A stretch of DNA of 47,993 bases from a virus: IMG/VR virus record IMGVR_UViG_3300008110_000088, positions 1-47,993 of that record. One strand, 5' to 3'. This document shows, in pieces, positions 1-47,993 of this stretch. Made by a program: the position numbers and the translations under genes. Positions within the stretch are counted from its first letter, which is position 1; the number at the start of each line of letters is the position of its first letter. Under the pieces are notes generated by a model that worked only from the letters and a program-made list of their open reading frames with translations, was not told the origin of the DNA and did no database searches.

Positions 1-141
1 CCTATCATCATTGATTACCTCTAATATAGAGTAATTGATATAGTTTGTATCCCAGTAACTGTTATTGCTAAATGAACGATATGTTTCAAACCATCCAACA
101 TTCATATGTTTTCTGGTATCTTTTGGTCTATGTTTAATCAT
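1..141 (-). CDS. Pirin-family protein, N-terminal part (cut by window edge)
   Basis: The frame is open from an ATG at 141 to the left edge, giving 47 residues. The translation follows the N-terminus of pirin-family proteins: a GW(F/L)xTYRSFS stretch near residues 20-28, then ILEVINDDR at the end, matching the usual GW(L)xxxHTFSFA...(L)RVINDDR. Pirins are small bicupin proteins that bind a metal; some are quercetinases or transcription cofactors. The metal-binding histidines would lie beyond the window, so activity cannot be judged. No Shine-Dalgarno sequence precedes the ATG. A consensus late promoter sits 26 bases upstream, overlapping the distal arm of an inverted repeat. The family call rests on a short stretch but the pattern is specific. 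Confidence 0.6.
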   Translation of the reverse strand, partial: MIKHRPKDTRKHMNVGWFETYRSFSNNSYWDTNYINYSILEVINDDR

Positions 142-144
142 TTA

Positions 145-199
145 AAATAACTTATAAAATTTATTGTTATTTATAGTAAATTAATTGGTTGTATTTATT
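145..199 (-). promoter_or_regulatory. Two late promoters and hairpin upstream of the pirin-like gene
   Basis: On the minus strand TATAAATA occupies 175-168, a perfect T4 late octamer, and AATAAATA followed by C occupies 199-192. Seven-base arms GTTATTT (166-172) and AAATAAC (145-151) can pair. The upstream arm overlaps the proximal octamer, so RNA started there would lack it. The downstream arm ends three bases before the ATG. Confidence 0.55.
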
Positions 200-205
200 A
201 TAATC

Positions 206-1591
206 TTATAGACCGTATGTTGACCTGTTAGCGTTAAAGTTCTGTAGTACTTGACTGGCAGTCAATGCAGCATTGTACAATCTTATTATACCTATACGTC
301 CGGTAAAATACTGACTATATTCTCCATTGTTGTAACTGCCTAGATACAAGTTAGATGGTGTATTTAATAGGCTAGATAGGGTATGTGACACAGAACCTAT
401 GCTAGAACCGTTAATGTAAGTTACTAGTGTTTTAGTGGCGCCGTTTGTCCAAACATACACAATATGTACCCAAGTATTAAGCGACATTGTGTAACTTGTA
501 CTGTTGACATAGGAACCTAAACCGTCCCCAAATTGAGCGAACGCGGTGGCTGTAGCTATACGAATTGAATATGACACATCTTGTGAGCCACCTCCGGGAT
601 CAAATTTACCTAGAATAGTTTTAGTTCCAGCACCTGTATTGCTAAGATAAGCCCAGGCTTCCATAGTCCAACTTCCAGATCCAGGTTCTAATAATGCATT
701 ATCCGGAATATTAACCTGACTGTTAGTACCATTATATGTAAAGTACGGATCAGTATAAGTGATGTTGCTCATTGTACCATTTAATCCGTTGCCTGAAATA
801 TCAAACAATGTTGTTCCTGTTCCCGGATAACTTGTAGTTAAATCAGGATTGTAATAAGCGACTAAATTAGTAGTTACACTGAAATATTTAAGAGATAATG
901 CATTATAGTTTTGTGTTATTTCATCCGCAGATAGTGCCCGTCCATATACAGCAGTCATACCAATATCTCCGTACCAGTAGTTGTCACCTAAAGCTACATA
1001 TTCTCCACTGTTGGCGCCATATTGAGCAAATGTTACACCAGTGTTAGTTCCCACAGGTTGTCCGTTGAGATAATAAGTTACTAGTCCGCCGGTGGTATGC
1101 GTAATTGCGATAACAAGCCACTGCATATATGCTATTGATAGATTGTTGCTAAAACCTCCAACGCCATTGGCACTGTAATGTAGTTTAAAGTTTGATCCAT
1201 CAAAGTACATATAGGTATTAAAATTTCTAGTGCCACCATTGGTTCCAAACAAACAACGATATTGACCGGACGAAAAAGAACTGTTGGCCATTCTTGCGGC
1301 CACTATAACAGTCTTACCAGTGTAGGCAACATTAAACTTACTTGCTGTTGTTGAAGCGTACTGTGCACCTGTACCACTAAAAGTAAAGTAGCTGGCAACA
1401 CCGGCACTGTTAAAGGTAGGGTTACCAACTAATATAGCATTGCTGGCATTGTCTGATAAACCAGTCCAGGCTGTTCCTGTGCCAGGATAACTGGCAGCGT
1501 TGCCAGCATCTACATACAACAACGCACCGTTACTATTAAACGAATTGTCATATACATTTACACCCTGTAAAGTTACACCTTGTATAATCAT
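206..1591 (-). CDS. Tandem LamG-like (concanavalin-fold) adhesin/fibre protein
   Basis: This 461-residue protein is made of two similar halves, about residues 20-235 and 240-460. Each begins with a (L)(L/A)YxDxG/NPDLTTSYPGTGT-type motif and continues as a LamG/concanavalin-like jelly roll. The second half has typical features such as SWTMEAWAYL and RIGIIRLYNAALTASQ. The first has the matching GDIGMTAVYGRALSADE. Such Laminin_G_3 domains bind carbohydrate or serve as trimeric fibre tips in phages. The ATG shares bases with the stop of the upstream fibre gene (TAATG, 1589-1593), so the two are translationally coupled and probably assemble together. An exact receptor cannot be inferred. Confidence 0.8.
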   Translation of the reverse strand: MIIQGVTLQGVNVYDNSFNSNGALLYVDAGNAASYPGTGTAWTGLSDNASNAILVGNPTFNSAGVASYFTFSGTGAQYASTTASKFNVAYTGKTVIVAARMANSSFSSGQYRCLFGTNGGTRNFNTYMYFDGSNFKLHYSANGVGGFSNNLSIAYMQWLVIAITHTTGGLVTYYLNGQPVGTNTGVTFAQYGANSGEYVALGDNYWYGDIGMTAVYGRALSADEITQNYNALSLKYFSVTTNLVAYYNPDLTTSYPGTGTTLFDISGNGLNGTMSNITYTDPYFTYNGTNSQVNIPDNALLEPGSGSWTMEAWAYLSNTGAGTKTILGKFDPGGGSQDVSYSIRIATATAFAQFGDGLGSYVNSTSYTMSLNTWVHIVYVWTNGATKTLVTYINGSSIGSVSHTLSSLLNTPSNLYLGSYNNGEYSQYFTGRIGIIRLYNAALTASQVLQNFNANRSTYGL

Positions 1592-4500
1592 TAGATTAAT
1601 CTCTCAATTGAAATCATGTTGTTGTTGAAACTACCGCCTATTTGTAGTGTGATACGATAGGCCCTACTATTTGTAGTATCAGTTAAGATATAAGTTGATG
1701 TATCACCGGTACTGGTGAAGCCCCAATTAAATATTGAGGCAGTAGCAGTTGTTGTCAATGTTCCTGTACCAGCACTGCCGCCACTAGCGGGTGTTGCCAT
1801 ACCATAAGTACCACCTATACTATATGCAAATGATCCAGATACTGTGGCCAAACTCAGGCCACGATTGCCAGTTGTTGTAACAGTAGCCTTGATATTGTCC
1901 ATGGTTACAAAAGTACCAGCATTGACAAAAGCACTTACACGATTGTTAAGCAAGGTTCCAACACCTGAGCTGGCTTGACTCAAATCAATATAAGCACCTT
2001 TGGTACTGCCGTCAAAGAATCTCAATCTATCTTGGTAAACATCAAGAACTACCCGAGTTGATAGTGTAGTATTGGATGCAGGAATGCCTAAATTAATCTC
2101 ACCACCTTCATCACCGCCCATTCTTGGTAAGGTTAAGATACCAGTGTTGTCAAAGGTCATTGTATAACTGCCTGCAACTAGTGACACATTACTACTTGTA
2201 CCCTGAACGTTACCTGTAATACTGATGTTACCAGAAATGTTAGCACCTGTAATATTCCCGGATACATTTAAACTACCTGTAATATTAGCACCAGTATTAG
2301 CAAAACTAGCAACGATACTATTTGATGTTACGCCACCTGCAAAAATCTTAACTGTCTTAGTAGCAACAGTTGTACCTATTGCCAAGTTACCACCTGATTG
2401 ACCTGTAGCACTAGTATTACCTTGAGCATATATGTATGTGTCAGCCGCATACACAATATTACCTAAACTGTTTGTAGGTGTGTTAGCATCGTAACCGCTA
2501 TTGATAATACCAAAGTCAGCGTAGTTTACTGTGTCACTACCATTATCAGCAGTTATTACAAAATCAGCAGTGGCGTCAGTACCAGTACTCTTATTTTGTA
2601 ATGTAACTTGAGTATAGTAATTTACGTTACTATTAAAACTTGCTACTGTATTTGCTAATGGTGTTGTAGTTACACCAACATTCAATGCTCCAATACCAGT
2701 ATTTGCAGTTCCTAATATGTTTGCACCACTAGCACCGGTAACATTCAACTGAGTAGTGATATTAGCAGTTGGAATGTTAGCACCGTTGTTATTTAATGTA
2801 ATAGACCCTGCGCCGCCCGGGCTTTGTAATATACCACTGCCACCAACTTTAATACCACCTGAATATGTTGTTAATATTGTTGATCCGTTAACGTTAGTAA
2901 CTACATTACCTGCTGCCACAGCAATAGTTATATTACTATTACCGTTAGCAAGAGTACCTATAAAATTACCTGCACTAACATTACCTGTCGTACTGATTGT
3001 ATTACTACCAAAACTTGCTAAGAATGTTGCTACATTACTATTTGCATAACTAGTACCTGCTGTTATTCCAGTTAACAGCGATCCATTACCAGTAAAGTAG
3101 TTTGCTGTTACTAAGTTACCTAAATCAGCATTACCACTAGTAATATTAGCAGTTATTGTTAAGCTACTTAATGTACCCAATGATGTGATATTTGGTTGAG
3201 CATTTGTATAGACAGTACCTGCTACCAATGCATTACCAACTTGACCACTTACATTACCGCCGGTTATAGATGTTAATGCACTACCATTACCAATGAAATA
3301 GTTGCCGGTAATATTACCTGTGGATGGTTCAACGGTAGCATAGTTTACATATTTTATAGTGCCATCATATGTCATTATGCTCATAGCACCGGTAGAGGTG
3401 ATATCTTGTATAACTACTGGGGCTGGTAATCCTGTCAATTGACTACCATCACCAATAAAGTAATTTGCAGAAACATTACCTGTGTAAGTTGGAAGATAGT
3501 TAGCAACGTCAGCATTACTATAGCTGCCTCCTAATGATACTTGTGTGCCGTTAGAATAATTAACTGCAAATATGTCACCTGGTAATGTTAAATTACCATC
3601 TGTGCCAAAGTTCCAAGTATTTGTGCCACTAGCATTACCGGATTGTATAGACACATTGCCATCAACATTGACAGTGACATTAGCAAAGTCATCAGTTCCA
3701 AGAATTACAGTTTCACCGTTTCCAGCAATATGAATGTCTGGGCCACCGGTTAGATAGATATCTAAATAAGCACTACTATTAGTAGAATCAGGTTGTAACT
3801 TTAAGTTGCTAGTACCTATAACAATATTATCGTCAAATGTAACATTACCTGTATTACTGCCTCCACCAATTGATACTTGTGTACCGTTAGCATAGTTAAC
3901 AGCAAATGTGTTACCTGGTAATGTTAAATTGCCATCTATGTCAAATACCCAGTTGGATTCAATAAAGTTGTTGTTGCCTTGATTGGCTTGTTCATTGTAT
4001 TGGGTGATAACAAATGTGCCACCGGTGCCTCCAGACACGGTAATAACATCACCATCAACATATCCTGTGCCCGGATCTACTACATCAGCATTTGTTAATT
4101 GGTTACTCAATCCATAGCCTATGCCTACAGTCATTCCTGTGCCTGAACCACCAGTGGTTGCCTTCAAAGCACTTCCAGTATCATATCCACTGCCGCCAGT
4201 GAGTATGGTACAAATATTAAATTGTCCGCCAGCTGTTAAGGTTAACCCTTCTAGATTGATCAATCTGCCATCTGTTCCAAAGGTCCAAGCTGCTGTGTCA
4301 TACGGGGAAGTTGGTTGGGATGCTTGTACTTCTACATTGCCACCATTGACTAATTTAACATATTGATAATCACTGCCGAGATACAGTTCAGTTGGTCCGC
4401 CGCCTGCGGTTAAGTGTACGTGATCACCTTCAGCGGTGCCTGTGGGATAAATCAATAATGCTTGGTTATCATTAGCACCACCAGCAGGTGTGAGTTTTAT

Positions 4501-5892
4501 AGCACCAGTAAGTCCACCACCTTCAGCAATGGTACCACCCGCGGGTAATGTCAAGTTACCATCACTACCAAATTCCCAAGTGTTGTCATTGCTACTGATA
4601 GAAACATTGCCGCCTTGAATAGTTAAGTCAGTATATGTACCAACCCCTACAGCATTGCCGCCACTAACATAAGCAGTCCAAGTTGTGCCATCTACTGGTG
4701 TTGTTAATGTAGCATCTGTATAAAGTTGGAATTCATTTGGGTTTGTTGCTTGGTAACCCCAAACACCGTTAGCCTCGGTTGTACCAGTTACACCTGAGAT
4801 TGTTACCTCACCCTGCACAGGATCTCCAAACACCGGATCTGCTAGAGTGACAATTACGGTAGCATTGCCAGTGGTGATACCTGTTATTGCCGAACTAAAA
4901 TCTAGACTGATAGTAACCGATTCAATATTTCCTTCCGATACTATTAAGTTACCGGGTAATGTTAAATTACCGTTGCCGTCAAATATCCATTGTTTTGTGT
5001 TTGCATCTTGATTGGTGACTATGTTAACTGGTGCTGAATATCCATTAGCGCCACCGCCGTTCTCAGTCCAAGCACGCACGGTTATGCCATCATTGTCTTG
5101 GCGAACTTGACTGTTCACACCGTTGGCATTAGCACCATAGTCCCATACTAGGCCACGATTAACACCTGCGCCTGCTACATTCCCTTCAAATACAACATTG
5201 CCATCAACATCTAGTGCAAATGAATTGTTACCGTTAACTAAACTGTTTCCACCTACACCTATAGGCACAACACTACCATTTGCATAAAAATAATTATCAG
5301 TGTAAATTGCATTAGCAGTTAAATTACCACTAACATTAGCAGTTGTCAATGATGTTAATCCAGTACTACTAATATTATAAATGTAAGCGGTGTTTGATAT
5401 TATTAAATTGCTGCCATTTACATTACCTGTATAGGTAGGCAAGTAATTAGCAACATTAGTGTTGCCATAATTTAAATTAATATCAGTCCACGATATATTA
5501 CCAAGACCATCAGTAGTTAATACATCTCCTATATTACCACCTGTGATTTTTAATTTAGATATGTTTGTCGTAAGTTTGCCTAAAATCTCGCCGCTTACTC
5601 GTATATTGCCTAATATGCCAAGTGTTCTTATTTTAGCATTCCAAACTAAATTATTATCGCCACCAAATCTATTACCTTTGTTGAATTGTATTTGTCCGTT
5701 GGAACCACCAGGATCATTGAATATCTGTAACTCAGGAGTTCCGTATAAAGGAGGATCCGTGTAATCAATGATTACTGTCTTTTTCTCTCTTGTATCATAA
5801 TCAGCCACATTAGAGGTTAATGTGTTATTTGGTTGAGGTGATAAACCTGGATCTTGATTTGGGTCTATTATTGTTCTTGGATCCGTTGCCAT
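1591..5892 (-). CDS. Large repeat-built tail fibre protein (1433 aa)
   Basis: This low-complexity, Gly/Asn/Thr-rich protein is built from repeated modules. Five copies of WxFxxDGNLTLPG-type units are encoded near 4951-4992, 4543-4582, 4261-4290, 3915-3953 and 3579-3619. ANYLPTYTGNV occurs at least twice, and YF(I/T)GNGS(A/L)LTxI units recur. The ANALVAGTVYTNAQPNITSL block is shared in form with the 1480-residue fibre at 24629-29071. Such repeats are characteristic of fibres of aquatic T4-like phages and form trimeric beta-structured shafts. The N-terminus (about 90 residues) is not repetitive and probably attaches to the virion. A good Shine-Dalgarno (AAGGAA) lies 5 bases before the ATG. It is coupled to the LamG-like gene downstream. 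No intramolecular chaperone domain was recognised. Confidence 0.85.
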   Translation of the reverse strand: MATDPRTIIDPNQDPGLSPQPNNTLTSNVADYDTREKKTVIIDYTDPPLYGTPELQIFNDPGGSNGQIQFNKGNRFGGDNNLVWNAKIRTLGILGNIRVSGEILGKLTTNISKLKITGGNIGDVLTTDGLGNISWTDINLNYGNTNVANYLPTYTGNVNGSNLIISNTAYIYNISSTGLTSLTTANVSGNLTANAIYTDNYFYANGSVVPIGVGGNSLVNGNNSFALDVDGNVVFEGNVAGAGVNRGLVWDYGANANGVNSQVRQDNDGITVRAWTENGGGANGYSAPVNIVTNQDANTKQWIFDGNGNLTLPGNLIVSEGNIESVTISLDFSSAITGITTGNATVIVTLADPVFGDPVQGEVTISGVTGTTEANGVWGYQATNPNEFQLYTDATLTTPVDGTTWTAYVSGGNAVGVGTYTDLTIQGGNVSISSNDNTWEFGSDGNLTLPAGGTIAEGGGLTGAIKLTPAGGANDNQALLIYPTGTAEGDHVHLTAGGGPTELYLGSDYQYVKLVNGGNVEVQASQPTSPYDTAAWTFGTDGRLINLEGLTLTAGGQFNICTILTGGSGYDTGSALKATTGGSGTGMTVGIGYGLSNQLTNADVVDPGTGYVDGDVITVSGGTGGTFVITQYNEQANQGNNNFIESNWVFDIDGNLTLPGNTFAVNYANGTQVSIGGGSNTGNVTFDDNIVIGTSNLKLQPDSTNSSAYLDIYLTGGPDIHIAGNGETVILGTDDFANVTVNVDGNVSIQSGNASGTNTWNFGTDGNLTLPGDIFAVNYSNGTQVSLGGSYSNADVANYLPTYTGNVSANYFIGDGSQLTGLPAPVVIQDITSTGAMSIMTYDGTIKYVNYATVEPSTGNITGNYFIGNGSALTSITGGNVSGQVGNALVAGTVYTNAQPNITSLGTLSSLTITANITSGNADLGNLVTANYFTGNGSLLTGITAGTSYANSNVATFLASFGSNTISTTGNVSAGNFIGTLANGNSNITIAVAAGNVVTNVNGSTILTTYSGGIKVGGSGILQSPGGAGSITLNNNGANIPTANITTQLNVTGASGANILGTANTGIGALNVGVTTTPLANTVASFNSNVNYYTQVTLQNKSTGTDATADFVITADNGSDTVNYADFGIINSGYDANTPTNSLGNIVYAADTYIYAQGNTSATGQSGGNLAIGTTVATKTVKIFAGGVTSNSIVASFANTGANITGSLNVSGNITGANISGNISITGNVQGTSSNVSLVAGSYTMTFDNTGILTLPRMGGDEGGEINLGIPASNTTLSTRVVLDVYQDRLRFFDGSTKGAYIDLSQASSGVGTLLNNRVSAFVNAGTFVTMDNIKATVTTTGNRGLSLATVSGSFAYSIGGTYGMATPASGGSAGTGTLTTTATASIFNWGFTSTGDTSTYILTDTTNSRAYRITLQIGGSFNNNMISIERLI
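3530..3950 (-). repeat. Tandem duplicated fibre module
   Basis: Two closely similar coding segments, roughly 3536-3606 and 3871-3942, repeat the same run: Thr-Gln-Val, an AVNY(A/S)NGTQVS block, then a NLTLPG block. The divergence is mostly at third codon positions, so this looks like an internal duplication kept under selection at the protein level. Confidence 0.6.
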
Positions 5893-5900
5893 ATATTTCC

Positions 5901-7592
5901 TTATTTTCTCAACAAGGGAGGAATTCCTGCCCTACTTACTTTAAAATTAAATGCTTTTGCATTCTTCTTAATTGTATCTGGTTTAACATCTACCGTTAAT
6001 GCCGTTTTAAATCTTGGATCGTTTTTTTCTTTTTCACTGGGTATATATCCTGAAACTTCTGCTACATTCTGTTTTAATTTTGTTAACTCATATGCAATTT
6101 GGTCGCCATGGTCTTCAGCATATGGTTCATATCCCCATGCTGTTGCATAACGCTGAACTAGTCTGTTGTATAATTTTGCACGACTTTCTCTGTTTTGTCC
6201 CGGTTGAACATCTTTGTTAGCTGAGAATGTCAAACGCCATGGTTTATATTTTTTAATAAATTTTTGCATGGCTGTTAACACTGTAGCAAACACTCGTTGA
6301 GCATCACCTTCGCCAGTGACTTCTTGGCTGTTGTTTCTGTAAAATTCAACTTGCCACTCATCACCCTGATTGTTAAACATGATACTAATATTAGTACCAT
6401 CGGGCAGTTTGGCTAACATATCAACATCGCCATACTCACTCTTTTCTGATTTGGTCTTGTACGGTTGGTCAAATACTTCATTTACATTGTATGTAGGATC
6501 AGTCTTTTGACGTTTTATATTCTTAGGTTGATTAGGATCAACTGGATCAATGTCTGTTGTTGTTAATCCAGTCTTCTTTAAAGCATCAATATACTTATGT
6601 TCTTCCTCTTCACTGCCAAACGCCATAATAGTGCTAGGAGGTCCCTTACCAAAGTCATGTTTACCTAATCCTTTAAGATTACTGATATGTTGACCTAACT
6701 TATACCAATCATACACATCACTAACATCTACTTTGACCGTACCTGCAGGCATAGTTGGTTTAGTCTCTGGACCAGGAGGAGGTCCATTTGGATCGTAATC
6801 TTCTTCAGTTTTAAATCTAGTAAACTCATTAGCCAAACTATCTGCTAAATCATTTCTTTTTACTTTTCTAATTACTTTATTTTCAGGTAAACTTAGTCTT
6901 TCACTATGTAACTCATCTAGTTTTTCATATAGTCTTTTAATAATACCCTGTGTACGCAATGCTTTGAATGCTAAATTCTCTGGTCCAAACTCACCATTTA
7001 AATCTAATCCAGCTTGGCGATATTTCTTAATAGTTTTCAATACGCCCTGTATCTTTTCATAACTATTAGAACGTAGGGCAAATTCTGCTAGTTTGGCTAT
7101 TTTCTTAAATTTTGCTTTGGCTGCTACTTGGTCAAGGTTAGCTTTACGCTTTCTAGGTAATTTAATCCATTTATTGTTTAATATACTATACTCACCCAAA
7201 CTTATTACAGGTTCATTTGCATCCTGTACATATAATTCTACTTCATACCCGTTAATTACTATATCATGTTGGTCATTATATACTATCTTTTTAGCGTCAA
7301 ATAACTCACGGTATACGTCATCGTCAGTAAAACCAGTCATATCAACTAAAATATGTAGGTCTATATCGCTGTGTTTAGTATACGAATAGGCTGCGTTGCT
7401 TCCAGATAATGTTATATCCTTAACGTCTAAATCGTCTATTCCCAAATGTTCTATGAAATCGTCAGCTATAATTAGTAATTGTTGGCGAACTTCGTCATTC
7501 ATATGATCACCGTCAAATATAGCTTGATTTAAATCGGTATGAAAGTATAATGCGTCACTTAGCTTGAAATCGTGTAATTCTTTAAGGTCCAT
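5901..7592 (-). CDS. Pol-beta-type nucleotidyltransferase-domain protein
   Basis: The N-terminal domain carries the nucleotidyltransferase signature: GSNAAYSYTKHSDIDLHIL at residues 64-82, with the DxD pair D76/D78. A candidate third carboxylate is E120, in YEVELYV. The family transfers a nucleotide to protein, RNA or small molecules; the substrate here is unknown. The middle region is Lys-rich and the C-terminal part has an SRAKLYNRLVQRYA stretch seen in other phage proteins, with no function I can assign. I start at the ATG at 7592. The longer frame begins inside the terminator of the upstream gene. There is no Shine-Dalgarno, and a late promoter lies only 4 bases upstream, so the late mRNA may be leaderless. 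The length is 563 residues. Confidence 0.75.
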   Translation of the reverse strand: MDLKELHDFKLSDALYFHTDLNQAIFDGDHMNDEVRQQLLIIADDFIEHLGIDDLDVKDITLSGSNAAYSYTKHSDIDLHILVDMTGFTDDDVYRELFDAKKIVYNDQHDIVINGYEVELYVQDANEPVISLGEYSILNNKWIKLPRKRKANLDQVAAKAKFKKIAKLAEFALRSNSYEKIQGVLKTIKKYRQAGLDLNGEFGPENLAFKALRTQGIIKRLYEKLDELHSERLSLPENKVIRKVKRNDLADSLANEFTRFKTEEDYDPNGPPPGPETKPTMPAGTVKVDVSDVYDWYKLGQHISNLKGLGKHDFGKGPPSTIMAFGSEEEEHKYIDALKKTGLTTTDIDPVDPNQPKNIKRQKTDPTYNVNEVFDQPYKTKSEKSEYGDVDMLAKLPDGTNISIMFNNQGDEWQVEFYRNNSQEVTGEGDAQRVFATVLTAMQKFIKKYKPWRLTFSANKDVQPGQNRESRAKLYNRLVQRYATAWGYEPYAEDHGDQIAYELTKLKQNVAEVSGYIPSEKEKNDPRFKTALTVDVKPDTIKKNAKAFNFKVSRAGIPPLLRK

Positions 7593-7606
7593 AATGTATT
7601 TATGAA
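7588..7606 (-). promoter_or_regulatory. Late promoter overlapping a start-codon hairpin
   Basis: CATAAATA followed by C lies at 7604-7597 on the minus strand, 4 bases before the ATG at 7592. The bases TCCATAA (7588-7594) and TTATGAA (7600-7606) pair over seven positions, allowing one G-U in RNA, so the ATG sits in the downstream arm. The spacing puts transcription start at or next to the start codon. Confidence 0.5.
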
Positions 7607-7627
7607 AAAAGGCTGTCAATGACAGCC
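7605..7627 (-). terminator. Rho-independent terminator of the glycosyltransferase gene
   Basis: On the minus strand a GGCTGTC / GACAGCC stem (7627-7621 with 7617-7611) with a three-base loop is followed by six T residues (7610-7605). It lies 28 bases after the stop at 7655 and is directly followed by the next late promoter. Confidence 0.85.
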
Positions 7628-7654
7628 CTTTAAGGTTAGTTTAAATTTTAAAGT

Positions 7655-8653
7655 TTAAATTTTCTTGCTAGCAGCTTTTTTAGCAGTAGCTTTCTTTGGA
7701 GTAGCATCTACTGGAGCAGCTACAGCAGGAACACTAGGTTGCTCTACAGCCGGAGCCTGTGCTTGTTGTGCTTCTAGTGCTTGCTTCTTCTTCAATTCTT
7801 CAATGTACATAGGACCAATTGTGTTCAACAAGTTGTCCTGATTTTCCATACAGAATACATAACTACCACTGTGGCGTAACAATACACGCTTGTCAACATA
7901 TACCTTACCGCCGATATCACGCCAGTTTTCACAGAATGTCCAGTCTTCGCTGTAGTAACGACCTTGACGCACTGCTGTGTCAAAGTATGTTTTCAAGTGT
8001 TGGTCAAATTTGGGGTCAAGTCCGATATCATTCTTATACGGCTTAACTGCTGGATGAGATTTAAGTTTATCAAATACATGACGCTTCATCAACAAGAATC
8101 CTGTACCTGCTTTACTTACTTCTTGGAATCCATCTGGGCCTTCTTCTGCACCCTCAAATCCATTGACTACCCACTTGATCGGCATAGTCTTCATTGGATA
8201 TAGTCCACCGATAACATCAACATTACGATTCAACAATACTAGCAAGTGCCATGGCTCCCAACCAATATCTGCGTCAACAAAGAACAAGTGTGTTGATTCT
8301 TTTTGATCTAAGAACTTAGCAGTTAATGTATTACGGGCACGACTGATAAGACTTTCATTAACCATTGTTTCCAATGTCCAGTCAATACCAAGTTGACGGG
8401 CCGTATTTGCCCACTTAATAAATGACATGAATGTACTCTCAGTCAACATGCCACCATAGCAGGGCATTGCGATGTGTACACGGGTAGTACGTAGATAATC
8501 TACATCTACTTGCACTTGACCCGGTTGCGGGGCTTGCTGTGCGGGTTGTTGTGCTTGGTCAGCTATTTCCTGAACCTTTTCAACGGGTACAGTTTTTGCT
8601 TCTTTTGTTGCTGCCTTTGCGGTAGCTTTTGTAGTTGGTTTTTTTGTTGCCAT
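7655..8653 (-). CDS. GT-A fold glycosyltransferase with Lys/Ala-rich tails
   Basis: The core, about residues 57-270, matches phage GT-A glycosyltransferases. It opens with VHIAMPCYGG, then SLISRARNTL, then the nucleotide-sugar/metal DxD site in HLFFVDADIGW (D127, D129). VIGGLYPMK and a late SEDWTFC segment (235-241) follow. It probably moves a sugar from a nucleotide donor to a virion, DNA or host acceptor; the acceptor is unknown. Unusually, both ends are histone H1-like: residues 1-20 and 319-332 are almost only Lys, Ala and Thr. Shine-Dalgarno AGAGGA precedes the ATG at good spacing. A weak late-promoter-like TGTAAATA lies at 8684-8677. A strong terminator follows. Confidence 0.8.
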   Translation of the reverse strand: MATKKPTTKATAKAATKEAKTVPVEKVQEIADQAQQPAQQAPQPGQVQVDVDYLRTTRVHIAMPCYGGMLTESTFMSFIKWANTARQLGIDWTLETMVNESLISRARNTLTAKFLDQKESTHLFFVDADIGWEPWHLLVLLNRNVDVIGGLYPMKTMPIKWVVNGFEGAEEGPDGFQEVSKAGTGFLLMKRHVFDKLKSHPAVKPYKNDIGLDPKFDQHLKTYFDTAVRQGRYYSEDWTFCENWRDIGGKVYVDKRVLLRHSGSYVFCMENQDNLLNTIGPMYIEELKKKQALEAQQAQAPAVEQPSVPAVAAPVDATPKKATAKKAASKKI

Positions 8654-8703
8654 ATGGTCCTCTTAAATGATAGTAATATTTACAACTTGAGGGCCAAGCC
8701 GAA

Positions 8704-9759
8704 TTATTTTTCTTCTAAGTAGTCGGCAGTAATATCTATATCTTCTTTTACAGGTTGATTAGTTGTTGTTACTTCAAAATAAGAATGTATACGATTATAC
8801 AATTCCATATCATTTCTACTGAATTTTTCTTTTGGCTTATTAAATTCTGGATAATATTTTTTAATCATAAAATCAATTAATGCCGGTACTGTCTTGTATG
8901 GTATACTATTAGCAATGTTGGCTCTTTTGCCCTCACGTGCTAATTTTTGATTAACAAAGTATAAATTTACTCTTTCAGATGGATCAGAAAAATGTATCTT
9001 AGCCTCAGCTTCATCTATCTTTTTAGTTTTTAATGATGTTGCTTCTTTGATTAATTGTAGTATACGAATCTTTTGTTCAGTAGTTGCTTCATGCAATAGT
9101 GGACGTAACTTATGTATGATTGCTTTAGCACTTTCGCTTAGTTGTAGATTCTTATCAAAAACAGGTTTGATTAATCCAGCAGCCTTACCGTACAGATCAG
9201 TTAATATTCTATTTCTTAGTTCTTCATCACCCTTAGCATAGCCTGCTCGTATTGCACTAGCATCACGAATTGGTTTGCCTGCTATGGGAAACTCTGCTAC
9301 ATCAGTGCTTACAACGTATGCATGTTTAGTCATTGGTTCTAATGGACCTTTGACATATTTTTGCAGATAGCTAGGTTGCCCACTCTTAGTTGGTTTAAAT
9401 GTAAATCTAGGATCAGGTGGAATGTTTAACTCCGGTACACCTTCCATATCCTTTTTACTTACACCAAACACCATGATAGTTTGGTCCGGGTCTATACCTG
9501 CTTTGCGAAATCGCTCTGCGTATTCTTCTTTACCGTAGGGATTAGCTACACTGATAATATTCTTTCTAGGAATGCCCAATGCCATAGCCATTTTAGCACG
9601 ATCCTCTGCACTAAATGGGTTCTTTGGTAATTCTTGTTTTTGACTTAATGCAAGGTAGGTATTATTAATACCAAATGTATCTGCTAATTGCTTAAAGCTG
9701 GCAGCATGTCCTTTATGAAAAGGATGAAATCTACCAGGATAAATGGCAATAGTCTGCAT
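8704..9759 (-). CDS. HxGH nucleotidylyltransferase-domain protein
   Basis: The N-terminal 190 residues form a cytidylyltransferase/NMN-adenylyltransferase-like Rossmann domain. It has YPGRFHPFHKGHAASF with the HxGH site at H15-H18, and PIRDASAIRAGY in the place of the usual ISxTxxR motif. Enzymes of this class join a nucleotide to a phosphorylated substrate, as in NAD or CDP-lipid synthesis; the substrate is not clear. Residues 215-351 form an extra charged, helical region without a recognised domain. The ATG overlaps the stop of the upstream small gene (TAATG at 9757-9761). It is the second nucleotidyltransferase-type gene within 4 kb. Confidence 0.75.
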   Translation of the reverse strand: MQTIAIYPGRFHPFHKGHAASFKQLADTFGINNTYLALSQKQELPKNPFSAEDRAKMAMALGIPRKNIISVANPYGKEEYAERFRKAGIDPDQTIMVFGVSKKDMEGVPELNIPPDPRFTFKPTKSGQPSYLQKYVKGPLEPMTKHAYVVSTDVAEFPIAGKPIRDASAIRAGYAKGDEELRNRILTDLYGKAAGLIKPVFDKNLQLSESAKAIIHKLRPLLHEATTEQKIRILQLIKEATSLKTKKIDEAEAKIHFSDPSERVNLYFVNQKLAREGKRANIANSIPYKTVPALIDFMIKKYYPEFNKPKEKFSRNDMELYNRIHSYFEVTTTNQPVKEDIDITADYLEEK

Positions 9760-10115
9760 TAATAACTTACCTTGATATTTTGCACTACACCAGCACTAAA
9801 GTTATTAAGTTTAGCACGTAGCCAAACATAATTTCCTGTGATATTTGTATATCCATTTTCACTTAATGCTACTACAGAATTAGAATAAACTGTAAACCAA
9901 TCACTATCCGTAGCTTCATTAGGCGCGGTTAACAATGTAGCTTGTATGATAATAGTACCAGTTACACCACTTAAACTCCATGTAACTGTCTGCAAATCTG
10001 CGTTGCCTAAATAATAAGCAGCGGCGGGCTGTTTAATGCCCCTAACAACCGGATTAGGAGATCCAGCGTTATATGCTGTTTGCCCCAATAATTGCAATGT
10101 AGTAGATTGTGCCAT
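9759..10115 (-). CDS. Small beta-rich protein, probably virion-associated
   Basis: This 118-residue protein has no recognised family. It is rich in alternating hydrophobic and Thr/Ser residues typical of beta sandwiches (GTIIIQATL, YVWLRAKLNNFSAGVV), with no catalytic motif, signal peptide or membrane segment. It is coupled at both ends, by TAATG with the 55-residue gene upstream and with the nucleotidylyltransferase downstream. Late-promoter control and composition suggest a structural or decoration role, but this is inference. Confidence 0.6.
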   Translation of the reverse strand: MAQSTTLQLLGQTAYNAGSPNPVVRGIKQPAAAYYLGNADLQTVTWSLSGVTGTIIIQATLLTAPNEATDSDWFTVYSNSVVALSENGYTNITGNYVWLRAKLNNFSAGVVQNIKVSY

Positions 10116-10282
10116 TATGGTTTCACAACCTCTACAACTACAGAATCCCCTACTAATTCTTGGGCTACTTGTTCTAGTGCTTGATGAACGTCAGAACCAG
10201 CAATGGGAGAACTATCTCCCTCACTATCCTTAACAATCTTGCTGAATTTGATGACTAATACATCTTCTACAATTTTTGCCAT
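10115..10282 (-). CDS. 55-residue conserved-type small protein
   Basis: The start is an ATG at 10282 preceded by GGAG at about 9 bases, and the stop TAA overlaps the next ATG. The product begins MAKIVEDVLVIKFSKIVKD and ends VVVEVVKP. It is a short alpha/beta acidic protein without a known motif. Coding is supported by the Shine-Dalgarno, the strong late promoter just upstream and the TAATG coupling. Function is unknown. Confidence 0.65.
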   Translation of the reverse strand: MAKIVEDVLVIKFSKIVKDSEGDSSPIAGSDVHQALEQVAQELVGDSVVVEVVKP

Positions 10283-10284
10283 GA

Positions 10285-10311
10285 AAATACTCCATTAATA
10301 GAGTATTTATC
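10285..10311 (-). promoter_or_regulatory. Late promoter inside an RBS-sequestering hairpin
   Basis: GATAAATA followed by C lies at 10311-10304, overlapping the TGA stop of the upstream gene (10312-10310). Eight-base arms AAATACTC (minus strand, 10308-10301) and GAGTATTT (10292-10285) flank an eight-base loop. The downstream arm contains most of the GGAG ribosome-binding site of the 55-residue gene. RNA begun at this promoter would start in the loop and lack the upstream arm. Confidence 0.65.
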
Positions 10312-11011
10312 ATTGTTCTGGGCGTTTCTCTAGTTTAAATCTACTCTTAACCATATCCCCAAACATAATACTAATCAAAGTAGTGATAGAATCATCGTTA
10401 TAATCAATAAAATAATGACTAGAACAATAGGGGCCATACCAGTAATATTGTTTAGATTTACCTAGTAACCAGTTATTTAGTGCATTACTGGGAACAATCA
10501 CAGTTTCAGTATCTTTATATCTATCTATAAATTTATATAAATCATCTTTAAATTTATCATCAACTCTTTTAGATTTTAAATAGATCCTATATTTGTGAGT
10601 GGGTTCTTTAACAAAATACTTAGTACCCTTAGGTACCTCAGTGTCAACTTCGGTATAGTCAAACTCGCAATCAAAATTTTCTACCTGCTTTAAAAAATCT
10701 AAATCATTAGAAAATATAGATGCAATATTACCTTCCATACGTATTGTATGTGTGCGATCTTTACCAATAGGCAAAGAACTTTTCCAATCTAAAAATTTCT
10801 TAATACTTTCTATATTAGCATTTTTCCATCTGGAAGCTCTTTTGTCAATATAAGAGTCAATGTCATTAGCAGATTTTACATACCAGCACATTGTTATACC
10901 CTCACAATAAATCCTAGCCCTATAATTATATTTACCATAATACAGACTACCGCGATTATCAATGTAGCCTACGCCATCATTGCGGATCGGTGTTAATTTT
11001 AATAATCCCAT
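10310..11011 (-). CDS. Conserved-type hypothetical protein (233 aa)
   Basis: The family is not recognised. The protein is rich in Tyr, Lys and Asp, mixed alpha/beta, with no membrane segment. Notable stretches are YNYRARIYCEGITMCWYV near the N-terminus and QYYWYGPYCSSHYFIDY near the C-terminus. The ATG at 11011 lies inside the end of the clpA-like gene (35-base overlap) and is preceded by AGAGG, which supports this start. It is probably co-transcribed with the unfoldase gene. The stop codon overlaps the next late promoter. Confidence 0.65.
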   Translation of the reverse strand: MGLLKLTPIRNDGVGYIDNRGSLYYGKYNYRARIYCEGITMCWYVKSANDIDSYIDKRASRWKNANIESIKKFLDWKSSLPIGKDRTHTIRMEGNIASIFSNDLDFLKQVENFDCEFDYTEVDTEVPKGTKYFVKEPTHKYRIYLKSKRVDDKFKDDLYKFIDRYKDTETVIVPSNALNNWLLGKSKQYYWYGPYCSSHYFIDYNDDSITTLISIMFGDMVKSRFKLEKRPEQ

Positions 11012-13259
11012 CTTCCCCTACCTCTGCTATTAATTTAGGTTGTACATCGAAAACAATTTCATCGTTCTCAATTCGTGTAACAATTACACTATTTTTAATC
11101 TTTTCAAATATGATTTTCTTACTCAACGGTACTCTAATCAATGAATCAATCTTTCGTGCTAATGGTCTAGCACCCATTTTACTATCATATCCCTTTTCAG
11201 CTAGATATTCTACAACAGGTTCACTTAATTGTAGACTAATATCGTGCGTATCTTTTAATGATTTCTTCAAGTCATCGGTAAATTTAATAACGATTTTTTT
11301 GATTGCTAGCATATCTAGTTTACCAAACTTACAAATCAAGTCAATGCGATTCCTGAATTCAGGCTTGAAGAAATCTTTAAGTGCTTTATCATCTTCTCCG
11401 GTACGTTCTTGATTACCAAAGCCTATCTGATTACGCTCACTATCACTTGCTCCCAAGTTACTGGTCATAATAATGATACAGTTTTTAGCATTAACTTCTT
11501 TGCCATTAGTACCAGTGACACGACCATCATCAAGTAATTGCAAGAAGATATTAAAGATATCGGGGTGTGCTTTTTCTACTTCATCAAATAGTAGAATACT
11601 ATGCGGGTTCTTACTTAAGTCATTGATAAGTTTACCACCACCCAAACTACCCTCACCGAATCCTACATATCCAGGGGGTGCGCCCAACAATGCTGACACA
11701 TTGAACTTCTCTGAGTACTCACTCATATCATATTTCAATAATGTCATATCAAGATTCTTGCTTAGTAGTCGAGCCAATTCTGTTTTACCAGTACCAGTTG
11801 GGCCTAAGAATAAGAAACTTGCCATTGGCTTAGTTTGAGTTCCAATACCTGCAAAACTTACATATATACGCTCAAGTACTTTATCTACTGTTTCCTCTTG
11901 TCCGTATAATCTATCTTTGATATTACTCTCCAATGCATGAATTCTGTCATAGTTATCATCTTTGAGTTTATCTGCGGGCACACCAGCAATTCGTTCTACT
12001 TGCTCGTAAATTAATTCTTTAGTAATGTCTGCACCCTTGTTTTCCAATACACGTTGTTTAGCACATGCCGCATCTAACAAATCAATTGACTTGTCTGGAT
12101 TTTTACGGTCATGAATATAACGTGTAGCACTTTCTACTGCGGCAGTAATTGCGTCATCGGTAATGTTTACATTATGAAATTCATTAAGCCTAACACTCAA
12201 TCCAGTTAAGATTTTGATTGTGCTTTCAGTTGATGGTTCATCAATACTAACCCTGTAGAATCTACGCATCAACGCACGATCCTTCTCAAAACTCTCGTAG
12301 TATTCTTCCCACGTTGTGCTAGCAATAACTTTTAGATTACCCTTAGTAATCGCTGGCTTAATCATATTGGCAAAGTCTACTGAGCCGTTACTAGCACTAC
12401 CGGAACCCTTCATGGTATGTGCTTCGTCAATAAACAATATTGCTTTCTTCTTAGCTACCAATGCTTCTAGTACTGCTTTGATTTTTTCTTCAAAATCTCC
12501 CCGATACTTACTACCGGCAAGTAAATTGCCAACTTCAATGCTGTATACTTCATGGTCTAACAAGAACTCGGGAACATTACCATCTGAAATTTGCTGTGCA
12601 AGTCCTTCAGCAATTGCTGTTTTACCTACACCAGGATCACCAACCATCAATACATTTGACTTGAATCGTTTAGCTAGTACATTGATAATGTCATTCAATT
12701 CTGAACTACGACCAATCAATGGGTCTAATTTACCAGTACGTGCTAATTCGCTTAGATTGATAGTGTACTCATCCAAGATTTCGTTAGCTTGGCTATCAGT
12801 CAATTTAGCTGGTGTGTCGCTATTTTTATAATGTTTCTGCCAATATGGTACAAACTCATTTTTAGTCAAACCATATTTTAACAAGAAATAATGTGCATGG
12901 CTATTTGTTTCTGCACTGATACTTAGATACAAGTCAATAGTAGTTACAACTTTTCTTCCTGTAAATAGTACCTGAGTGATACTACGATTCATTACACGTT
13001 CTAATGCATTAGTTTTGCGTGGTTGAATCTCTATCCCTGTAATGTTTTTCTGTTCAATTGCTCGTAGATTATCAACATAGTTGACTAGTTCTTTGGTCAT
13101 TGTTTCAGTATCAACACCATAATTATCTAAACACTTTTTAAATGGTGCATGAGTTACTAATGATAGTAATAGATGTTCTATTGTGCAATATTCATGGCTA
13201 CGTGCTTTAGCCAAATTAACGGCTTGTTCAATGATAACCTCAATTTCAGGACTGTTCAT
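10977..13259 (-). CDS. clpA: ClpA-type AAA+ protein unfoldase
   Basis: This 760-residue protein is colinear with bacterial ClpA, which is about 758 residues. It has an N-domain with AKARSHEYCTIEHLLLSL. The first AAA+ module has Walker A GDPGVGKT (207-214) and Walker B ILFIDEAH (274-281). The second has GPTGTGKT (486-493) and LLFDEVEKAH (556-565). Arginine-finger candidates lie in MRRF and EFRNR. The ClpB middle coiled-coil is absent. In D2 an IGF tripeptide (612-614) occupies the position of the ClpP-docking IGL/IGF loop. So it likely feeds host ClpP rather than acting as a disaggregase. Shine-Dalgarno AAAGGA precedes the ATG. A dnaJ gene lies immediately upstream in the same transcript. Confidence 0.93.
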   Translation of the reverse strand: MNSPEIEVIIEQAVNLAKARSHEYCTIEHLLLSLVTHAPFKKCLDNYGVDTETMTKELVNYVDNLRAIEQKNITGIEIQPRKTNALERVMNRSITQVLFTGRKVVTTIDLYLSISAETNSHAHYFLLKYGLTKNEFVPYWQKHYKNSDTPAKLTDSQANEILDEYTINLSELARTGKLDPLIGRSSELNDIINVLAKRFKSNVLMVGDPGVGKTAIAEGLAQQISDGNVPEFLLDHEVYSIEVGNLLAGSKYRGDFEEKIKAVLEALVAKKKAILFIDEAHTMKGSGSASNGSVDFANMIKPAITKGNLKVIASTTWEEYYESFEKDRALMRRFYRVSIDEPSTESTIKILTGLSVRLNEFHNVNITDDAITAAVESATRYIHDRKNPDKSIDLLDAACAKQRVLENKGADITKELIYEQVERIAGVPADKLKDDNYDRIHALESNIKDRLYGQEETVDKVLERIYVSFAGIGTQTKPMASFLFLGPTGTGKTELARLLSKNLDMTLLKYDMSEYSEKFNVSALLGAPPGYVGFGEGSLGGGKLINDLSKNPHSILLFDEVEKAHPDIFNIFLQLLDDGRVTGTNGKEVNAKNCIIIMTSNLGASDSERNQIGFGNQERTGEDDKALKDFFKPEFRNRIDLICKFGKLDMLAIKKIVIKFTDDLKKSLKDTHDISLQLSEPVVEYLAEKGYDSKMGARPLARKIDSLIRVPLSKKIIFEKIKNSVIVTRIENDEIVFDVQPKLIAEVGEDGIIKINTDPQ

Positions 13260-13277
13260 ATTGTTTCCTTTTAATGG

Positions 13278-13285
13278 TATTTACT
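13278..13285 (-). promoter_or_regulatory. Weak late-promoter-like octamer before clpA
   Basis: AGTAAATA followed by C on the minus strand (13285-13278) contains the TAA stop of dnaJ. It ends 18 bases before the clpA ATG. The first two bases differ from the best sites in this window. Confidence 0.35.
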
Positions 13286-14075
13286 TGCGTTTATATTGCA
13301 AAATGCTGTCAGTTATACGACTGTCTATTGTATCAGGGATAAAGGGTTTAAGCAAGATGTATTGGTCACCAAATGATCCATTGAATGGTAACCCTTCTTT
13401 AGCCAAACGTAATTTGCTTCCGGGCTGTGATTTTTCTGGGACAGTAACATCTAATAGTCTACCCGAAACAGTATGAAACTTAAATGAAGAACCGACAATC
13501 AAATCAAAGATATCAATTTCATGTACTGAATATAGATGCGGACCTTCTCTTTCAAATCTGTTATGAGGCATTACTCTAAATTCTACTAGAAGAATTCCAT
13601 CTTTAATAAGATTATCATAGCGCATTGTTGCACCATCGTCTACCCCTACGGGTATCTGAATCTTAATGATTTCGGGTCCTTGCGGAGAGTTGAATTGTAA
13701 TACTTGCTCACCGCCGGTATATACTTGTTCCAATGTAACTTGAACTGTGGTTCTATAGTTTGGTCTCATGTTTCTATGTTGTTGGCCAAACATCTGACCA
13801 AAGATATCGTTCATATTGAAACCATTCATATGAAACTGAAATCCTCCGGGGAATCCTCCAGGCATACCACCTCCGGGCCCAAAAGGATTTGGATTATCAT
13901 ATTGTTGTTTTTTTCCAGGGTCGCTTAGTGTTTCATAAGCCTGCTGAATCTTTTGAAATTCGGCAGTATCTCCACCTTTGTCAGGATGGTGAATGCCTGC
14001 CATTCGTCTGTATGCTTTTTTAATATCGTCTGTTGTGGCGTTTTTAGCAACGCCCAGTGTTGAGTAGTGGTCCAT
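13281..14075 (-). CDS. dnaJ: DnaJ-type co-chaperone without zinc finger
   Basis: The J domain is at residues 3-68, with the essential HPD at 30-32. A Gly/Phe-rich linker (about 72-105, GGGMPGGFPGGFQF) follows. Then come two DnaJ C-terminal beta-domains (about 108-250, including TTVQVTLEQVYTGGEQVLQF and VPEKSQPGSKLRLAKEGLP). The CxxCxGxG zinc domain is absent, so it resembles CbpA/type II Hsp40. It would deliver substrates to host DnaK. The ATG has no Shine-Dalgarno. A sigma70-type -10 box ends 7 bases upstream, predicting a nearly leaderless mRNA. It is upstream of clpA and likely co-transcribed with it. Confidence 0.93.
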   Translation of the reverse strand: MDHYSTLGVAKNATTDDIKKAYRRMAGIHHPDKGGDTAEFQKIQQAYETLSDPGKKQQYDNPNPFGPGGGMPGGFPGGFQFHMNGFNMNDIFGQMFGQQHRNMRPNYRTTVQVTLEQVYTGGEQVLQFNSPQGPEIIKIQIPVGVDDGATMRYDNLIKDGILLVEFRVMPHNRFEREGPHLYSVHEIDIFDLIVGSSFKFHTVSGRLLDVTVPEKSQPGSKLRLAKEGLPFNGSFGDQYILLKPFIPDTIDSRITDSILQYKRK

Positions 14076-14119
14076 AATATTGATTATAGCACGTTAAATG
14101 TGCTAAGTCAATATTTATG
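14076..14119 (-). promoter_or_regulatory. Overlapping sigma70 and late promoters in a nested hairpin
   Basis: On the minus strand TTGACT (14111-14106), a 17-base spacer and TATAAT (14088-14083) form a sigma70-type promoter. CATAAATA (14119-14112) is a late octamer containing the TAA stop of the holin gene. An outer 8-base inverted repeat (14076-14083 with 14108-14115) encloses an inner 6-base repeat TAGCAC / GTGCTA (14087-14092 with 14100-14105). The outer downstream arm abuts the dnaJ ATG. Confidence 0.75.
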
Positions 14120-14759
14120 AAGCTACTCCGGCTACTTTTTCTTTTGTACGACCGTATGCGGCAATACCTAGAACTGCACCCATTGCAATATGGTACAAAC
14201 CAGCGCCTTGCAATGTTAATGGTTGCCATTGACTTGTAACTTGACCCTTACTCAGTGCTTGTAATAAACTCCATAGAACAGGGAATAGAACAAAGTCACA
14301 AGTGCATGTCAACATATATATCCAACCCATCATTGGACGCATTTTCTTATTGATCCAATCTGTAGAACCCTGGTCTAATGCTACAGTAGATTGTCCACCT
14401 TCACTCATTGCTCCGCCACCGCTTTTTAGTGACTCAGCTTGATTTTGTGTTACTTGTACTGATCCTGCCATATTTCCTCCTGCTTGTTGTCCTGTGCTAA
14501 CTGCACTGCTACCCCCGAATCCGATAGAGGCCGGTGGTACTGCACCAAAACCTGGGCTGGTGGTACCGAATCCTGTTGACGCAGGCGCGCCAAATGTTGA
14601 AGCGCTGGTTGTTGTGCTGGCTGTTGCATTGGTTTCTCCGAATGAACTACCCTGAGGGAATTGATTTATATTAGGATCAGTTACTAATGCATCATGGTGT
14701 TCATCATCGGTTGCAATAGGAACTTCTTGTCCTGCTTTTTTTGCTAGTAACGTAGCCAT
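14115..14759 (-). CDS. Holin-like membrane protein with FG-rich N-terminal region
   Basis: The C-terminal third fits phage holins of the small multi-TM type. W135-x-NKKMRPMMGW begins a hydrophobic segment at about 142-168, and PLTLQGAGLYHIAMGAVLG begins a second at about 182-203. The protein ends in a charged TKEK tail. Holins form the inner-membrane lesion that lets endolysin out. Residues 33-100 are unusual, a low-complexity Ser/Thr/Gly/Ala region with several FG pairs (SSFG, STFG, TGFG, PGFG, IGFGG). The whole protein is 214 residues, long for a holin. The endolysin is about 9 kb away. The holin call is inferred from the motif layout. Confidence 0.6.
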   Translation of the reverse strand: MATLLAKKAGQEVPIATDDEHHDALVTDPNINQFPQGSSFGETNATASTTTSASTFGAPASTGFGTTSPGFGAVPPASIGFGGSSAVSTGQQAGGNMAGSVQVTQNQAESLKSGGGAMSEGGQSTVALDQGSTDWINKKMRPMMGWIYMLTCTCDFVLFPVLWSLLQALSKGQVTSQWQPLTLQGAGLYHIAMGAVLGIAAYGRTKEKVAGVAS

Positions 14760-14760
14760 A

Positions 14761-15300
14761 TTATAATCCTGCCTTTGCTATAAAATCTTTTAATATACTA
14801 TCTGGCTGACTATAAATCTTTTTCTGATTCATACCAGATAAATTACGCATCTCATTTAAATCTGTTTCTTTTGTTTTACGATATTCATGTGGACTCAATA
14901 TCATAACAGATTTCAACTGTGAAGCATCACAATCATATTGATTATCTTCGTAATTGACTGTCCATTCTTTTAATGGCAAATCAGTTAATGTTGCCATATC
15001 ATCAATTAATTCACAAATTCTTTCAGGTACAGATGTTCTTCTGTCCATTTCTACGAATACTAGATATTTGCCGGAACTTATTTCACCGTCACTTACTTGT
15101 GAATCCAATACCCAATCATATCCTCTTTCAAACCAATCAACTAAATCTTCTCCAACTTGACGACCTTTAACAGTAAATGCTAATGTAACAATTTCGTCAT
15201 CATCGCCCATTTTAGCGGCATATTCATCAACTGTTATTTCTGGTACTATCTGATCTACTAAATCATGGTAATCAAAACCTTCATTAAGAATCTTAGACAT
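14761..15300 (-). CDS. Hypothetical phage protein (179 aa)
   Basis: This is an acidic soluble protein without a family I can name. It has a GEDLVDWFERGYDWVLDSQV segment followed by GEISSGKYLVFVEMDRR, and a Cys/Asp/Tyr-rich stretch near residue 125. The ATG shares bases with the stop of the upstream gene (TAATG), and the stop lies one base from the holin ATG, so the three are co-translated. A virion-assembly role is possible, but I see no motif to prove it. Confidence 0.65.
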   Translation of the reverse strand: MSKILNEGFDYHDLVDQIVPEITVDEYAAKMGDDDEIVTLAFTVKGRQVGEDLVDWFERGYDWVLDSQVSDGEISSGKYLVFVEMDRRTSVPERICELIDDMATLTDLPLKEWTVNYEDNQYDCDASQLKSVMILSPHEYRKTKETDLNEMRNLSGMNQKKIYSQPDSILKDFIAKAGL

Positions 15301-15923
15301 TACATGCCTCCCATTGCCGGTGCTTGTCCGGGTGCTGGAGGTAATCCTCCCATAGCGCCCAGATCTGGGCCGGCCCCTTGAGTTTGACTATCTTCAGTTT
15401 CACTACCTTCAGTATCTAAATCATTTTCGTATGCTGAATCTAATTCATCCAAGTCAATGTTTTGACCAGCTAAATCAATACTTCCCTCACGAATGTCATT
15501 CATCAAGTCTTTTGGCATTTCAATGCGGATAAGCCAAATTTCACGTTCTATCATCTTAGGATAATGAGTTCCGGGCTTAAAGTCACTTGGATTTTTAATT
15601 TCAATAGGAACTTTGATTTTTGTCTTTTTGAATTTGATGTTGCACCCTACAGATAACAATCTTTTAGCACCCCTTGGATCGGGCATAAGTTTTAGTGGAT
15701 ACATAAAGGTACAATCAACACTATACCTTTTAACATTAGGACCAGAAACTACTTCACCTAATTCCCAATTACGGTATGCATATAGATCGCTTTCATCCAA
15801 AACTCGTTCAAAATCAAGCAAGGTGCTCATTGATCCATCACTAGTGTAGATGCCCTTAATGGTACTGACGATACTCTCAAAATTGATATCGTCAAAGAAT
15901 TCGTCTGCTTTTAATTTGCTCAT
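15300..15923 (-). CDS. Hypothetical phage protein with Gly/Pro/Ala-rich tail (207 aa)
   Basis: Residues 1-150 are globular, with MYPLKLMPDPRGAKRLL and a Lys-rich beta segment. About 150-185 is strongly acidic. The last 25 residues are low complexity (GAMGGLPPAPGQAPAMGGM). I choose the ATG at 15923. A GTG further upstream would place a late promoter inside the gene. No Shine-Dalgarno is seen, and GATAAATA ends exactly 5 bases before the ATG, so the late RNA may start at the A of ATG. It is coupled to the next gene by TAATG. Function is not recognised. Confidence 0.7.
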   Translation of the reverse strand: MSKLKADEFFDDINFESIVSTIKGIYTSDGSMSTLLDFERVLDESDLYAYRNWELGEVVSGPNVKRYSVDCTFMYPLKLMPDPRGAKRLLSVGCNIKFKKTKIKVPIEIKNPSDFKPGTHYPKMIEREIWLIRIEMPKDLMNDIREGSIDLAGQNIDLDELDSAYENDLDTEGSETEDSQTQGAGPDLGAMGGLPPAPGQAPAMGGM

Positions 15924-15928
15924 AGTTG

Positions 15929-15936
15929 TATTTATC
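15929..15936 (-). promoter_or_regulatory. Late promoter placed for a leaderless mRNA
   Basis: GATAAATA followed by C, minus strand, 5 bases before the ATG at 15923. If T4 late geometry holds (octamer about -13 to -6), transcription starts at the ATG. Confidence 0.6.
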
Positions 15937-15983
15937 ACATAATGCTATTTGTGTAAGCATTTAAATTTTTAAGATTAGCCTAA

Positions 15984-15991
15984 TATTTATC
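15984..15991 (-). promoter_or_regulatory. Second, distal late promoter
   Basis: GATAAATA on the minus strand about 60 bases before the ATG at 15923. RNA from here would have a leader of about 55 bases without an evident ribosome-binding site. It lies in the 167-base divergent gap before phoH, in which I found no clear plus-strand promoter. Confidence 0.45.
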
Positions 15992-16090
15992 AAAAAACTT
16001 TCAGTAAAGACTATCATACTATGACGCTGGCCAATGCCTTTAAATAACATTGAGTTTTATGAGAACTCATGCTCTACAAAGGAGAATATT

Positions 16091-16873
16091 TTGAGCAAAA
16101 GAAAGACAGGCGCTTTACGCAATCAGGAACAAGACACAAGATACTCACACAGCAAAAAACACGATTCACACACATTTTATGTAAAGGAAAATAAAACAAT
16201 CAACTTCGACCAAAGTCGTATTAAATTGGACAAAAGACCAATTCAATTAATACCAAAATCAGTTAATCAAGAAAAATACATACTCGCACTACTTGACCAA
16301 AATACAGATATTGTTGTGGTTGGTGGTCCAGCGGGTACAGGTAAAACTTATCTAGCAATGCTGGCTGCTATCAAAGCACTAAAAGCAGGAGAGGTTGACC
16401 GTATTATTCTTACAAGACCAGCTGTAGGTGTTGAAGATGAAAAACATGGATTCTTGCCCGGCGATCTAAATCAAAAAATGGAGCCGTGGACTAGACCTTT
16501 GTTAGATGTTTTACGTGAGTATTATACGGTAAGGGAAATCGCCCACATGCTAGAAGAACAGATAGTCGAAATTGCACCCCTAGCATTCTGTCGAGGTCGA
16601 AACTTTAAAAATAGCTATATCGTATTGGATGAAGCGCAAAATGCAACACCTGGTCAACTCAAGATGATTATGACTAGAATCGGCGTTGGTAGTAAGATTG
16701 TAATTACTGGCGACATTGAACAAGCCGATAGAAAAACAGCCGACAATGGGCTACTAGACTTACAAAATCGATTGAGAAAGGGGGTGATACCAGGGTTGCA
16801 GATATGTCAATTTGAACTAAAAGATGTTCAACGACACAAAATAATAGAGCATGTACTAAACTTGTACAGTTAA
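16091..16873 (+). CDS. phoH: PhoH-like P-loop ATPase
   Basis: Walker A is GPAGTGKT (79-86, counting from the chosen start). ILTRPAVGVEDEKHGFLPGD follows, and Walker B is VLDEAQN (178-184). KIVITGDIEQAD is also typical of the PhoH family, which is an ATPase, and sometimes a helicase/RNase partner, of uncertain role in phages. I choose TTG at 16091 because AAAGGAG lies 6 bases upstream. The in-frame ATG at 16034 would add 19 residues but has no Shine-Dalgarno. The first 45 residues are charged and probably disordered. The gene is plus-strand between two minus-strand operons and ends at a bidirectional terminator. Confidence 0.92.
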   Translation: MSKRKTGALRNQEQDTRYSHSKKHDSHTFYVKENKTINFDQSRIKLDKRPIQLIPKSVNQEKYILALLDQNTDIVVVGGPAGTGKTYLAMLAAIKALKAGEVDRIILTRPAVGVEDEKHGFLPGDLNQKMEPWTRPLLDVLREYYTVREIAHMLEEQIVEIAPLAFCRGRNFKNSYIVLDEAQNATPGQLKMIMTRIGVGSKIVITGDIEQADRKTADNGLLDLQNRLRKGVIPGLQICQFELKDVQRHKIIEHVLNLYS

Positions 16874-16897
16874 AAAAAGGGGCATTCGCCCCTTTTT
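16872..16897. terminator. Bidirectional rho-independent terminator
   Basis: A GGGGC / GCCCC stem (16879-16883 with 16888-16892) has a four-base loop and is flanked by an A run (16872-16878) and a T run (16893-16897). It sits between the convergent phoH gene and the minus-strand replication operon and overlaps both stop codons or their edges. Confidence 0.9.
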
Positions 16898-17156
16898 ATT
16901 CGTCATTATCACTGAATTGTTTCTCTATCCGATCAATCGCATCAGGATAAACTTGGTAAAAGTAATTACGCAATCTTTCCCAATCAGTATCTAATTTTTT
17001 ACCTTGAATTATGCATTTCACTACTTTCTTTTCTTCAAAGTCCATAATTACATTACAGGTTTGATGGTCCCTATCCTTAATAGTTTTTGAAATCTCCACT
17101 TGTTCATCAATCTGTCCAGTTGCCTTGAACAAGTAAGTAATTAATATATATCTCAT
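16896..17156 (-). CDS. Small hypothetical protein next to the clamp loader (86 aa)
   Basis: It begins MRYILITYLFKATGQIDEQV and contains a DHQTCNVIMDFEEKKVVKC beta segment and an acidic C-terminus. I recognise this only as a type of small protein seen beside replication genes in T4-like phages. It is too short and too unlike gp62 to be called the small clamp-loader subunit. It is the last gene of the operon, four bases after the clamp loader, and its stop lies in the terminator. Confidence 0.65.
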   Translation of the reverse strand: MRYILITYLFKATGQIDEQVEISKTIKDRDHQTCNVIMDFEEKKVVKCIIQGKKLDTDWERLRNYFYQVYPDAIDRIEKQFSDNDE

Positions 17157-17160
17157 AATT

Positions 17161-18084
17161 TTATCCTGTAAGTTCTATTAGTGTAGCAGCCAAACTAATC
17201 TCAGGTATCCCGACTAAACTCAAGTTAGCCAAACCATTGCGAATGACAATAATACTAGCATCACGTTTCTCATTTGTATTGCCCCACAATTCTAAATTAT
17301 TGTACATCCAACGATATAAATCTTCTAGTCGGCTAGGATACAAACTTAGATATTGTAACAGTATCTGTCGTCCTTCATAAATCTTACCACTCTTAAACAA
17401 TGAAGTTGCTTCTACTAGTAATTCATCTTCACTGTTAGTTTGATTAGAAGTTGATATTAATTTACCACTACTACTATTTACTTGTAATTGATTTAAACAC
17501 TTACGCAAATCTGGATAAGTAGCACTTACATAGTTATCCAATGCATCTAAATCAAACTCAATATTCTCAGTTACCAACACAGTAGCCGCACGTGCAGTAA
17601 ATTCAGTCTTATCTGTTTTACTGATGTGAAATTCATGGCATCTGCTCTTAAGTGCAGGGATAATTCTATGTTGATAATTACAAGTCAAAATGAATCGTGC
17701 AGTCATATGATATGCTTCCATATCATTACGCAATGCTGCCTGACCTGCTGGGGTCAAATAATCTGCTTCGTCAAGCAATACAACTTTAAACTTGCCAAAA
17801 GGCATAGTCTGCACAAATCCTACAATACGGTCACGCACAACATCAACACTATTTTCACGACTAGCATTGATTTCTAGAATATCATATTCTTCAATACCAA
17901 GTTCATTAATAAGTACTTTTGCAAGAGTAGTTTTACCAGTACCCGGGTCACCGCTTAACAATAGATGAGGAATGCTTCCATCTTTGATCCAACCCTCTAC
18001 TTGCTGTTTCTGATTCTCATTAACAAAAACATAATCTTCTACTGTTTTAGGACGATACTTTTCTACCCAAAGTTGATTCTTCAT
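17161..18084 (-). CDS. 44: Sliding-clamp loader ATPase, gp44-like
   Basis: This 307-residue AAA+ protein is close to T4 gp44 (319 residues). It has the RFC-family N-terminal LWVEKYRPKT, Walker A GDPGTGKT (45-52), Walker B VVLLDEAD (101-108), sensor FILTCNY (131-137) and the SRC arginine finger motif (147-149). It loads the phage sliding clamp on DNA for the replicative polymerase and for late transcription. Its ATG overlaps the stop of the 92-residue gene upstream (ATGA). The usual partners gp62, gp45 and regA are not adjacent. Confidence 0.93.
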   Translation of the reverse strand: MKNQLWVEKYRPKTVEDYVFVNENQKQQVEGWIKDGSIPHLLLSGDPGTGKTTLAKVLINELGIEEYDILEINASRENSVDVVRDRIVGFVQTMPFGKFKVVLLDEADYLTPAGQAALRNDMEAYHMTARFILTCNYQHRIIPALKSRCHEFHISKTDKTEFTARAATVLVTENIEFDLDALDNYVSATYPDLRKCLNQLQVNSSSGKLISTSNQTNSEDELLVEATSLFKSGKIYEGRQILLQYLSLYPSRLEDLYRWMYNNLELWGNTNEKRDASIIVIRNGLANLSLVGIPEISLAATLIELTG

Positions 18085-18359
18085 TTGCGTAACATTTCAT
18101 AAGTTATAATGTGTGCGATACTTTGACCCAAGTCTTGGTCACTAGTGATGATATGCAATCTACGGTCGTTTCTGTCATTCTTTTCATCGTACTGACTATA
18201 CTGCATAATATGCCCACCAACTGCACTCATAATAGTAAAATTCATACCATTTTGGTCAATATCTCTATCTCTACTTGAGATTAAACGACTGGATTTTGTT
18301 TGCTCCACTACATCTTCTTCAAAAATCCAACTGCGTAATTTACGTTTTAACCAATTCAT
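18081..18359 (-). CDS. Small hypothetical protein (92 aa)
   Basis: The N-terminus is basic and amphipathic (MNWLKRKLRSWIF), followed by a soluble domain with NGMNFTIMSAVGGHIMQYSQ and a C-terminal helix (LGQSIAHIITYEMLRK). No family is recognised. It overlaps its neighbours on both sides by ATGA, so it is translated together with the clamp loader. A small helper in replication is possible but unproven. Confidence 0.65.
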   Translation of the reverse strand: MNWLKRKLRSWIFEEDVVEQTKSSRLISSRDRDIDQNGMNFTIMSAVGGHIMQYSQYDEKNDRNDRRLHIITSDQDLGQSIAHIITYEMLRK

Positions 18360-18889
18360 TCTTCTTCCTTTTTACCTTCTTTTGGTTTATCAAAGGGCCA
18401 TTTGGCTGTTTCAATAGTGGACGCAAGTTCAGGGCCCCATGGCCACTGTGTGGGTTTTTCTAGCATTGCTCTTGCCTCAGCCTCATTAGAACTATCCACA
18501 ACCTCACCAGTATCCATATTTTCAATAATCAAGTCACAATCAATAATCATTTCACATTCATCCTGACTCCAACCATGTTCTTCTAAGTCAAGCCAACTGT
18601 TACCTTCTTCAAAGAATTCTTCTAGCCATGCTTGTGTTTCTTCATCACACTCATCCATGTCGTGTTCTTCCCAACATCCGTCACTTGTTTCAACAAGTTC
18701 AGCATCATATCCACAGTTATAGATATCTACTCCGGATTCAATGTCTGGTGGATTGTCATCGTCTGTATAAACAGTAAATTCTCCCCAGCGCCAGCCAGTT
18801 TCAATCATTACTCTGTTATCATCTTTTGTAAAGTAATTACGTTCAATGATTGATTTTTTCCATTCAGGTTTAACACTCCACGTTGCCAT
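18356..18889 (-). CDS. Strongly acidic, Trp-rich hypothetical protein (177 aa)
   Basis: I start at the ATG at 18889, which has AAGGAG at ideal spacing. A longer upstream frame would cover that ribosome-binding site. The N-terminus is MATWSVKPEWKKSI. The middle, about 40-150, is very rich in Asp and Glu with scattered Trp and Cys (CWEEHDMDECDEETQAWLEE). The C-terminus is basic-acidic mixed. No catalytic motif is seen. Such composition is found in DNA-mimic inhibitors, but no homology supports that here. Confidence 0.7.
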   Translation of the reverse strand: MATWSVKPEWKKSIIERNYFTKDDNRVMIETGWRWGEFTVYTDDDNPPDIESGVDIYNCGYDAELVETSDGCWEEHDMDECDEETQAWLEEFFEEGNSWLDLEEHGWSQDECEMIIDCDLIIENMDTGEVVDSSNEAEARAMLEKPTQWPWGPELASTIETAKWPFDKPKEGKKEEE

Positions 18890-18890
18890 T

Positions 18891-19259
18891 TTAATCTCCT
18901 TTGTCTGAAATGTATTCGTCTTGCATAGGTTCGTCACTAACTAGCAGTATATCATTAGAATCAACTCTACGCAACGTCTTTTTACCCTCTTCATCTTCAA
19001 TATCAATTCCTCTTGTCCAGCGACCGTGAGCAATACAAATATATTGACCAATTTTCAAATCACCGTCATACTCTGGTCCAAACTTATAAATCTGTGCCCA
19101 ACGAGGACGAATGCCCGTACCCTTCATATCATCATTCAACAAAATAATACCACTTGTAGTAATACGCTGGTCAAAATGCATATCGGTTACAACAATATAA
19201 TCCTTAATAGGCTTAAATTGTTCTTTATTAAATTTATGTGCTTCAAATGCTAATTTCAC
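18891..19259 (-). CDS. GroES-like co-chaperonin (gp31-type)
   Basis: This 122-residue protein follows the Cpn10 layout. An FKPIKDYIVVTDM strand begins at about residue 16. A mobile-loop region with TTSGIILL follows, then AQIYKFGPEYDGDLKIGQYI (the VGxG..LKVGD segment) and a closing RVDSNDILLV strand. GroES-like proteins cap GroEL. T4 gp31 does this with a taller cage for the capsid protein. Sequence similarity to GroES is modest, so the fold call is good but the function is inferred. The ATG overlaps the upstream stop (ATGA), and its own stop overlaps the next Shine-Dalgarno. Confidence 0.75.
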   Translation of the reverse strand: MKLAFEAHKFNKEQFKPIKDYIVVTDMHFDQRITTSGIILLNDDMKGTGIRPRWAQIYKFGPEYDGDLKIGQYICIAHGRWTRGIDIEDEEGKKTLRRVDSNDILLVSDEPMQDEYISDKGD

Positions 19260-19558
19260 TTTTTAATATCCTCATCGTTATCAAATAATTCTTTCTCTTC
19301 CGAAGTCAAATCTTCTATTGCACTGGGCTTTGGAATATTCACTGGCTTATTAACAGCATTTGGCTGTCGCTGACCAATTGCTTTTTGATAGTTGTTTTTC
19401 ACACGTTTGGTACTGTCTTTAATAACTTGGTTGTTACTATCAACAATGTCACCACGGGCGTTTACATTCATATTTCCCACTGCTCTGACTTTTTCATTCT
19501 TTGCGGCTAAACGGCTCATATCAACCATTTTGCCCTGTGCTGTTCTATATGCTGGCAT
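19256..19558 (-). CDS. Small basic hypothetical protein (100 aa)
   Basis: It begins MPAYRTAQGKMVDMSRLAAK and contains NMNVNARGDIVDSNNQVIKD. It is basic in the first 70 residues and acidic at the end. AGGAG precedes the ATG. No family or catalytic motif is recognised. Its position, coupled directly to the GroES-like gene, suggests shared timing rather than a known shared function. Confidence 0.65.
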   Translation of the reverse strand: MPAYRTAQGKMVDMSRLAAKNEKVRAVGNMNVNARGDIVDSNNQVIKDSTKRVKNNYQKAIGQRQPNAVNKPVNIPKPSAIEDLTSEEKELFDNDEDIKK

Positions 19559-19567
19559 AATTTTCTC

Positions 19568-20089
19568 CTATTTTAAAAATTCATCTATTGATAAATCATA
19601 ATGTATGCTATTTATTCTGTGGATCCCTATCAAATACAGAACATAACTGCTAACACTACTGCCCCTACCTACTCCCCAAACAATATTATGTTCACGCATC
19701 GTATCCACTAGATACTTGCAGTAACGCAATAGTGGGAACATATCACGTTCTAAAAATAGAATTAATTCACTTCCAGTTCGTTGTAGTTCTTCATCTGTTT
19801 TACACTTATCTAAAACATATTTGGCTATGTCTAACTCTTTATATTCTTCTGATACAAACCAGTTATTCTGATTTAGTGTATCAAATGTTTCAATATCTAT
19901 ATCTAACTCAGAGTATGTGACTAGATTTGGAAACACCATATCTATAGGTGATAGCAAATCTAACTCTGGGTTATTATTAATAGGTGATTCTATGATTGCG
20001 TTTTTAACGATTATGGTAGGGTCAGCTAAAAAAATATGACATAGGTCATTTTCATTTAGAATTTGTCTACTGTACTTGTCAATTCGCAT
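19568..20089 (-). CDS. Stand-alone fragment resembling DNA polymerase III alpha (DnaE)
   Basis: The C-terminal half follows the segment of DnaE-type polymerases just before the catalytic palm. A helical EDLxxxCxxY-like region leads into VWGVGRGSSVSSYVLYLIGI (residues 138-157) and then HYDLSIDEFLK. In DnaE this reads GPGRGSAAGS...YxLLFERFLNPER. The frame ends exactly there, before the PDFDVD catalytic aspartates, so it cannot polymerise by itself. The N-terminal 80 residues are not recognised. The start is ATG at 20089. A sigma70-type promoter directly precedes it with no room for a leader. Confidence 0.7.
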   Translation of the reverse strand: MRIDKYSRQILNENDLCHIFLADPTIIVKNAIIESPINNNPELDLLSPIDMVFPNLVTYSELDIDIETFDTLNQNNWFVSEEYKELDIAKYVLDKCKTDEELQRTGSELILFLERDMFPLLRYCKYLVDTMREHNIVWGVGRGSSVSSYVLYLIGIHRINSIHYDLSIDEFLK

Positions 20090-20123
20090 ACACAACTATA
20101 ACACGTTTGTGTGTATGATGCAA
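20090..20123 (-). promoter_or_regulatory. Sigma70-type promoter in a hairpin before the DnaE-like gene
   Basis: TTGCAT (20123-20118), a 17-base spacer and TATAGT (20100-20095) lie on the minus strand, with the -10 ending 5 bases before the ATG at 20089. Arms ACACAA and TTGTGT (20112-20107 with 20095-20090) flank the -10 region, and the downstream arm touches the ATG. Confidence 0.45.
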
Positions 20124-20126
20124 CCT

Positions 20127-20729
20127 CTATTTGTCCGTTTTCTCAAACGAGGCATACAATATTTCGGAAGCGTCAGAGGTAACTTTCTTGTCTTTCCAAT
20201 TCAATGATATCTCATCCCAGTTGCTAACTGTTTTGGTTAACTTAACAATTTTCTTTTTGGATTTAATCATCTTGTTGGTGATCTTTAAATTATTTTCACG
20301 CCACCAACCTTTAGTTCCGAAAGGACCTGTATTTTCTTCAATGCTATGTAAGCAACTTACACCATCACTCATTTTGCTTGTGATTTGGATATCATGTATT
20401 AACAATCTACCCTCAGTAATAGCATTTAACTTTACTAACAACATGATACCAATTATTTGATCATATGGTTCTTCTGGTAGAACACATATCTTCAATCCTG
20501 CATCATTCAACTGTTCTATTATCTCTGTATTTTGGTCGTGAACAAATACAGCGTTTTCTAATACTACATGAATAAAGTATTTTATTCTATCCAATGCTAT
20601 GTTTTGTTCTTGGATAGATTCGGACTCTACAGTACAATTGATATCAATATCATAAATGTTCATGTAGAATTCATTTTCATAATACATACCAGATACAAAC
20701 TGGAAATCTTTTTGAATTCTAGCGGTCAT
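20127..20729 (-). CDS. Hypothetical protein (200 aa)
   Basis: This is a soluble alpha/beta protein beginning MTARIQKDFQFVSGMYYENE, with IQEQNIALDRIKYFIHVVLE and an EGRLLIHDIQITSKMSDGVS segment. The C-terminal 60 residues are Lys/Trp-rich (FGTKGWWRENN). No family is recognised. The ATG overlaps the stop of the 78-residue gene (ATGA). It belongs to the operon that also encodes the clamp loader. Confidence 0.65.
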   Translation of the reverse strand: MTARIQKDFQFVSGMYYENEFYMNIYDIDINCTVESESIQEQNIALDRIKYFIHVVLENAVFVHDQNTEIIEQLNDAGLKICVLPEEPYDQIIGIMLLVKLNAITEGRLLIHDIQITSKMSDGVSCLHSIEENTGPFGTKGWWRENNLKITNKMIKSKKKIVKLTKTVSNWDEISLNWKDKKVTSDASEILYASFEKTDK

Positions 20730-20962
20730 TTATTGTCTTTGCTAATATTAATTTTGTTTCCTAAATTTTGCTTCTTATAGACTTCATCTATACGTTTGCT
20801 ATATTCTACTTTATAGCTTTCTAAAACCATAAGCATTTGCTGTATCATAGGCCCGTTCTGAGACCTGTATACAAAATTTAGTTTTTTTGTTAGATCCTGA
20901 ATGGTATTTTGCAATTCTTCAATTGTCTTACCACCTAGATCGTTAATGAAAGGATGTTGCAT
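20726..20962 (-). CDS. Small coiled-coil hypothetical protein (78 aa), first gene of the replication operon
   Basis: It begins MQHPFINDLGGKTIEELQNT, followed by heptad-like helices (LTKKLNFVYRSQNGPMIQQM) and a basic tail. No family with a known role is recognised; its size and helical character fit a small binding protein. There is no Shine-Dalgarno. The ATG lies in one arm of a perfect palindrome containing a consensus late promoter, spaced so that RNA would begin at the A of ATG. Confidence 0.7.
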   Translation of the reverse strand: MQHPFINDLGGKTIEELQNTIQDLTKKLNFVYRSQNGPMIQQMLMVLESYKVEYSKRIDEVYKKQNLGNKINISKDNK

Positions 20963-20982
20963 TCACATATTTATATGTGAAT
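20961..20982 (-). promoter_or_regulatory. Consensus late promoter at the centre of a perfect palindrome
   Basis: Ten-base arms (20961-20970 and 20973-20982) around a two-base centre are exactly complementary. The minus-strand octamer TATAAATA occupies 20975-20968, across the centre. The ATG of the 78-residue gene begins at 20962, inside the downstream arm and exactly 5 bases after the octamer. Confidence 0.75.
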
Positions 20983-20995
20983 GTATTGATGGAAA

Positions 20996-21796
20996 TTAAA
21001 CTGCGGTTAGTGCCACTTTGCCCCAAATAGTAGAAGAACCATTATATGTACCTACGCACACATATAGATACGAACCGTCTGTGCAAATTTGACCAGGCCC
21101 ATCTCCGGGTAATCCCAAACTTGTAGGTGCTCTAACTGGAATCTGACTTCCTTTTTGATTTCTATTTGTGGGTTGAACATCTAATGTTGTTCCACAATCT
21201 AGGGTAGAGAAGTTATATGTTAACTTAGTTACTCCATTTGGTATTGAAACTACGTTAGTATATGTGGTACTAGGAGTCACTGTACCGTTTGAATAATAGT
21301 TTTCTAATAATCTAGCACTTGGCAACATACCAGCACTGACATTTCCACCTACATTTACAGTTGAACTAGGGAATGTAATATATGCGCTACTGTTAGCTAC
21401 AGTTAACATCAATTGAACATTACTTTGTGTACCTGATGGGGCCCAGCCACCAAATGAGATTGCTGTATTCTGTGTGATAGTTCCATACTGGACGTCACCT
21501 TTACTCACATCAATAGTAACAGTACTTGGTAAATTGCTTCCTAAGTTATAAGTTTTAGCACGGAAACCTTGAACGGCAGCATTACTTATCAAAGTATTTG
21601 CCATATCATTATTCAATGTAGAATTTGTAAGTGCAGACTTTACAACTGCTTTAGATTGTAGGTCAGTTAACTCAGTACCAGCAGTATCTAGATTAGTTTT
21701 GATGCTGGTAAAATTATCTCTAAAACCCTGTGTGCTGTTGTTGACACCAGGTACTGGATAGGTAGTGTCAATTGAATTTGTGTTTATGTTGCTCAT
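20996..21796 (-). CDS. Fibre/baseplate-associated structural protein (266 aa)
   Basis: The N-terminus has a motif common in aquatic T4-like phage structural proteins: YPVPGVNNSTQGFRDNFTSI (residues 13-32), then a helical TNLDTAGTELTDLQSK segment. The middle is beta-rich. The end carries GQICTDGSYLYVCVGTYNG plus a Trp, a small module also found at fibre tips. It probably forms part of the baseplate periphery or a short fibre. A late promoter lies upstream. Confidence 0.75.
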   Translation of the reverse strand: MSNINTNSIDTTYPVPGVNNSTQGFRDNFTSIKTNLDTAGTELTDLQSKAVVKSALTNSTLNNDMANTLISNAAVQGFRAKTYNLGSNLPSTVTIDVSKGDVQYGTITQNTAISFGGWAPSGTQSNVQLMLTVANSSAYITFPSSTVNVGGNVSAGMLPSARLLENYYSNGTVTPSTTYTNVVSIPNGVTKLTYNFSTLDCGTTLDVQPTNRNQKGSQIPVRAPTSLGLPGDGPGQICTDGSYLYVCVGTYNGSSTIWGKVALTAV

Positions 21797-21813
21797 TTTG
21801 TTATTCCGTTATG

Positions 21814-21821
21814 TATTTATT
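21814..21821 (-). promoter_or_regulatory. Late promoter fused to a stop codon
   Basis: AATAAATA followed by C on the minus strand overlaps the TAA stop (21822-21820) of the Ig-like protein. It lies 17 bases before the ATG at 21796. Confidence 0.6.
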
Positions 21822-23991
21822 ACTCTACATTCTTAGGTAAAATAGTTTTTCTAGGAAATAGTACAGGAATGTCATATACATTCATTGGATCAGGAGTGGG
21901 ATATCCTCCAGGAAATTCATTCCAATTCGGCTTAACTAATTTAACATTGTAGTTAAAGGATGCACTCTTGTCTATTATAAATCTATCAACAGAGAAATCA
22001 ATTTCATTTAGTCTATGAGTCCAATAATTATCTATTACATATTTTATCATTTCGCTTTTGCCAGGTAAAGTATATGCTATTACCCATGCTTGAACAAATC
22101 CCAAAGTGTTCCCATCTGCCTGCTGTGAAGTCATCCATCTTGGTAATAAACCTTGATCGTCAGTATATTCTAAGTGATTGGTTAGTTCTACTCGCATGTT
22201 TGTTAAACTAGCCGGGTACAAATCTCTGATATATCCCGGACTATAACTAGTATAAATGCTTTCATCAGTAGTATATTTGTCATCATTGGAAACGTAATAC
22301 GGGCCTTGATCCATACTTATTTTTCTAGGCCACTGTATTTTAATAGGGATACTTACCCCTTCTGGGTTAATCAGGTCGTCTATGATAGATGAATATACTA
22401 CTTCATATATAATTTCATTATTGCTATCCCTTGCTATAGCAGTTTTAATTTCACCTAATACTAATTTTCTGTTATAGTGATTTTTTTGTATAGCATTAAT
22501 ATAATGTGATAGGTCAGTAGAATCTACACCATATATATGTACATATTTTACTTCTGATGCTTTCCCAAAATAAGCATCATCAGGTCTATATAGGAAATTA
22601 GTAGGTATTAATTGTTCATTAGTTAATAATGAATTTATAATTTGTCGTCCAGCTACGTTTGGTGTAGCTTTTAGATATATGTTATCTGTTGGGTTAGCAA
22701 ATTTTTGATATACTGCTAATGTAAATTCTCTAGTAGACTGTACTACTGGAAACTGAGGATTATATGCCTGCACAGTAAAAGTGTATGTTGTCGAATCACC
22801 TTGCGATAATAAGGCGCCTGTTGGTTGATAAGGTACTCTACCAGTTATTTGACCATTTTCTAATAAAGTTAGATTTGGTGGTAAACTTCCTGCCCTAAGA
22901 ATATAACTTACATTTCTAACAGAAGTTGCTTCTAAGTATAGTTCGCTTATTGAACCATTATTTATAATACCTAAATCACTTGAGGTAGTCCAAACAATAT
23001 CTTGTTCAATGTGGTTGGTTACTATCATTGTATAGGTTTCAAAACTGCTTCGTATACTAGGTATATCTTTTTTACATACTGCTATATCAAAGGTATACTT
23101 GCTTATAGAATTATTTGGTAGAATGGGTGTACCAGTTATCCAACCAGTATTAATATCGCCAGTTAGACCGGGCGGTAAAACACCATATAAGTACGTTAAT
23201 GTATTTTTATCAAAATCATGACCTAATATTTTAAATGAGAAATATTCATTTGCCCTTACTGTTGGTATCTTATTATCTTCAGGTAAGTAATATGTATAGT
23301 ACGGATCATTAACATCTAATGGTAGTTGCAACGGAGTATTATTCAATATAACAGGCACTCTAGTGTTTGGAGGTCTATTGATATTTTGATTTCTAACTAC
23401 AATACTAAATGATTTGCTATCGTTGCCTGCTTGACTAATTAATTGAACAGAAAAATTATAAGTCTCTGTAGTTGGGAAACCTAAAGCTGTTAGGGGCGGA
23501 GTAGGATAACCTTGAATTAATCCTGCATTGCTCATATATAGACCAGGTGGCAGATTGCCAGATGATATTACTATCCCATACTCATTTGTTGCAACAGGAT
23601 TGTATACCTGTATTTGATAATTTACATACACACTATCAAGGGTATTCAATAATTGTCCATTTGGAGTAGTGATGTGTACTCCTTGTAAACCATACACTCT
23701 AATAGAAAATGTTCTATCACGTATATTACCAAAATTATCAGTAGCACGAACAGTAAATGTGTAAGTTGTTTCTACAATAACATCTAATGGTTTGCCAGTA
23801 ATATAGCCAGTATTATTTAACGTTACTGGATTTGATGTTATGCCAGCAGGTGGCAATGTTCCATTAAGAAGCGTGTAAGTTACTGATATACTAGGGGACA
23901 CGGGTTGTGCAACTAACTGAACCCCTAAATCAAAACCTGCAGGGAATACGCCTAAATCTCCTGCAGGGGTAATCCATACTGGTTGTGCCAT
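21820..23991 (-). CDS. Multi-Ig-like (He_PIG-type) baseplate or fibre protein (723 aa)
   Basis: At least four Ig-like units of the putative-Ig/cadherin-like type are visible. Each has a (L)NGTLPPAGI, SGNLPPGLYM, YGVLPPGLTG or RAGSLPPNLTL loop. A G-x-I-x-G(K/Y/T/R)P turn follows, then a YTFTV(R/Q)A-type strand. They cover about residues 20-460. The last 260 residues are not repetitive. Such domains occur in phage tail proteins and bind cell-surface sugars weakly. Its ATG lies 2 bases after the endolysin stop; a CGGA sequence precedes it. It is transcribed with the fibre and endolysin genes. Confidence 0.8.
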   Translation of the reverse strand: MAQPVWITPAGDLGVFPAGFDLGVQLVAQPVSPSISVTYTLLNGTLPPAGITSNPVTLNNTGYITGKPLDVIVETTYTFTVRATDNFGNIRDRTFSIRVYGLQGVHITTPNGQLLNTLDSVYVNYQIQVYNPVATNEYGIVISSGNLPPGLYMSNAGLIQGYPTPPLTALGFPTTETYNFSVQLISQAGNDSKSFSIVVRNQNINRPPNTRVPVILNNTPLQLPLDVNDPYYTYYLPEDNKIPTVRANEYFSFKILGHDFDKNTLTYLYGVLPPGLTGDINTGWITGTPILPNNSISKYTFDIAVCKKDIPSIRSSFETYTMIVTNHIEQDIVWTTSSDLGIINNGSISELYLEATSVRNVSYILRAGSLPPNLTLLENGQITGRVPYQPTGALLSQGDSTTYTFTVQAYNPQFPVVQSTREFTLAVYQKFANPTDNIYLKATPNVAGRQIINSLLTNEQLIPTNFLYRPDDAYFGKASEVKYVHIYGVDSTDLSHYINAIQKNHYNRKLVLGEIKTAIARDSNNEIIYEVVYSSIIDDLINPEGVSIPIKIQWPRKISMDQGPYYVSNDDKYTTDESIYTSYSPGYIRDLYPASLTNMRVELTNHLEYTDDQGLLPRWMTSQQADGNTLGFVQAWVIAYTLPGKSEMIKYVIDNYWTHRLNEIDFSVDRFIIDKSASFNYNVKLVKPNWNEFPGGYPTPDPMNVYDIPVLFPRKTILPKNVE

Positions 23992-23992
23992 A

Positions 23993-24619
23993 TTATCCGT
24001 GATGTTCTAATAAATCTAGTGCTAAGTGATAGTGATGTTTTCTATCTTCTAATCCAATAGTACCACCATTAATACGTTTGGTTAATGTTACAAAATCGTC
24101 CTTATCACAATATTGATTTAGATTATTATTATCCCAGAACCAACCAGCAGAACTAACTGCACCTGCCGGTGTTTCTAAATATGCAACAGTTTCTTCTATA
24201 CTGATTCCCAAATCTTCTGCAAACTTTGTATAGTTAGCACGACCAGTCAATTGAATCAACCCACGACCACAGAATCTATATCCATCGCCGCTAGCTTCAT
24301 CACCGTTAGCCATACGATTTGCGTATACACGATTAGCAATCTTTTCTGGTTTGCGTTCATATTGTTTTGCTAAATCTTCTGTAGGGAAGTACTTTTTAAA
24401 AGTCCCCATTAATCCTTTAGCACTGTAGTTTAGATTCTCTTTAACAAAGTTAAAGCCACCACTTTCATGTGCAGTTTGTGCTACAAATGCCGCCGCACGA
24501 TGCATGTTTACATACATATCGTAATATTCAGCTACTTCGTGTAAAGGTTCTGCATATAATTGCAATACGTTTACCTTTGTCTTTGGGCATAATTTTTGTA
24601 ATAATTCTAATGTTATCAT
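23993..24619 (-). CDS. GH19 chitinase-fold endolysin
   Basis: This is a single-domain, 208-residue glycoside hydrolase family 19 protein. It has AQTAHESGGF with the probable catalytic acid E52, ENLNYSAKGL (61-70) and GDGYRFCGRGLIQLTGRANY (111-130), the most conserved GH19 segment. The C-terminal half has AGWFWDNNNLNQYCD and ITKRINGG-like TKRINGGTIG. Phage GH19 enzymes cut peptidoglycan. No signal peptide or membrane segment is present, so release needs a holin. AAGGAAA precedes the ATG. It sits between two tail genes rather than beside the holin candidate. Confidence 0.92.
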   Translation of the reverse strand: MITLELLQKLCPKTKVNVLQLYAEPLHEVAEYYDMYVNMHRAAAFVAQTAHESGGFNFVKENLNYSAKGLMGTFKKYFPTEDLAKQYERKPEKIANRVYANRMANGDEASGDGYRFCGRGLIQLTGRANYTKFAEDLGISIEETVAYLETPAGAVSSAGWFWDNNNLNQYCDKDDFVTLTKRINGGTIGLEDRKHHYHLALDLLEHHG

Positions 24620-24628
24620 TGTATTTCC

Positions 24629-27600
24629 TTATCCATAAACTCCAACCATTGTGTACCATTGTGAGGTAGTGGCCGCTACTATCATTAATCTTGCTCCTGC
24701 CCCTAATGGGAAAGATATATTGGTTGATAGACTATCAATCTGTGATCCGTTTGCCGGAAACACTTTAAGAGTAGATGCTGTCGTATTAATAATAATAACT
24801 TGTTGACCAACTGTAGCTCCTGGCAATCTTACAGAATCATTAACTCCAGGATTAACACTGCCTATAACATTGATTGATTTAGTTAATACAGTAGCTCCTG
24901 AAAGAGTAGTTCCTGCAGCCGCAATGCCTGATTGAACACTAACTAATACTTTACTAAAAGTAGCATCTTGATCTGTTGCAGTTAATGCTCCAACTAGTGT
25001 CAATCCACTCAATGATCCTACACTCGTAATATTTGATTGTGCGGCACCTGTTACTGTTGTTGAAATTAGTGCATTGGCTACTTGACCAACAATACTACCT
25101 GCTTGCAAGTTCGTTATACTAGCACCATTTCCACTAAACAATGTTGCAGTAAATGTGTTTCCACTAACATTACCAGAAGCACCTGCATTGATATCACCTG
25201 TAGTATTAATTGAACCTATGTTTGCAACACCTTGCAATATCATTTGTGTACCGGATGTTCTTGCAAAACCACCTTGAGTTACTACACCACTAGTACCGTT
25301 ATTATATGTAACATGTGTGGTATTTGAACTGGTAACTGTTACTATTCCATTAAATCCAGCTGGAGCTAACCCACTAACAATAATAGTTGTTCCAGCAGGG
25401 AAAGGTGGAATAGCTTGTGTTGCAGAGAAGGCTAAAGTTGCAACTGATCCACTGCCACTAGATCCAGTTGCTTGAAGCTGTACATTAGAACCAATATTTA
25501 CAGCACCTGCTGTTGTTATACCTGCATTTGCTGTAACTCTATCCATTGATGCGTTGCCACTAACTGATAGATAACCACGTGATATTAAATTACCACCAGA
25601 ACTGTCACCGGTAACGTTAGCAGAAGTAAGATTTGCATTTCCTATATTTGCATTTGCGCCATTTAAGTTTAAGAAACCACTGCTGCTCATTGTAATAAAG
25701 TTAGCAGTAGCCACATTTGATTGAAAACTTGCAGCCTCAAGATTTATTATACTAGCATTGCCTCTAATATTTAAAGATGTTCCACCTGTACGGATACGAC
25801 CTAACGCACCAGAAGCACCTGATGCTGAATTACTATATCTTACAAATCCTACGTTAGCTTCTGTTACTACGAATTCTCCATTATACGCGGTTGTTGCTAC
25901 ACCACTGATAATTACATTGCTTCCTACTGGGAAAGGAGGGAAACTTTGTGCAGAATAATTTGCAGTTACAACTAACCCAGTACCGGCGATTGCAGTAAGA
26001 CTTAAATTTGCACCTACTGTCAATGATGAACCAATTGTAGCATTTTGATTAATAGTTATTGTACCGCTAGCAGATATATTTCCACCTGCAGAAATATTTG
26101 TATTAGCAGTTAGATTACCTGCTGTAGTAGTACCAGTAACACTTAGAGTACTTTGTATTTCCATGCTCTGTGCATTTGCAATACCATTAATCAACATTGC
26201 ATTACTGTTTAATGTTCCAAAGTTAGCTGTAGCTGATTGAGCATTTAATGTTGCCCCTAGTACTTCAAGGCTAGACATAGTTGCATTACCTTGAACACGC
26301 AGTCCTAATCCACCTGTTATTATTCTTGCTGACGCTACACCACCAGTACCTGATGTACTACTTGTAAATGTAACCGCAGTGAGATTTCCAGATACAGCAG
26401 TATATGTTCCGTTATAACCAGTTGTAGTTGTTACACCTGATATTACTACTGTCCCGCCAGTTGGGAACGGTACAGTATTTTGAGAAGCAAATGTAACTGT
26501 TACTAGATTTGTTGGTCCACCTGTACCACTGATTGCTGATATTGCTAAATTTGCACCAACGTTTACACTAGATGCAATACTTGCAGTATTTTGAATGACT
26601 AACGAATTATTTGATACAATATTCCCTATAGTAGCATTACCTACTACTGTTAAGAATTGACCAATATTAGCATTTGCACTGGTCATATTTCCAATAACAT
26701 TTAGTAGTTGTGATTCCATTCTGGTTGCACCAGTTAGTTCACCATTCAATGCAATAGCTGTAGTTTCTACTGAATTCAAATTAGCTACAGAGTTTACTCT
26801 TAATGTGCCGCCAGTTTCTAAATTGCCAGCTGTAACTTTGCCTGTAGCAGATATTAGGCCAACTGATGTGATATTACCTAATGAAGTATTACCAGCAGAC
26901 AATGTACCCTGAGTGGATAGTGCTGCCGCATTTAATATATTTGCTGTTATATTTCCTGTAGTTGTCTCGCCTAGTGTTGTAGTGCCGGCATTTAGTGCGC
27001 CATCTGTAGATAATCCAAGCGCACTAAAGTAATTTGCTGTTATGTTACCTGTAGTAGTATCACCTAATGTAGTGGTACCCGCAGTCAATGTACCATTAGT
27101 AGATAGATTACCACCAGTTAAAGTGCCAGTCGCACTTAATATATTTGCAGTTAATGTCCCTGAAACAAATGCATTTACCGTATCAACATTTCCGTCCGTA
27201 GTAATATTTCCACCAGATACATTACCATTAGCAGTTATGTATGATCCTGCAGTAATAAATGAATTTGCAGCCATGCTAGCACTTGTGGCTAATGTTGCAG
27301 CCGACACAAAACCGTTTGTTGTTAAATTACCTACGTTAGCATTCCCGTCAACTCTTAAAACACCTTGAGTTACTAAATTGCCACCGTCGATATTACCTGA
27401 TACACTTACTATGGTACCATCAATTCTAGTAGTGGTTATATTTCCTACACTTGCATTACCAATTACGGTTAAGAATCCGTTTGTTACTATGTTGCCACCA
27501 CCTCGTACTCTGCCTAATGTTACAACTGATGTAGTAATTGCACTAGTAACTGCTGCCGTAGATGTAGTACCTGCAAGAACTGTCCATACTCCGTTGTAAG

Positions 27601-29071
27601 AAGTAGGAGACATACCGGTGACGTTAATAGTTGTTCCACTAGCAAAAGGTATAATATCTTGTGTAGCAAAGTTTAAAATGAATCTATTGATACCGTATGT
27701 AACTGATGTGATTTCTAAATTAGCTCCAGAACTTACACCTGCACTAGTTGATACAATACCAACCGTGAATACATTAGCACCTATAATATTACCTGATGCT
27801 GTTACTTGAGTAACACCTAAATTACCTACGTTGGCATTTCCAGTTACTGATAATGCTCCAGATGTAGTAAGATTACCACCAGACACGTTACCTGAAATAC
27901 TTAACAAGTTACTTGCTCTGTTGAAAGTCAAGCCCGGAACTGCGGCTGCATTACCGTTATCGTTAAATGTAATTTCACCATTGGCACCTGGTGCTTGCAA
28001 TGTTGCATCACCTGTTACAGTAACACCACCGCCTGTAATTATTGTTTGAGTAGCACCAGTACCAATTGTAATACTAGCAACTGCTAATGCATCAGCTTCA
28101 ACATTTCCGACTACTGATATGTTGCCTGAAGTTATATCACCTATTACTGATAGGTTAGTCAATGAGCCTAAACTGGTAATCAAAGGTTGAGATGTACTGG
28201 TCATAGTACCACCTAAATATACAGCAGTTATATTACCTGCATCAATATTACTAGTGACAACTAAACTTTCCATTTGAACTGCGCCGGGGCTTAGTAAACT
28301 TTCTGAAAGTGTTGCGCCACCTAATCTTAATGTAGTACCACTTAACCACAAATCTTTCCATCTTTGTGTTTCACTACCTAAATCATATAGATTGTTTCCA
28401 GCTGGAACAAAATTACCAGTTACATTCCCAGTGACCAATAGATTAGCAGTAGTAATATTAGCACTATTGATATTACCTGTAACTGTGATATTTCCACCAT
28501 TAATAGTAGTTGAAGTGATAGTACTGGATACTGACACGTTTGTAAGAATTATAGTGGTTGCATTTGACCCAATAGTTTGAGAACCTAAGTATAATGTAGA
28601 GCCACTTAAGTATAAATCTCTCCAGCGATTAGTAGGAGTACCTAAATCATATGTTATATTTGCACTAGGTACTAATGCTGATGTTACAAAATTAGCTACA
28701 TTTAAATTACTTGTGCGTACATTACCTGATAGATTTGCATTCCCCGTAGTAATAGTATTAGCTAAATTCAATACGAAAGGTGTGTTATAACTTGAACTGG
28801 TCGCTGTATTACTTGTGGCAGCGCCAATGCCGACTAATAAGCTATTAGATGTATTAATACTAATATTAGGAAAAGAAGTTGTAATATAAATATTACCAGT
28901 TGTTCTAGTCTGTGCAAGTCCGGGACCTACTGTAACTTCTGACACACCTGAAGTTAATGTAGTGTTGTATAAATCTGAAAAGTTGTTTTGTATTTTTTGG
29001 AATGCCGCTCGAATTGGGTCCGCCGCTGGATCATTAGGGAAACTACCAAAATCAATAAATTGTTGGGCCAT
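24629..29071 (-). CDS. Giant repeat-built tail fibre protein (1480 aa)
   Basis: The N-terminal DFGSFPNDPAADPIRAAFQK and QNNFSDLY are typical attachment segments of aquatic T4-like fibre proteins. Two YDLG-x-x-T/S-x-RWKDLWLSG-type modules follow. Dozens of (T)xGNIxAxxLxxxGxLxxG units come next, and then four copies of a PFPxGTxVxVSG..YNG module near the C-terminal half. An ANALISTTVTGAAQSNITSV block, shared in form with the 1433-residue fibre, precedes a globular end (PGATVGQQVIIINTTASTL). It is probably a long trimeric shaft. AAGG precedes the ATG. Confidence 0.87.
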   Translation of the reverse strand: MAQQFIDFGSFPNDPAADPIRAAFQKIQNNFSDLYNTTLTSGVSEVTVGPGLAQTRTTGNIYITTSFPNISINTSNSLLVGIGAATSNTATSSSYNTPFVLNLANTITTGNANLSGNVRTSNLNVANFVTSALVPSANITYDLGTPTNRWRDLYLSGSTLYLGSQTIGSNATTIILTNVSVSSTITSTTINGGNITVTGNINSANITTANLLVTGNVTGNFVPAGNNLYDLGSETQRWKDLWLSGTTLRLGGATLSESLLSPGAVQMESLVVTSNIDAGNITAVYLGGTMTSTSQPLITSLGSLTNLSVIGDITSGNISVVGNVEADALAVASITIGTGATQTIITGGGVTVTGDATLQAPGANGEITFNDNGNAAAVPGLTFNRASNLLSISGNVSGGNLTTSGALSVTGNANVGNLGVTQVTASGNIIGANVFTVGIVSTSAGVSSGANLEITSVTYGINRFILNFATQDIIPFASGTTINVTGMSPTSYNGVWTVLAGTTSTAAVTSAITTSVVTLGRVRGGGNIVTNGFLTVIGNASVGNITTTRIDGTIVSVSGNIDGGNLVTQGVLRVDGNANVGNLTTNGFVSAATLATSASMAANSFITAGSYITANGNVSGGNITTDGNVDTVNAFVSGTLTANILSATGTLTGGNLSTNGTLTAGTTTLGDTTTGNITANYFSALGLSTDGALNAGTTTLGETTTGNITANILNAAALSTQGTLSAGNTSLGNITSVGLISATGKVTAGNLETGGTLRVNSVANLNSVETTAIALNGELTGATRMESQLLNVIGNMTSANANIGQFLTVVGNATIGNIVSNNSLVIQNTASIASSVNVGANLAISAISGTGGPTNLVTVTFASQNTVPFPTGGTVVISGVTTTTGYNGTYTAVSGNLTAVTFTSSTSGTGGVASARIITGGLGLRVQGNATMSSLEVLGATLNAQSATANFGTLNSNAMLINGIANAQSMEIQSTLSVTGTTTAGNLTANTNISAGGNISASGTITINQNATIGSSLTVGANLSLTAIAGTGLVVTANYSAQSFPPFPVGSNVIISGVATTAYNGEFVVTEANVGFVRYSNSASGASGALGRIRTGGTSLNIRGNASIINLEAASFQSNVATANFITMSSSGFLNLNGANANIGNANLTSANVTGDSSGGNLISRGYLSVSGNASMDRVTANAGITTAGAVNIGSNVQLQATGSSGSGSVATLAFSATQAIPPFPAGTTIIVSGLAPAGFNGIVTVTSSNTTHVTYNNGTSGVVTQGGFARTSGTQMILQGVANIGSINTTGDINAGASGNVSGNTFTATLFSGNGASITNLQAGSIVGQVANALISTTVTGAAQSNITSVGSLSGLTLVGALTATDQDATFSKVLVSVQSGIAAAGTTLSGATVLTKSINVIGSVNPGVNDSVRLPGATVGQQVIIINTTASTLKVFPANGSQIDSLSTNISFPLGAGARLMIVAATTSQWYTMVGVYG
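25240..27740 (-). repeat. Four copies of a YNG-type fibre module
   Basis: Similar units of roughly 85-95 residues are encoded near 27490-27740, 26290-26560, 25760-26040 and 25240-25500. Each has a hydrophobic strand, P(F/P)(P/A)xGTxVxVSG, (Y/F)NGxxxV, a Thr/Val strand, then GxxRxxG...L..xGNA. The spacing is irregular because other repeats lie between. Confidence 0.7.
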
Positions 29072-29092
29072 GTCTATATCTACCTTATTAAG

Positions 29093-29100
29093 TATTTATC
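29093..29100 (-). promoter_or_regulatory. Late promoter of the fibre-endolysin operon
   Basis: GATAAATA followed by C on the minus strand, 21 bases before the ATG at 29071, with AAGG between. A short TACTT/AGGTA pairing with one wobble is possible but weak. Confidence 0.65.
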
Positions 29101-29124
29101 GTTTTTAAATTAGATGTAGCATCC

Positions 29125-29153
29125 AAAAAAATAGCCCGGCGAACCAGGCTATT
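29125..29153 (-). terminator. Rho-independent terminator with TTCG loop
   Basis: A ten-base stem with one G-T pair (29153-29144 with 29139-29130) closes a TTCG tetraloop and is followed on the minus strand by a T run (29130-29125). It lies 16 bases after the stop of the 812-residue gene. Confidence 0.9.
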
Positions 29154-29169
29154 AAAAATACGGTTTTTA

Positions 29170-31608
29170 TTATTTTATACCGCTTAATTTCTTCCACTCG
29201 TTTAGAGATTCTCTAACTGAAACACGGGTCGGATTCCCTACTGTTTGGTCTGACTTCATCTTATGTAAATCACCACCCATTGATAACAATGCTTTTAATT
29301 GCATTAATTCTGTATCACCCATTGCATCGCCGCCTGCGTCATTTGAGAAGCCTTCTTCAACTTGTTCTTCGCATGTATGACCTTCATACATCATTCCACC
29401 GCATTCATTACACATGTCATGGTCATGACCTTCTTTAACTTTTTCCATGTCTCCGTCACCGTCTAAGTCGGCTTCTTTTTTACCTTGGGCACGTGCTTTT
29501 GCTAGATTACCAGTAAACTTATTACCTTCTTCTACGTCATCTTCTTTAACTGGATATTGTTTCCCACCTACGGAGAATTTTTGACCTTTGTCAGGAATAT
29601 TGTCTGATTTTGCTTTAGCTACTGCACCTGAGAAAGCATTGCCTTCGTCAGTTTTTTCTTCTTCACCGGAATCTTCTGCATCATCTTGTTGTTCATCACC
29701 GTCTTCGTCACCGGCTGGTTGTAATGCAGTATCATCAGAACCTGCTTCATCTTCATAGTCTTGTGAACCTTCTTCTGAACCTACTTCACCGCCCATATCA
29801 ATACCTGACATTTTCTTAATCAATGCTAGCATATCACTATCATCACCAACTACGTCAGGACTCATTTGTGGTTCAGTACCAGTACCTGTTGGTTCTTCTT
29901 CACCTTGAGATACTACACCGTAACCAACTGCAGGCTTATCGTTTCCACCAAACACACCAATACCAGCGTTACGCAATACGCCCATTAGTTGTTCTGCATC
30001 AGCGTCAGTAGCACTAATGGTTACTGAATCTGGAGCACCTTGTTGTCCTGTACTGCTAGAAACAGTGATACCTTCATTTAGAATGTTGTTTAGCTGATTT
30101 TCCCAGCTTTCATATTGTACGTCTTTCATTTCTTCTGTGCTTTCTAATCTAGTTTTTGGTTTACGCAATCCTGATATAAAATTAACTGCTCTATCGGTTG
30201 CGGCATTAATAGGATCTACACTCCACGGAGTTGGCTTTTCAACTGGTTTGTTAGTAGCTTGAATTCTACTAGGCTTAAACATACTAATATCACCTGGCTT
30301 GCTATCCATACCATGTGTTGTATGTAAATCTTTACTTGGATGAGGAATTAAATCACCTTCTTCTAAACTTTCGTCAAAGTTAACAAAGCCAAAGTGTTCT
30401 AAGGCCGCATCACGCATCTGGTCTTTATAAGAACCTGCCATGCTTCTGAATCTACCATGTGCTAATGTCTTATTGATTACAGATGTTGCTAATGCTTTAT
30501 CTTTTAATTCCATTGCAGGTTTGATGTTATAACCTTTTGGTCCTAATTCTAACTCGTCAAAGAACTTAGTCATTTGTTCTTTTTGACCTTCGGTTAATAC
30601 CACATCAGTAGCTTCTAGACTCTCATGCATTTTATCTTCTTTACTACTATACTTAGCACGAATATTTTGCATTTTCTTTTCGCTAGCATGTTTTTGACCA
30701 GCTGTACGTAATGCGTTCATACCATCTTTACCGTACTTTTTGTTACCTAAGTATGCTTGTAGTCCGGATTCTTCAACTGCATCTTCAGCCATTGTTTGAT
30801 CATCAGTATTCAAACTCATTTCACCTTTACCAATTGACTGTTTAATCTGTGCAGCCAATTGAGGATTATTAACTGTGCCTAATGTTTTATTGCCTTGCTG
30901 AATAACTTGTGTGTTAGTTTGACTCGCTGGTTTGATTTGAACAGGTTGTTGCGTGTTCATATCTTCATCTACACCTTTGTGTATTCCTATGCCTTGATTA
31001 CTACCGGGAGTTATTCCTTTAGCACGTGCATCTTTTACTGCGGCTGCGGCTGCATTTCTGTGTGCTTGTGTTTGAGGGTTGTGAATCCAATCTGAGTCTG
31101 GATTGGCTGCTTTACGTCCGGCAACTTGGCTTGCACTTTTGTAACGTACCGTGCTACCTTTATGTCCAGGCATACCTGTTTTCCCAGTAGGGTCTCTATA
31201 AGCTATACGCACTGCTTCTTCAACGCTTTGCTCACCTTCATTAACTATTGTAGTTTGAAGTTCATCAATATATTCTTTTAAACTGTGCTTCTTAGAAACT
31301 TTACCAACTTCTTTCTTTGGCTTCTTACCGCCACCAAATACATCACCGACACTAGTAGTGTCATATTTCTTTACTTCACCAGAATCATCTGCACCCTTTT
31401 TAGGACGCCCGCGGCCTTTTTTAGGTGCTTCTTTTTTAGCTTCAGCATCTTTATTAATTTTACCGACTTTATGTCCGTATTGGTCGCGTACATCTTCTTT
31501 ACCATGACTTGAACCGTAATCACCTTTATGGACTCGTCCTTTTGGTGTTTCTTTTGTTTCACCTTCGGAAAGGGAACTCATTGCTTGTAATAGGTTTCTA
31601 AAATCCAT
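29170..31608 (-). CDS. Large composite charged protein with AT-hook, EF-hand-like and CxxC motifs (812 aa)
   Basis: It is mostly low complexity, with patches of opposite charge. KKGRGRPKKG (63-72) is a canonical AT-hook. The middle has LxEYIDELQTTIVNEGE and several conserved-looking helices. Near residues 600-660 it is extremely acidic. Close to the C-terminus are DLDGDGDMEKVKEG, an EF-hand-like loop, and CNECGGMMYEGHTC, a possible zinc knuckle. It starts in a TAATG overlap with the small membrane protein gene and lies near gp16 and gp4, so an internal head, packaging or scaffold-like role is plausible. No family was recognised. The start has GAGG upstream. Confidence 0.7.
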   Translation of the reverse strand: MDFRNLLQAMSSLSEGETKETPKGRVHKGDYGSSHGKEDVRDQYGHKVGKINKDAEAKKEAPKKGRGRPKKGADDSGEVKKYDTTSVGDVFGGGKKPKKEVGKVSKKHSLKEYIDELQTTIVNEGEQSVEEAVRIAYRDPTGKTGMPGHKGSTVRYKSASQVAGRKAANPDSDWIHNPQTQAHRNAAAAAVKDARAKGITPGSNQGIGIHKGVDEDMNTQQPVQIKPASQTNTQVIQQGNKTLGTVNNPQLAAQIKQSIGKGEMSLNTDDQTMAEDAVEESGLQAYLGNKKYGKDGMNALRTAGQKHASEKKMQNIRAKYSSKEDKMHESLEATDVVLTEGQKEQMTKFFDELELGPKGYNIKPAMELKDKALATSVINKTLAHGRFRSMAGSYKDQMRDAALEHFGFVNFDESLEEGDLIPHPSKDLHTTHGMDSKPGDISMFKPSRIQATNKPVEKPTPWSVDPINAATDRAVNFISGLRKPKTRLESTEEMKDVQYESWENQLNNILNEGITVSSSTGQQGAPDSVTISATDADAEQLMGVLRNAGIGVFGGNDKPAVGYGVVSQGEEEPTGTGTEPQMSPDVVGDDSDMLALIKKMSGIDMGGEVGSEEGSQDYEDEAGSDDTALQPAGDEDGDEQQDDAEDSGEEEKTDEGNAFSGAVAKAKSDNIPDKGQKFSVGGKQYPVKEDDVEEGNKFTGNLAKARAQGKKEADLDGDGDMEKVKEGHDHDMCNECGGMMYEGHTCEEQVEEGFSNDAGGDAMGDTELMQLKALLSMGGDLHKMKSDQTVGNPTRVSVRESLNEWKKLSGIK

Positions 31609-31826
31609 TATCGTGATCCTCGTTTATCTAATTTATCTTCCATACGTGTAAGTTGTCTTTGCAACTCTACAATTCGTTCGTTTGTATCTTCAACTTTGGT
31701 ATGTGTTACTGCAACTTTTTTGTCAATGTTTTTTACATTGTCATTCATTGTAATATATCCTGTGCCACCTATTCCTAGGGCACCAACCAAAATCCATGTA
31801 AGTTGACCGGTGTTGAATTCAATCAT
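31608..31826 (-). CDS. Small membrane-anchored coiled-coil protein (72 aa)
   Basis: One hydrophobic segment at about residues 9-26 (LTWILVGALGIGGTGYITM) is followed by a heptad-rich helix to residue 68 (VEDTNERIVELQRQLTRMED). The layout resembles small phage lysis-associated or spanin-like proteins but no family motif proves it. Its ATG overlaps the upstream stop, and its stop overlaps the next ATG (TAATG). Confidence 0.65.
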   Translation of the reverse strand: MIEFNTGQLTWILVGALGIGGTGYITMNDNVKNIDKKVAVTHTKVEDTNERIVELQRQLTRMEDKLDKRGSR

Positions 31827-32422
31827 TATTTTCTAGCTCCTGTGCTAGGTAGTTGTGGTCTTGTAATTTTAGTCATGGGACTAACTGTGTTGATACCTTC
31901 TTTACTCTTATTAGGACTTGCTGGTGTAGCTTTACCTGCATATGGAATATTAATACTTGGCTTCTTAGGCATCACACGATCTAAATATTGCCCTGCATAT
32001 TCTTTGCTAGCTTCTTTACCATTATCTCCTAACTCTGTGTTTAACAATAATGGCTCATCTTTTTGTTCATTAGCATAACCTTCAGCTTCACTATTGATGC
32101 TATCATCATAATCAGTAGTAACTACTCTGACATTGTTTATGTTACAACCACAATGTTGAGCGCATTGCTGAATCATTGGTTCAGTTGCAGGATATTTGAA
32201 TTCAGCTTTGATAATGGTAATAGACTCATTATGCAAGTCAGGAAATCCATATGGATCTTTCTGAATTGGTGTAGTTTTTGGATCGTCAATTTTGACTGGG
32301 TCAAACTTCGACAAATTATGCTTGAATAATTCCAAAAAGTTTTTTTCACAATCGCCGGCAATCTTAATTGTATAGCGATATGTTCTAACACTTTCGGTTA
32401 AATATTGACGTAGGCTTTTCAT
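31826..32422 (-). CDS. Hypothetical phage protein (198 aa)
   Basis: It begins MKSLRQYLTESVRTYRYTIK, a start style common among phage head-region proteins. The first 100 residues look globular, with DPKTTPIQKDPYGFPDLHNE and EFKYPATEPMIQQCAQHCGC. The last 70 are Pro/Ser/Lys-rich and probably disordered. AGGAA precedes the ATG and a late promoter lies upstream. Function is not recognised; a head-assembly role is inferred from position only. Confidence 0.65.
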   Translation of the reverse strand: MKSLRQYLTESVRTYRYTIKIAGDCEKNFLELFKHNLSKFDPVKIDDPKTTPIQKDPYGFPDLHNESITIIKAEFKYPATEPMIQQCAQHCGCNINNVRVVTTDYDDSINSEAEGYANEQKDEPLLLNTELGDNGKEASKEYAGQYLDRVMPKKPSINIPYAGKATPASPNKSKEGINTVSPMTKITRPQLPSTGARK

Positions 32423-32441
32423 TGTTGTATTCCTGTTCTAT

Positions 32442-32449
32442 TATTTATC
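32442..32449 (-). promoter_or_regulatory. Late promoter fused to the gp16 stop codon
   Basis: GATAAATA on the minus strand includes part of the TGA stop (32450-32448) of the small terminase gene. It ends 19 bases before the ATG at 32422. Confidence 0.65.
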
Positions 32450-32930
32450 AATTTACTGGTTTTTTGTTTGCCAAAATACTTTTGAGAAGTTCGTTACGAT
32501 CTACTAAGCTACCTTCACCAAGTGGAACATTCTCAATCTCTTTATCTTTTTCAACATTTTTTTGATCTAGGCTTGCTTTTTTCAACTGTAAATCAATCAT
32601 TTTCAATTTCTTATTGATCTTAGCTGTTTTAGCAGTTATAGCATGTCCTAACATTGTACCAGCACTATTGAATATCTCACTAGCAAATCTACTATCAACT
32701 TGCATCCCTAAATCCATTAAATCTTTATAACTATCTTGAGCTAATTTTGCCAACTCATCCATCTCAGTATCGCTTGCTTCTAATCCGCGAACTTGAGGTA
32801 ATGCTTGTTCTATCTTGTCTAAATTAGAATAAGTTTCTTGCGTTACTAAATCCATATCTTTACTAAGTACAGGCTCAGTTAATGATTCTTCTGTTGGTAA
32901 ATCAAACAATTCTGATAATTTTTTTGTCAT
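32448..32930 (-). CDS. 16: Terminase small subunit, gp16-like
   Basis: This 160-residue helical protein has the pattern I associate with gp16 of aquatic T4-like phages. KIEQALPQVRGLEASDTEMD is followed by SYKDLMDLGMQVDSRFASEI and AKINKKLKMIDLQLKKASLD. In T4, gp16 forms rings that recognise DNA and stimulate the gp17 packaging motor. No gp17 frame is in the window. The neighbour gp4 and head-type genes fit. The promoter region contains a hairpin just before the ATG. Confidence 0.65.
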   Translation of the reverse strand: MTKKLSELFDLPTEESLTEPVLSKDMDLVTQETYSNLDKIEQALPQVRGLEASDTEMDELAKLAQDSYKDLMDLGMQVDSRFASEIFNSAGTMLGHAITAKTAKINKKLKMIDLQLKKASLDQKNVEKDKEIENVPLGEGSLVDRNELLKSILANKKPVN

Positions 32931-32959
32931 GCTATTTGTCCATAATAGCAGTATTTATT
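32931..32959 (-). promoter_or_regulatory. Late promoter with start-proximal hairpin before gp16
   Basis: AATAAATA followed by C (32959-32952) overlaps the TAA stop of gp4. Six-base arms GCTATT and AATAGC (32949-32944 with 32936-32931) end directly before the ATG, with the weak GGAC ribosome-binding site in the loop. Late RNA would lose about half of the upstream arm. Confidence 0.5.
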
Positions 32960-33395
32960 ACTTACGTCTACCGTTGTAAAACAAGTCATCTTCTGTAATA
33001 ACACGAAATGTAAATCCATATTGTTTGCAATATGCTTTAGCACTAGCCCACTTAGCATGATTTATAGCAACAACTGCTATATCTCTGGCACTTGCTTTTC
33101 TGCTTTCAATTAGGCTTTGTTTTTTAGGTTTGATTTCTACTATTTCGGCAAACTGTTTTCCAAACTTGTTTTCATATAGTATAAAGAAGTCTGGAATATA
33201 ATTAGTAACTTTACCTGTTAATGGGTGACGATAGGGAATACGGATTGATTCACTTGCCCATTTGATTACATTCTTGTTGCCGTCACAGAATTGCATGAAT
33301 GTGAATTCCCATCCACTGCGATATCTAGGTCTGTGGTTACCAATGTATTTGTCAGGATTTCTAGGCACAAATATGCCTTGTGCAAAGTTTGACAT
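32958..33395 (-). CDS. 4: Head-completion nuclease, gp4-like
   Basis: This 145-residue protein matches the gp4 family. YRSGWEFTFMQFCD (25-38) comes first, then KWASESIRIPYRHP, YIPDFFILY (66-74) and AEIVEIKPKKQ (83-93). E30, D69 and the E87-x-K89 pair form a PD-(D/E)xK nuclease pattern. In T4, gp4 finishes packaged heads before tail joining. The ATG overlaps the upstream stop (TAATG). Confidence 0.82.
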   Translation of the reverse strand: MSNFAQGIFVPRNPDKYIGNHRPRYRSGWEFTFMQFCDGNKNVIKWASESIRIPYRHPLTGKVTNYIPDFFILYENKFGKQFAEIVEIKPKKQSLIESRKASARDIAVVAINHAKWASAKAYCKQYGFTFRVITEDDLFYNGRRK

Positions 33396-33760
33396 TATAT
33401 TACAGCGTTTCTAGCTACTACTTGATTAGGTTGAGGAATAGAACTAACACCATATAATGTTGTTTTACTTTTTAAACTGTTTAGATAATATGCAACTAAT
33501 GCATTTGCAGTAGACAACCCATTAGAACCTTTAATTTCTTCTAACAATATCAATGGATTTTCACCTGTAATATTAGAGATTCTAAAAATGATTGTTGTAA
33601 AATTTTTAGCTACATTTTCACTTTTAGACAATGAATAGAAATAGCTATGTATAAGTTCATACTGATTAGCCTCTACAACTAAATCAAAATTGTAAAATTG
33701 ATCAAACACACGTACTGTGTTATCTAACTGACTTCTTGGTGCATCTATTGTTTGTGCCAT
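33395..33760 (-). CDS. Hypothetical virion-region protein (121 aa)
   Basis: It begins MAQTIDAPRSQLDNTVRVFD and has a helical YELIHSYFYSLSKSENVAKN segment and an ANALVAYYLNSLKSKTTLYG segment. It is soluble with no catalytic motif. Conservation of position between tail and head genes suggests a structural or assembly role, but I cannot name it. GAGG precedes the ATG within a hairpin arm. Confidence 0.65.
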   Translation of the reverse strand: MAQTIDAPRSQLDNTVRVFDQFYNFDLVVEANQYELIHSYFYSLSKSENVAKNFTTIIFRISNITGENPLILLEEIKGSNGLSTANALVAYYLNSLKSKTTLYGVSSIPQPNQVVARNAVI

Positions 33761-33763
33761 AAT

Positions 33764-33785
33764 ATACCTCGTAGAAGTATTTATG
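33764..33785 (-). promoter_or_regulatory. Late promoter in an RBS-sequestering hairpin
   Basis: CATAAATA followed by C (33785-33778) includes the TAA stop of the upstream gene. In RNA, ATACTTC (33780-33774) can pair with GAGGTAT (33770-33764) over seven bases with one G-U and a three-base loop. The GAGG ribosome-binding site is in the downstream arm. RNA from this promoter would begin in the loop. Confidence 0.6.
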
Positions 33786-34959
33786 TAACTTGTTTAGGTG
33801 ATGACCTAATGTTTTGATATGACCCGTTGATAGAATTAGGAGCATTTCTAATTGCACTAGCAGCTTGTGTAGGGAAATTGAATGCAGTATTTCTATTGGG
33901 AGTGCCTTGTAATGCATCTGTTGCAATACCTAAGGCTTCTGACTTAGCAATTCTTAATATATTTTGAGGATTTTTAAAAGTATTGGCTGCTGTTCCTGCT
34001 TTTTGAACTGCACCTACAATATTACCATTTTCTAAATCATCTAAGATACCACCGGCAGCATCAACAAGACCACCTTGGCCTAATATAGTTGCATTTGATC
34101 CTGGACGAGCAATAGGACTTAATACAGTATCATAGTGATCATTACTACCAAATCCAGTAACTATATCATATGGTTTACGACCATCAACTGCACCTTCATA
34201 GTACTTTACAGTTTCGTAATTTAAAGTCATCTGATTTTCCATTACGCCACCTCCCTCACTGTAACTGTAAGTATCGTGACTGAAACTTTCAATCATAGGG
34301 TTGATTAGTCTATACAAAGAAAAATTATGTTGGTTGAAACCATATATATTAATTGCCTTAAAGAAAGGCGCTTTACTTATACCTAGATTTGCGGCTGAGT
34401 TAGTAGCCGGGCTTTTACCAGTCTCACCAATATATCCCCAATCATCATTACCAGTGATAGTAGGGTCGTATATATTTCTACGATTTAAGTTATATCTAAC
34501 TGCATTATCACCACCTACACCACTAATAGTTGTATTAGTATTACTATCCATCTGTGTTGCATCTTTATAGTAGTATGTGTAATACGTATACCATAATTTT
34601 TTAATTAAATTTTGATTATCATCATGGAATACAACGTTAATAGGATCGTATTTAATTTTAGTTTGCACTACCCGTTTACGATTATATTGGTTTAGTGTAG
34701 CTAATTCAAACGTGTATTTTGGTAGTTGTATATTTTTGACTGCTAATCCAAAGTTTTGATCTTGTGGCCAAGATTGAGTAGCACCGATGTAGTCTTTGTT
34801 TATATCAAAATAAACATGAAATAGAAACTTAAACTTGGGTGAATACCCATAAGCATTTGTTCTAAATGTTTTACTTGCGTGTTGGTAATCACGCAAGTAT
34901 TCATTTGTAAAGAACGATGTTGCGGCGTCAGTTAATAGGTTTTGAACGAACCCAGCCAT
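33781..34959 (-). CDS. Tail-tube-like / tube-initiator (gp48/gp54-type) protein (392 aa)
   Basis: The first half resembles tail-tube-type folds: YSPKFKFLFHVYFDI (about 39-53), FGLAVKNIQLPKYTFE, NQYNRKRVVQTKIKYDPINV and FHDDNQNLIKKLWYTYYTYY. The second half is rich in Ala, Asn and Gly and may be flexible. It lies directly behind gp19, where baseplate hub or tube-cap genes are expected. The exact T4 counterpart is uncertain. It has no strong Shine-Dalgarno; the tail tube stop is 12 bases upstream. Confidence 0.7.
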   Translation of the reverse strand: MAGFVQNLLTDAATSFFTNEYLRDYQHASKTFRTNAYGYSPKFKFLFHVYFDINKDYIGATQSWPQDQNFGLAVKNIQLPKYTFELATLNQYNRKRVVQTKIKYDPINVVFHDDNQNLIKKLWYTYYTYYYKDATQMDSNTNTTISGVGGDNAVRYNLNRRNIYDPTITGNDDWGYIGETGKSPATNSAANLGISKAPFFKAINIYGFNQHNFSLYRLINPMIESFSHDTYSYSEGGGVMENQMTLNYETVKYYEGAVDGRKPYDIVTGFGSNDHYDTVLSPIARPGSNATILGQGGLVDAAGGILDDLENGNIVGAVQKAGTAANTFKNPQNILRIAKSEALGIATDALQGTPNRNTAFNFPTQAASAIRNAPNSINGSYQNIRSSPKQVT

Positions 34960-34971
34960 TAATTGCTCTTA

Positions 34972-35598
34972 TTAACCAATACCAGTAACTGCTGTACCAC
35001 CAAATGCACGACCTACATTTGTACCGACACCAGAAGTCAATGGTGACTGAATTGCATTATCAAATCTTACGCTCAACTGAATTGTAGCTGGATCACTTGT
35101 TTTGTAATCCAAATTATTATAGTTGGCTGTCTTAATAAAGCATCCATACAATTCCCAGGTTTCTAATACAGAAGGTGTAAGTACACCATTACCACCGTCA
35201 AGAATTTCATAATTGATTTGAAACTTATAATCTTGTGCAGTTGCGGCACTTGCTTGTTCAACAAAGTCCATTTGTTTCTGAATTTGTTGACCAACCAATT
35301 TACTAACGTTGCCCTGTGCATCATCACGTAGATTGATTGTAGTTTCTTGCCATGCATGTTTACCTGCAAGATAAATTCTTGAGTTATATACATCTAAAGT
35401 TACTTCATCAAATTGAACTTGTGGACGAGTAATATCCATTACTTGTTTTGTTAGTTCTGTAGTGGAACCACCTACACCAAAGTTTAAGAACAATGCTCTA
35501 AAACGATATTGTAGTTTAGGCATCAATAGACCCTGTGCGTTGGTAGCATTATCCGCTGCAACGGTCATATTGAACAATGATTGTGAGGCTGTTGCCAT
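34972..35598 (-). CDS. 19: Tail tube protein, gp19-like
   Basis: This 208-residue protein has the gp19-like series LQYRFRALFLNFGV, QVMDITRPQVQFDEVTLDVY and HAWQETTINLRDDAQGNVSK. QDYKFQINYEILDG and ETWELYGCFIKTANYNNLDY follow. It stacks as hexameric rings to form the inner tube of the contractile tail. It follows the sheath gene, as in T4 (18-19). AGGAG lies 9 bases before the ATG, behind a late promoter. Confidence 0.88.
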   Translation of the reverse strand: MATASQSLFNMTVAADNATNAQGLLMPKLQYRFRALFLNFGVGGSTTELTKQVMDITRPQVQFDEVTLDVYNSRIYLAGKHAWQETTINLRDDAQGNVSKLVGQQIQKQMDFVEQASAATAQDYKFQINYEILDGGNGVLTPSVLETWELYGCFIKTANYNNLDYKTSDPATIQLSVRFDNAIQSPLTSGVGTNVGRAFGGTAVTGIG

Positions 35599-35618
35599 AT
35601 TTTATTCTCCTATATCTT

Positions 35619-35626
35619 TATTTATC
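35619..35626 (-). promoter_or_regulatory. Late promoter of the tail tube gene
   Basis: GATAAATA followed by A on the minus strand, 20 bases before the ATG, with TAGGAG between. Confidence 0.65.
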
Positions 35627-35632
35627 TTTAAT

Positions 35633-35654
35633 TCACCCCTGTCTCCAGGGGTGA
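35633..35654 (-). terminator. Intercistronic hairpin with GAGA loop between sheath and tube
   Basis: Nine-base arms TCACCCCTG / CAGGGGTGA (35633-35641, 35646-35654) form a perfect stem. The minus-strand loop is GAGA, a stable GNRA tetraloop. No T run follows, so it may stabilise or process RNA or attenuate rather than terminate fully. Confidence 0.6.
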
Positions 35655-35659
35655 TTATC

Positions 35660-38600
35660 TTACTGAGCATTTGCTAATTCACCTGTATTCAATACACGAA
35701 CTGGAATGTAGATGAATTCAGCTGCCTTGACTGGTTCAATAGCAACGTCAATCCACAGTTCATTTCTATCAATACGAGCAGGTGTGTTATTGCTCTCATC
35801 GCATACAACCAAATAATCATATAAACCACGTTTTGCAACTAAGTCTACAAATAATGATTGAACTACTCCGCTAATTTCATTACGAGTTACTGCATCGTTA
35901 GGTTCAAATACGAACGGACGAGCCGCAATCTGTAATCTTTCACGAATGTAGCACACTAATCTTGCTACGTTAATACGATCCAATGCTGATTGACTATCAA
36001 ATGAGTTCTTATTACCGTAGTTCAATAAACCAACACCAGTAAAGTATGCTAATGGATTGATTTGATTTGTGTATAACACATCACGAATACTCATACGATT
36101 CTTAACAGTCTGGAACTCACCAGTAGTAGCATTTAGGTAGCCAATGTTTGTAGCATTGTCAATTGTACCACGGCGTGTACCTGCTGGAGCTAACCAAGGA
36201 TAAGCAATAGAATCATTACGTAAGAATGTGCGTAACATCATGTGACTTGCTGGAACAACAACTGCCGCACCTGTCAAGTCTGTAGTGATACCACTTGGAT
36301 AGAATACACCCAAATAACTATCACGTGTTACCCATCCTTCTTCACCTGTACTTGTAGCACCAGCCGCATTGGTTGCCCAATTTGTTAGATCGGTTGCTTG
36401 ATCAGGTAAACGTAATGGAGTATCACCAATGATATATGCAGTATTGTTACGGTCATTATTCAATGTAACCATATCTGGTTGTAACTCTGGATATCCAGGA
36501 GCTGCAATAAGATTAAAGAATGTATCTTCTTCTCTTATACTTTGATTTGTACCGATAGCCGCTTTAATTGATTGAACAACCAAATTACGCTGTGCTTTAC
36601 GCCCCATGTATGCTGCACCATTAGACTGTAATCCACTAACACTTACCCATGTATATGAGTATGTTGGTAGTACAGCAGGTGATGGATAATTTGCTGAGGT
36701 AAAGTAATTTGTTTTAAATTGTTTTACGTTATAACCACTACGGCGTGTGTTGAACAACAACATACCTTGTGGGTATAGTGCTGGATCCGGCGCATCTAAA
36801 TCTAAATAATCACTTTCAAGTAATGTTTCAATACTTACTAGAGGATCATTTACTGGATCAACAGTTCCTACATTACCCCAACGAGCATCAGCAAATAAGA
36901 TACCATTGTGACTTGTCTGATCAGATGTATCAATACTTACCCATTGATCGGTACCGTCAACTTCTTCCCAACGATACAATTTAGGATAATTTTCTAAATC
37001 ACCACTATCAATCCACAAGTCACCGTACTCAAGTGCAGTACCGTCGCTTTGACCTGTTAATGGATCTGGTTCTGTTGGACTAATGATTGGTCCAGCAGGG
37101 TCAGTAGTATTAGAACCGCCTGCTGCTGGATTACCGGTACTATCATATTCTACATTTCTATATCCATACCAAGCACCATCTTTGTTTACCATGATATCAA
37201 CTTCGGATGCTGTACTGTAGTACCAATTTGTACCATTAACTGGATTAGTTGCAGGAGCACCTTCATTAGCCGTATACATTATTTCAGACCATGTAGATAA
37301 CTGAGTTGTATAATTTGCTCTAGGTGTTCCGCTATAGTATGCAAAACTTACAATTGCACCTGATCCACTAACAGCTTTAACAATAATTGTTAAATCATTG
37401 CCGCCATCTTCACCTCCAAGATCAGACCCTTTAAACGTTACTAAATTATTTACTGCATAATCAATTCCAGAAGTAATTTTATTGATAGCAGTGTATGATA
37501 CTCCATCATTTGCTATACTAAATGTAGCCCCACTACCAGACCCAGTTGTATCATCCTGTGATACACTATTATTAACATACCCTAATAAGAATCCATATGT
37601 TGATCCTGCATCAGTAAATCCAAAACCAGCCTCGGCTAAAGTTCCTGTACTTTGACCATCTAAAAAATCTGTCAAATATATTGCACCGCCTAACGTATGC
37701 TCTAATTGTATTGCTCCGGATGCAGTCACTGATGCTGTGGTATTTGGTATACCTGCAGCCAACCAATTGGTTACAAAATCAGTAGCAGTAGCAGGTCCTG
37801 ATATTGACATAGCAAGTTGATATGATGAGAGATTGCCACTAACGTTTGTAACTATAGCACCAACAAATACATCACCAGTAAGTGTAGGATTGTTTATGCT
37901 ACCGGTAAACACACTAGAACCTATACTTGTTTTTTCCCAATATTTAAAACTTGAAGTAGGGGCTTTGCTAGTAGGTGTGTATATTGTACCGTAAGTTGCT
38001 ATTACTGTGCCTACAGAGATATCGCCGCCGCCAGTAGAACTTAGGTCACTAATTGCGCTATATATTCCTTGATATTTATTAACAGTTTTACTTACCCATG
38101 TATCGGTAGCTGTATTGTATGCAGACATTTGAAGATTTATCCCTGATCCCAACTCGCTGGTTTTTACCCAAACACTTCCGGTTGGATGTGGGTAAAGTTG
38201 ACTAGCTGTCCATAATGGCATATTAGCAGATGTTGAAAATACGGTCTCAGGTACATAATATTGCGTTGGTTGTATACCCATATCTGCTAGCGGGGTATTG
38301 ATACCTTCAGCAAATGTCAAGTAAGGAGTTAAAGATGAATTAGGCTCACTATATGAAACGCTTAGTTTATTATCTATAAGTCTAGCACTTAGATATGTTA
38401 TATTCAAACCATTAATAGAATTTGCAACATCATTTACGGTATCACCTGAACCAATTGTAATTGTCACTGTCAATAACCCGTTAATATTAATAGTAAAAGT
38501 ATCACCATTGGTTAATGTTGGATTTGATACGGTACCGGTAACTACTGGTACTGCTTCTTTCCATTCGGTTGACCCTAATGGTACCCAAGCATTTGTCCAG

Positions 38601-39223
38601 TTTTTATAAAAATATGTAGCGTAGTCGTATTGGCCAGCTCCATCATTAAGTTGTTTAGCTATAACTGCATAACTACCTACGTTACCTAATGAATCAACTG
38701 GATAACTATCCACTATATATTCTGAATCTGTAATTACTATTGGTGTTTGATTAACAAATTTACCAGTGGATCTGTTAAACTCATAAATTCCCCAAGTAGA
38801 GTTTGTAGTGTCTAACCAATATGTACCGTCTGCTGGATTACCTAAAGGACGGCTCAATGAACCAACTAAGCTACCTAAATCAATATCTGCTCTTAATACA
38901 TAGCAACGATTTGTAGCACCTAATAATGAATATGTTGCTAACAAGCCATATTCATTTAATTCGTAACCCTGAATTGAAGTACCGTTTGTAGTCTTATAAA
39001 AGAACGGGGTACCAAACAAGTTAACCAAGTCACGTTGACTTGTTACTTGATATAATTTATTTGCATTTGCGGCTGTTGTTGCTGCCGCTACTCCTGTACC
39101 AGCCGCATTAGCTTTGTTTTGTGCTGTGGCTAAGACTACAAGAGGAACTGAACTTGAGGCTGCTGGTAAATATTGACTCTGGTCAATGATTGTTACTTCT
39201 ACGCCTGGTGATACTAGTGCCAT
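35660..39223 (-). CDS. 18: Giant tail sheath protein, gp18-like (1187 aa)
   Basis: The N-terminus (MALVSPGVEVTIIDQSQYLP, then LVNLFGTPFFYKT and LLATYSLLGATNRCYVLRAD) is typical of T4 gp18. So is the C-terminal 340 residues, which include TLNNDRNNTAYIIGD, AYPWLAPAGTRRGTIDNATN, INPLAYFTGVGLLNYGNKNS and VARLVCYIRERLQIAARPFV. T4 gp18 has 659 residues. Here about 700 residues (roughly 130-830) separate the two ends and hold several small surface-type modules also seen in fibres and in the neck protein. AAGGAAA precedes the ATG. Confidence 0.92.
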   Translation of the reverse strand: MALVSPGVEVTIIDQSQYLPAASSSVPLVVLATAQNKANAAGTGVAAATTAANANKLYQVTSQRDLVNLFGTPFFYKTTNGTSIQGYELNEYGLLATYSLLGATNRCYVLRADIDLGSLVGSLSRPLGNPADGTYWLDTTNSTWGIYEFNRSTGKFVNQTPIVITDSEYIVDSYPVDSLGNVGSYAVIAKQLNDGAGQYDYATYFYKNWTNAWVPLGSTEWKEAVPVVTGTVSNPTLTNGDTFTININGLLTVTITIGSGDTVNDVANSINGLNITYLSARLIDNKLSVSYSEPNSSLTPYLTFAEGINTPLADMGIQPTQYYVPETVFSTSANMPLWTASQLYPHPTGSVWVKTSELGSGINLQMSAYNTATDTWVSKTVNKYQGIYSAISDLSSTGGGDISVGTVIATYGTIYTPTSKAPTSSFKYWEKTSIGSSVFTGSINNPTLTGDVFVGAIVTNVSGNLSSYQLAMSISGPATATDFVTNWLAAGIPNTTASVTASGAIQLEHTLGGAIYLTDFLDGQSTGTLAEAGFGFTDAGSTYGFLLGYVNNSVSQDDTTGSGSGATFSIANDGVSYTAINKITSGIDYAVNNLVTFKGSDLGGEDGGNDLTIIVKAVSGSGAIVSFAYYSGTPRANYTTQLSTWSEIMYTANEGAPATNPVNGTNWYYSTASEVDIMVNKDGAWYGYRNVEYDSTGNPAAGGSNTTDPAGPIISPTEPDPLTGQSDGTALEYGDLWIDSGDLENYPKLYRWEEVDGTDQWVSIDTSDQTSHNGILFADARWGNVGTVDPVNDPLVSIETLLESDYLDLDAPDPALYPQGMLLFNTRRSGYNVKQFKTNYFTSANYPSPAVLPTYSYTWVSVSGLQSNGAAYMGRKAQRNLVVQSIKAAIGTNQSIREEDTFFNLIAAPGYPELQPDMVTLNNDRNNTAYIIGDTPLRLPDQATDLTNWATNAAGATSTGEEGWVTRDSYLGVFYPSGITTDLTGAAVVVPASHMMLRTFLRNDSIAYPWLAPAGTRRGTIDNATNIGYLNATTGEFQTVKNRMSIRDVLYTNQINPLAYFTGVGLLNYGNKNSFDSQSALDRINVARLVCYIRERLQIAARPFVFEPNDAVTRNEISGVVQSLFVDLVAKRGLYDYLVVCDESNNTPARIDRNELWIDVAIEPVKAAEFIYIPVRVLNTGELANAQ

Positions 39224-39274
39224 GTTAAATTTCCTTTATGTTATGATTATGAGGGTTAACGCCCTAACGTATTA

Positions 39275-39282
39275 ATATTTAG
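39275..39282 (-). promoter_or_regulatory. Late promoter (CTAAATAT type) of the sheath gene
   Basis: CTAAATAT on the minus strand lies 52 bases before the ATG, giving a leader of about 45 bases with a small AGGG/CCCT hairpin. The CTAAATA form is a variant seen in aquatic T4-like phages. The 120-base gap 39224-39343 also contains a 12-base palindrome ACCTTTAAAGGT (39314-39325). Confidence 0.45.
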
Positions 39283-39331
39283 TGCATATCATAAAAAAAG
39301 CACCAATAACCGTACCTTTAAAGGTTTCTGG

Positions 39332-39339
39332 GTTAAATA
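39332..39339 (+). promoter_or_regulatory. Late-promoter-like octamer 4 bases before the HNH-like gene
   Basis: GTTAAATA followed by C on the plus strand ends 4 bases before the ATG at 39344. The spacing is the same as at the nucleotidyltransferase gene. The first bases are not consensus. Confidence 0.35.
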
Positions 39340-39343
39340 CTGT

Positions 39344-39691
39344 ATGATTAGACCTGTTTGCAAAGAATGCAATAAAAATCTATGTGCAGTAAATTATATA
39401 CGCAATGAAAAAACATACTATAGGAGTATGTGTGATGAGTGTGGCAGAAAGAAAAATAAGAAAAAGCCAAGAATACCGAGTTGGCAAAAAGCAGGGTATA
39501 AGAAAAAACCCGCATGTGATGTTTGCGGGTTTAAATTTCTATATCCTTCACAAGCTACAGTGTACCATACTGATGGTAAACTTGAAAATAATCAGTATAC
39601 CAATCTACGAACAGTCTGTTTGAATTGTATAGAAGTTATAAAACGAAAAGAAGTTACTTGGCGTAAAGGGGACTTAGAGGTTGATTATTGA
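39344..39691 (+). CDS. HNH-like zinc-binding protein (115 aa)
   Basis: Four CxxC pairs are present (C6-C9, C30-C33, C58-C61, C92-C95). The second half reads YHTDGKLENNQYTNLRTVC, which matches the H-x-DG...NN...NLRTVC core of HNH nucleases. The final His of a classical HNH site is not evident (CLNCIEV instead of CxxCH), so it may be a DNA-binding relative rather than an active nuclease. It is plus-strand between minus-strand sheath and dNMP kinase genes; its end overlaps the latter by 18 bases. No Shine-Dalgarno is seen. Confidence 0.75.
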   Translation: MIRPVCKECNKNLCAVNYIRNEKTYYRSMCDECGRKKNKKKPRIPSWQKAGYKKKPACDVCGFKFLYPSQATVYHTDGKLENNQYTNLRTVCLNCIEVIKRKEVTWRKGDLEVDY

Positions 39692-40309
39692 TTTGACCTT
39701 AGTGTGTAAGTCATCTATCGAACCATTATTGTCTATGTAATGGTCATATTTTAATCCAACACTACTGTACTCACTTGCATGTACTTTTTGTTTGTCTAAT
39801 TTAGTTTTACTTAGGGCCCACATACTATTGCCATTAGCACCGCGATTAAATGCTATTGCGGCATCATACCATTTAGGTCTCTCACCGCGTTCTACCCTCA
39901 TTGTAATGCCACCTGCAGTTTTGATAGCATTTACTTCATTAGCAAAACGACAGTCAGTAATAACAATATTGTCTTTAGTCTTGCGTAATTGATTTTCTAC
40001 ACTTGCTACCCAGATATCATTGTGAAATCCATTGCGACAAACTTCTGTTCCCCATTGTTGCAATACCCACCTAGGAGTAAGTTCAGGGATGTTTAATCGT
40101 TCACTCCACCACACATCTAATTGCTCTCGCCATTCTCTACTAGACTTTGTAGTTCCCTCTAGTAATTCTCGGTCCCAACCAAAAACTGCGGAACAAGCAT
40201 CTTTGAGTGTACCTGCAAAACTAATTCTTTTATACCCGTGAAATGTAGTAAGATAGTCAGCAATAGTGTCTTTGCCGCTACCAATAAACCCAGTGATACC
40301 TATAATCAT
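39674..40309 (-). CDS. 1: Deoxynucleoside monophosphate kinase, gp1-like
   Basis: The P-loop is GFIGSGKDT (residues 7-15). GYKRISFAGTLKDACSAVFG, LTPRWVLQQWGTEVCRNGFH and NIVITDCRFANEVNAIK follow. These segments are typical of the T4 gp1 dNMP kinase, which phosphorylates dNMPs for phage DNA synthesis. The length, 211 residues, is near the usual size. AGGAG precedes the ATG. A sigma70-type promoter placed within a hairpin controls it, fitting early expression. Confidence 0.88.
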   Translation of the reverse strand: MIIGITGFIGSGKDTIADYLTTFHGYKRISFAGTLKDACSAVFGWDRELLEGTTKSSREWREQLDVWWSERLNIPELTPRWVLQQWGTEVCRNGFHNDIWVASVENQLRKTKDNIVITDCRFANEVNAIKTAGGITMRVERGERPKWYDAAIAFNRGANGNSMWALSKTKLDKQKVHASEYSSVGLKYDHYIDNNGSIDDLHTKVKSIINL

Positions 40310-40317
40310 TTATCAAC

Positions 40318-40357
40318 TCCTGTACAATATTATATTACAGGACTATGAAAAAGTAAA
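40318..40357 (-). promoter_or_regulatory. Sigma70-type promoter inside an RBS-sequestering hairpin
   Basis: TTTACT (40357-40352), a 17-base spacer and TATAAT (40334-40329) lie on the minus strand. Seven-base arms TCCTGTA and TACAGGA (40342-40336 with 40324-40318) flank the -10 box, and the downstream arm covers part of AGGAG. RNA begun near 40322 would keep the ribosome-binding site but not the upstream arm. Confidence 0.65.
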
Positions 40358-40364
40358 CCTTCAT

Positions 40365-41126
40365 TTAACCAATTACAAATGATAGCGGTTGACTATAATC
40401 TACAAAACGCTTTAAGTCTTCCAATAATTGGTCTTGCATTGCTTTGCCTTCAGCCTTTAATGTAGCTCCATTAAGTGTGGTGCCACCACCTGGACCTGCA
40501 ATACTAGCAAACTTTTCACGGGCTTCACCTAACATTAATTTTAATTGACTAAGTGTCCAATCACCTATCCAAATACCAGCACCAGGATCCTGCAATAAAA
40601 CTTGTTCAGGCTTTTGAATATCTGCCCATATCAATACTTGTTCTCCGCTACCTTTAGGGTCACGAACAATACGCAATTCTTTTGTAACAGGATTGAATGT
40701 GAATATAACATATCCACCGAACATACGTGCCGCTAATTCAATATACTGAGCATAGAAGTCATAGGTAGCTAAACCACCTGCTTGGTTATAATTTAGCAAA
40801 TAGGTATTAAGAATGGCACTACTAAAAGGGTCGAAACTGCTTGCGGCAGGGCCTGTCTCTAAACCAACCGTTCTACGAAATAATTGTCTTACATTAATGA
40901 ATTCCGAAGGTAATGTATATACATCTACATTTCTTTCTATCTTTAATAGGGTATAAGATTCTTGTGTAGAATTCTGAGCCCGTTGTCTATAAATTTTAAC
41001 TGCATATTGATATGCAGCCTCATAGTGTTCAGGGTCCAATTCCACATCAACTATTCCGCCACCAAGACGTAAATTTAAATTTCTAAATAGGTCTTCTTTT
41101 AATTCGTCCAGCGTAGTACCAGCCAT
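40365..41126 (-). CDS. 13: Neck protein, gp13-like
   Basis: This 253-residue protein shows the gp13 neck-family pattern: LKEDLFRNLNLRLGGGIVDV (9-28), DPEHYEAAYQYAVKIYRQRA, YTLPSEFINVRQLFRRTVGL and FDPFSSAILNTYLL. IELAARMFGGYVIF, GEAREKFASIAGPGGGTTLN and a final VIG follow. In T4, gp13 joins packaged heads to tails with gp14. It is divergent in place from the gp14 gene, which is on the other strand 2.7 kb away. GGAG is present in a hairpin arm. Confidence 0.75.
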   Translation of the reverse strand: MAGTTLDELKEDLFRNLNLRLGGGIVDVELDPEHYEAAYQYAVKIYRQRAQNSTQESYTLLKIERNVDVYTLPSEFINVRQLFRRTVGLETGPAASSFDPFSSAILNTYLLNYNQAGGLATYDFYAQYIELAARMFGGYVIFTFNPVTKELRIVRDPKGSGEQVLIWADIQKPEQVLLQDPGAGIWIGDWTLSQLKLMLGEAREKFASIAGPGGGTTLNGATLKAEGKAMQDQLLEDLKRFVDYSQPLSFVIG

Positions 41127-41129
41127 AAT

Positions 41130-41160
41130 GTTCTCCAGATAGTGTATTTATCTGGAGAAC
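41130..41160 (-). promoter_or_regulatory. Late promoter inside an 11-base perfect RBS hairpin
   Basis: Eleven-base perfect arms GTTCTCCAGAT (minus strand 41160-41150) and ATCTGGAGAAC (41140-41130) surround a nine-base loop. GATAAATA followed by C occupies 41152-41145. The GGAG site for gp13 is in the downstream arm. Expected initiation near 41139 removes the entire upstream arm from late RNA. It begins 9 bases after the mazG stop. Confidence 0.8.
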
Positions 41161-41168
41161 CGTTCATC

Positions 41169-41600
41169 TTACAAATCGCCTTCTTTACGATTCTCTGAGT
41201 AATGAACGTCAAACTCACCACCAGGATAACGTGCTTTAAGTTTCTCTACGTTCTCAGCAATAACTTCATTAGGGTCTAGGTTAAGTGCCCTACAAGCATT
41301 GATCCAGTACCACATGATATCACCTAACTCACGTTTCATGTGAAAGAGATTTTCTTCATTGAGTGGTTTACCTTGAAAGAAAATCTTTTTAGGGATCTCA
41401 GTAAATTCTCCTGACTCTGATGCAAGTCCGAGACATGCAGTAAGCAACAGAGGCACATTAACATCAGGGCCATGTTGTCCGTCACCTACATAATTTCCGT
41501 CTAGTTCATCACACCGATTCATAAAAGTTGTCAAGTCGTTGCTTGGTTGACTTGTTACAGCCTCTACAAATTCGCTATATTTTTTCAAATCTACATTCAT
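41169..41600 (-). CDS. mazG: MazG-like nucleotide pyrophosphohydrolase
   Basis: This 143-residue protein has a MazG-type metal site: GLASESGEFTEIPKKIF with E62, E65 and E68, and RELGDIMWYW with E91 and D94. C-terminal VIAENVEKLKARYPGGEF is also typical. MazG enzymes hydrolyse NTPs, dNTPs or (p)ppGpp-like nucleotides and are common in aquatic phages. I start at the ATG at 41600, preceded by GGAG at 6 bases, rather than a TTG upstream. The ATG overlaps the stop of the small membrane protein gene (ATGA), so the two are coupled. Confidence 0.88.
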   Translation of the reverse strand: MNVDLKKYSEFVEAVTSQPSNDLTTFMNRCDELDGNYVGDGQHGPDVNVPLLLTACLGLASESGEFTEIPKKIFFQGKPLNEENLFHMKRELGDIMWYWINACRALNLDPNEVIAENVEKLKARYPGGEFDVHYSENRKEGDL

Positions 41601-41773
41601 GGCATGCTCCAAGCATCAAATGCAAGAACGAATCCTACAAATAGTAAAATAAATCCAGTACTGGTTTGTCCAATTGCTAGTGAGGCAATACCACATAGCA
41701 TATTTCCGATACCTAAGGTATACCCTACCTTTTTACGATTCATACCTAACCAAAATACAAATTTATTAATCAT
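41597..41773 (-). CDS. 58-residue membrane protein coupled to mazG
   Basis: The ATG at 41773 is preceded by AAGGAG at good spacing. The product has two hydrophobic segments, VGYTLGIGNMLCGIASLAIG and TGFILLFVGFVLAF, joined by a short polar turn, with a basic N-terminal loop (NRKK). That predicts a two-pass inner-membrane protein. Its TGA overlaps the mazG ATG. It is driven by a sigma70-type promoter, so probably early. A small holin-like or host-modifying role can be imagined, but no family was recognised. Confidence 0.75.
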   Translation of the reverse strand: MINKFVFWLGMNRKKVGYTLGIGNMLCGIASLAIGQTSTGFILLFVGFVLAFDAWSMP

Positions 41774-41794
41774 TTTAATAACTCCTTATGCGCT

Positions 41795-41823
41795 ATTATA
41801 CACAAGAATCCATATAATTTCAA
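41795..41823 (-). promoter_or_regulatory. Sigma70-type promoter of the membrane protein-mazG pair
   Basis: TTGAAA (41823-41818), 17 bases, TATAAT (41800-41795) on the minus strand. Predicted start near 41788 leaves a short leader containing AAGGAG. Confidence 0.75.
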
Positions 41824-41833
41824 ATAAATTGGA

Positions 41834-41875
41834 CTAAATATAAGTGTAGTTCGCGGAACGGGAATTCCCAACTAC
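41834..41875 (+). promoter_or_regulatory. Late-type promoter and hairpin before the homing endonuclease
   Basis: CTAAATAT (41834-41841) on the plus strand is a variant late octamer. A stem follows: GTAGTT (41846-41851) with AACTAC (41870-41875) and GGAA (41855-41858) with TTCC (41865-41868), with small internal loops. The AAGGAG site at 41887-41892 lies outside the hairpin. Confidence 0.4.
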
Positions 41876-41899
41876 TTTAACGCTTGAAGGAGCATCAAC

Positions 41900-42601
41900 A
41901 TGATATTTAGCAAAAATAACTATCCGACGGGATTTTATGTGTACGCATATCTGCGTAATAATGGAACACCGTACTATATCGGAAAAGGTAAAAGTAAACG
42001 GGCAATTGAAAAACACTCCGTCAGTGTACCGAAAAACTTTGAAAAAATAATAATACTTGAAAAAGATTTATCTGAATTAGGTGCCTTTGCCATTGAAAGA
42101 AGAATGATTCGTTGGTATGGGAGAAAAGACTTGGGAACCGGTGTACTGCTGAACCGCACCAACGGGGGTGAGGGTAATTCAGGGATAGTTCAGACTGAGG
42201 AGTCAAAACGAAAACGGTCTGAAAAATTAAAGGGGAAACCTAGTGCTAGACAAAACTACAAAACTTCTGACAAAACTAAAGAAAAGTTAAGAGTGGTATT
42301 GACTGGGAAAACAAGAAGTGACCAACATAAAATTAATAATGCTATGGCTAACAAGGGTAAGAAAAGGTCTGCTGAACAAAATGAAGCTAACCGAATAAGA
42401 AATTTAGGGCAGAGCAATGCAAATTATGACGCTACCATGTATTCGTTTACTCATCTTAATGGCGTGATTGAAACATGCACTAGAAACAAGTTTAGTAAAA
42501 AGTATAGTATTCCGGTCGGAGATATAGGAAGAGTTACTTCTGGAAAATTAAAAAAGATTAAGGGATGGTTTATCACCCCTTATCTTCTTACCAAGCCTTA
42601 A
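41900..42601 (+). CDS. GIY-YIG homing endonuclease with NUMOD3-like repeats
   Basis: The N-terminal GIY-YIG nuclease domain has GFYVYAYL (11-18), [11 protein letters not shown] (25-35), the probable catalytic E66 in AIERRMI, and [10 protein letters not shown] (84-93). Residues 98-170 contain two or three NUMOD3-like basic helices, for example [30 protein letters not shown] and [16 protein letters not shown]. The C-terminus has a helix-turn-helix-like [20 protein letters not shown]. Free-standing enzymes of this kind spread by cutting phages that lack them. AAGGAG precedes the ATG. Its end overlaps the convergent gene by 14 bases. I see no group I intron around it. Confidence 0.9.
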
Positions 42602-43748
42602 GAACAATCATATTGTCATTTGTCCTACCATTAGGGGTAGTACCCACAGCCTTCACTTCGTCAAAGAACTTTCTACCCGCGGGCTTACCTAACTTCATAA
42701 ATTCTTTTAGCTGGTCTCCGGGTTTCCGCAAAGTCTTAGATTGGCTCTTGTTGATGTCGATACCTAGAATTGCAGTTCCCTTGACAGTAAATGACTTACT
42801 ATACTCATCCGCAACTAGATAAACTAGTTTACGCTTTACTGTATCATACAGATAACATTCACTAGAGCCATGAAGTTTAGTTGGATGCACACTAATCAAA
42901 TCCAGTTTATTGATTGGATCCTTGAATTCTTTCAAGTACTTCAATTTAGCTACAATCTTCTCAATAGGTACCGCTTTCTTTTTACGGGGTGCTTTGCTAG
43001 CTTTCTTAATTGAGATATAGCTATTAAGGTCACTCAACACCTGCTCAATAAATTTAAGTGTATTACGCAATTTAACTTTGCCCAAATAATTATAGGCTTC
43101 TGCCAATTGCTCGTCCTCACCCTGAGAAACCATATCAAATTCTTGTTGCTTACGTTTCCAGATTTCAACAATCAATGGGATATGCTGGGGCATGACATTA
43201 AACTTAGCAACAATGTCAACTGTTTTTTGTGTAACTTTCTGGTCAGTGATCCATTCATCAAAAATAGATTCTAGTTCACCTGCGGCTTCTAGTGCTTTTT
43301 CACGCATAATCTCCTGCACATTAGGACGATTACTGGGTTCTTTTTCTTTTTCAATAACCTCAGGCTTGTTGACCAATTTGTACAATCGGCTTATCTCATT
43401 TTCAAGGGTAGTTGATTCATGTTCATTAAGTTCCAGTCCACGCAATGTCATGCGGGCCAGCCAACACAACGTCATCAAAAACTCAGATTCGTGAACCTTA
43501 CGCAAATGTTTGGCTTCAACAATACGATTGTGATATTCTAGGTATGAACAAATCAACTCTTTGGCATCTTTTTTACCATAAAAACGATTGTACCATGTAA
43601 AACTTTGTGTCAATGCCAAAGTTCTACGATCACTATCGGGTTGCAATGGGAAGAAGGGTTCTTCACCCATATATTTTGTGTCAGCATCACGTGGATTTAG
43701 TGCTTTGACAAAGTGGTCAGAAGTTGGTTTGGGTTTACGGGTTGCCAT
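42588..43748 (-). CDS. Hypothetical phage protein (386 aa), early-type promoter
   Basis: This soluble, mainly helical, Lys-rich protein begins [20 protein letters not shown]. Recognisable runs include [20 protein letters not shown], a [20 protein letters not shown] basic segment near residue 255 and [20 protein letters not shown] near the end. It resembles conserved unknowns of T4-like phages, but I cannot assign a function. AGGAG precedes the ATG. A perfect-consensus sigma70 promoter lies directly upstream, unlike the structural genes around it. Confidence 0.7.
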
Positions 43749-43772
43749 GTGTTCTCCTATTACGATTCATGT

Positions 43773-43801
43773 ATTATATATGATATTCCATTATTTGTCA
43801 A
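43773..43801 (-). promoter_or_regulatory. Perfect-consensus sigma70 promoter
   Basis: TTGACA (43801-43796), a 17-base spacer and TATAAT (43778-43773) on the minus strand. Predicted initiation near 43766 gives a leader of about 18 bases containing AGGAG. Confidence 0.88.
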
Positions 43802-43823
43802 GTTCTATAGGTAATACTTTAGA

Positions 43824-43831
43824 CATAAATA
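43824..43831 (+). promoter_or_regulatory. Late promoter of the gp14-gp15-Nudix operon
   Basis: CATAAATA followed by C on the plus strand, 20 bases before the gp14 ATG. No strong Shine-Dalgarno lies between. It is the main late promoter seen on this strand. Confidence 0.6.
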
Positions 43832-43851
43832 CTAAGTAAACGGATAACAAC

Positions 43852-45783
43852 ATGCCTAGACTTTCATTATATCGTCCACAGAAATCAAATGATTATAGAT
43901 TCCTTGATAGAACAATTAAGGAGATGTTTGTCGTGGGAGGAACGGATCTATATGTTCACAAGTATTTAGGCATACCAGATACCGGGGCTAGTGCTGATTT
44001 GACACAACCCCAATACGATACTCTGGACCCGACCAACATACAGGATTTACTATTCTTAGAAAATCGTGATAGAAAGTATGATACTAGCATTTATAGAATT
44101 CGTGGTCACTATAATGTAATGAATTTAGACTTTGACCTAAGTCAGTTTGGATTGTTTTTAAACAATGATATCATTTTTATAACTATACATTATAATGATA
44201 TGATAGAACTAATAGGTCGTAAATTAATGGTAGGTGACGTATTAGAGTTGCCTCATTTGACTGACTATCATCCACTCAATGAAACTATACCAGTAGGGTT
44301 GCGTAGATATTATCAAGTTACTGATGGTAACTTTGCTAGTGAAGGTTTTAGTCAAACATGGTACCCACACTTGTGGCGTGTGAAATGTGAACCATTAGTT
44401 GACAGTCAAGAATTTAGCAACATATTAAGTCAGCCGTTAGAAAAAGATAACTTCTTAGGTGATTGGGATCCTACTAAAACATATATCATTCCTGCAGGAC
44501 AAACATATACAATTCAATATGGTGACAAGACTTATACAATCACCGGGGCAAGTCCAGGTGGCACCACAGTACCTGCAGGGGTCGCCCCAACTGATCCGTT
44601 ATATTGGCAGCTTAGTACTGCTGATAATCTACGTGATATTATAGGTAGATACAATAAGAACATTGAAATCAATGATGCAGTGATTGCAGAAGCAAGTAGA
44701 TTATTACCTAAGACAGGTTACGATAGAAGTCAATTGTATCTTGTACCTACATTAGATGGTGAACCGGAACCTCCAGTCAATATTATTGCACCAACTGGAA
44801 ATCCTGTACCAACTAGAGCTACTGTATTCTTAATGTCAAATCCTATGTACAAGAATCCAAGTCCAGTACTTAGAATAGGTGCTGAGGCTCGTAAAAAATT
44901 ATGGAGTTTAACCGGCAACGATGCTGATAAATTACGTGAACAACTTGCAATCACTCTAAAGACTGCAAAATTAGCGCCACAACGTACTGACACCGGTAGT
45001 GGTCAGGTAGATGGTACATTAGTGTTGTTGGCTAAAGCTACTGGACCTGTCTCTGCTCCATATGGTACAGCAGATAATACATATAGTACAGCAGACAACT
45101 TCCCAACATTCACTCTTACATCACTAGCAGTACCAATTGGAAGTACCGTTATTAGTGTGCAACCTCTAGATGTTACACAAGACATTGCGCCATTGAATAA
45201 TCTATCAGCGTTTGTTACTTCAGTAAATGGCACAAGAACAGATATATTTGACTATGGCACACGAATTGTTAGTGTGAATAGAGTAAACAACACATTTGTT
45301 GTAGATATTCCTACAGTAGCCTTTATGCCAGCTGGTACTGAGATTACAATTGAACCTAATTTCCCATATACAATTAGTCAACAAATGGATTTCCGTGCTG
45401 ACTGTGATCCTAGATTTGTATATGTAACCCGATCAAGCCCACAAGGATTTGGTTATACAGATGGTTACATGATCGGGGACGGGACAGCACCTAATGGATT
45501 CCCAGTTGGATCAGGTATAACTTTCCCTGTACAACCCGCAGTAGGAGATTACTTCTTACGTACAGATTATCTACCTAACTTATTATATCGTTGGGACGGT
45601 TCACTATGGATTAGAATTGGTCAGAGTTCACGTGCAGGAGTAGCATTTGATTCTACTGTACCAGGACAACAATCACAATTGTCATCTTTCATCAACAATA
45701 CACAAACATTAACATTAACAGATGGTACAGTAGTACCACAACAGCAACCATTGTCAACACTATTGACGATACAACCAGATTAA
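43852..45783 (+). CDS. 14: Neck protein, gp14-like, enlarged (643 aa)
   Basis: The first 190 residues have the gp14 pattern: TIKEMFVVGGTDLYVHKYLG, NIQDLLFLENRDRKYDTSIY, NVMNLDFDLSQFGLFLNNDI, GRKLMVGDVLELPHLTDYHP and HLWRVKCEPLVDSQEF. T4 gp14 is under 260 residues. Here about 400 more residues carry beta-rich inserts, including a GDYFLRTDYLPNLLYRWDG module near residues 570-590 that also occurs in the sheath. The neck complex seals packaged heads and receives the tail. Confidence 0.7.
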   Translation: MPRLSLYRPQKSNDYRFLDRTIKEMFVVGGTDLYVHKYLGIPDTGASADLTQPQYDTLDPTNIQDLLFLENRDRKYDTSIYRIRGHYNVMNLDFDLSQFGLFLNNDIIFITIHYNDMIELIGRKLMVGDVLELPHLTDYHPLNETIPVGLRRYYQVTDGNFASEGFSQTWYPHLWRVKCEPLVDSQEFSNILSQPLEKDNFLGDWDPTKTYIIPAGQTYTIQYGDKTYTITGASPGGTTVPAGVAPTDPLYWQLSTADNLRDIIGRYNKNIEINDAVIAEASRLLPKTGYDRSQLYLVPTLDGEPEPPVNIIAPTGNPVPTRATVFLMSNPMYKNPSPVLRIGAEARKKLWSLTGNDADKLREQLAITLKTAKLAPQRTDTGSGQVDGTLVLLAKATGPVSAPYGTADNTYSTADNFPTFTLTSLAVPIGSTVISVQPLDVTQDIAPLNNLSAFVTSVNGTRTDIFDYGTRIVSVNRVNNTFVVDIPTVAFMPAGTEITIEPNFPYTISQQMDFRADCDPRFVYVTRSSPQGFGYTDGYMIGDGTAPNGFPVGSGITFPVQPAVGDYFLRTDYLPNLLYRWDGSLWIRIGQSSRAGVAFDSTVPGQQSQLSSFINNTQTLTLTDGTVVPQQQPLSTLLTIQPD

Positions 45784-45791
45784 GGTTTATA

Positions 45792-47162
45792 ATGGCACAG
45801 TTTTTTTACGACAATCAAATAAGAAGATTCTTAATTCAGTTTGCAAGAATTTTCAGCAATTGGCAAGTAACTAAAGGCAAAGACCCTGCAGGTAATGACA
45901 TACTTATACGTGTCCCTATTCAATATGGTGATTCAAGTCGTATGGCTAGTACGCAAATTGCACAGAATAGCCCTAGCAGTTTACCTAGCGCGCCTTTGAT
46001 TACGTATTACATTAGTGGATTAGAATATGATCAGAAAAGAACACAGGATCCTTATTTTATTGATAAGGTAAGTGTTCGCCAACGTCAGTATAATACAGAG
46101 ACTCAAAGTTATCAAACAACACAAGGGCAAGCATTTACAGTAGAACGTGTAATGCCAGTTCCCTATACATTACGAATAACAGTAGATTTTTGGACAACTA
46201 ACTATTTGCAAAAATTAGAATTGATAGAACAACTAGGTGTGTTATTCAATCCTAGTATGGAACTACAAAGCACAGATAACTTTATTGATTGGACCAGTTT
46301 AAGTGTTGTATATCAAGATGGATTGACATTTAGCAGTAGAACAATACCACAAGGTACTGGCAACCCTATTGATGTGTTGACTTGGAAGTTTTGGATGCCA
46401 ATCTGGATTAGCAGTCCTGCTAAGATTAAGAAACTTGGTGTTATTCATAAAATTATTGCTAGTATATTTAAGGGCAATGCTCTTACAGATATGCAAGATG
46501 ATGATATGTTATTGGGAACTAGACAAAAGATTACCCCCTATGGTTATAAAATATTGTTCATAGGTAACACATTACAAATATTACCTAGCAACGAGGCTTT
46601 TTATCCAAGAAATACAGACTTAGATTTACCAACTAACCCTGATACAACCGTGTATTGGCAAAGTGTATTGAATGTATATGGCACTGTACGCCCCGGTATC
46701 AGTCAGATTTGGTTACAGAATCCATATATGGATACCGAGATTGTAGGTACAATTGCGTTTAATCCAACTGATGATAGATTATTAATATATGATATTGACG
46801 TTGACACATTGCCAGAAAATACTTTACAGGCTGTAGATAGTGTTGTCAACCCGTTACTAAAAGGTCCAGGTCATGGATTGCCAGAGGCTGAATCAGGTCA
46901 GCGTTATCTTATTGTAGAGGCTATTGGCAGTGAATTGAATACTGATCCATCTATTGCATGGGGTAATGTAGTTGCTAATGCTAATGACATTATTGAATTT
47001 GATGGTCTTGATTGGGTAGTAAGTTTTGATAGTGTTAACACATTGAATCTTGAATATGTTACTAACCTAACGACTGAAGTTCAATATCGTTGGGCAGAAA
47101 GTATGTGGATGAAATCATACGAAGGATGGTATGAGCAAGGGGATTATTCTATCGTAATCTAA
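45792..47162 (+). CDS. 15: Sheath stabiliser/terminator, gp15-like, enlarged (456 aa)
   Basis: The N-terminus follows T4 gp15. FFYDNQIRRFLIQFARIFSN (4-23) matches gp15 FYNSSFRRYATLMGDLFSN, and ILIRVPIQYGDSSRMA matches the IRVPITYASKEH segment. A PVPYTLRITVDFWTTNYLQK segment follows, as does LEQLGVLFNP-like ELIEQLGVLFNP. T4 gp15 has 272 residues. The extra C-terminal region (about 280-456) includes ANANDIIEFDGLDWVVSFDS. The protein would cap the top of the tail. The gene starts 8 bases after the gp14 stop. Confidence 0.72.
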   Translation: MAQFFYDNQIRRFLIQFARIFSNWQVTKGKDPAGNDILIRVPIQYGDSSRMASTQIAQNSPSSLPSAPLITYYISGLEYDQKRTQDPYFIDKVSVRQRQYNTETQSYQTTQGQAFTVERVMPVPYTLRITVDFWTTNYLQKLELIEQLGVLFNPSMELQSTDNFIDWTSLSVVYQDGLTFSSRTIPQGTGNPIDVLTWKFWMPIWISSPAKIKKLGVIHKIIASIFKGNALTDMQDDDMLLGTRQKITPYGYKILFIGNTLQILPSNEAFYPRNTDLDLPTNPDTTVYWQSVLNVYGTVRPGISQIWLQNPYMDTEIVGTIAFNPTDDRLLIYDIDVDTLPENTLQAVDSVVNPLLKGPGHGLPEAESGQRYLIVEAIGSELNTDPSIAWGNVVANANDIIEFDGLDWVVSFDSVNTLNLEYVTNLTTEVQYRWAESMWMKSYEGWYEQGDYSIVI

Positions 47163-47183
47163 TACTGTGATAAATCATAGTAT
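47162..47183 (+). promoter_or_regulatory. Late-like promoter at the centre of a near-perfect palindrome (Nudix gene)
   Basis: Ten-base arms (47162-47171 and 47174-47183) pair fully if one G-U is allowed. GATAAATC occupies 47169-47176 and is followed by exactly 5 bases and then the ATG at 47182. The geometry mirrors that at 20961-20982. The last base of the octamer is not consensus. Confidence 0.5.
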
Positions 47184-47610
47184 GACTAATATCATCTATA
47201 ATAATTCTGCAGGTGTATTTTTTTATTCACAAGACACTCAAAGATTTTTATACCTATTACGCAGTGATGATAAGAATCCGGGCAATTGGGGTATACCCGG
47301 CGGCAAAATAGAACAGAATGAAACTCTGTTTGAAGGTCTTGAACGTGAATGCTTAGAAGAAATAAGTTATTTTCCCAACGATGCAAAATTAATACCCATT
47401 CAAAAATTTGTTAATAATACATTCACTTATCATACATTTTTTTGCAAGATAGAGAAAGAATTCATACCCACATTAAACGATGAACATTGTGGCTATGCAT
47501 GGTTAGATCAATTACATTATCCAAAACCATTACATCCCGGATTGTTTAACACAATAAATTTTGATGTGGTTCAAACTAAATTACAAAATCTCATAAAAAA
47601 AGCCGCATGA
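47182..47610 (+). CDS. Nudix hydrolase
   Basis: This 142-residue protein has a clear Nudix box at residues 41-63: GKIEQNE, seven residues, then RECLEEISY. The Gly before the last position is Ser (S62). NWGIPGGK precedes the box as usual. Nudix enzymes hydrolyse nucleoside diphosphate derivatives; the substrate is not predictable, and options include NAD, ADP-ribose, Ap4A and oxidised dNTPs. I choose ATG at 47182 over a GTG at 47167, which lies in the upstream palindrome arm. No Shine-Dalgarno. The TGA lies in the loop of the terminator. Confidence 0.87.
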   Translation: MTNIIYNNSAGVFFYSQDTQRFLYLLRSDDKNPGNWGIPGGKIEQNETLFEGLERECLEEISYFPNDAKLIPIQKFVNNTFTYHTFFCKIEKEFIPTLNDEHCGYAWLDQLHYPKPLHPGLFNTINFDVVQTKLQNLIKKAA

Positions 47611-47621
47611 AGCGGCTTTTT
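47597..47621. terminator. Bidirectional terminator containing the Nudix stop codon
   Basis: Arms AAAAAGCCGC (47597-47606) and GCGGCTTTTT (47612-47621) pair perfectly around a five-base loop. A and T runs on both sides allow action for the plus-strand operon and the minus-strand fibre gene. The Nudix TGA (47608-47610) is in the loop. Confidence 0.92.
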
Positions 47622-47638
47622 GTTTCAGTATAAACTGA

Positions 47639-47993
47639 TTAGCAATAGTTATCAACTGCTACATAAATTAAGCCTGTTGAATCGTCCGGTGTGTCACTTG
47701 CACCGTCCAATGTTGCAATATACTTAGTACCTGGATTTTCATCTATGCCATTGTCAGTGAAGTCAACAGCAAAGTGGTCAGTAACATAAGCCGCATACAC
47801 ATCTGATCCACTAGCTTTGTTTAGATTAATGTTCATTTGATTTCTAGTCAAACTTGCATCAGCCGTATTTACTAATGTACAAACACCAATTGGATAAACA
47901 TAACCATCAGTAGTTAAGCCAACACCGTTAGTTGAAGCAGTAAAAATTTTACCTGCGGCTGCATCTGGACCTGCGCCCAATGCTTCCCAATCT
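47639..47993 (-). CDS. Fibre or virion protein, C-terminal part (cut by window edge)
   Basis: The frame is open to the right edge, about 117 residues. The first visible residues read DWEALGAGPDAAAGKIFTAS, matching a W-x-x-(L/I)GA...G..FTA module common in phage fibre proteins. TDGYVYPIGVCTLVNTADAS and a beta-rich end with YAAYVTDHFAVDF follow. A TTG could be read as a start, but the motif continues upstream of it, so the gene is taken as partial. The frame stops 17 bases from the terminator. Confidence 0.6.
   Translation of the reverse strand, partial: DWEALGAGPDAAAGKIFTASTNGVGLTTDGYVYPIGVCTLVNTADASLTRNQMNINLNKASGSDVYAAYVTDHFAVDFTDNGIDENPGTKYIATLDGASDTPDDSTGLIYVAVDNYC

Follow-up and report, generated by a model that had tools for sequence, protein, structure and literature searches.

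Promoters within start-site hairpins or directly ahead of the AUG in a T4-superfamily phage clade, with a predicted class of leaderless late mRNAs

Introduction

The window analysed here is the whole 47,993-nt stretch of the IMG/VR virus record IMGVR_UViG_3300008110_000088, and it raises the question of whether the inverted repeats that overlap promoters at its gene starts make translation depend on transcription from each gene's own promoter. An earlier note on this DNA had proposed one design, in which the promoter core overlaps the upstream arm or loop of a hairpin and the downstream arm holds the ribosome-binding site or the start codon. The hairpin observation is largely real and partly confirmed, and corresponds to the e/I-TevI switch known from T4, in wider use. 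The single design, however, missed a second class of starts, in which a late box lies 3–6 nt, or a TATAAT 5–6 nt, ahead of the AUG.

Materials and Methods

The window represents part of the genome of an uncultured T4-superfamily myovirus. A near-identity DNA search of its first 24 kb against a phage collection gave no matches, nor did Rfam at gathering thresholds. A relative of gp55, the late sigma, was found in four of 13 clade records (G012–G015, E about 1e-22), including the three largest; one of these four matches has an internal stop, and none was found in the other nine records, which are of 53–171 kb and may be fragments. The first motif guesses, TATAAATA and CTATAAATA, had matches no more frequent than chance. 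A better late-box core was ATAAATAC (10 occurrences vs 5.4 expected).

Each start, named here by its window coordinate, was folded over the region -45 to +6 and compared with 500 dinucleotide shuffles; only ATG starts entered the fold tests, and genes less than 60 nt from a locus end were left out. In the swap test, starts were cut at each of four split points and the upstream half of one orthologue was joined to the downstream half of another from the same family, families with fewer than eight members being excluded. Since the best of four splits is biased low, the best values were compared with those of 46 other families of at least eight members treated alike. Near-identical upstream regions (90% identity) were removed in the swap test, in the hairpin-per-family and G.U/A.C counts and in part of the T-run counts. 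The pair-count alignments A1, A2 and A3 held 32 (of 37), 19 (of 39) and 24 (of 36) sequences. Stricter filters on identity and the requirement of a visible promoter word applied to A1 and A2, whose pair counts therefore lean to promoter-bearing members. A plain fold z in the relatives, sampled with 70 random box-free genes per phage, did not serve as main evidence, since it is inflated by terminators that precede late boxes.

The spacing survey covered 2796 genes from 219 loci, and both locus scans took the best 80 of a longer match list. Spacing counts are box occurrences, many of them in orthologues of one gene, and family counts are therefore given alongside. The start caller favours SD and ATG and is thus biased against the short-gap class.

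Results

Hairpins at the listed starts

Eight of the eleven starts listed by the earlier note (41126, 14075, 7592, 10282, 20962, 47182, 33760 and 40309) were significant against shuffles at p ≤ 0.05, compared with two of the 35 unlisted window starts; these p values are flattered by the choice of sites by eye for stems. Not significant were 32930 (49/500), 20089 (253/500) and the start behind 145–172 (339/500), and the fold gives no support to this last site. The note's own reservation that shorter repeats might be chance applies to the same three by shuffling, but at 20089 and 32930 the native arms win the swaps. Own halves paired better than swapped ones at all ten listed starts tested, each with a swap z ≤ -3 at one of the four splits (Table 1). 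Eight of the 46 other families also reached z ≤ -3, one of them at -3.0 and one with positive values at its other three splits. Among the 56 swap-test families, the 11 lowest in the sort had own energies no better than swapped ones.

Table 1. Features at gene starts of the window. Shuffle test, shuffles out of 500; z, best family swap value over four splits.
Feature	Coordinates	Strand	Shuffle test	z	Remark
12-bp hairpin, start of gene 40365–41126 (head-tail adaptor Ad2-like)	41130..41160	-	0/500	-14.3	fold -18.2
10-bp hairpin, start of gene 10115–10282	10285..10308	-	2/500	-10.2	
Hairpin, start of gene 39674–40309 (deoxynucleoside monophosphate kinase)	40318..40342	-	22/500	-11.4	
Hairpin, start of gene 33395–33760	33764..33780	-	14/500	-8.0	
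7-bp hairpin, start of gene 32448–32930	32931..32949	-	49/500	-4.8	not significant alone
Hairpin absent from the earlier list, gene 7655–8653	8656..8695	-	167/500	-7.5	window alone unremarkable
Sigma70-type promoter, DnaJ-like gene 13281–14075	14076..14115	-	0/500	-10.8	DnaJ match
TTGCAT-16-TTATAG promoter-like pair, gene 19568–20089	20090..20123	-	253/500	-5.4	shuffle test on window alone
10-bp hairpin with AUG of gene 20726–20962	20960..20983	-	1/500	-3.1	z -3.1 only
9-bp hairpin to AUG of nudix gene 47182–47610	47162..47183	+	4/500	-7.3	
Rho-independent terminator, then late box 7596–7603, AUG 7592, gene 5901–7592	7590..7631	-	0/500	-9.2	
GATAAATAC-4-ATG, virion gene 15300–15923, predicted leaderless start	15921..15936	-	232/500		no strong hairpin

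SD-led starts

In the SD-led genes the SD is taken up by the downstream arm, and transcripts are predicted to begin either in the loop or at the foot of this arm. The late promoter is found within the upstream arm or loop at 41126, where the box ATAAATAC (41144–41151) spans both and the downstream arm carries the SD GGAG; at 10282, with the 3′ part of the box in the upstream arm and GGAG again in the downstream arm; and at 33760, where the box is in the upstream arm and both the SD GAGG and the AUG side are paired. The same holds with a variant box at 8653, a gene overlooked in the earlier list: upstream CCCTC pairs with the SD GAGGACC, TGTAAATA lies between, and 23 of 27 family members have a hairpin of at least 6 bp. 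The kinase start 40309 has no late promoter; a sigma70-type -10 occupies its upstream arm and loop and the SD AGGAG its downstream arm. Changes on both sides of a pair numbered 48 cells in the 41126 family, vs 19.0 in shuffles, and affected eight of 13 pairs in the kinase family, vs 3.5.

Predicted SD openness across five starts was 0.00–0.28 in read-through RNA and 0.52–0.87 in the gene's own RNA (0.00 and 0.87 at 41126, 0.01 and 0.74 at 10282, 0.03 and 0.52 at 33760, 0.28 and 0.78 at 8653), whereas of five late starts with no listed hairpin, four showed little change. The proposal that read-through RNA folds shut and own RNA is open agrees with prediction at the five SD-led starts but fails at 32930, where the stem stands just downstream of the late box, orthologues use other registers, and the AUG is more open in read-through RNA (0.59) than in own RNA (0.24) by prediction.

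The design had also been called a general rule, which overstates it. At -7 kcal/mol a hairpin is present in about 30% of families with a late box and an SD, vs 13% with swapped partners; a strong one is missing at most SD-led late promoters, and pooling the short-gap late starts gives no excess of hairpins (z -0.4; -1.0, -1.0 and -1.9 in a second test). Own pairings of SD-led starts exceed swapped ones in stability but not in number of base pairs. Three of 11 clade records taken singly (G002, G005 and G009) miss the 5% level in the swap test. The upstream neighbour is co-directional at 139 of 141 hairpinned SD-led starts vs 119 of 130 without a hairpin. The swap test finds a hairpin excess also in T4, S-PM2, PA5oct and Atu_ph07, and among the strongest T4 folds are those of proteins that we take to be e, 49 and I-TevI.

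Two spacing classes

The gap between late box and start has two peaks, with 144 of 649 occurrences at 3–6 nt and 366 at 15–24 nt; just six fall at 8–14 nt and 71 at 25–44 nt. Such a near-empty zone would be expected if leaders had either to accommodate an SD or to be missing. The T4 late box is placed at -13 (PMC2988020); if it is taken to span -13 to -6 and the T4 start position is assumed for the clade, a gap of 4 puts the transcript start on the AUG, and the short-gap class would consist of leaderless mRNAs, with predicted 5′ ends at or within a few nt of the AUG.

Late boxes at gaps of 3–6 nt are absent from T4 (0/238 genes) and S-PM2 (0/163 genes), and occur at 1/644 genes in Atu_ph07, 2/288 in PA5oct, 17/385 in G013 and 26/386 in G015; the last two records, sampled at full length, have 24 and 18 boxes, respectively, at the SD-led position. 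TATAAT stands 5–6 nt before the AUG in 46 occurrences from 12 families, all 46 with a loose -35-like word vs 13 of 33 at gap 8–14; elsewhere this spacing was counted once in PA5oct and not in T4, S-PM2 or Atu_ph07. In families 35 and 27, and once in family 22, orthologues that share a start Met differ in having the short or the long gap. Neither ATG use (144/144 short-gap vs 362/364 long-gap starts) nor a nearby SD-led alternative start (0/144, within 18 codons, vs 1/362) discriminates between the classes, and the absence of an SD in the short class is forced by the position of the box. At 23 of the 144 short-gap starts there is no in-frame stop within 60 nt upstream, and at 13 others another in-frame start lies within that distance.

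Five listed starts (7592, 20962, 47182, 14075 and 20089) lack an SD, the promoter ending 3–7 nt from the AUG, and their own transcripts are predicted to be leaderless or nearly so. At 7592, with a gap of 3 and a predicted leaderless transcript, a signal is present but the stem listed at 7588–7606 is not established: the shuffle result comes mostly from the upstream terminator, and the best swap z is reached at split 24, which separates the terminator arms, vs about -2 at splits 12–16. At 14075, TTGACT (14106–14111), a 17-bp spacer and TATAAT (14083–14088), 7 nt from the AUG, predict a 1-nt leader. This promoter is folded as an inner and an outer stem; the outer stem alone shows little covariation by pair count, and the registers of the inner stem shift in the MAFFT alignment, so that the swap test alone covers it. 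Predicted AUG openness there is 0.01 in read-through RNA and 0.86 in own RNA. The -10 at 20089 ends 6 nt before the AUG, again a predicted leaderless start, and forms the hairpin loop in several orthologues. At 20962, also predicted leaderless, the late box TATAAATA lies in the loop region (AUG openness 0.01 and 0.97 by prediction), and at 47182 a variant, GATAAATC, lies inside the hairpin, with a predicted 1-nt leader, predicted openness of 0.19 and 0.37, and a hairpin of at least 6 bp in 13 of 16 family members.

Discussion

For many genes of this clade, we consider it fairly probable that transcription from the gene's own promoter gates its translation, and that it does so in one of two ways. 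At SD-led genes, where the upstream arm or loop contains the late box (ATAAATAC) or a sigma70-type -10 and the SD forms the downstream arm, RNA reading through from a co-directional upstream gene would fold and hide the SD, while RNA begun inside the repeat would lack the upstream arm and leave the SD open. At short-gap genes, the promoter 3–6 nt (late box) or 5–6 nt (TATAAT) ahead of the AUG would start RNA at the AUG or about 2 nt from it, and the same AUG in read-through RNA would be internal, without an SD and at some genes also paired. What the sequence itself offers is a spacing with two peaks, an arm complementarity that is specific to each family and accompanied by compensatory change, and an openness predicted by folding; from these we infer where transcripts start, that read-through RNA is silent, that the host translates leaderless mRNA and that timing benefits.

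The repeats might instead be intrinsic terminators that halt read-through before the gene's own promoter takes over. At least five T within 7 nt after the stem in 12 of 34 members of the kinase family and six of 27 in family 23 would suit this, as would terminator-like stems that precede some late boxes by no more than 50 nt (28/144 short-gap, 47/362 long-gap), but a T-run follows just two of 189 stems in families 19, 1, 18, 22, 4, 38 and 24, and a terminator has no need of a downstream arm that is the SD or abuts the AUG; we regard this explanation as unlikely. Another reading, that the dyads are promoter-overlapping operators in the DNA to which dimeric regulators bind, has a precedent in T4 intron endonucleases that bind operators overlapping their own promoters (PMC2988022). 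Against this, the arms change in step within a family, as a fixed binding site would not, and operators in place of RNA hairpins seem quite unlikely. G.U pairs outnumber A.C mismatches in families 8 (30 to 6) and 38 (9 to 0), as in RNA, but family 4 is reversed (4 to 12), and with 115 to 73 in core stems and 117 to 88 elsewhere this RNA-or-DNA test is not decisive.

For the short-gap class, ATAAATAC could be read as an AU-rich initiator, a translation signal other than the SD and not a promoter. AU-rich leaders help initiation in some bacteria, the box lies directly ahead of the AUG, and the base before it differs from that of the long-gap class (G at 0.33 vs 0.67). However, the ATAAATA core, with C as the commonest next base, is also used 15–24 nt ahead of SD-led starts, orthologues switch between both spacings, TATAAT has a similar short spacing, and at some starts, such as 7592, the box directly follows a terminator with little room for another promoter, so that we give this reading a low probability. 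Chance stems in AT-rich DNA, helped by late-box self-complementarity, are very improbable and already contradicted for most listed sites: although the sites were chosen by eye, three of them do not exceed shuffles and strong folds arise even with swapped partners, the swap controls retain composition and box and own partners still win, and in 40 families whose members mostly lack a box the median own-minus-swapped difference is near zero.

Beyond gating by own promoters, a wider reading, which we hold tentatively and rate somewhat below an even chance, is that a jumbo T4-superfamily clade has rebuilt late and part of sigma70 expression around leaderless mRNAs and, together with the hairpin-gated SD genes, has made translation conditional on each gene's own promoter. 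If so, pervasive read-through would cost no protein, and ribosomes may be shifted during infection towards initiation at a 5′ AUG. If the predicted 5′ ends hold, the clade offers a system for studying the circumstances of and reasons for leaderless initiation in a virus, and whether the host ribosome is altered to favour it.

Comparison with known systems

In T4, the genes e, soc, 49 and I-TevI have a late promoter in the upstream strand of a helix that sequesters the SD or AUG, and the late RNA lacks the upstream part (PMC3014915). The clade shares with this switch the late promoter in the upstream arm and, by prediction, the hidden SD or AUG and a late RNA without the arm. It differs in that the hairpins stand at adaptor, kinase and small-protein genes with compensatory changes over dozens of relatives, that GATAAATAC is the commonest box, and that a sigma70-type promoter is embedded too. 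The co-evolving arms suggest a T4 lysozyme-type RNA switch spread over a T4-superfamily clade, beyond lysis and homing genes. A like hairpin architecture is described for the T4-related homing endonucleases segB, mobE, I-TevII and I-TevIII (PMC2988022); the hairpinned genes of the window, in contrast, are others, and the homing-endonuclease-like gene of the window (41900–42601) has no significant start structure (82/500 shuffles).

Leaderless mRNAs are known from lambda cI and are common in some bacteria. In E. coli they prefer AUG (PMC9031893), and a paper on phage AR9 notes that leaderless transcripts are frequent in phages (PMC5312081), which speaks against novelty of leaderless phage RNA as such. 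Leaderless-related searches of the open-licence literature, largely at the level of search listings, showed no report of leaderless late mRNAs in T4-like phages. The short-gap class has in common with known leaderless mRNAs an AUG predicted to lie at or near the 5′ end; unlike them, it would be a large standing class of gp55-type late promoters, with no member in T4 or S-PM2. It is the more unusual feature compared with the hairpin switch, and looks unusual for T4-like phages.

Covarying hairpins at gene starts

The earlier note had described 11 gene starts at which a promoter overlaps the upstream arm or loop of an inverted repeat while the downstream arm holds the ribosome-binding site or start codon. 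On folding, stems stronger than in shuffled sequences were indeed found at 8 of these 11 starts, versus 2 of 35 other starts. Because the sites had been picked for their stems, a half-swap test served as independent evidence: in 56 gene families with at least eight distinct orthologues each, starts were folded whose upstream and downstream halves came from different orthologues, and arms that co-evolve should give own halves a more stable fold than swapped halves. Of the 10 listed starts put to this test, every one reached z ≤ -3 for at least one of the four split points, most of them strongly, as did 8 of the 46 other families. Site 145-172 is not supported by its fold, and at gene 7592 (genes are named by start coordinate) what covaries is a terminator immediately upstream of the late box, the gp55-type element consisting of ATAAATA plus one base. 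Across 40 families whose members mostly lack this box, the median own-minus-swapped difference was close to zero, and shared base composition is therefore not the source of the effect; some of those that still respond (families 8, 18 and 24) have a variant box or promoters of the sigma70 type.

Pair counts broadly agree with the half-swap test that the arms change together in relatives, as the earlier note had proposed to check. In the family of 41126 (adaptor), 48 cells were changed on both sides versus 19.0 in shuffles (0/500) and the covariation score was 0.283 versus 0.123 (0/500), doubly changed pairs being less striking (7 of 12 versus 5.6; 18/500). For the family of 40309 (dNMP kinase) the values were 8 of 13 pairs versus 3.5 (0/500), and 17 doubly changed cells versus 5.5. 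When partner columns were slid, paired cells fell from 86% to at most 42% in the 41126 family and from 83% to at most 53% in the 40309 family. Reading the repeats as terminators explains 7592 in part and perhaps one in three of the dNMP kinase family stems, yet in seven other families it fits only 2 of 189; the dyads might also be DNA operators, but co-changing arms are not predicted for these.

The phage and its clade

The window (G+C 36.9%; 47,993 bases of an IMG/VR virus record) is taken to belong to a clade of jumbo T4-superfamily phages, since some of its 160 related loci, drawn from two viral-contig scans (best 80 of more matches in each), sit on contigs of 350-525 kb. A DNA-level search of 50,697 phage records with its first 24 kb found no match, and PHROG matches include clamp loader, PhoH, tail tubes, head closure, head-tail adaptor and dNMP kinase. 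In protein searches, the sheath gene was nearest, among the named phages listed, to Atu_ph07, Phosso and the PA5oct group (46-47% identical along about 60% of the protein's length) and the ClpA-like gene to Phosso and the PA5oct group (about 41%); neither search matched a close named isolate. A T4 gp55 relative (phrog_234) is present in 4 of 13 clade records, including the three largest, and was not found in the nine others (53-171 kb); late transcription of the T4 type is therefore likely.

Features of the window observed alongside the promoters
Position	Strand	Feature	Observation
8654-8698	-	Hairpin start missed by the earlier note	Late-box variant TGTAAATA between arms covering the Shine-Dalgarno sequence of gene 7655-8653; family z -7.5
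10977-13259	-	ClpA-like ATPase	Best-segment identity 73-100% across best 80 relatives
19568-20089	-	173-aa protein, small stand-alone gene near T4-like clamp loader	Pfam DNA_pol3_alpha NTPase domain match, residues 97-172, E 2.8e-9
33781-34959 and 34972-35598	-	Adjacent genes, perhaps a duplicated tail tube	Both match phrog_4542 (tail tube); one much longer
41900-42601	+	Homing-endonuclease-like gene (phrog_314)	Convergent with 42588-43748, overlapping its end; start structure not significant versus shuffles (82/500)

Breadth of the hairpin design

The hairpins had been proposed as a general rule, which proved too broad: among late-box families led by a Shine-Dalgarno (SD) sequence, 30% fold at -7 kcal/mol or better with own arms versus 13% with swapped arms (one member per family). 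Own arms fold with a mean energy 1.1-1.4 kcal/mol lower, and in three settings none of 200 swaps was as low; cross-arm base pairs do not differ in number, so own pairings gain in strength and not in length. Pooling ten clade records with the window gave a swap z of -9.5 (148 starts), and singly 8 of these 11 reach 5%, G002, G005 and G009 being the exceptions. The signal is also seen in T4 (-2.7; 22 starts), S-PM2 (-3.2; 10), PA5oct (-2.5; 26) and Atu_ph07 (-4.0; 37), and thus the design seems to be ancient and broadly distributed across the T4 superfamily, where a minority of late promoters carry it. The T4 proteins near the top of this test we take to be gp49, e and I-TevI, and probably gp53 and gp4.

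At T4 loci L225-L233, 10 of 22 late-box starts fold at p ≤ 0.05 versus shuffles, a larger number than the handful of cases in textbooks; among the strong ones, two are presumably gp53 and gp4.

Predicted promoters close to the start codon

Late boxes show a two-peaked spacing to independently called starts, a feature absent from the earlier note. Of 649 occurrences, 144 lie 3-6 nt and 366 lie 15-24 nt before the start codon, and gaps of 7, 8-14 and 25-44 nt account for 2, 6 and 71. Counted by family, gap 3 holds 15 families and gap 4 holds 18, and the second peak has 22 at gap 20. Other words of similar composition, among them ATACAATA, ATATAAAC and AAATAATC, gave few matches and no two-peaked pattern. 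The T4 late box begins at -13, according to PMC2988020, so that its eight bases would span -13 to -6. If this spacing applies, a gap of 4 would place +1 on the A of AUG, and gaps of 15-24 would leave leaders some 11-20 nt long; the almost unoccupied range of gaps corresponds to leaders that exist but have no room for an SD.

ATG is used at 144/144 short-gap, 362/364 long-gap and 1925/2165 box-free starts, and an SD-led alternative start occurs within 18 codons at 0 of 144 short-gap versus 1 of 362 long-gap starts; these near-equal counts show only that starts are well placed. Long-gap genes have an SD in 70% of cases and box-free genes in 42%; its absence from the short class is forced by the box position. 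The base before the box is less often G in the short class (0.33) than in the long class (0.67). Terminator-like stems lie within 50 nt upstream of 28/144 short-gap (7 families) versus 47/362 long-gap boxes. A short-gap box might instead be an AU-rich translation signal, but this would not explain the identical core at SD-led genes, nor why orthologues with identical first residues switch between spacings (families 35 and 27, one case in 22).

Short-gap boxes number 51 in all in clade records G001-G010, and two large records sampled along their length have 17 and 26 short-gap versus 24 and 18 long-gap sites. The class is missing in T4 (0/238 genes) and S-PM2 (0/163, one at gap 2) and near-absent in Atu_ph07 (1/644) and PA5oct (2/288).

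TATAAT lies 5-6 nt before AUG in 46 occurrences (12 families), with a loose -35-like word 15-24 nt upstream in 46/46 versus 13/33 at gaps of 8-14; T4, S-PM2 and Atu_ph07 have none at 5-6 nt, PA5oct one. Among these families are the DnaJ-like one (gene 13281-14075) and the one to which gene 19568-20089 belongs; several orthologues of 19568-20089 have the -10 element as the loop of a hairpin whose downstream arm touches AUG. Arms in the spacer and -10 of the DnaJ-like family change together. The reading as an RNA hairpin is less firm here, because the outer stem by itself barely covaries and A.C mismatches exceed G.U (12 to 4; family 4).

Family 4 upstream regions in related loci also show a secondary peak of ATAAATAT, at 33-37 nt before AUG, which seems to stem largely from the DnaJ-like family (AATAAATATTGAC), where the word may be an extra late promoter or the outer stem arm only.

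Predicted consequences for translation

A co-directional upstream neighbour precedes 139/141 hairpinned SD-led starts and 119/130 without a hairpin, so read-through RNA from upstream is possible at both. Between read-through RNA and RNA begun at the gene's own promoter, predicted SD openness rises from 0.00 to 0.87 (41126), 0.01 to 0.74 (10282), 0.03 to 0.52 (33760), 0.20 to 0.72 (40309) and 0.28 to 0.78 (8653), and predicted AUG openness at six short-gap starts from 0.01-0.28 to 0.37-0.97. Start 32930 changes in the opposite direction, its predicted AUG openness dropping from 0.59 to 0.24. Among five late starts that lack a listed hairpin, four change little (21796, 32422, 35598 and 43852) and the fifth, 29071, has a weak SD predicted to go from 0.40 to 0.85.

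Translation only from RNA begun at a gene's own promoter would be the common logic of both classes, the leaderless half being a prediction from sequence. Gating of many clade genes in this way, by hairpin or leaderless start, is reasonably probable; that the clade rebuilt late and part of sigma70 expression around leaderless mRNAs is a tentative suggestion, somewhat doubtful as yet. Confidence in both is lowered because ATG use is nondiscriminating, the flanking base differs, and a remark in the phage AR9 paper that phage transcripts are often leaderless (PMC5312081) stands.

Comparison with known systems

Among open-licence papers, no standing leaderless late-promoter class was found for T4-superfamily phages, and these yielded no report of the breadth or covariation of the hairpin switch in this clade. 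The hairpin switch as such is already known, and this half of the proposed logic has direct experimental precedent in T4, as described in PMC3014915.
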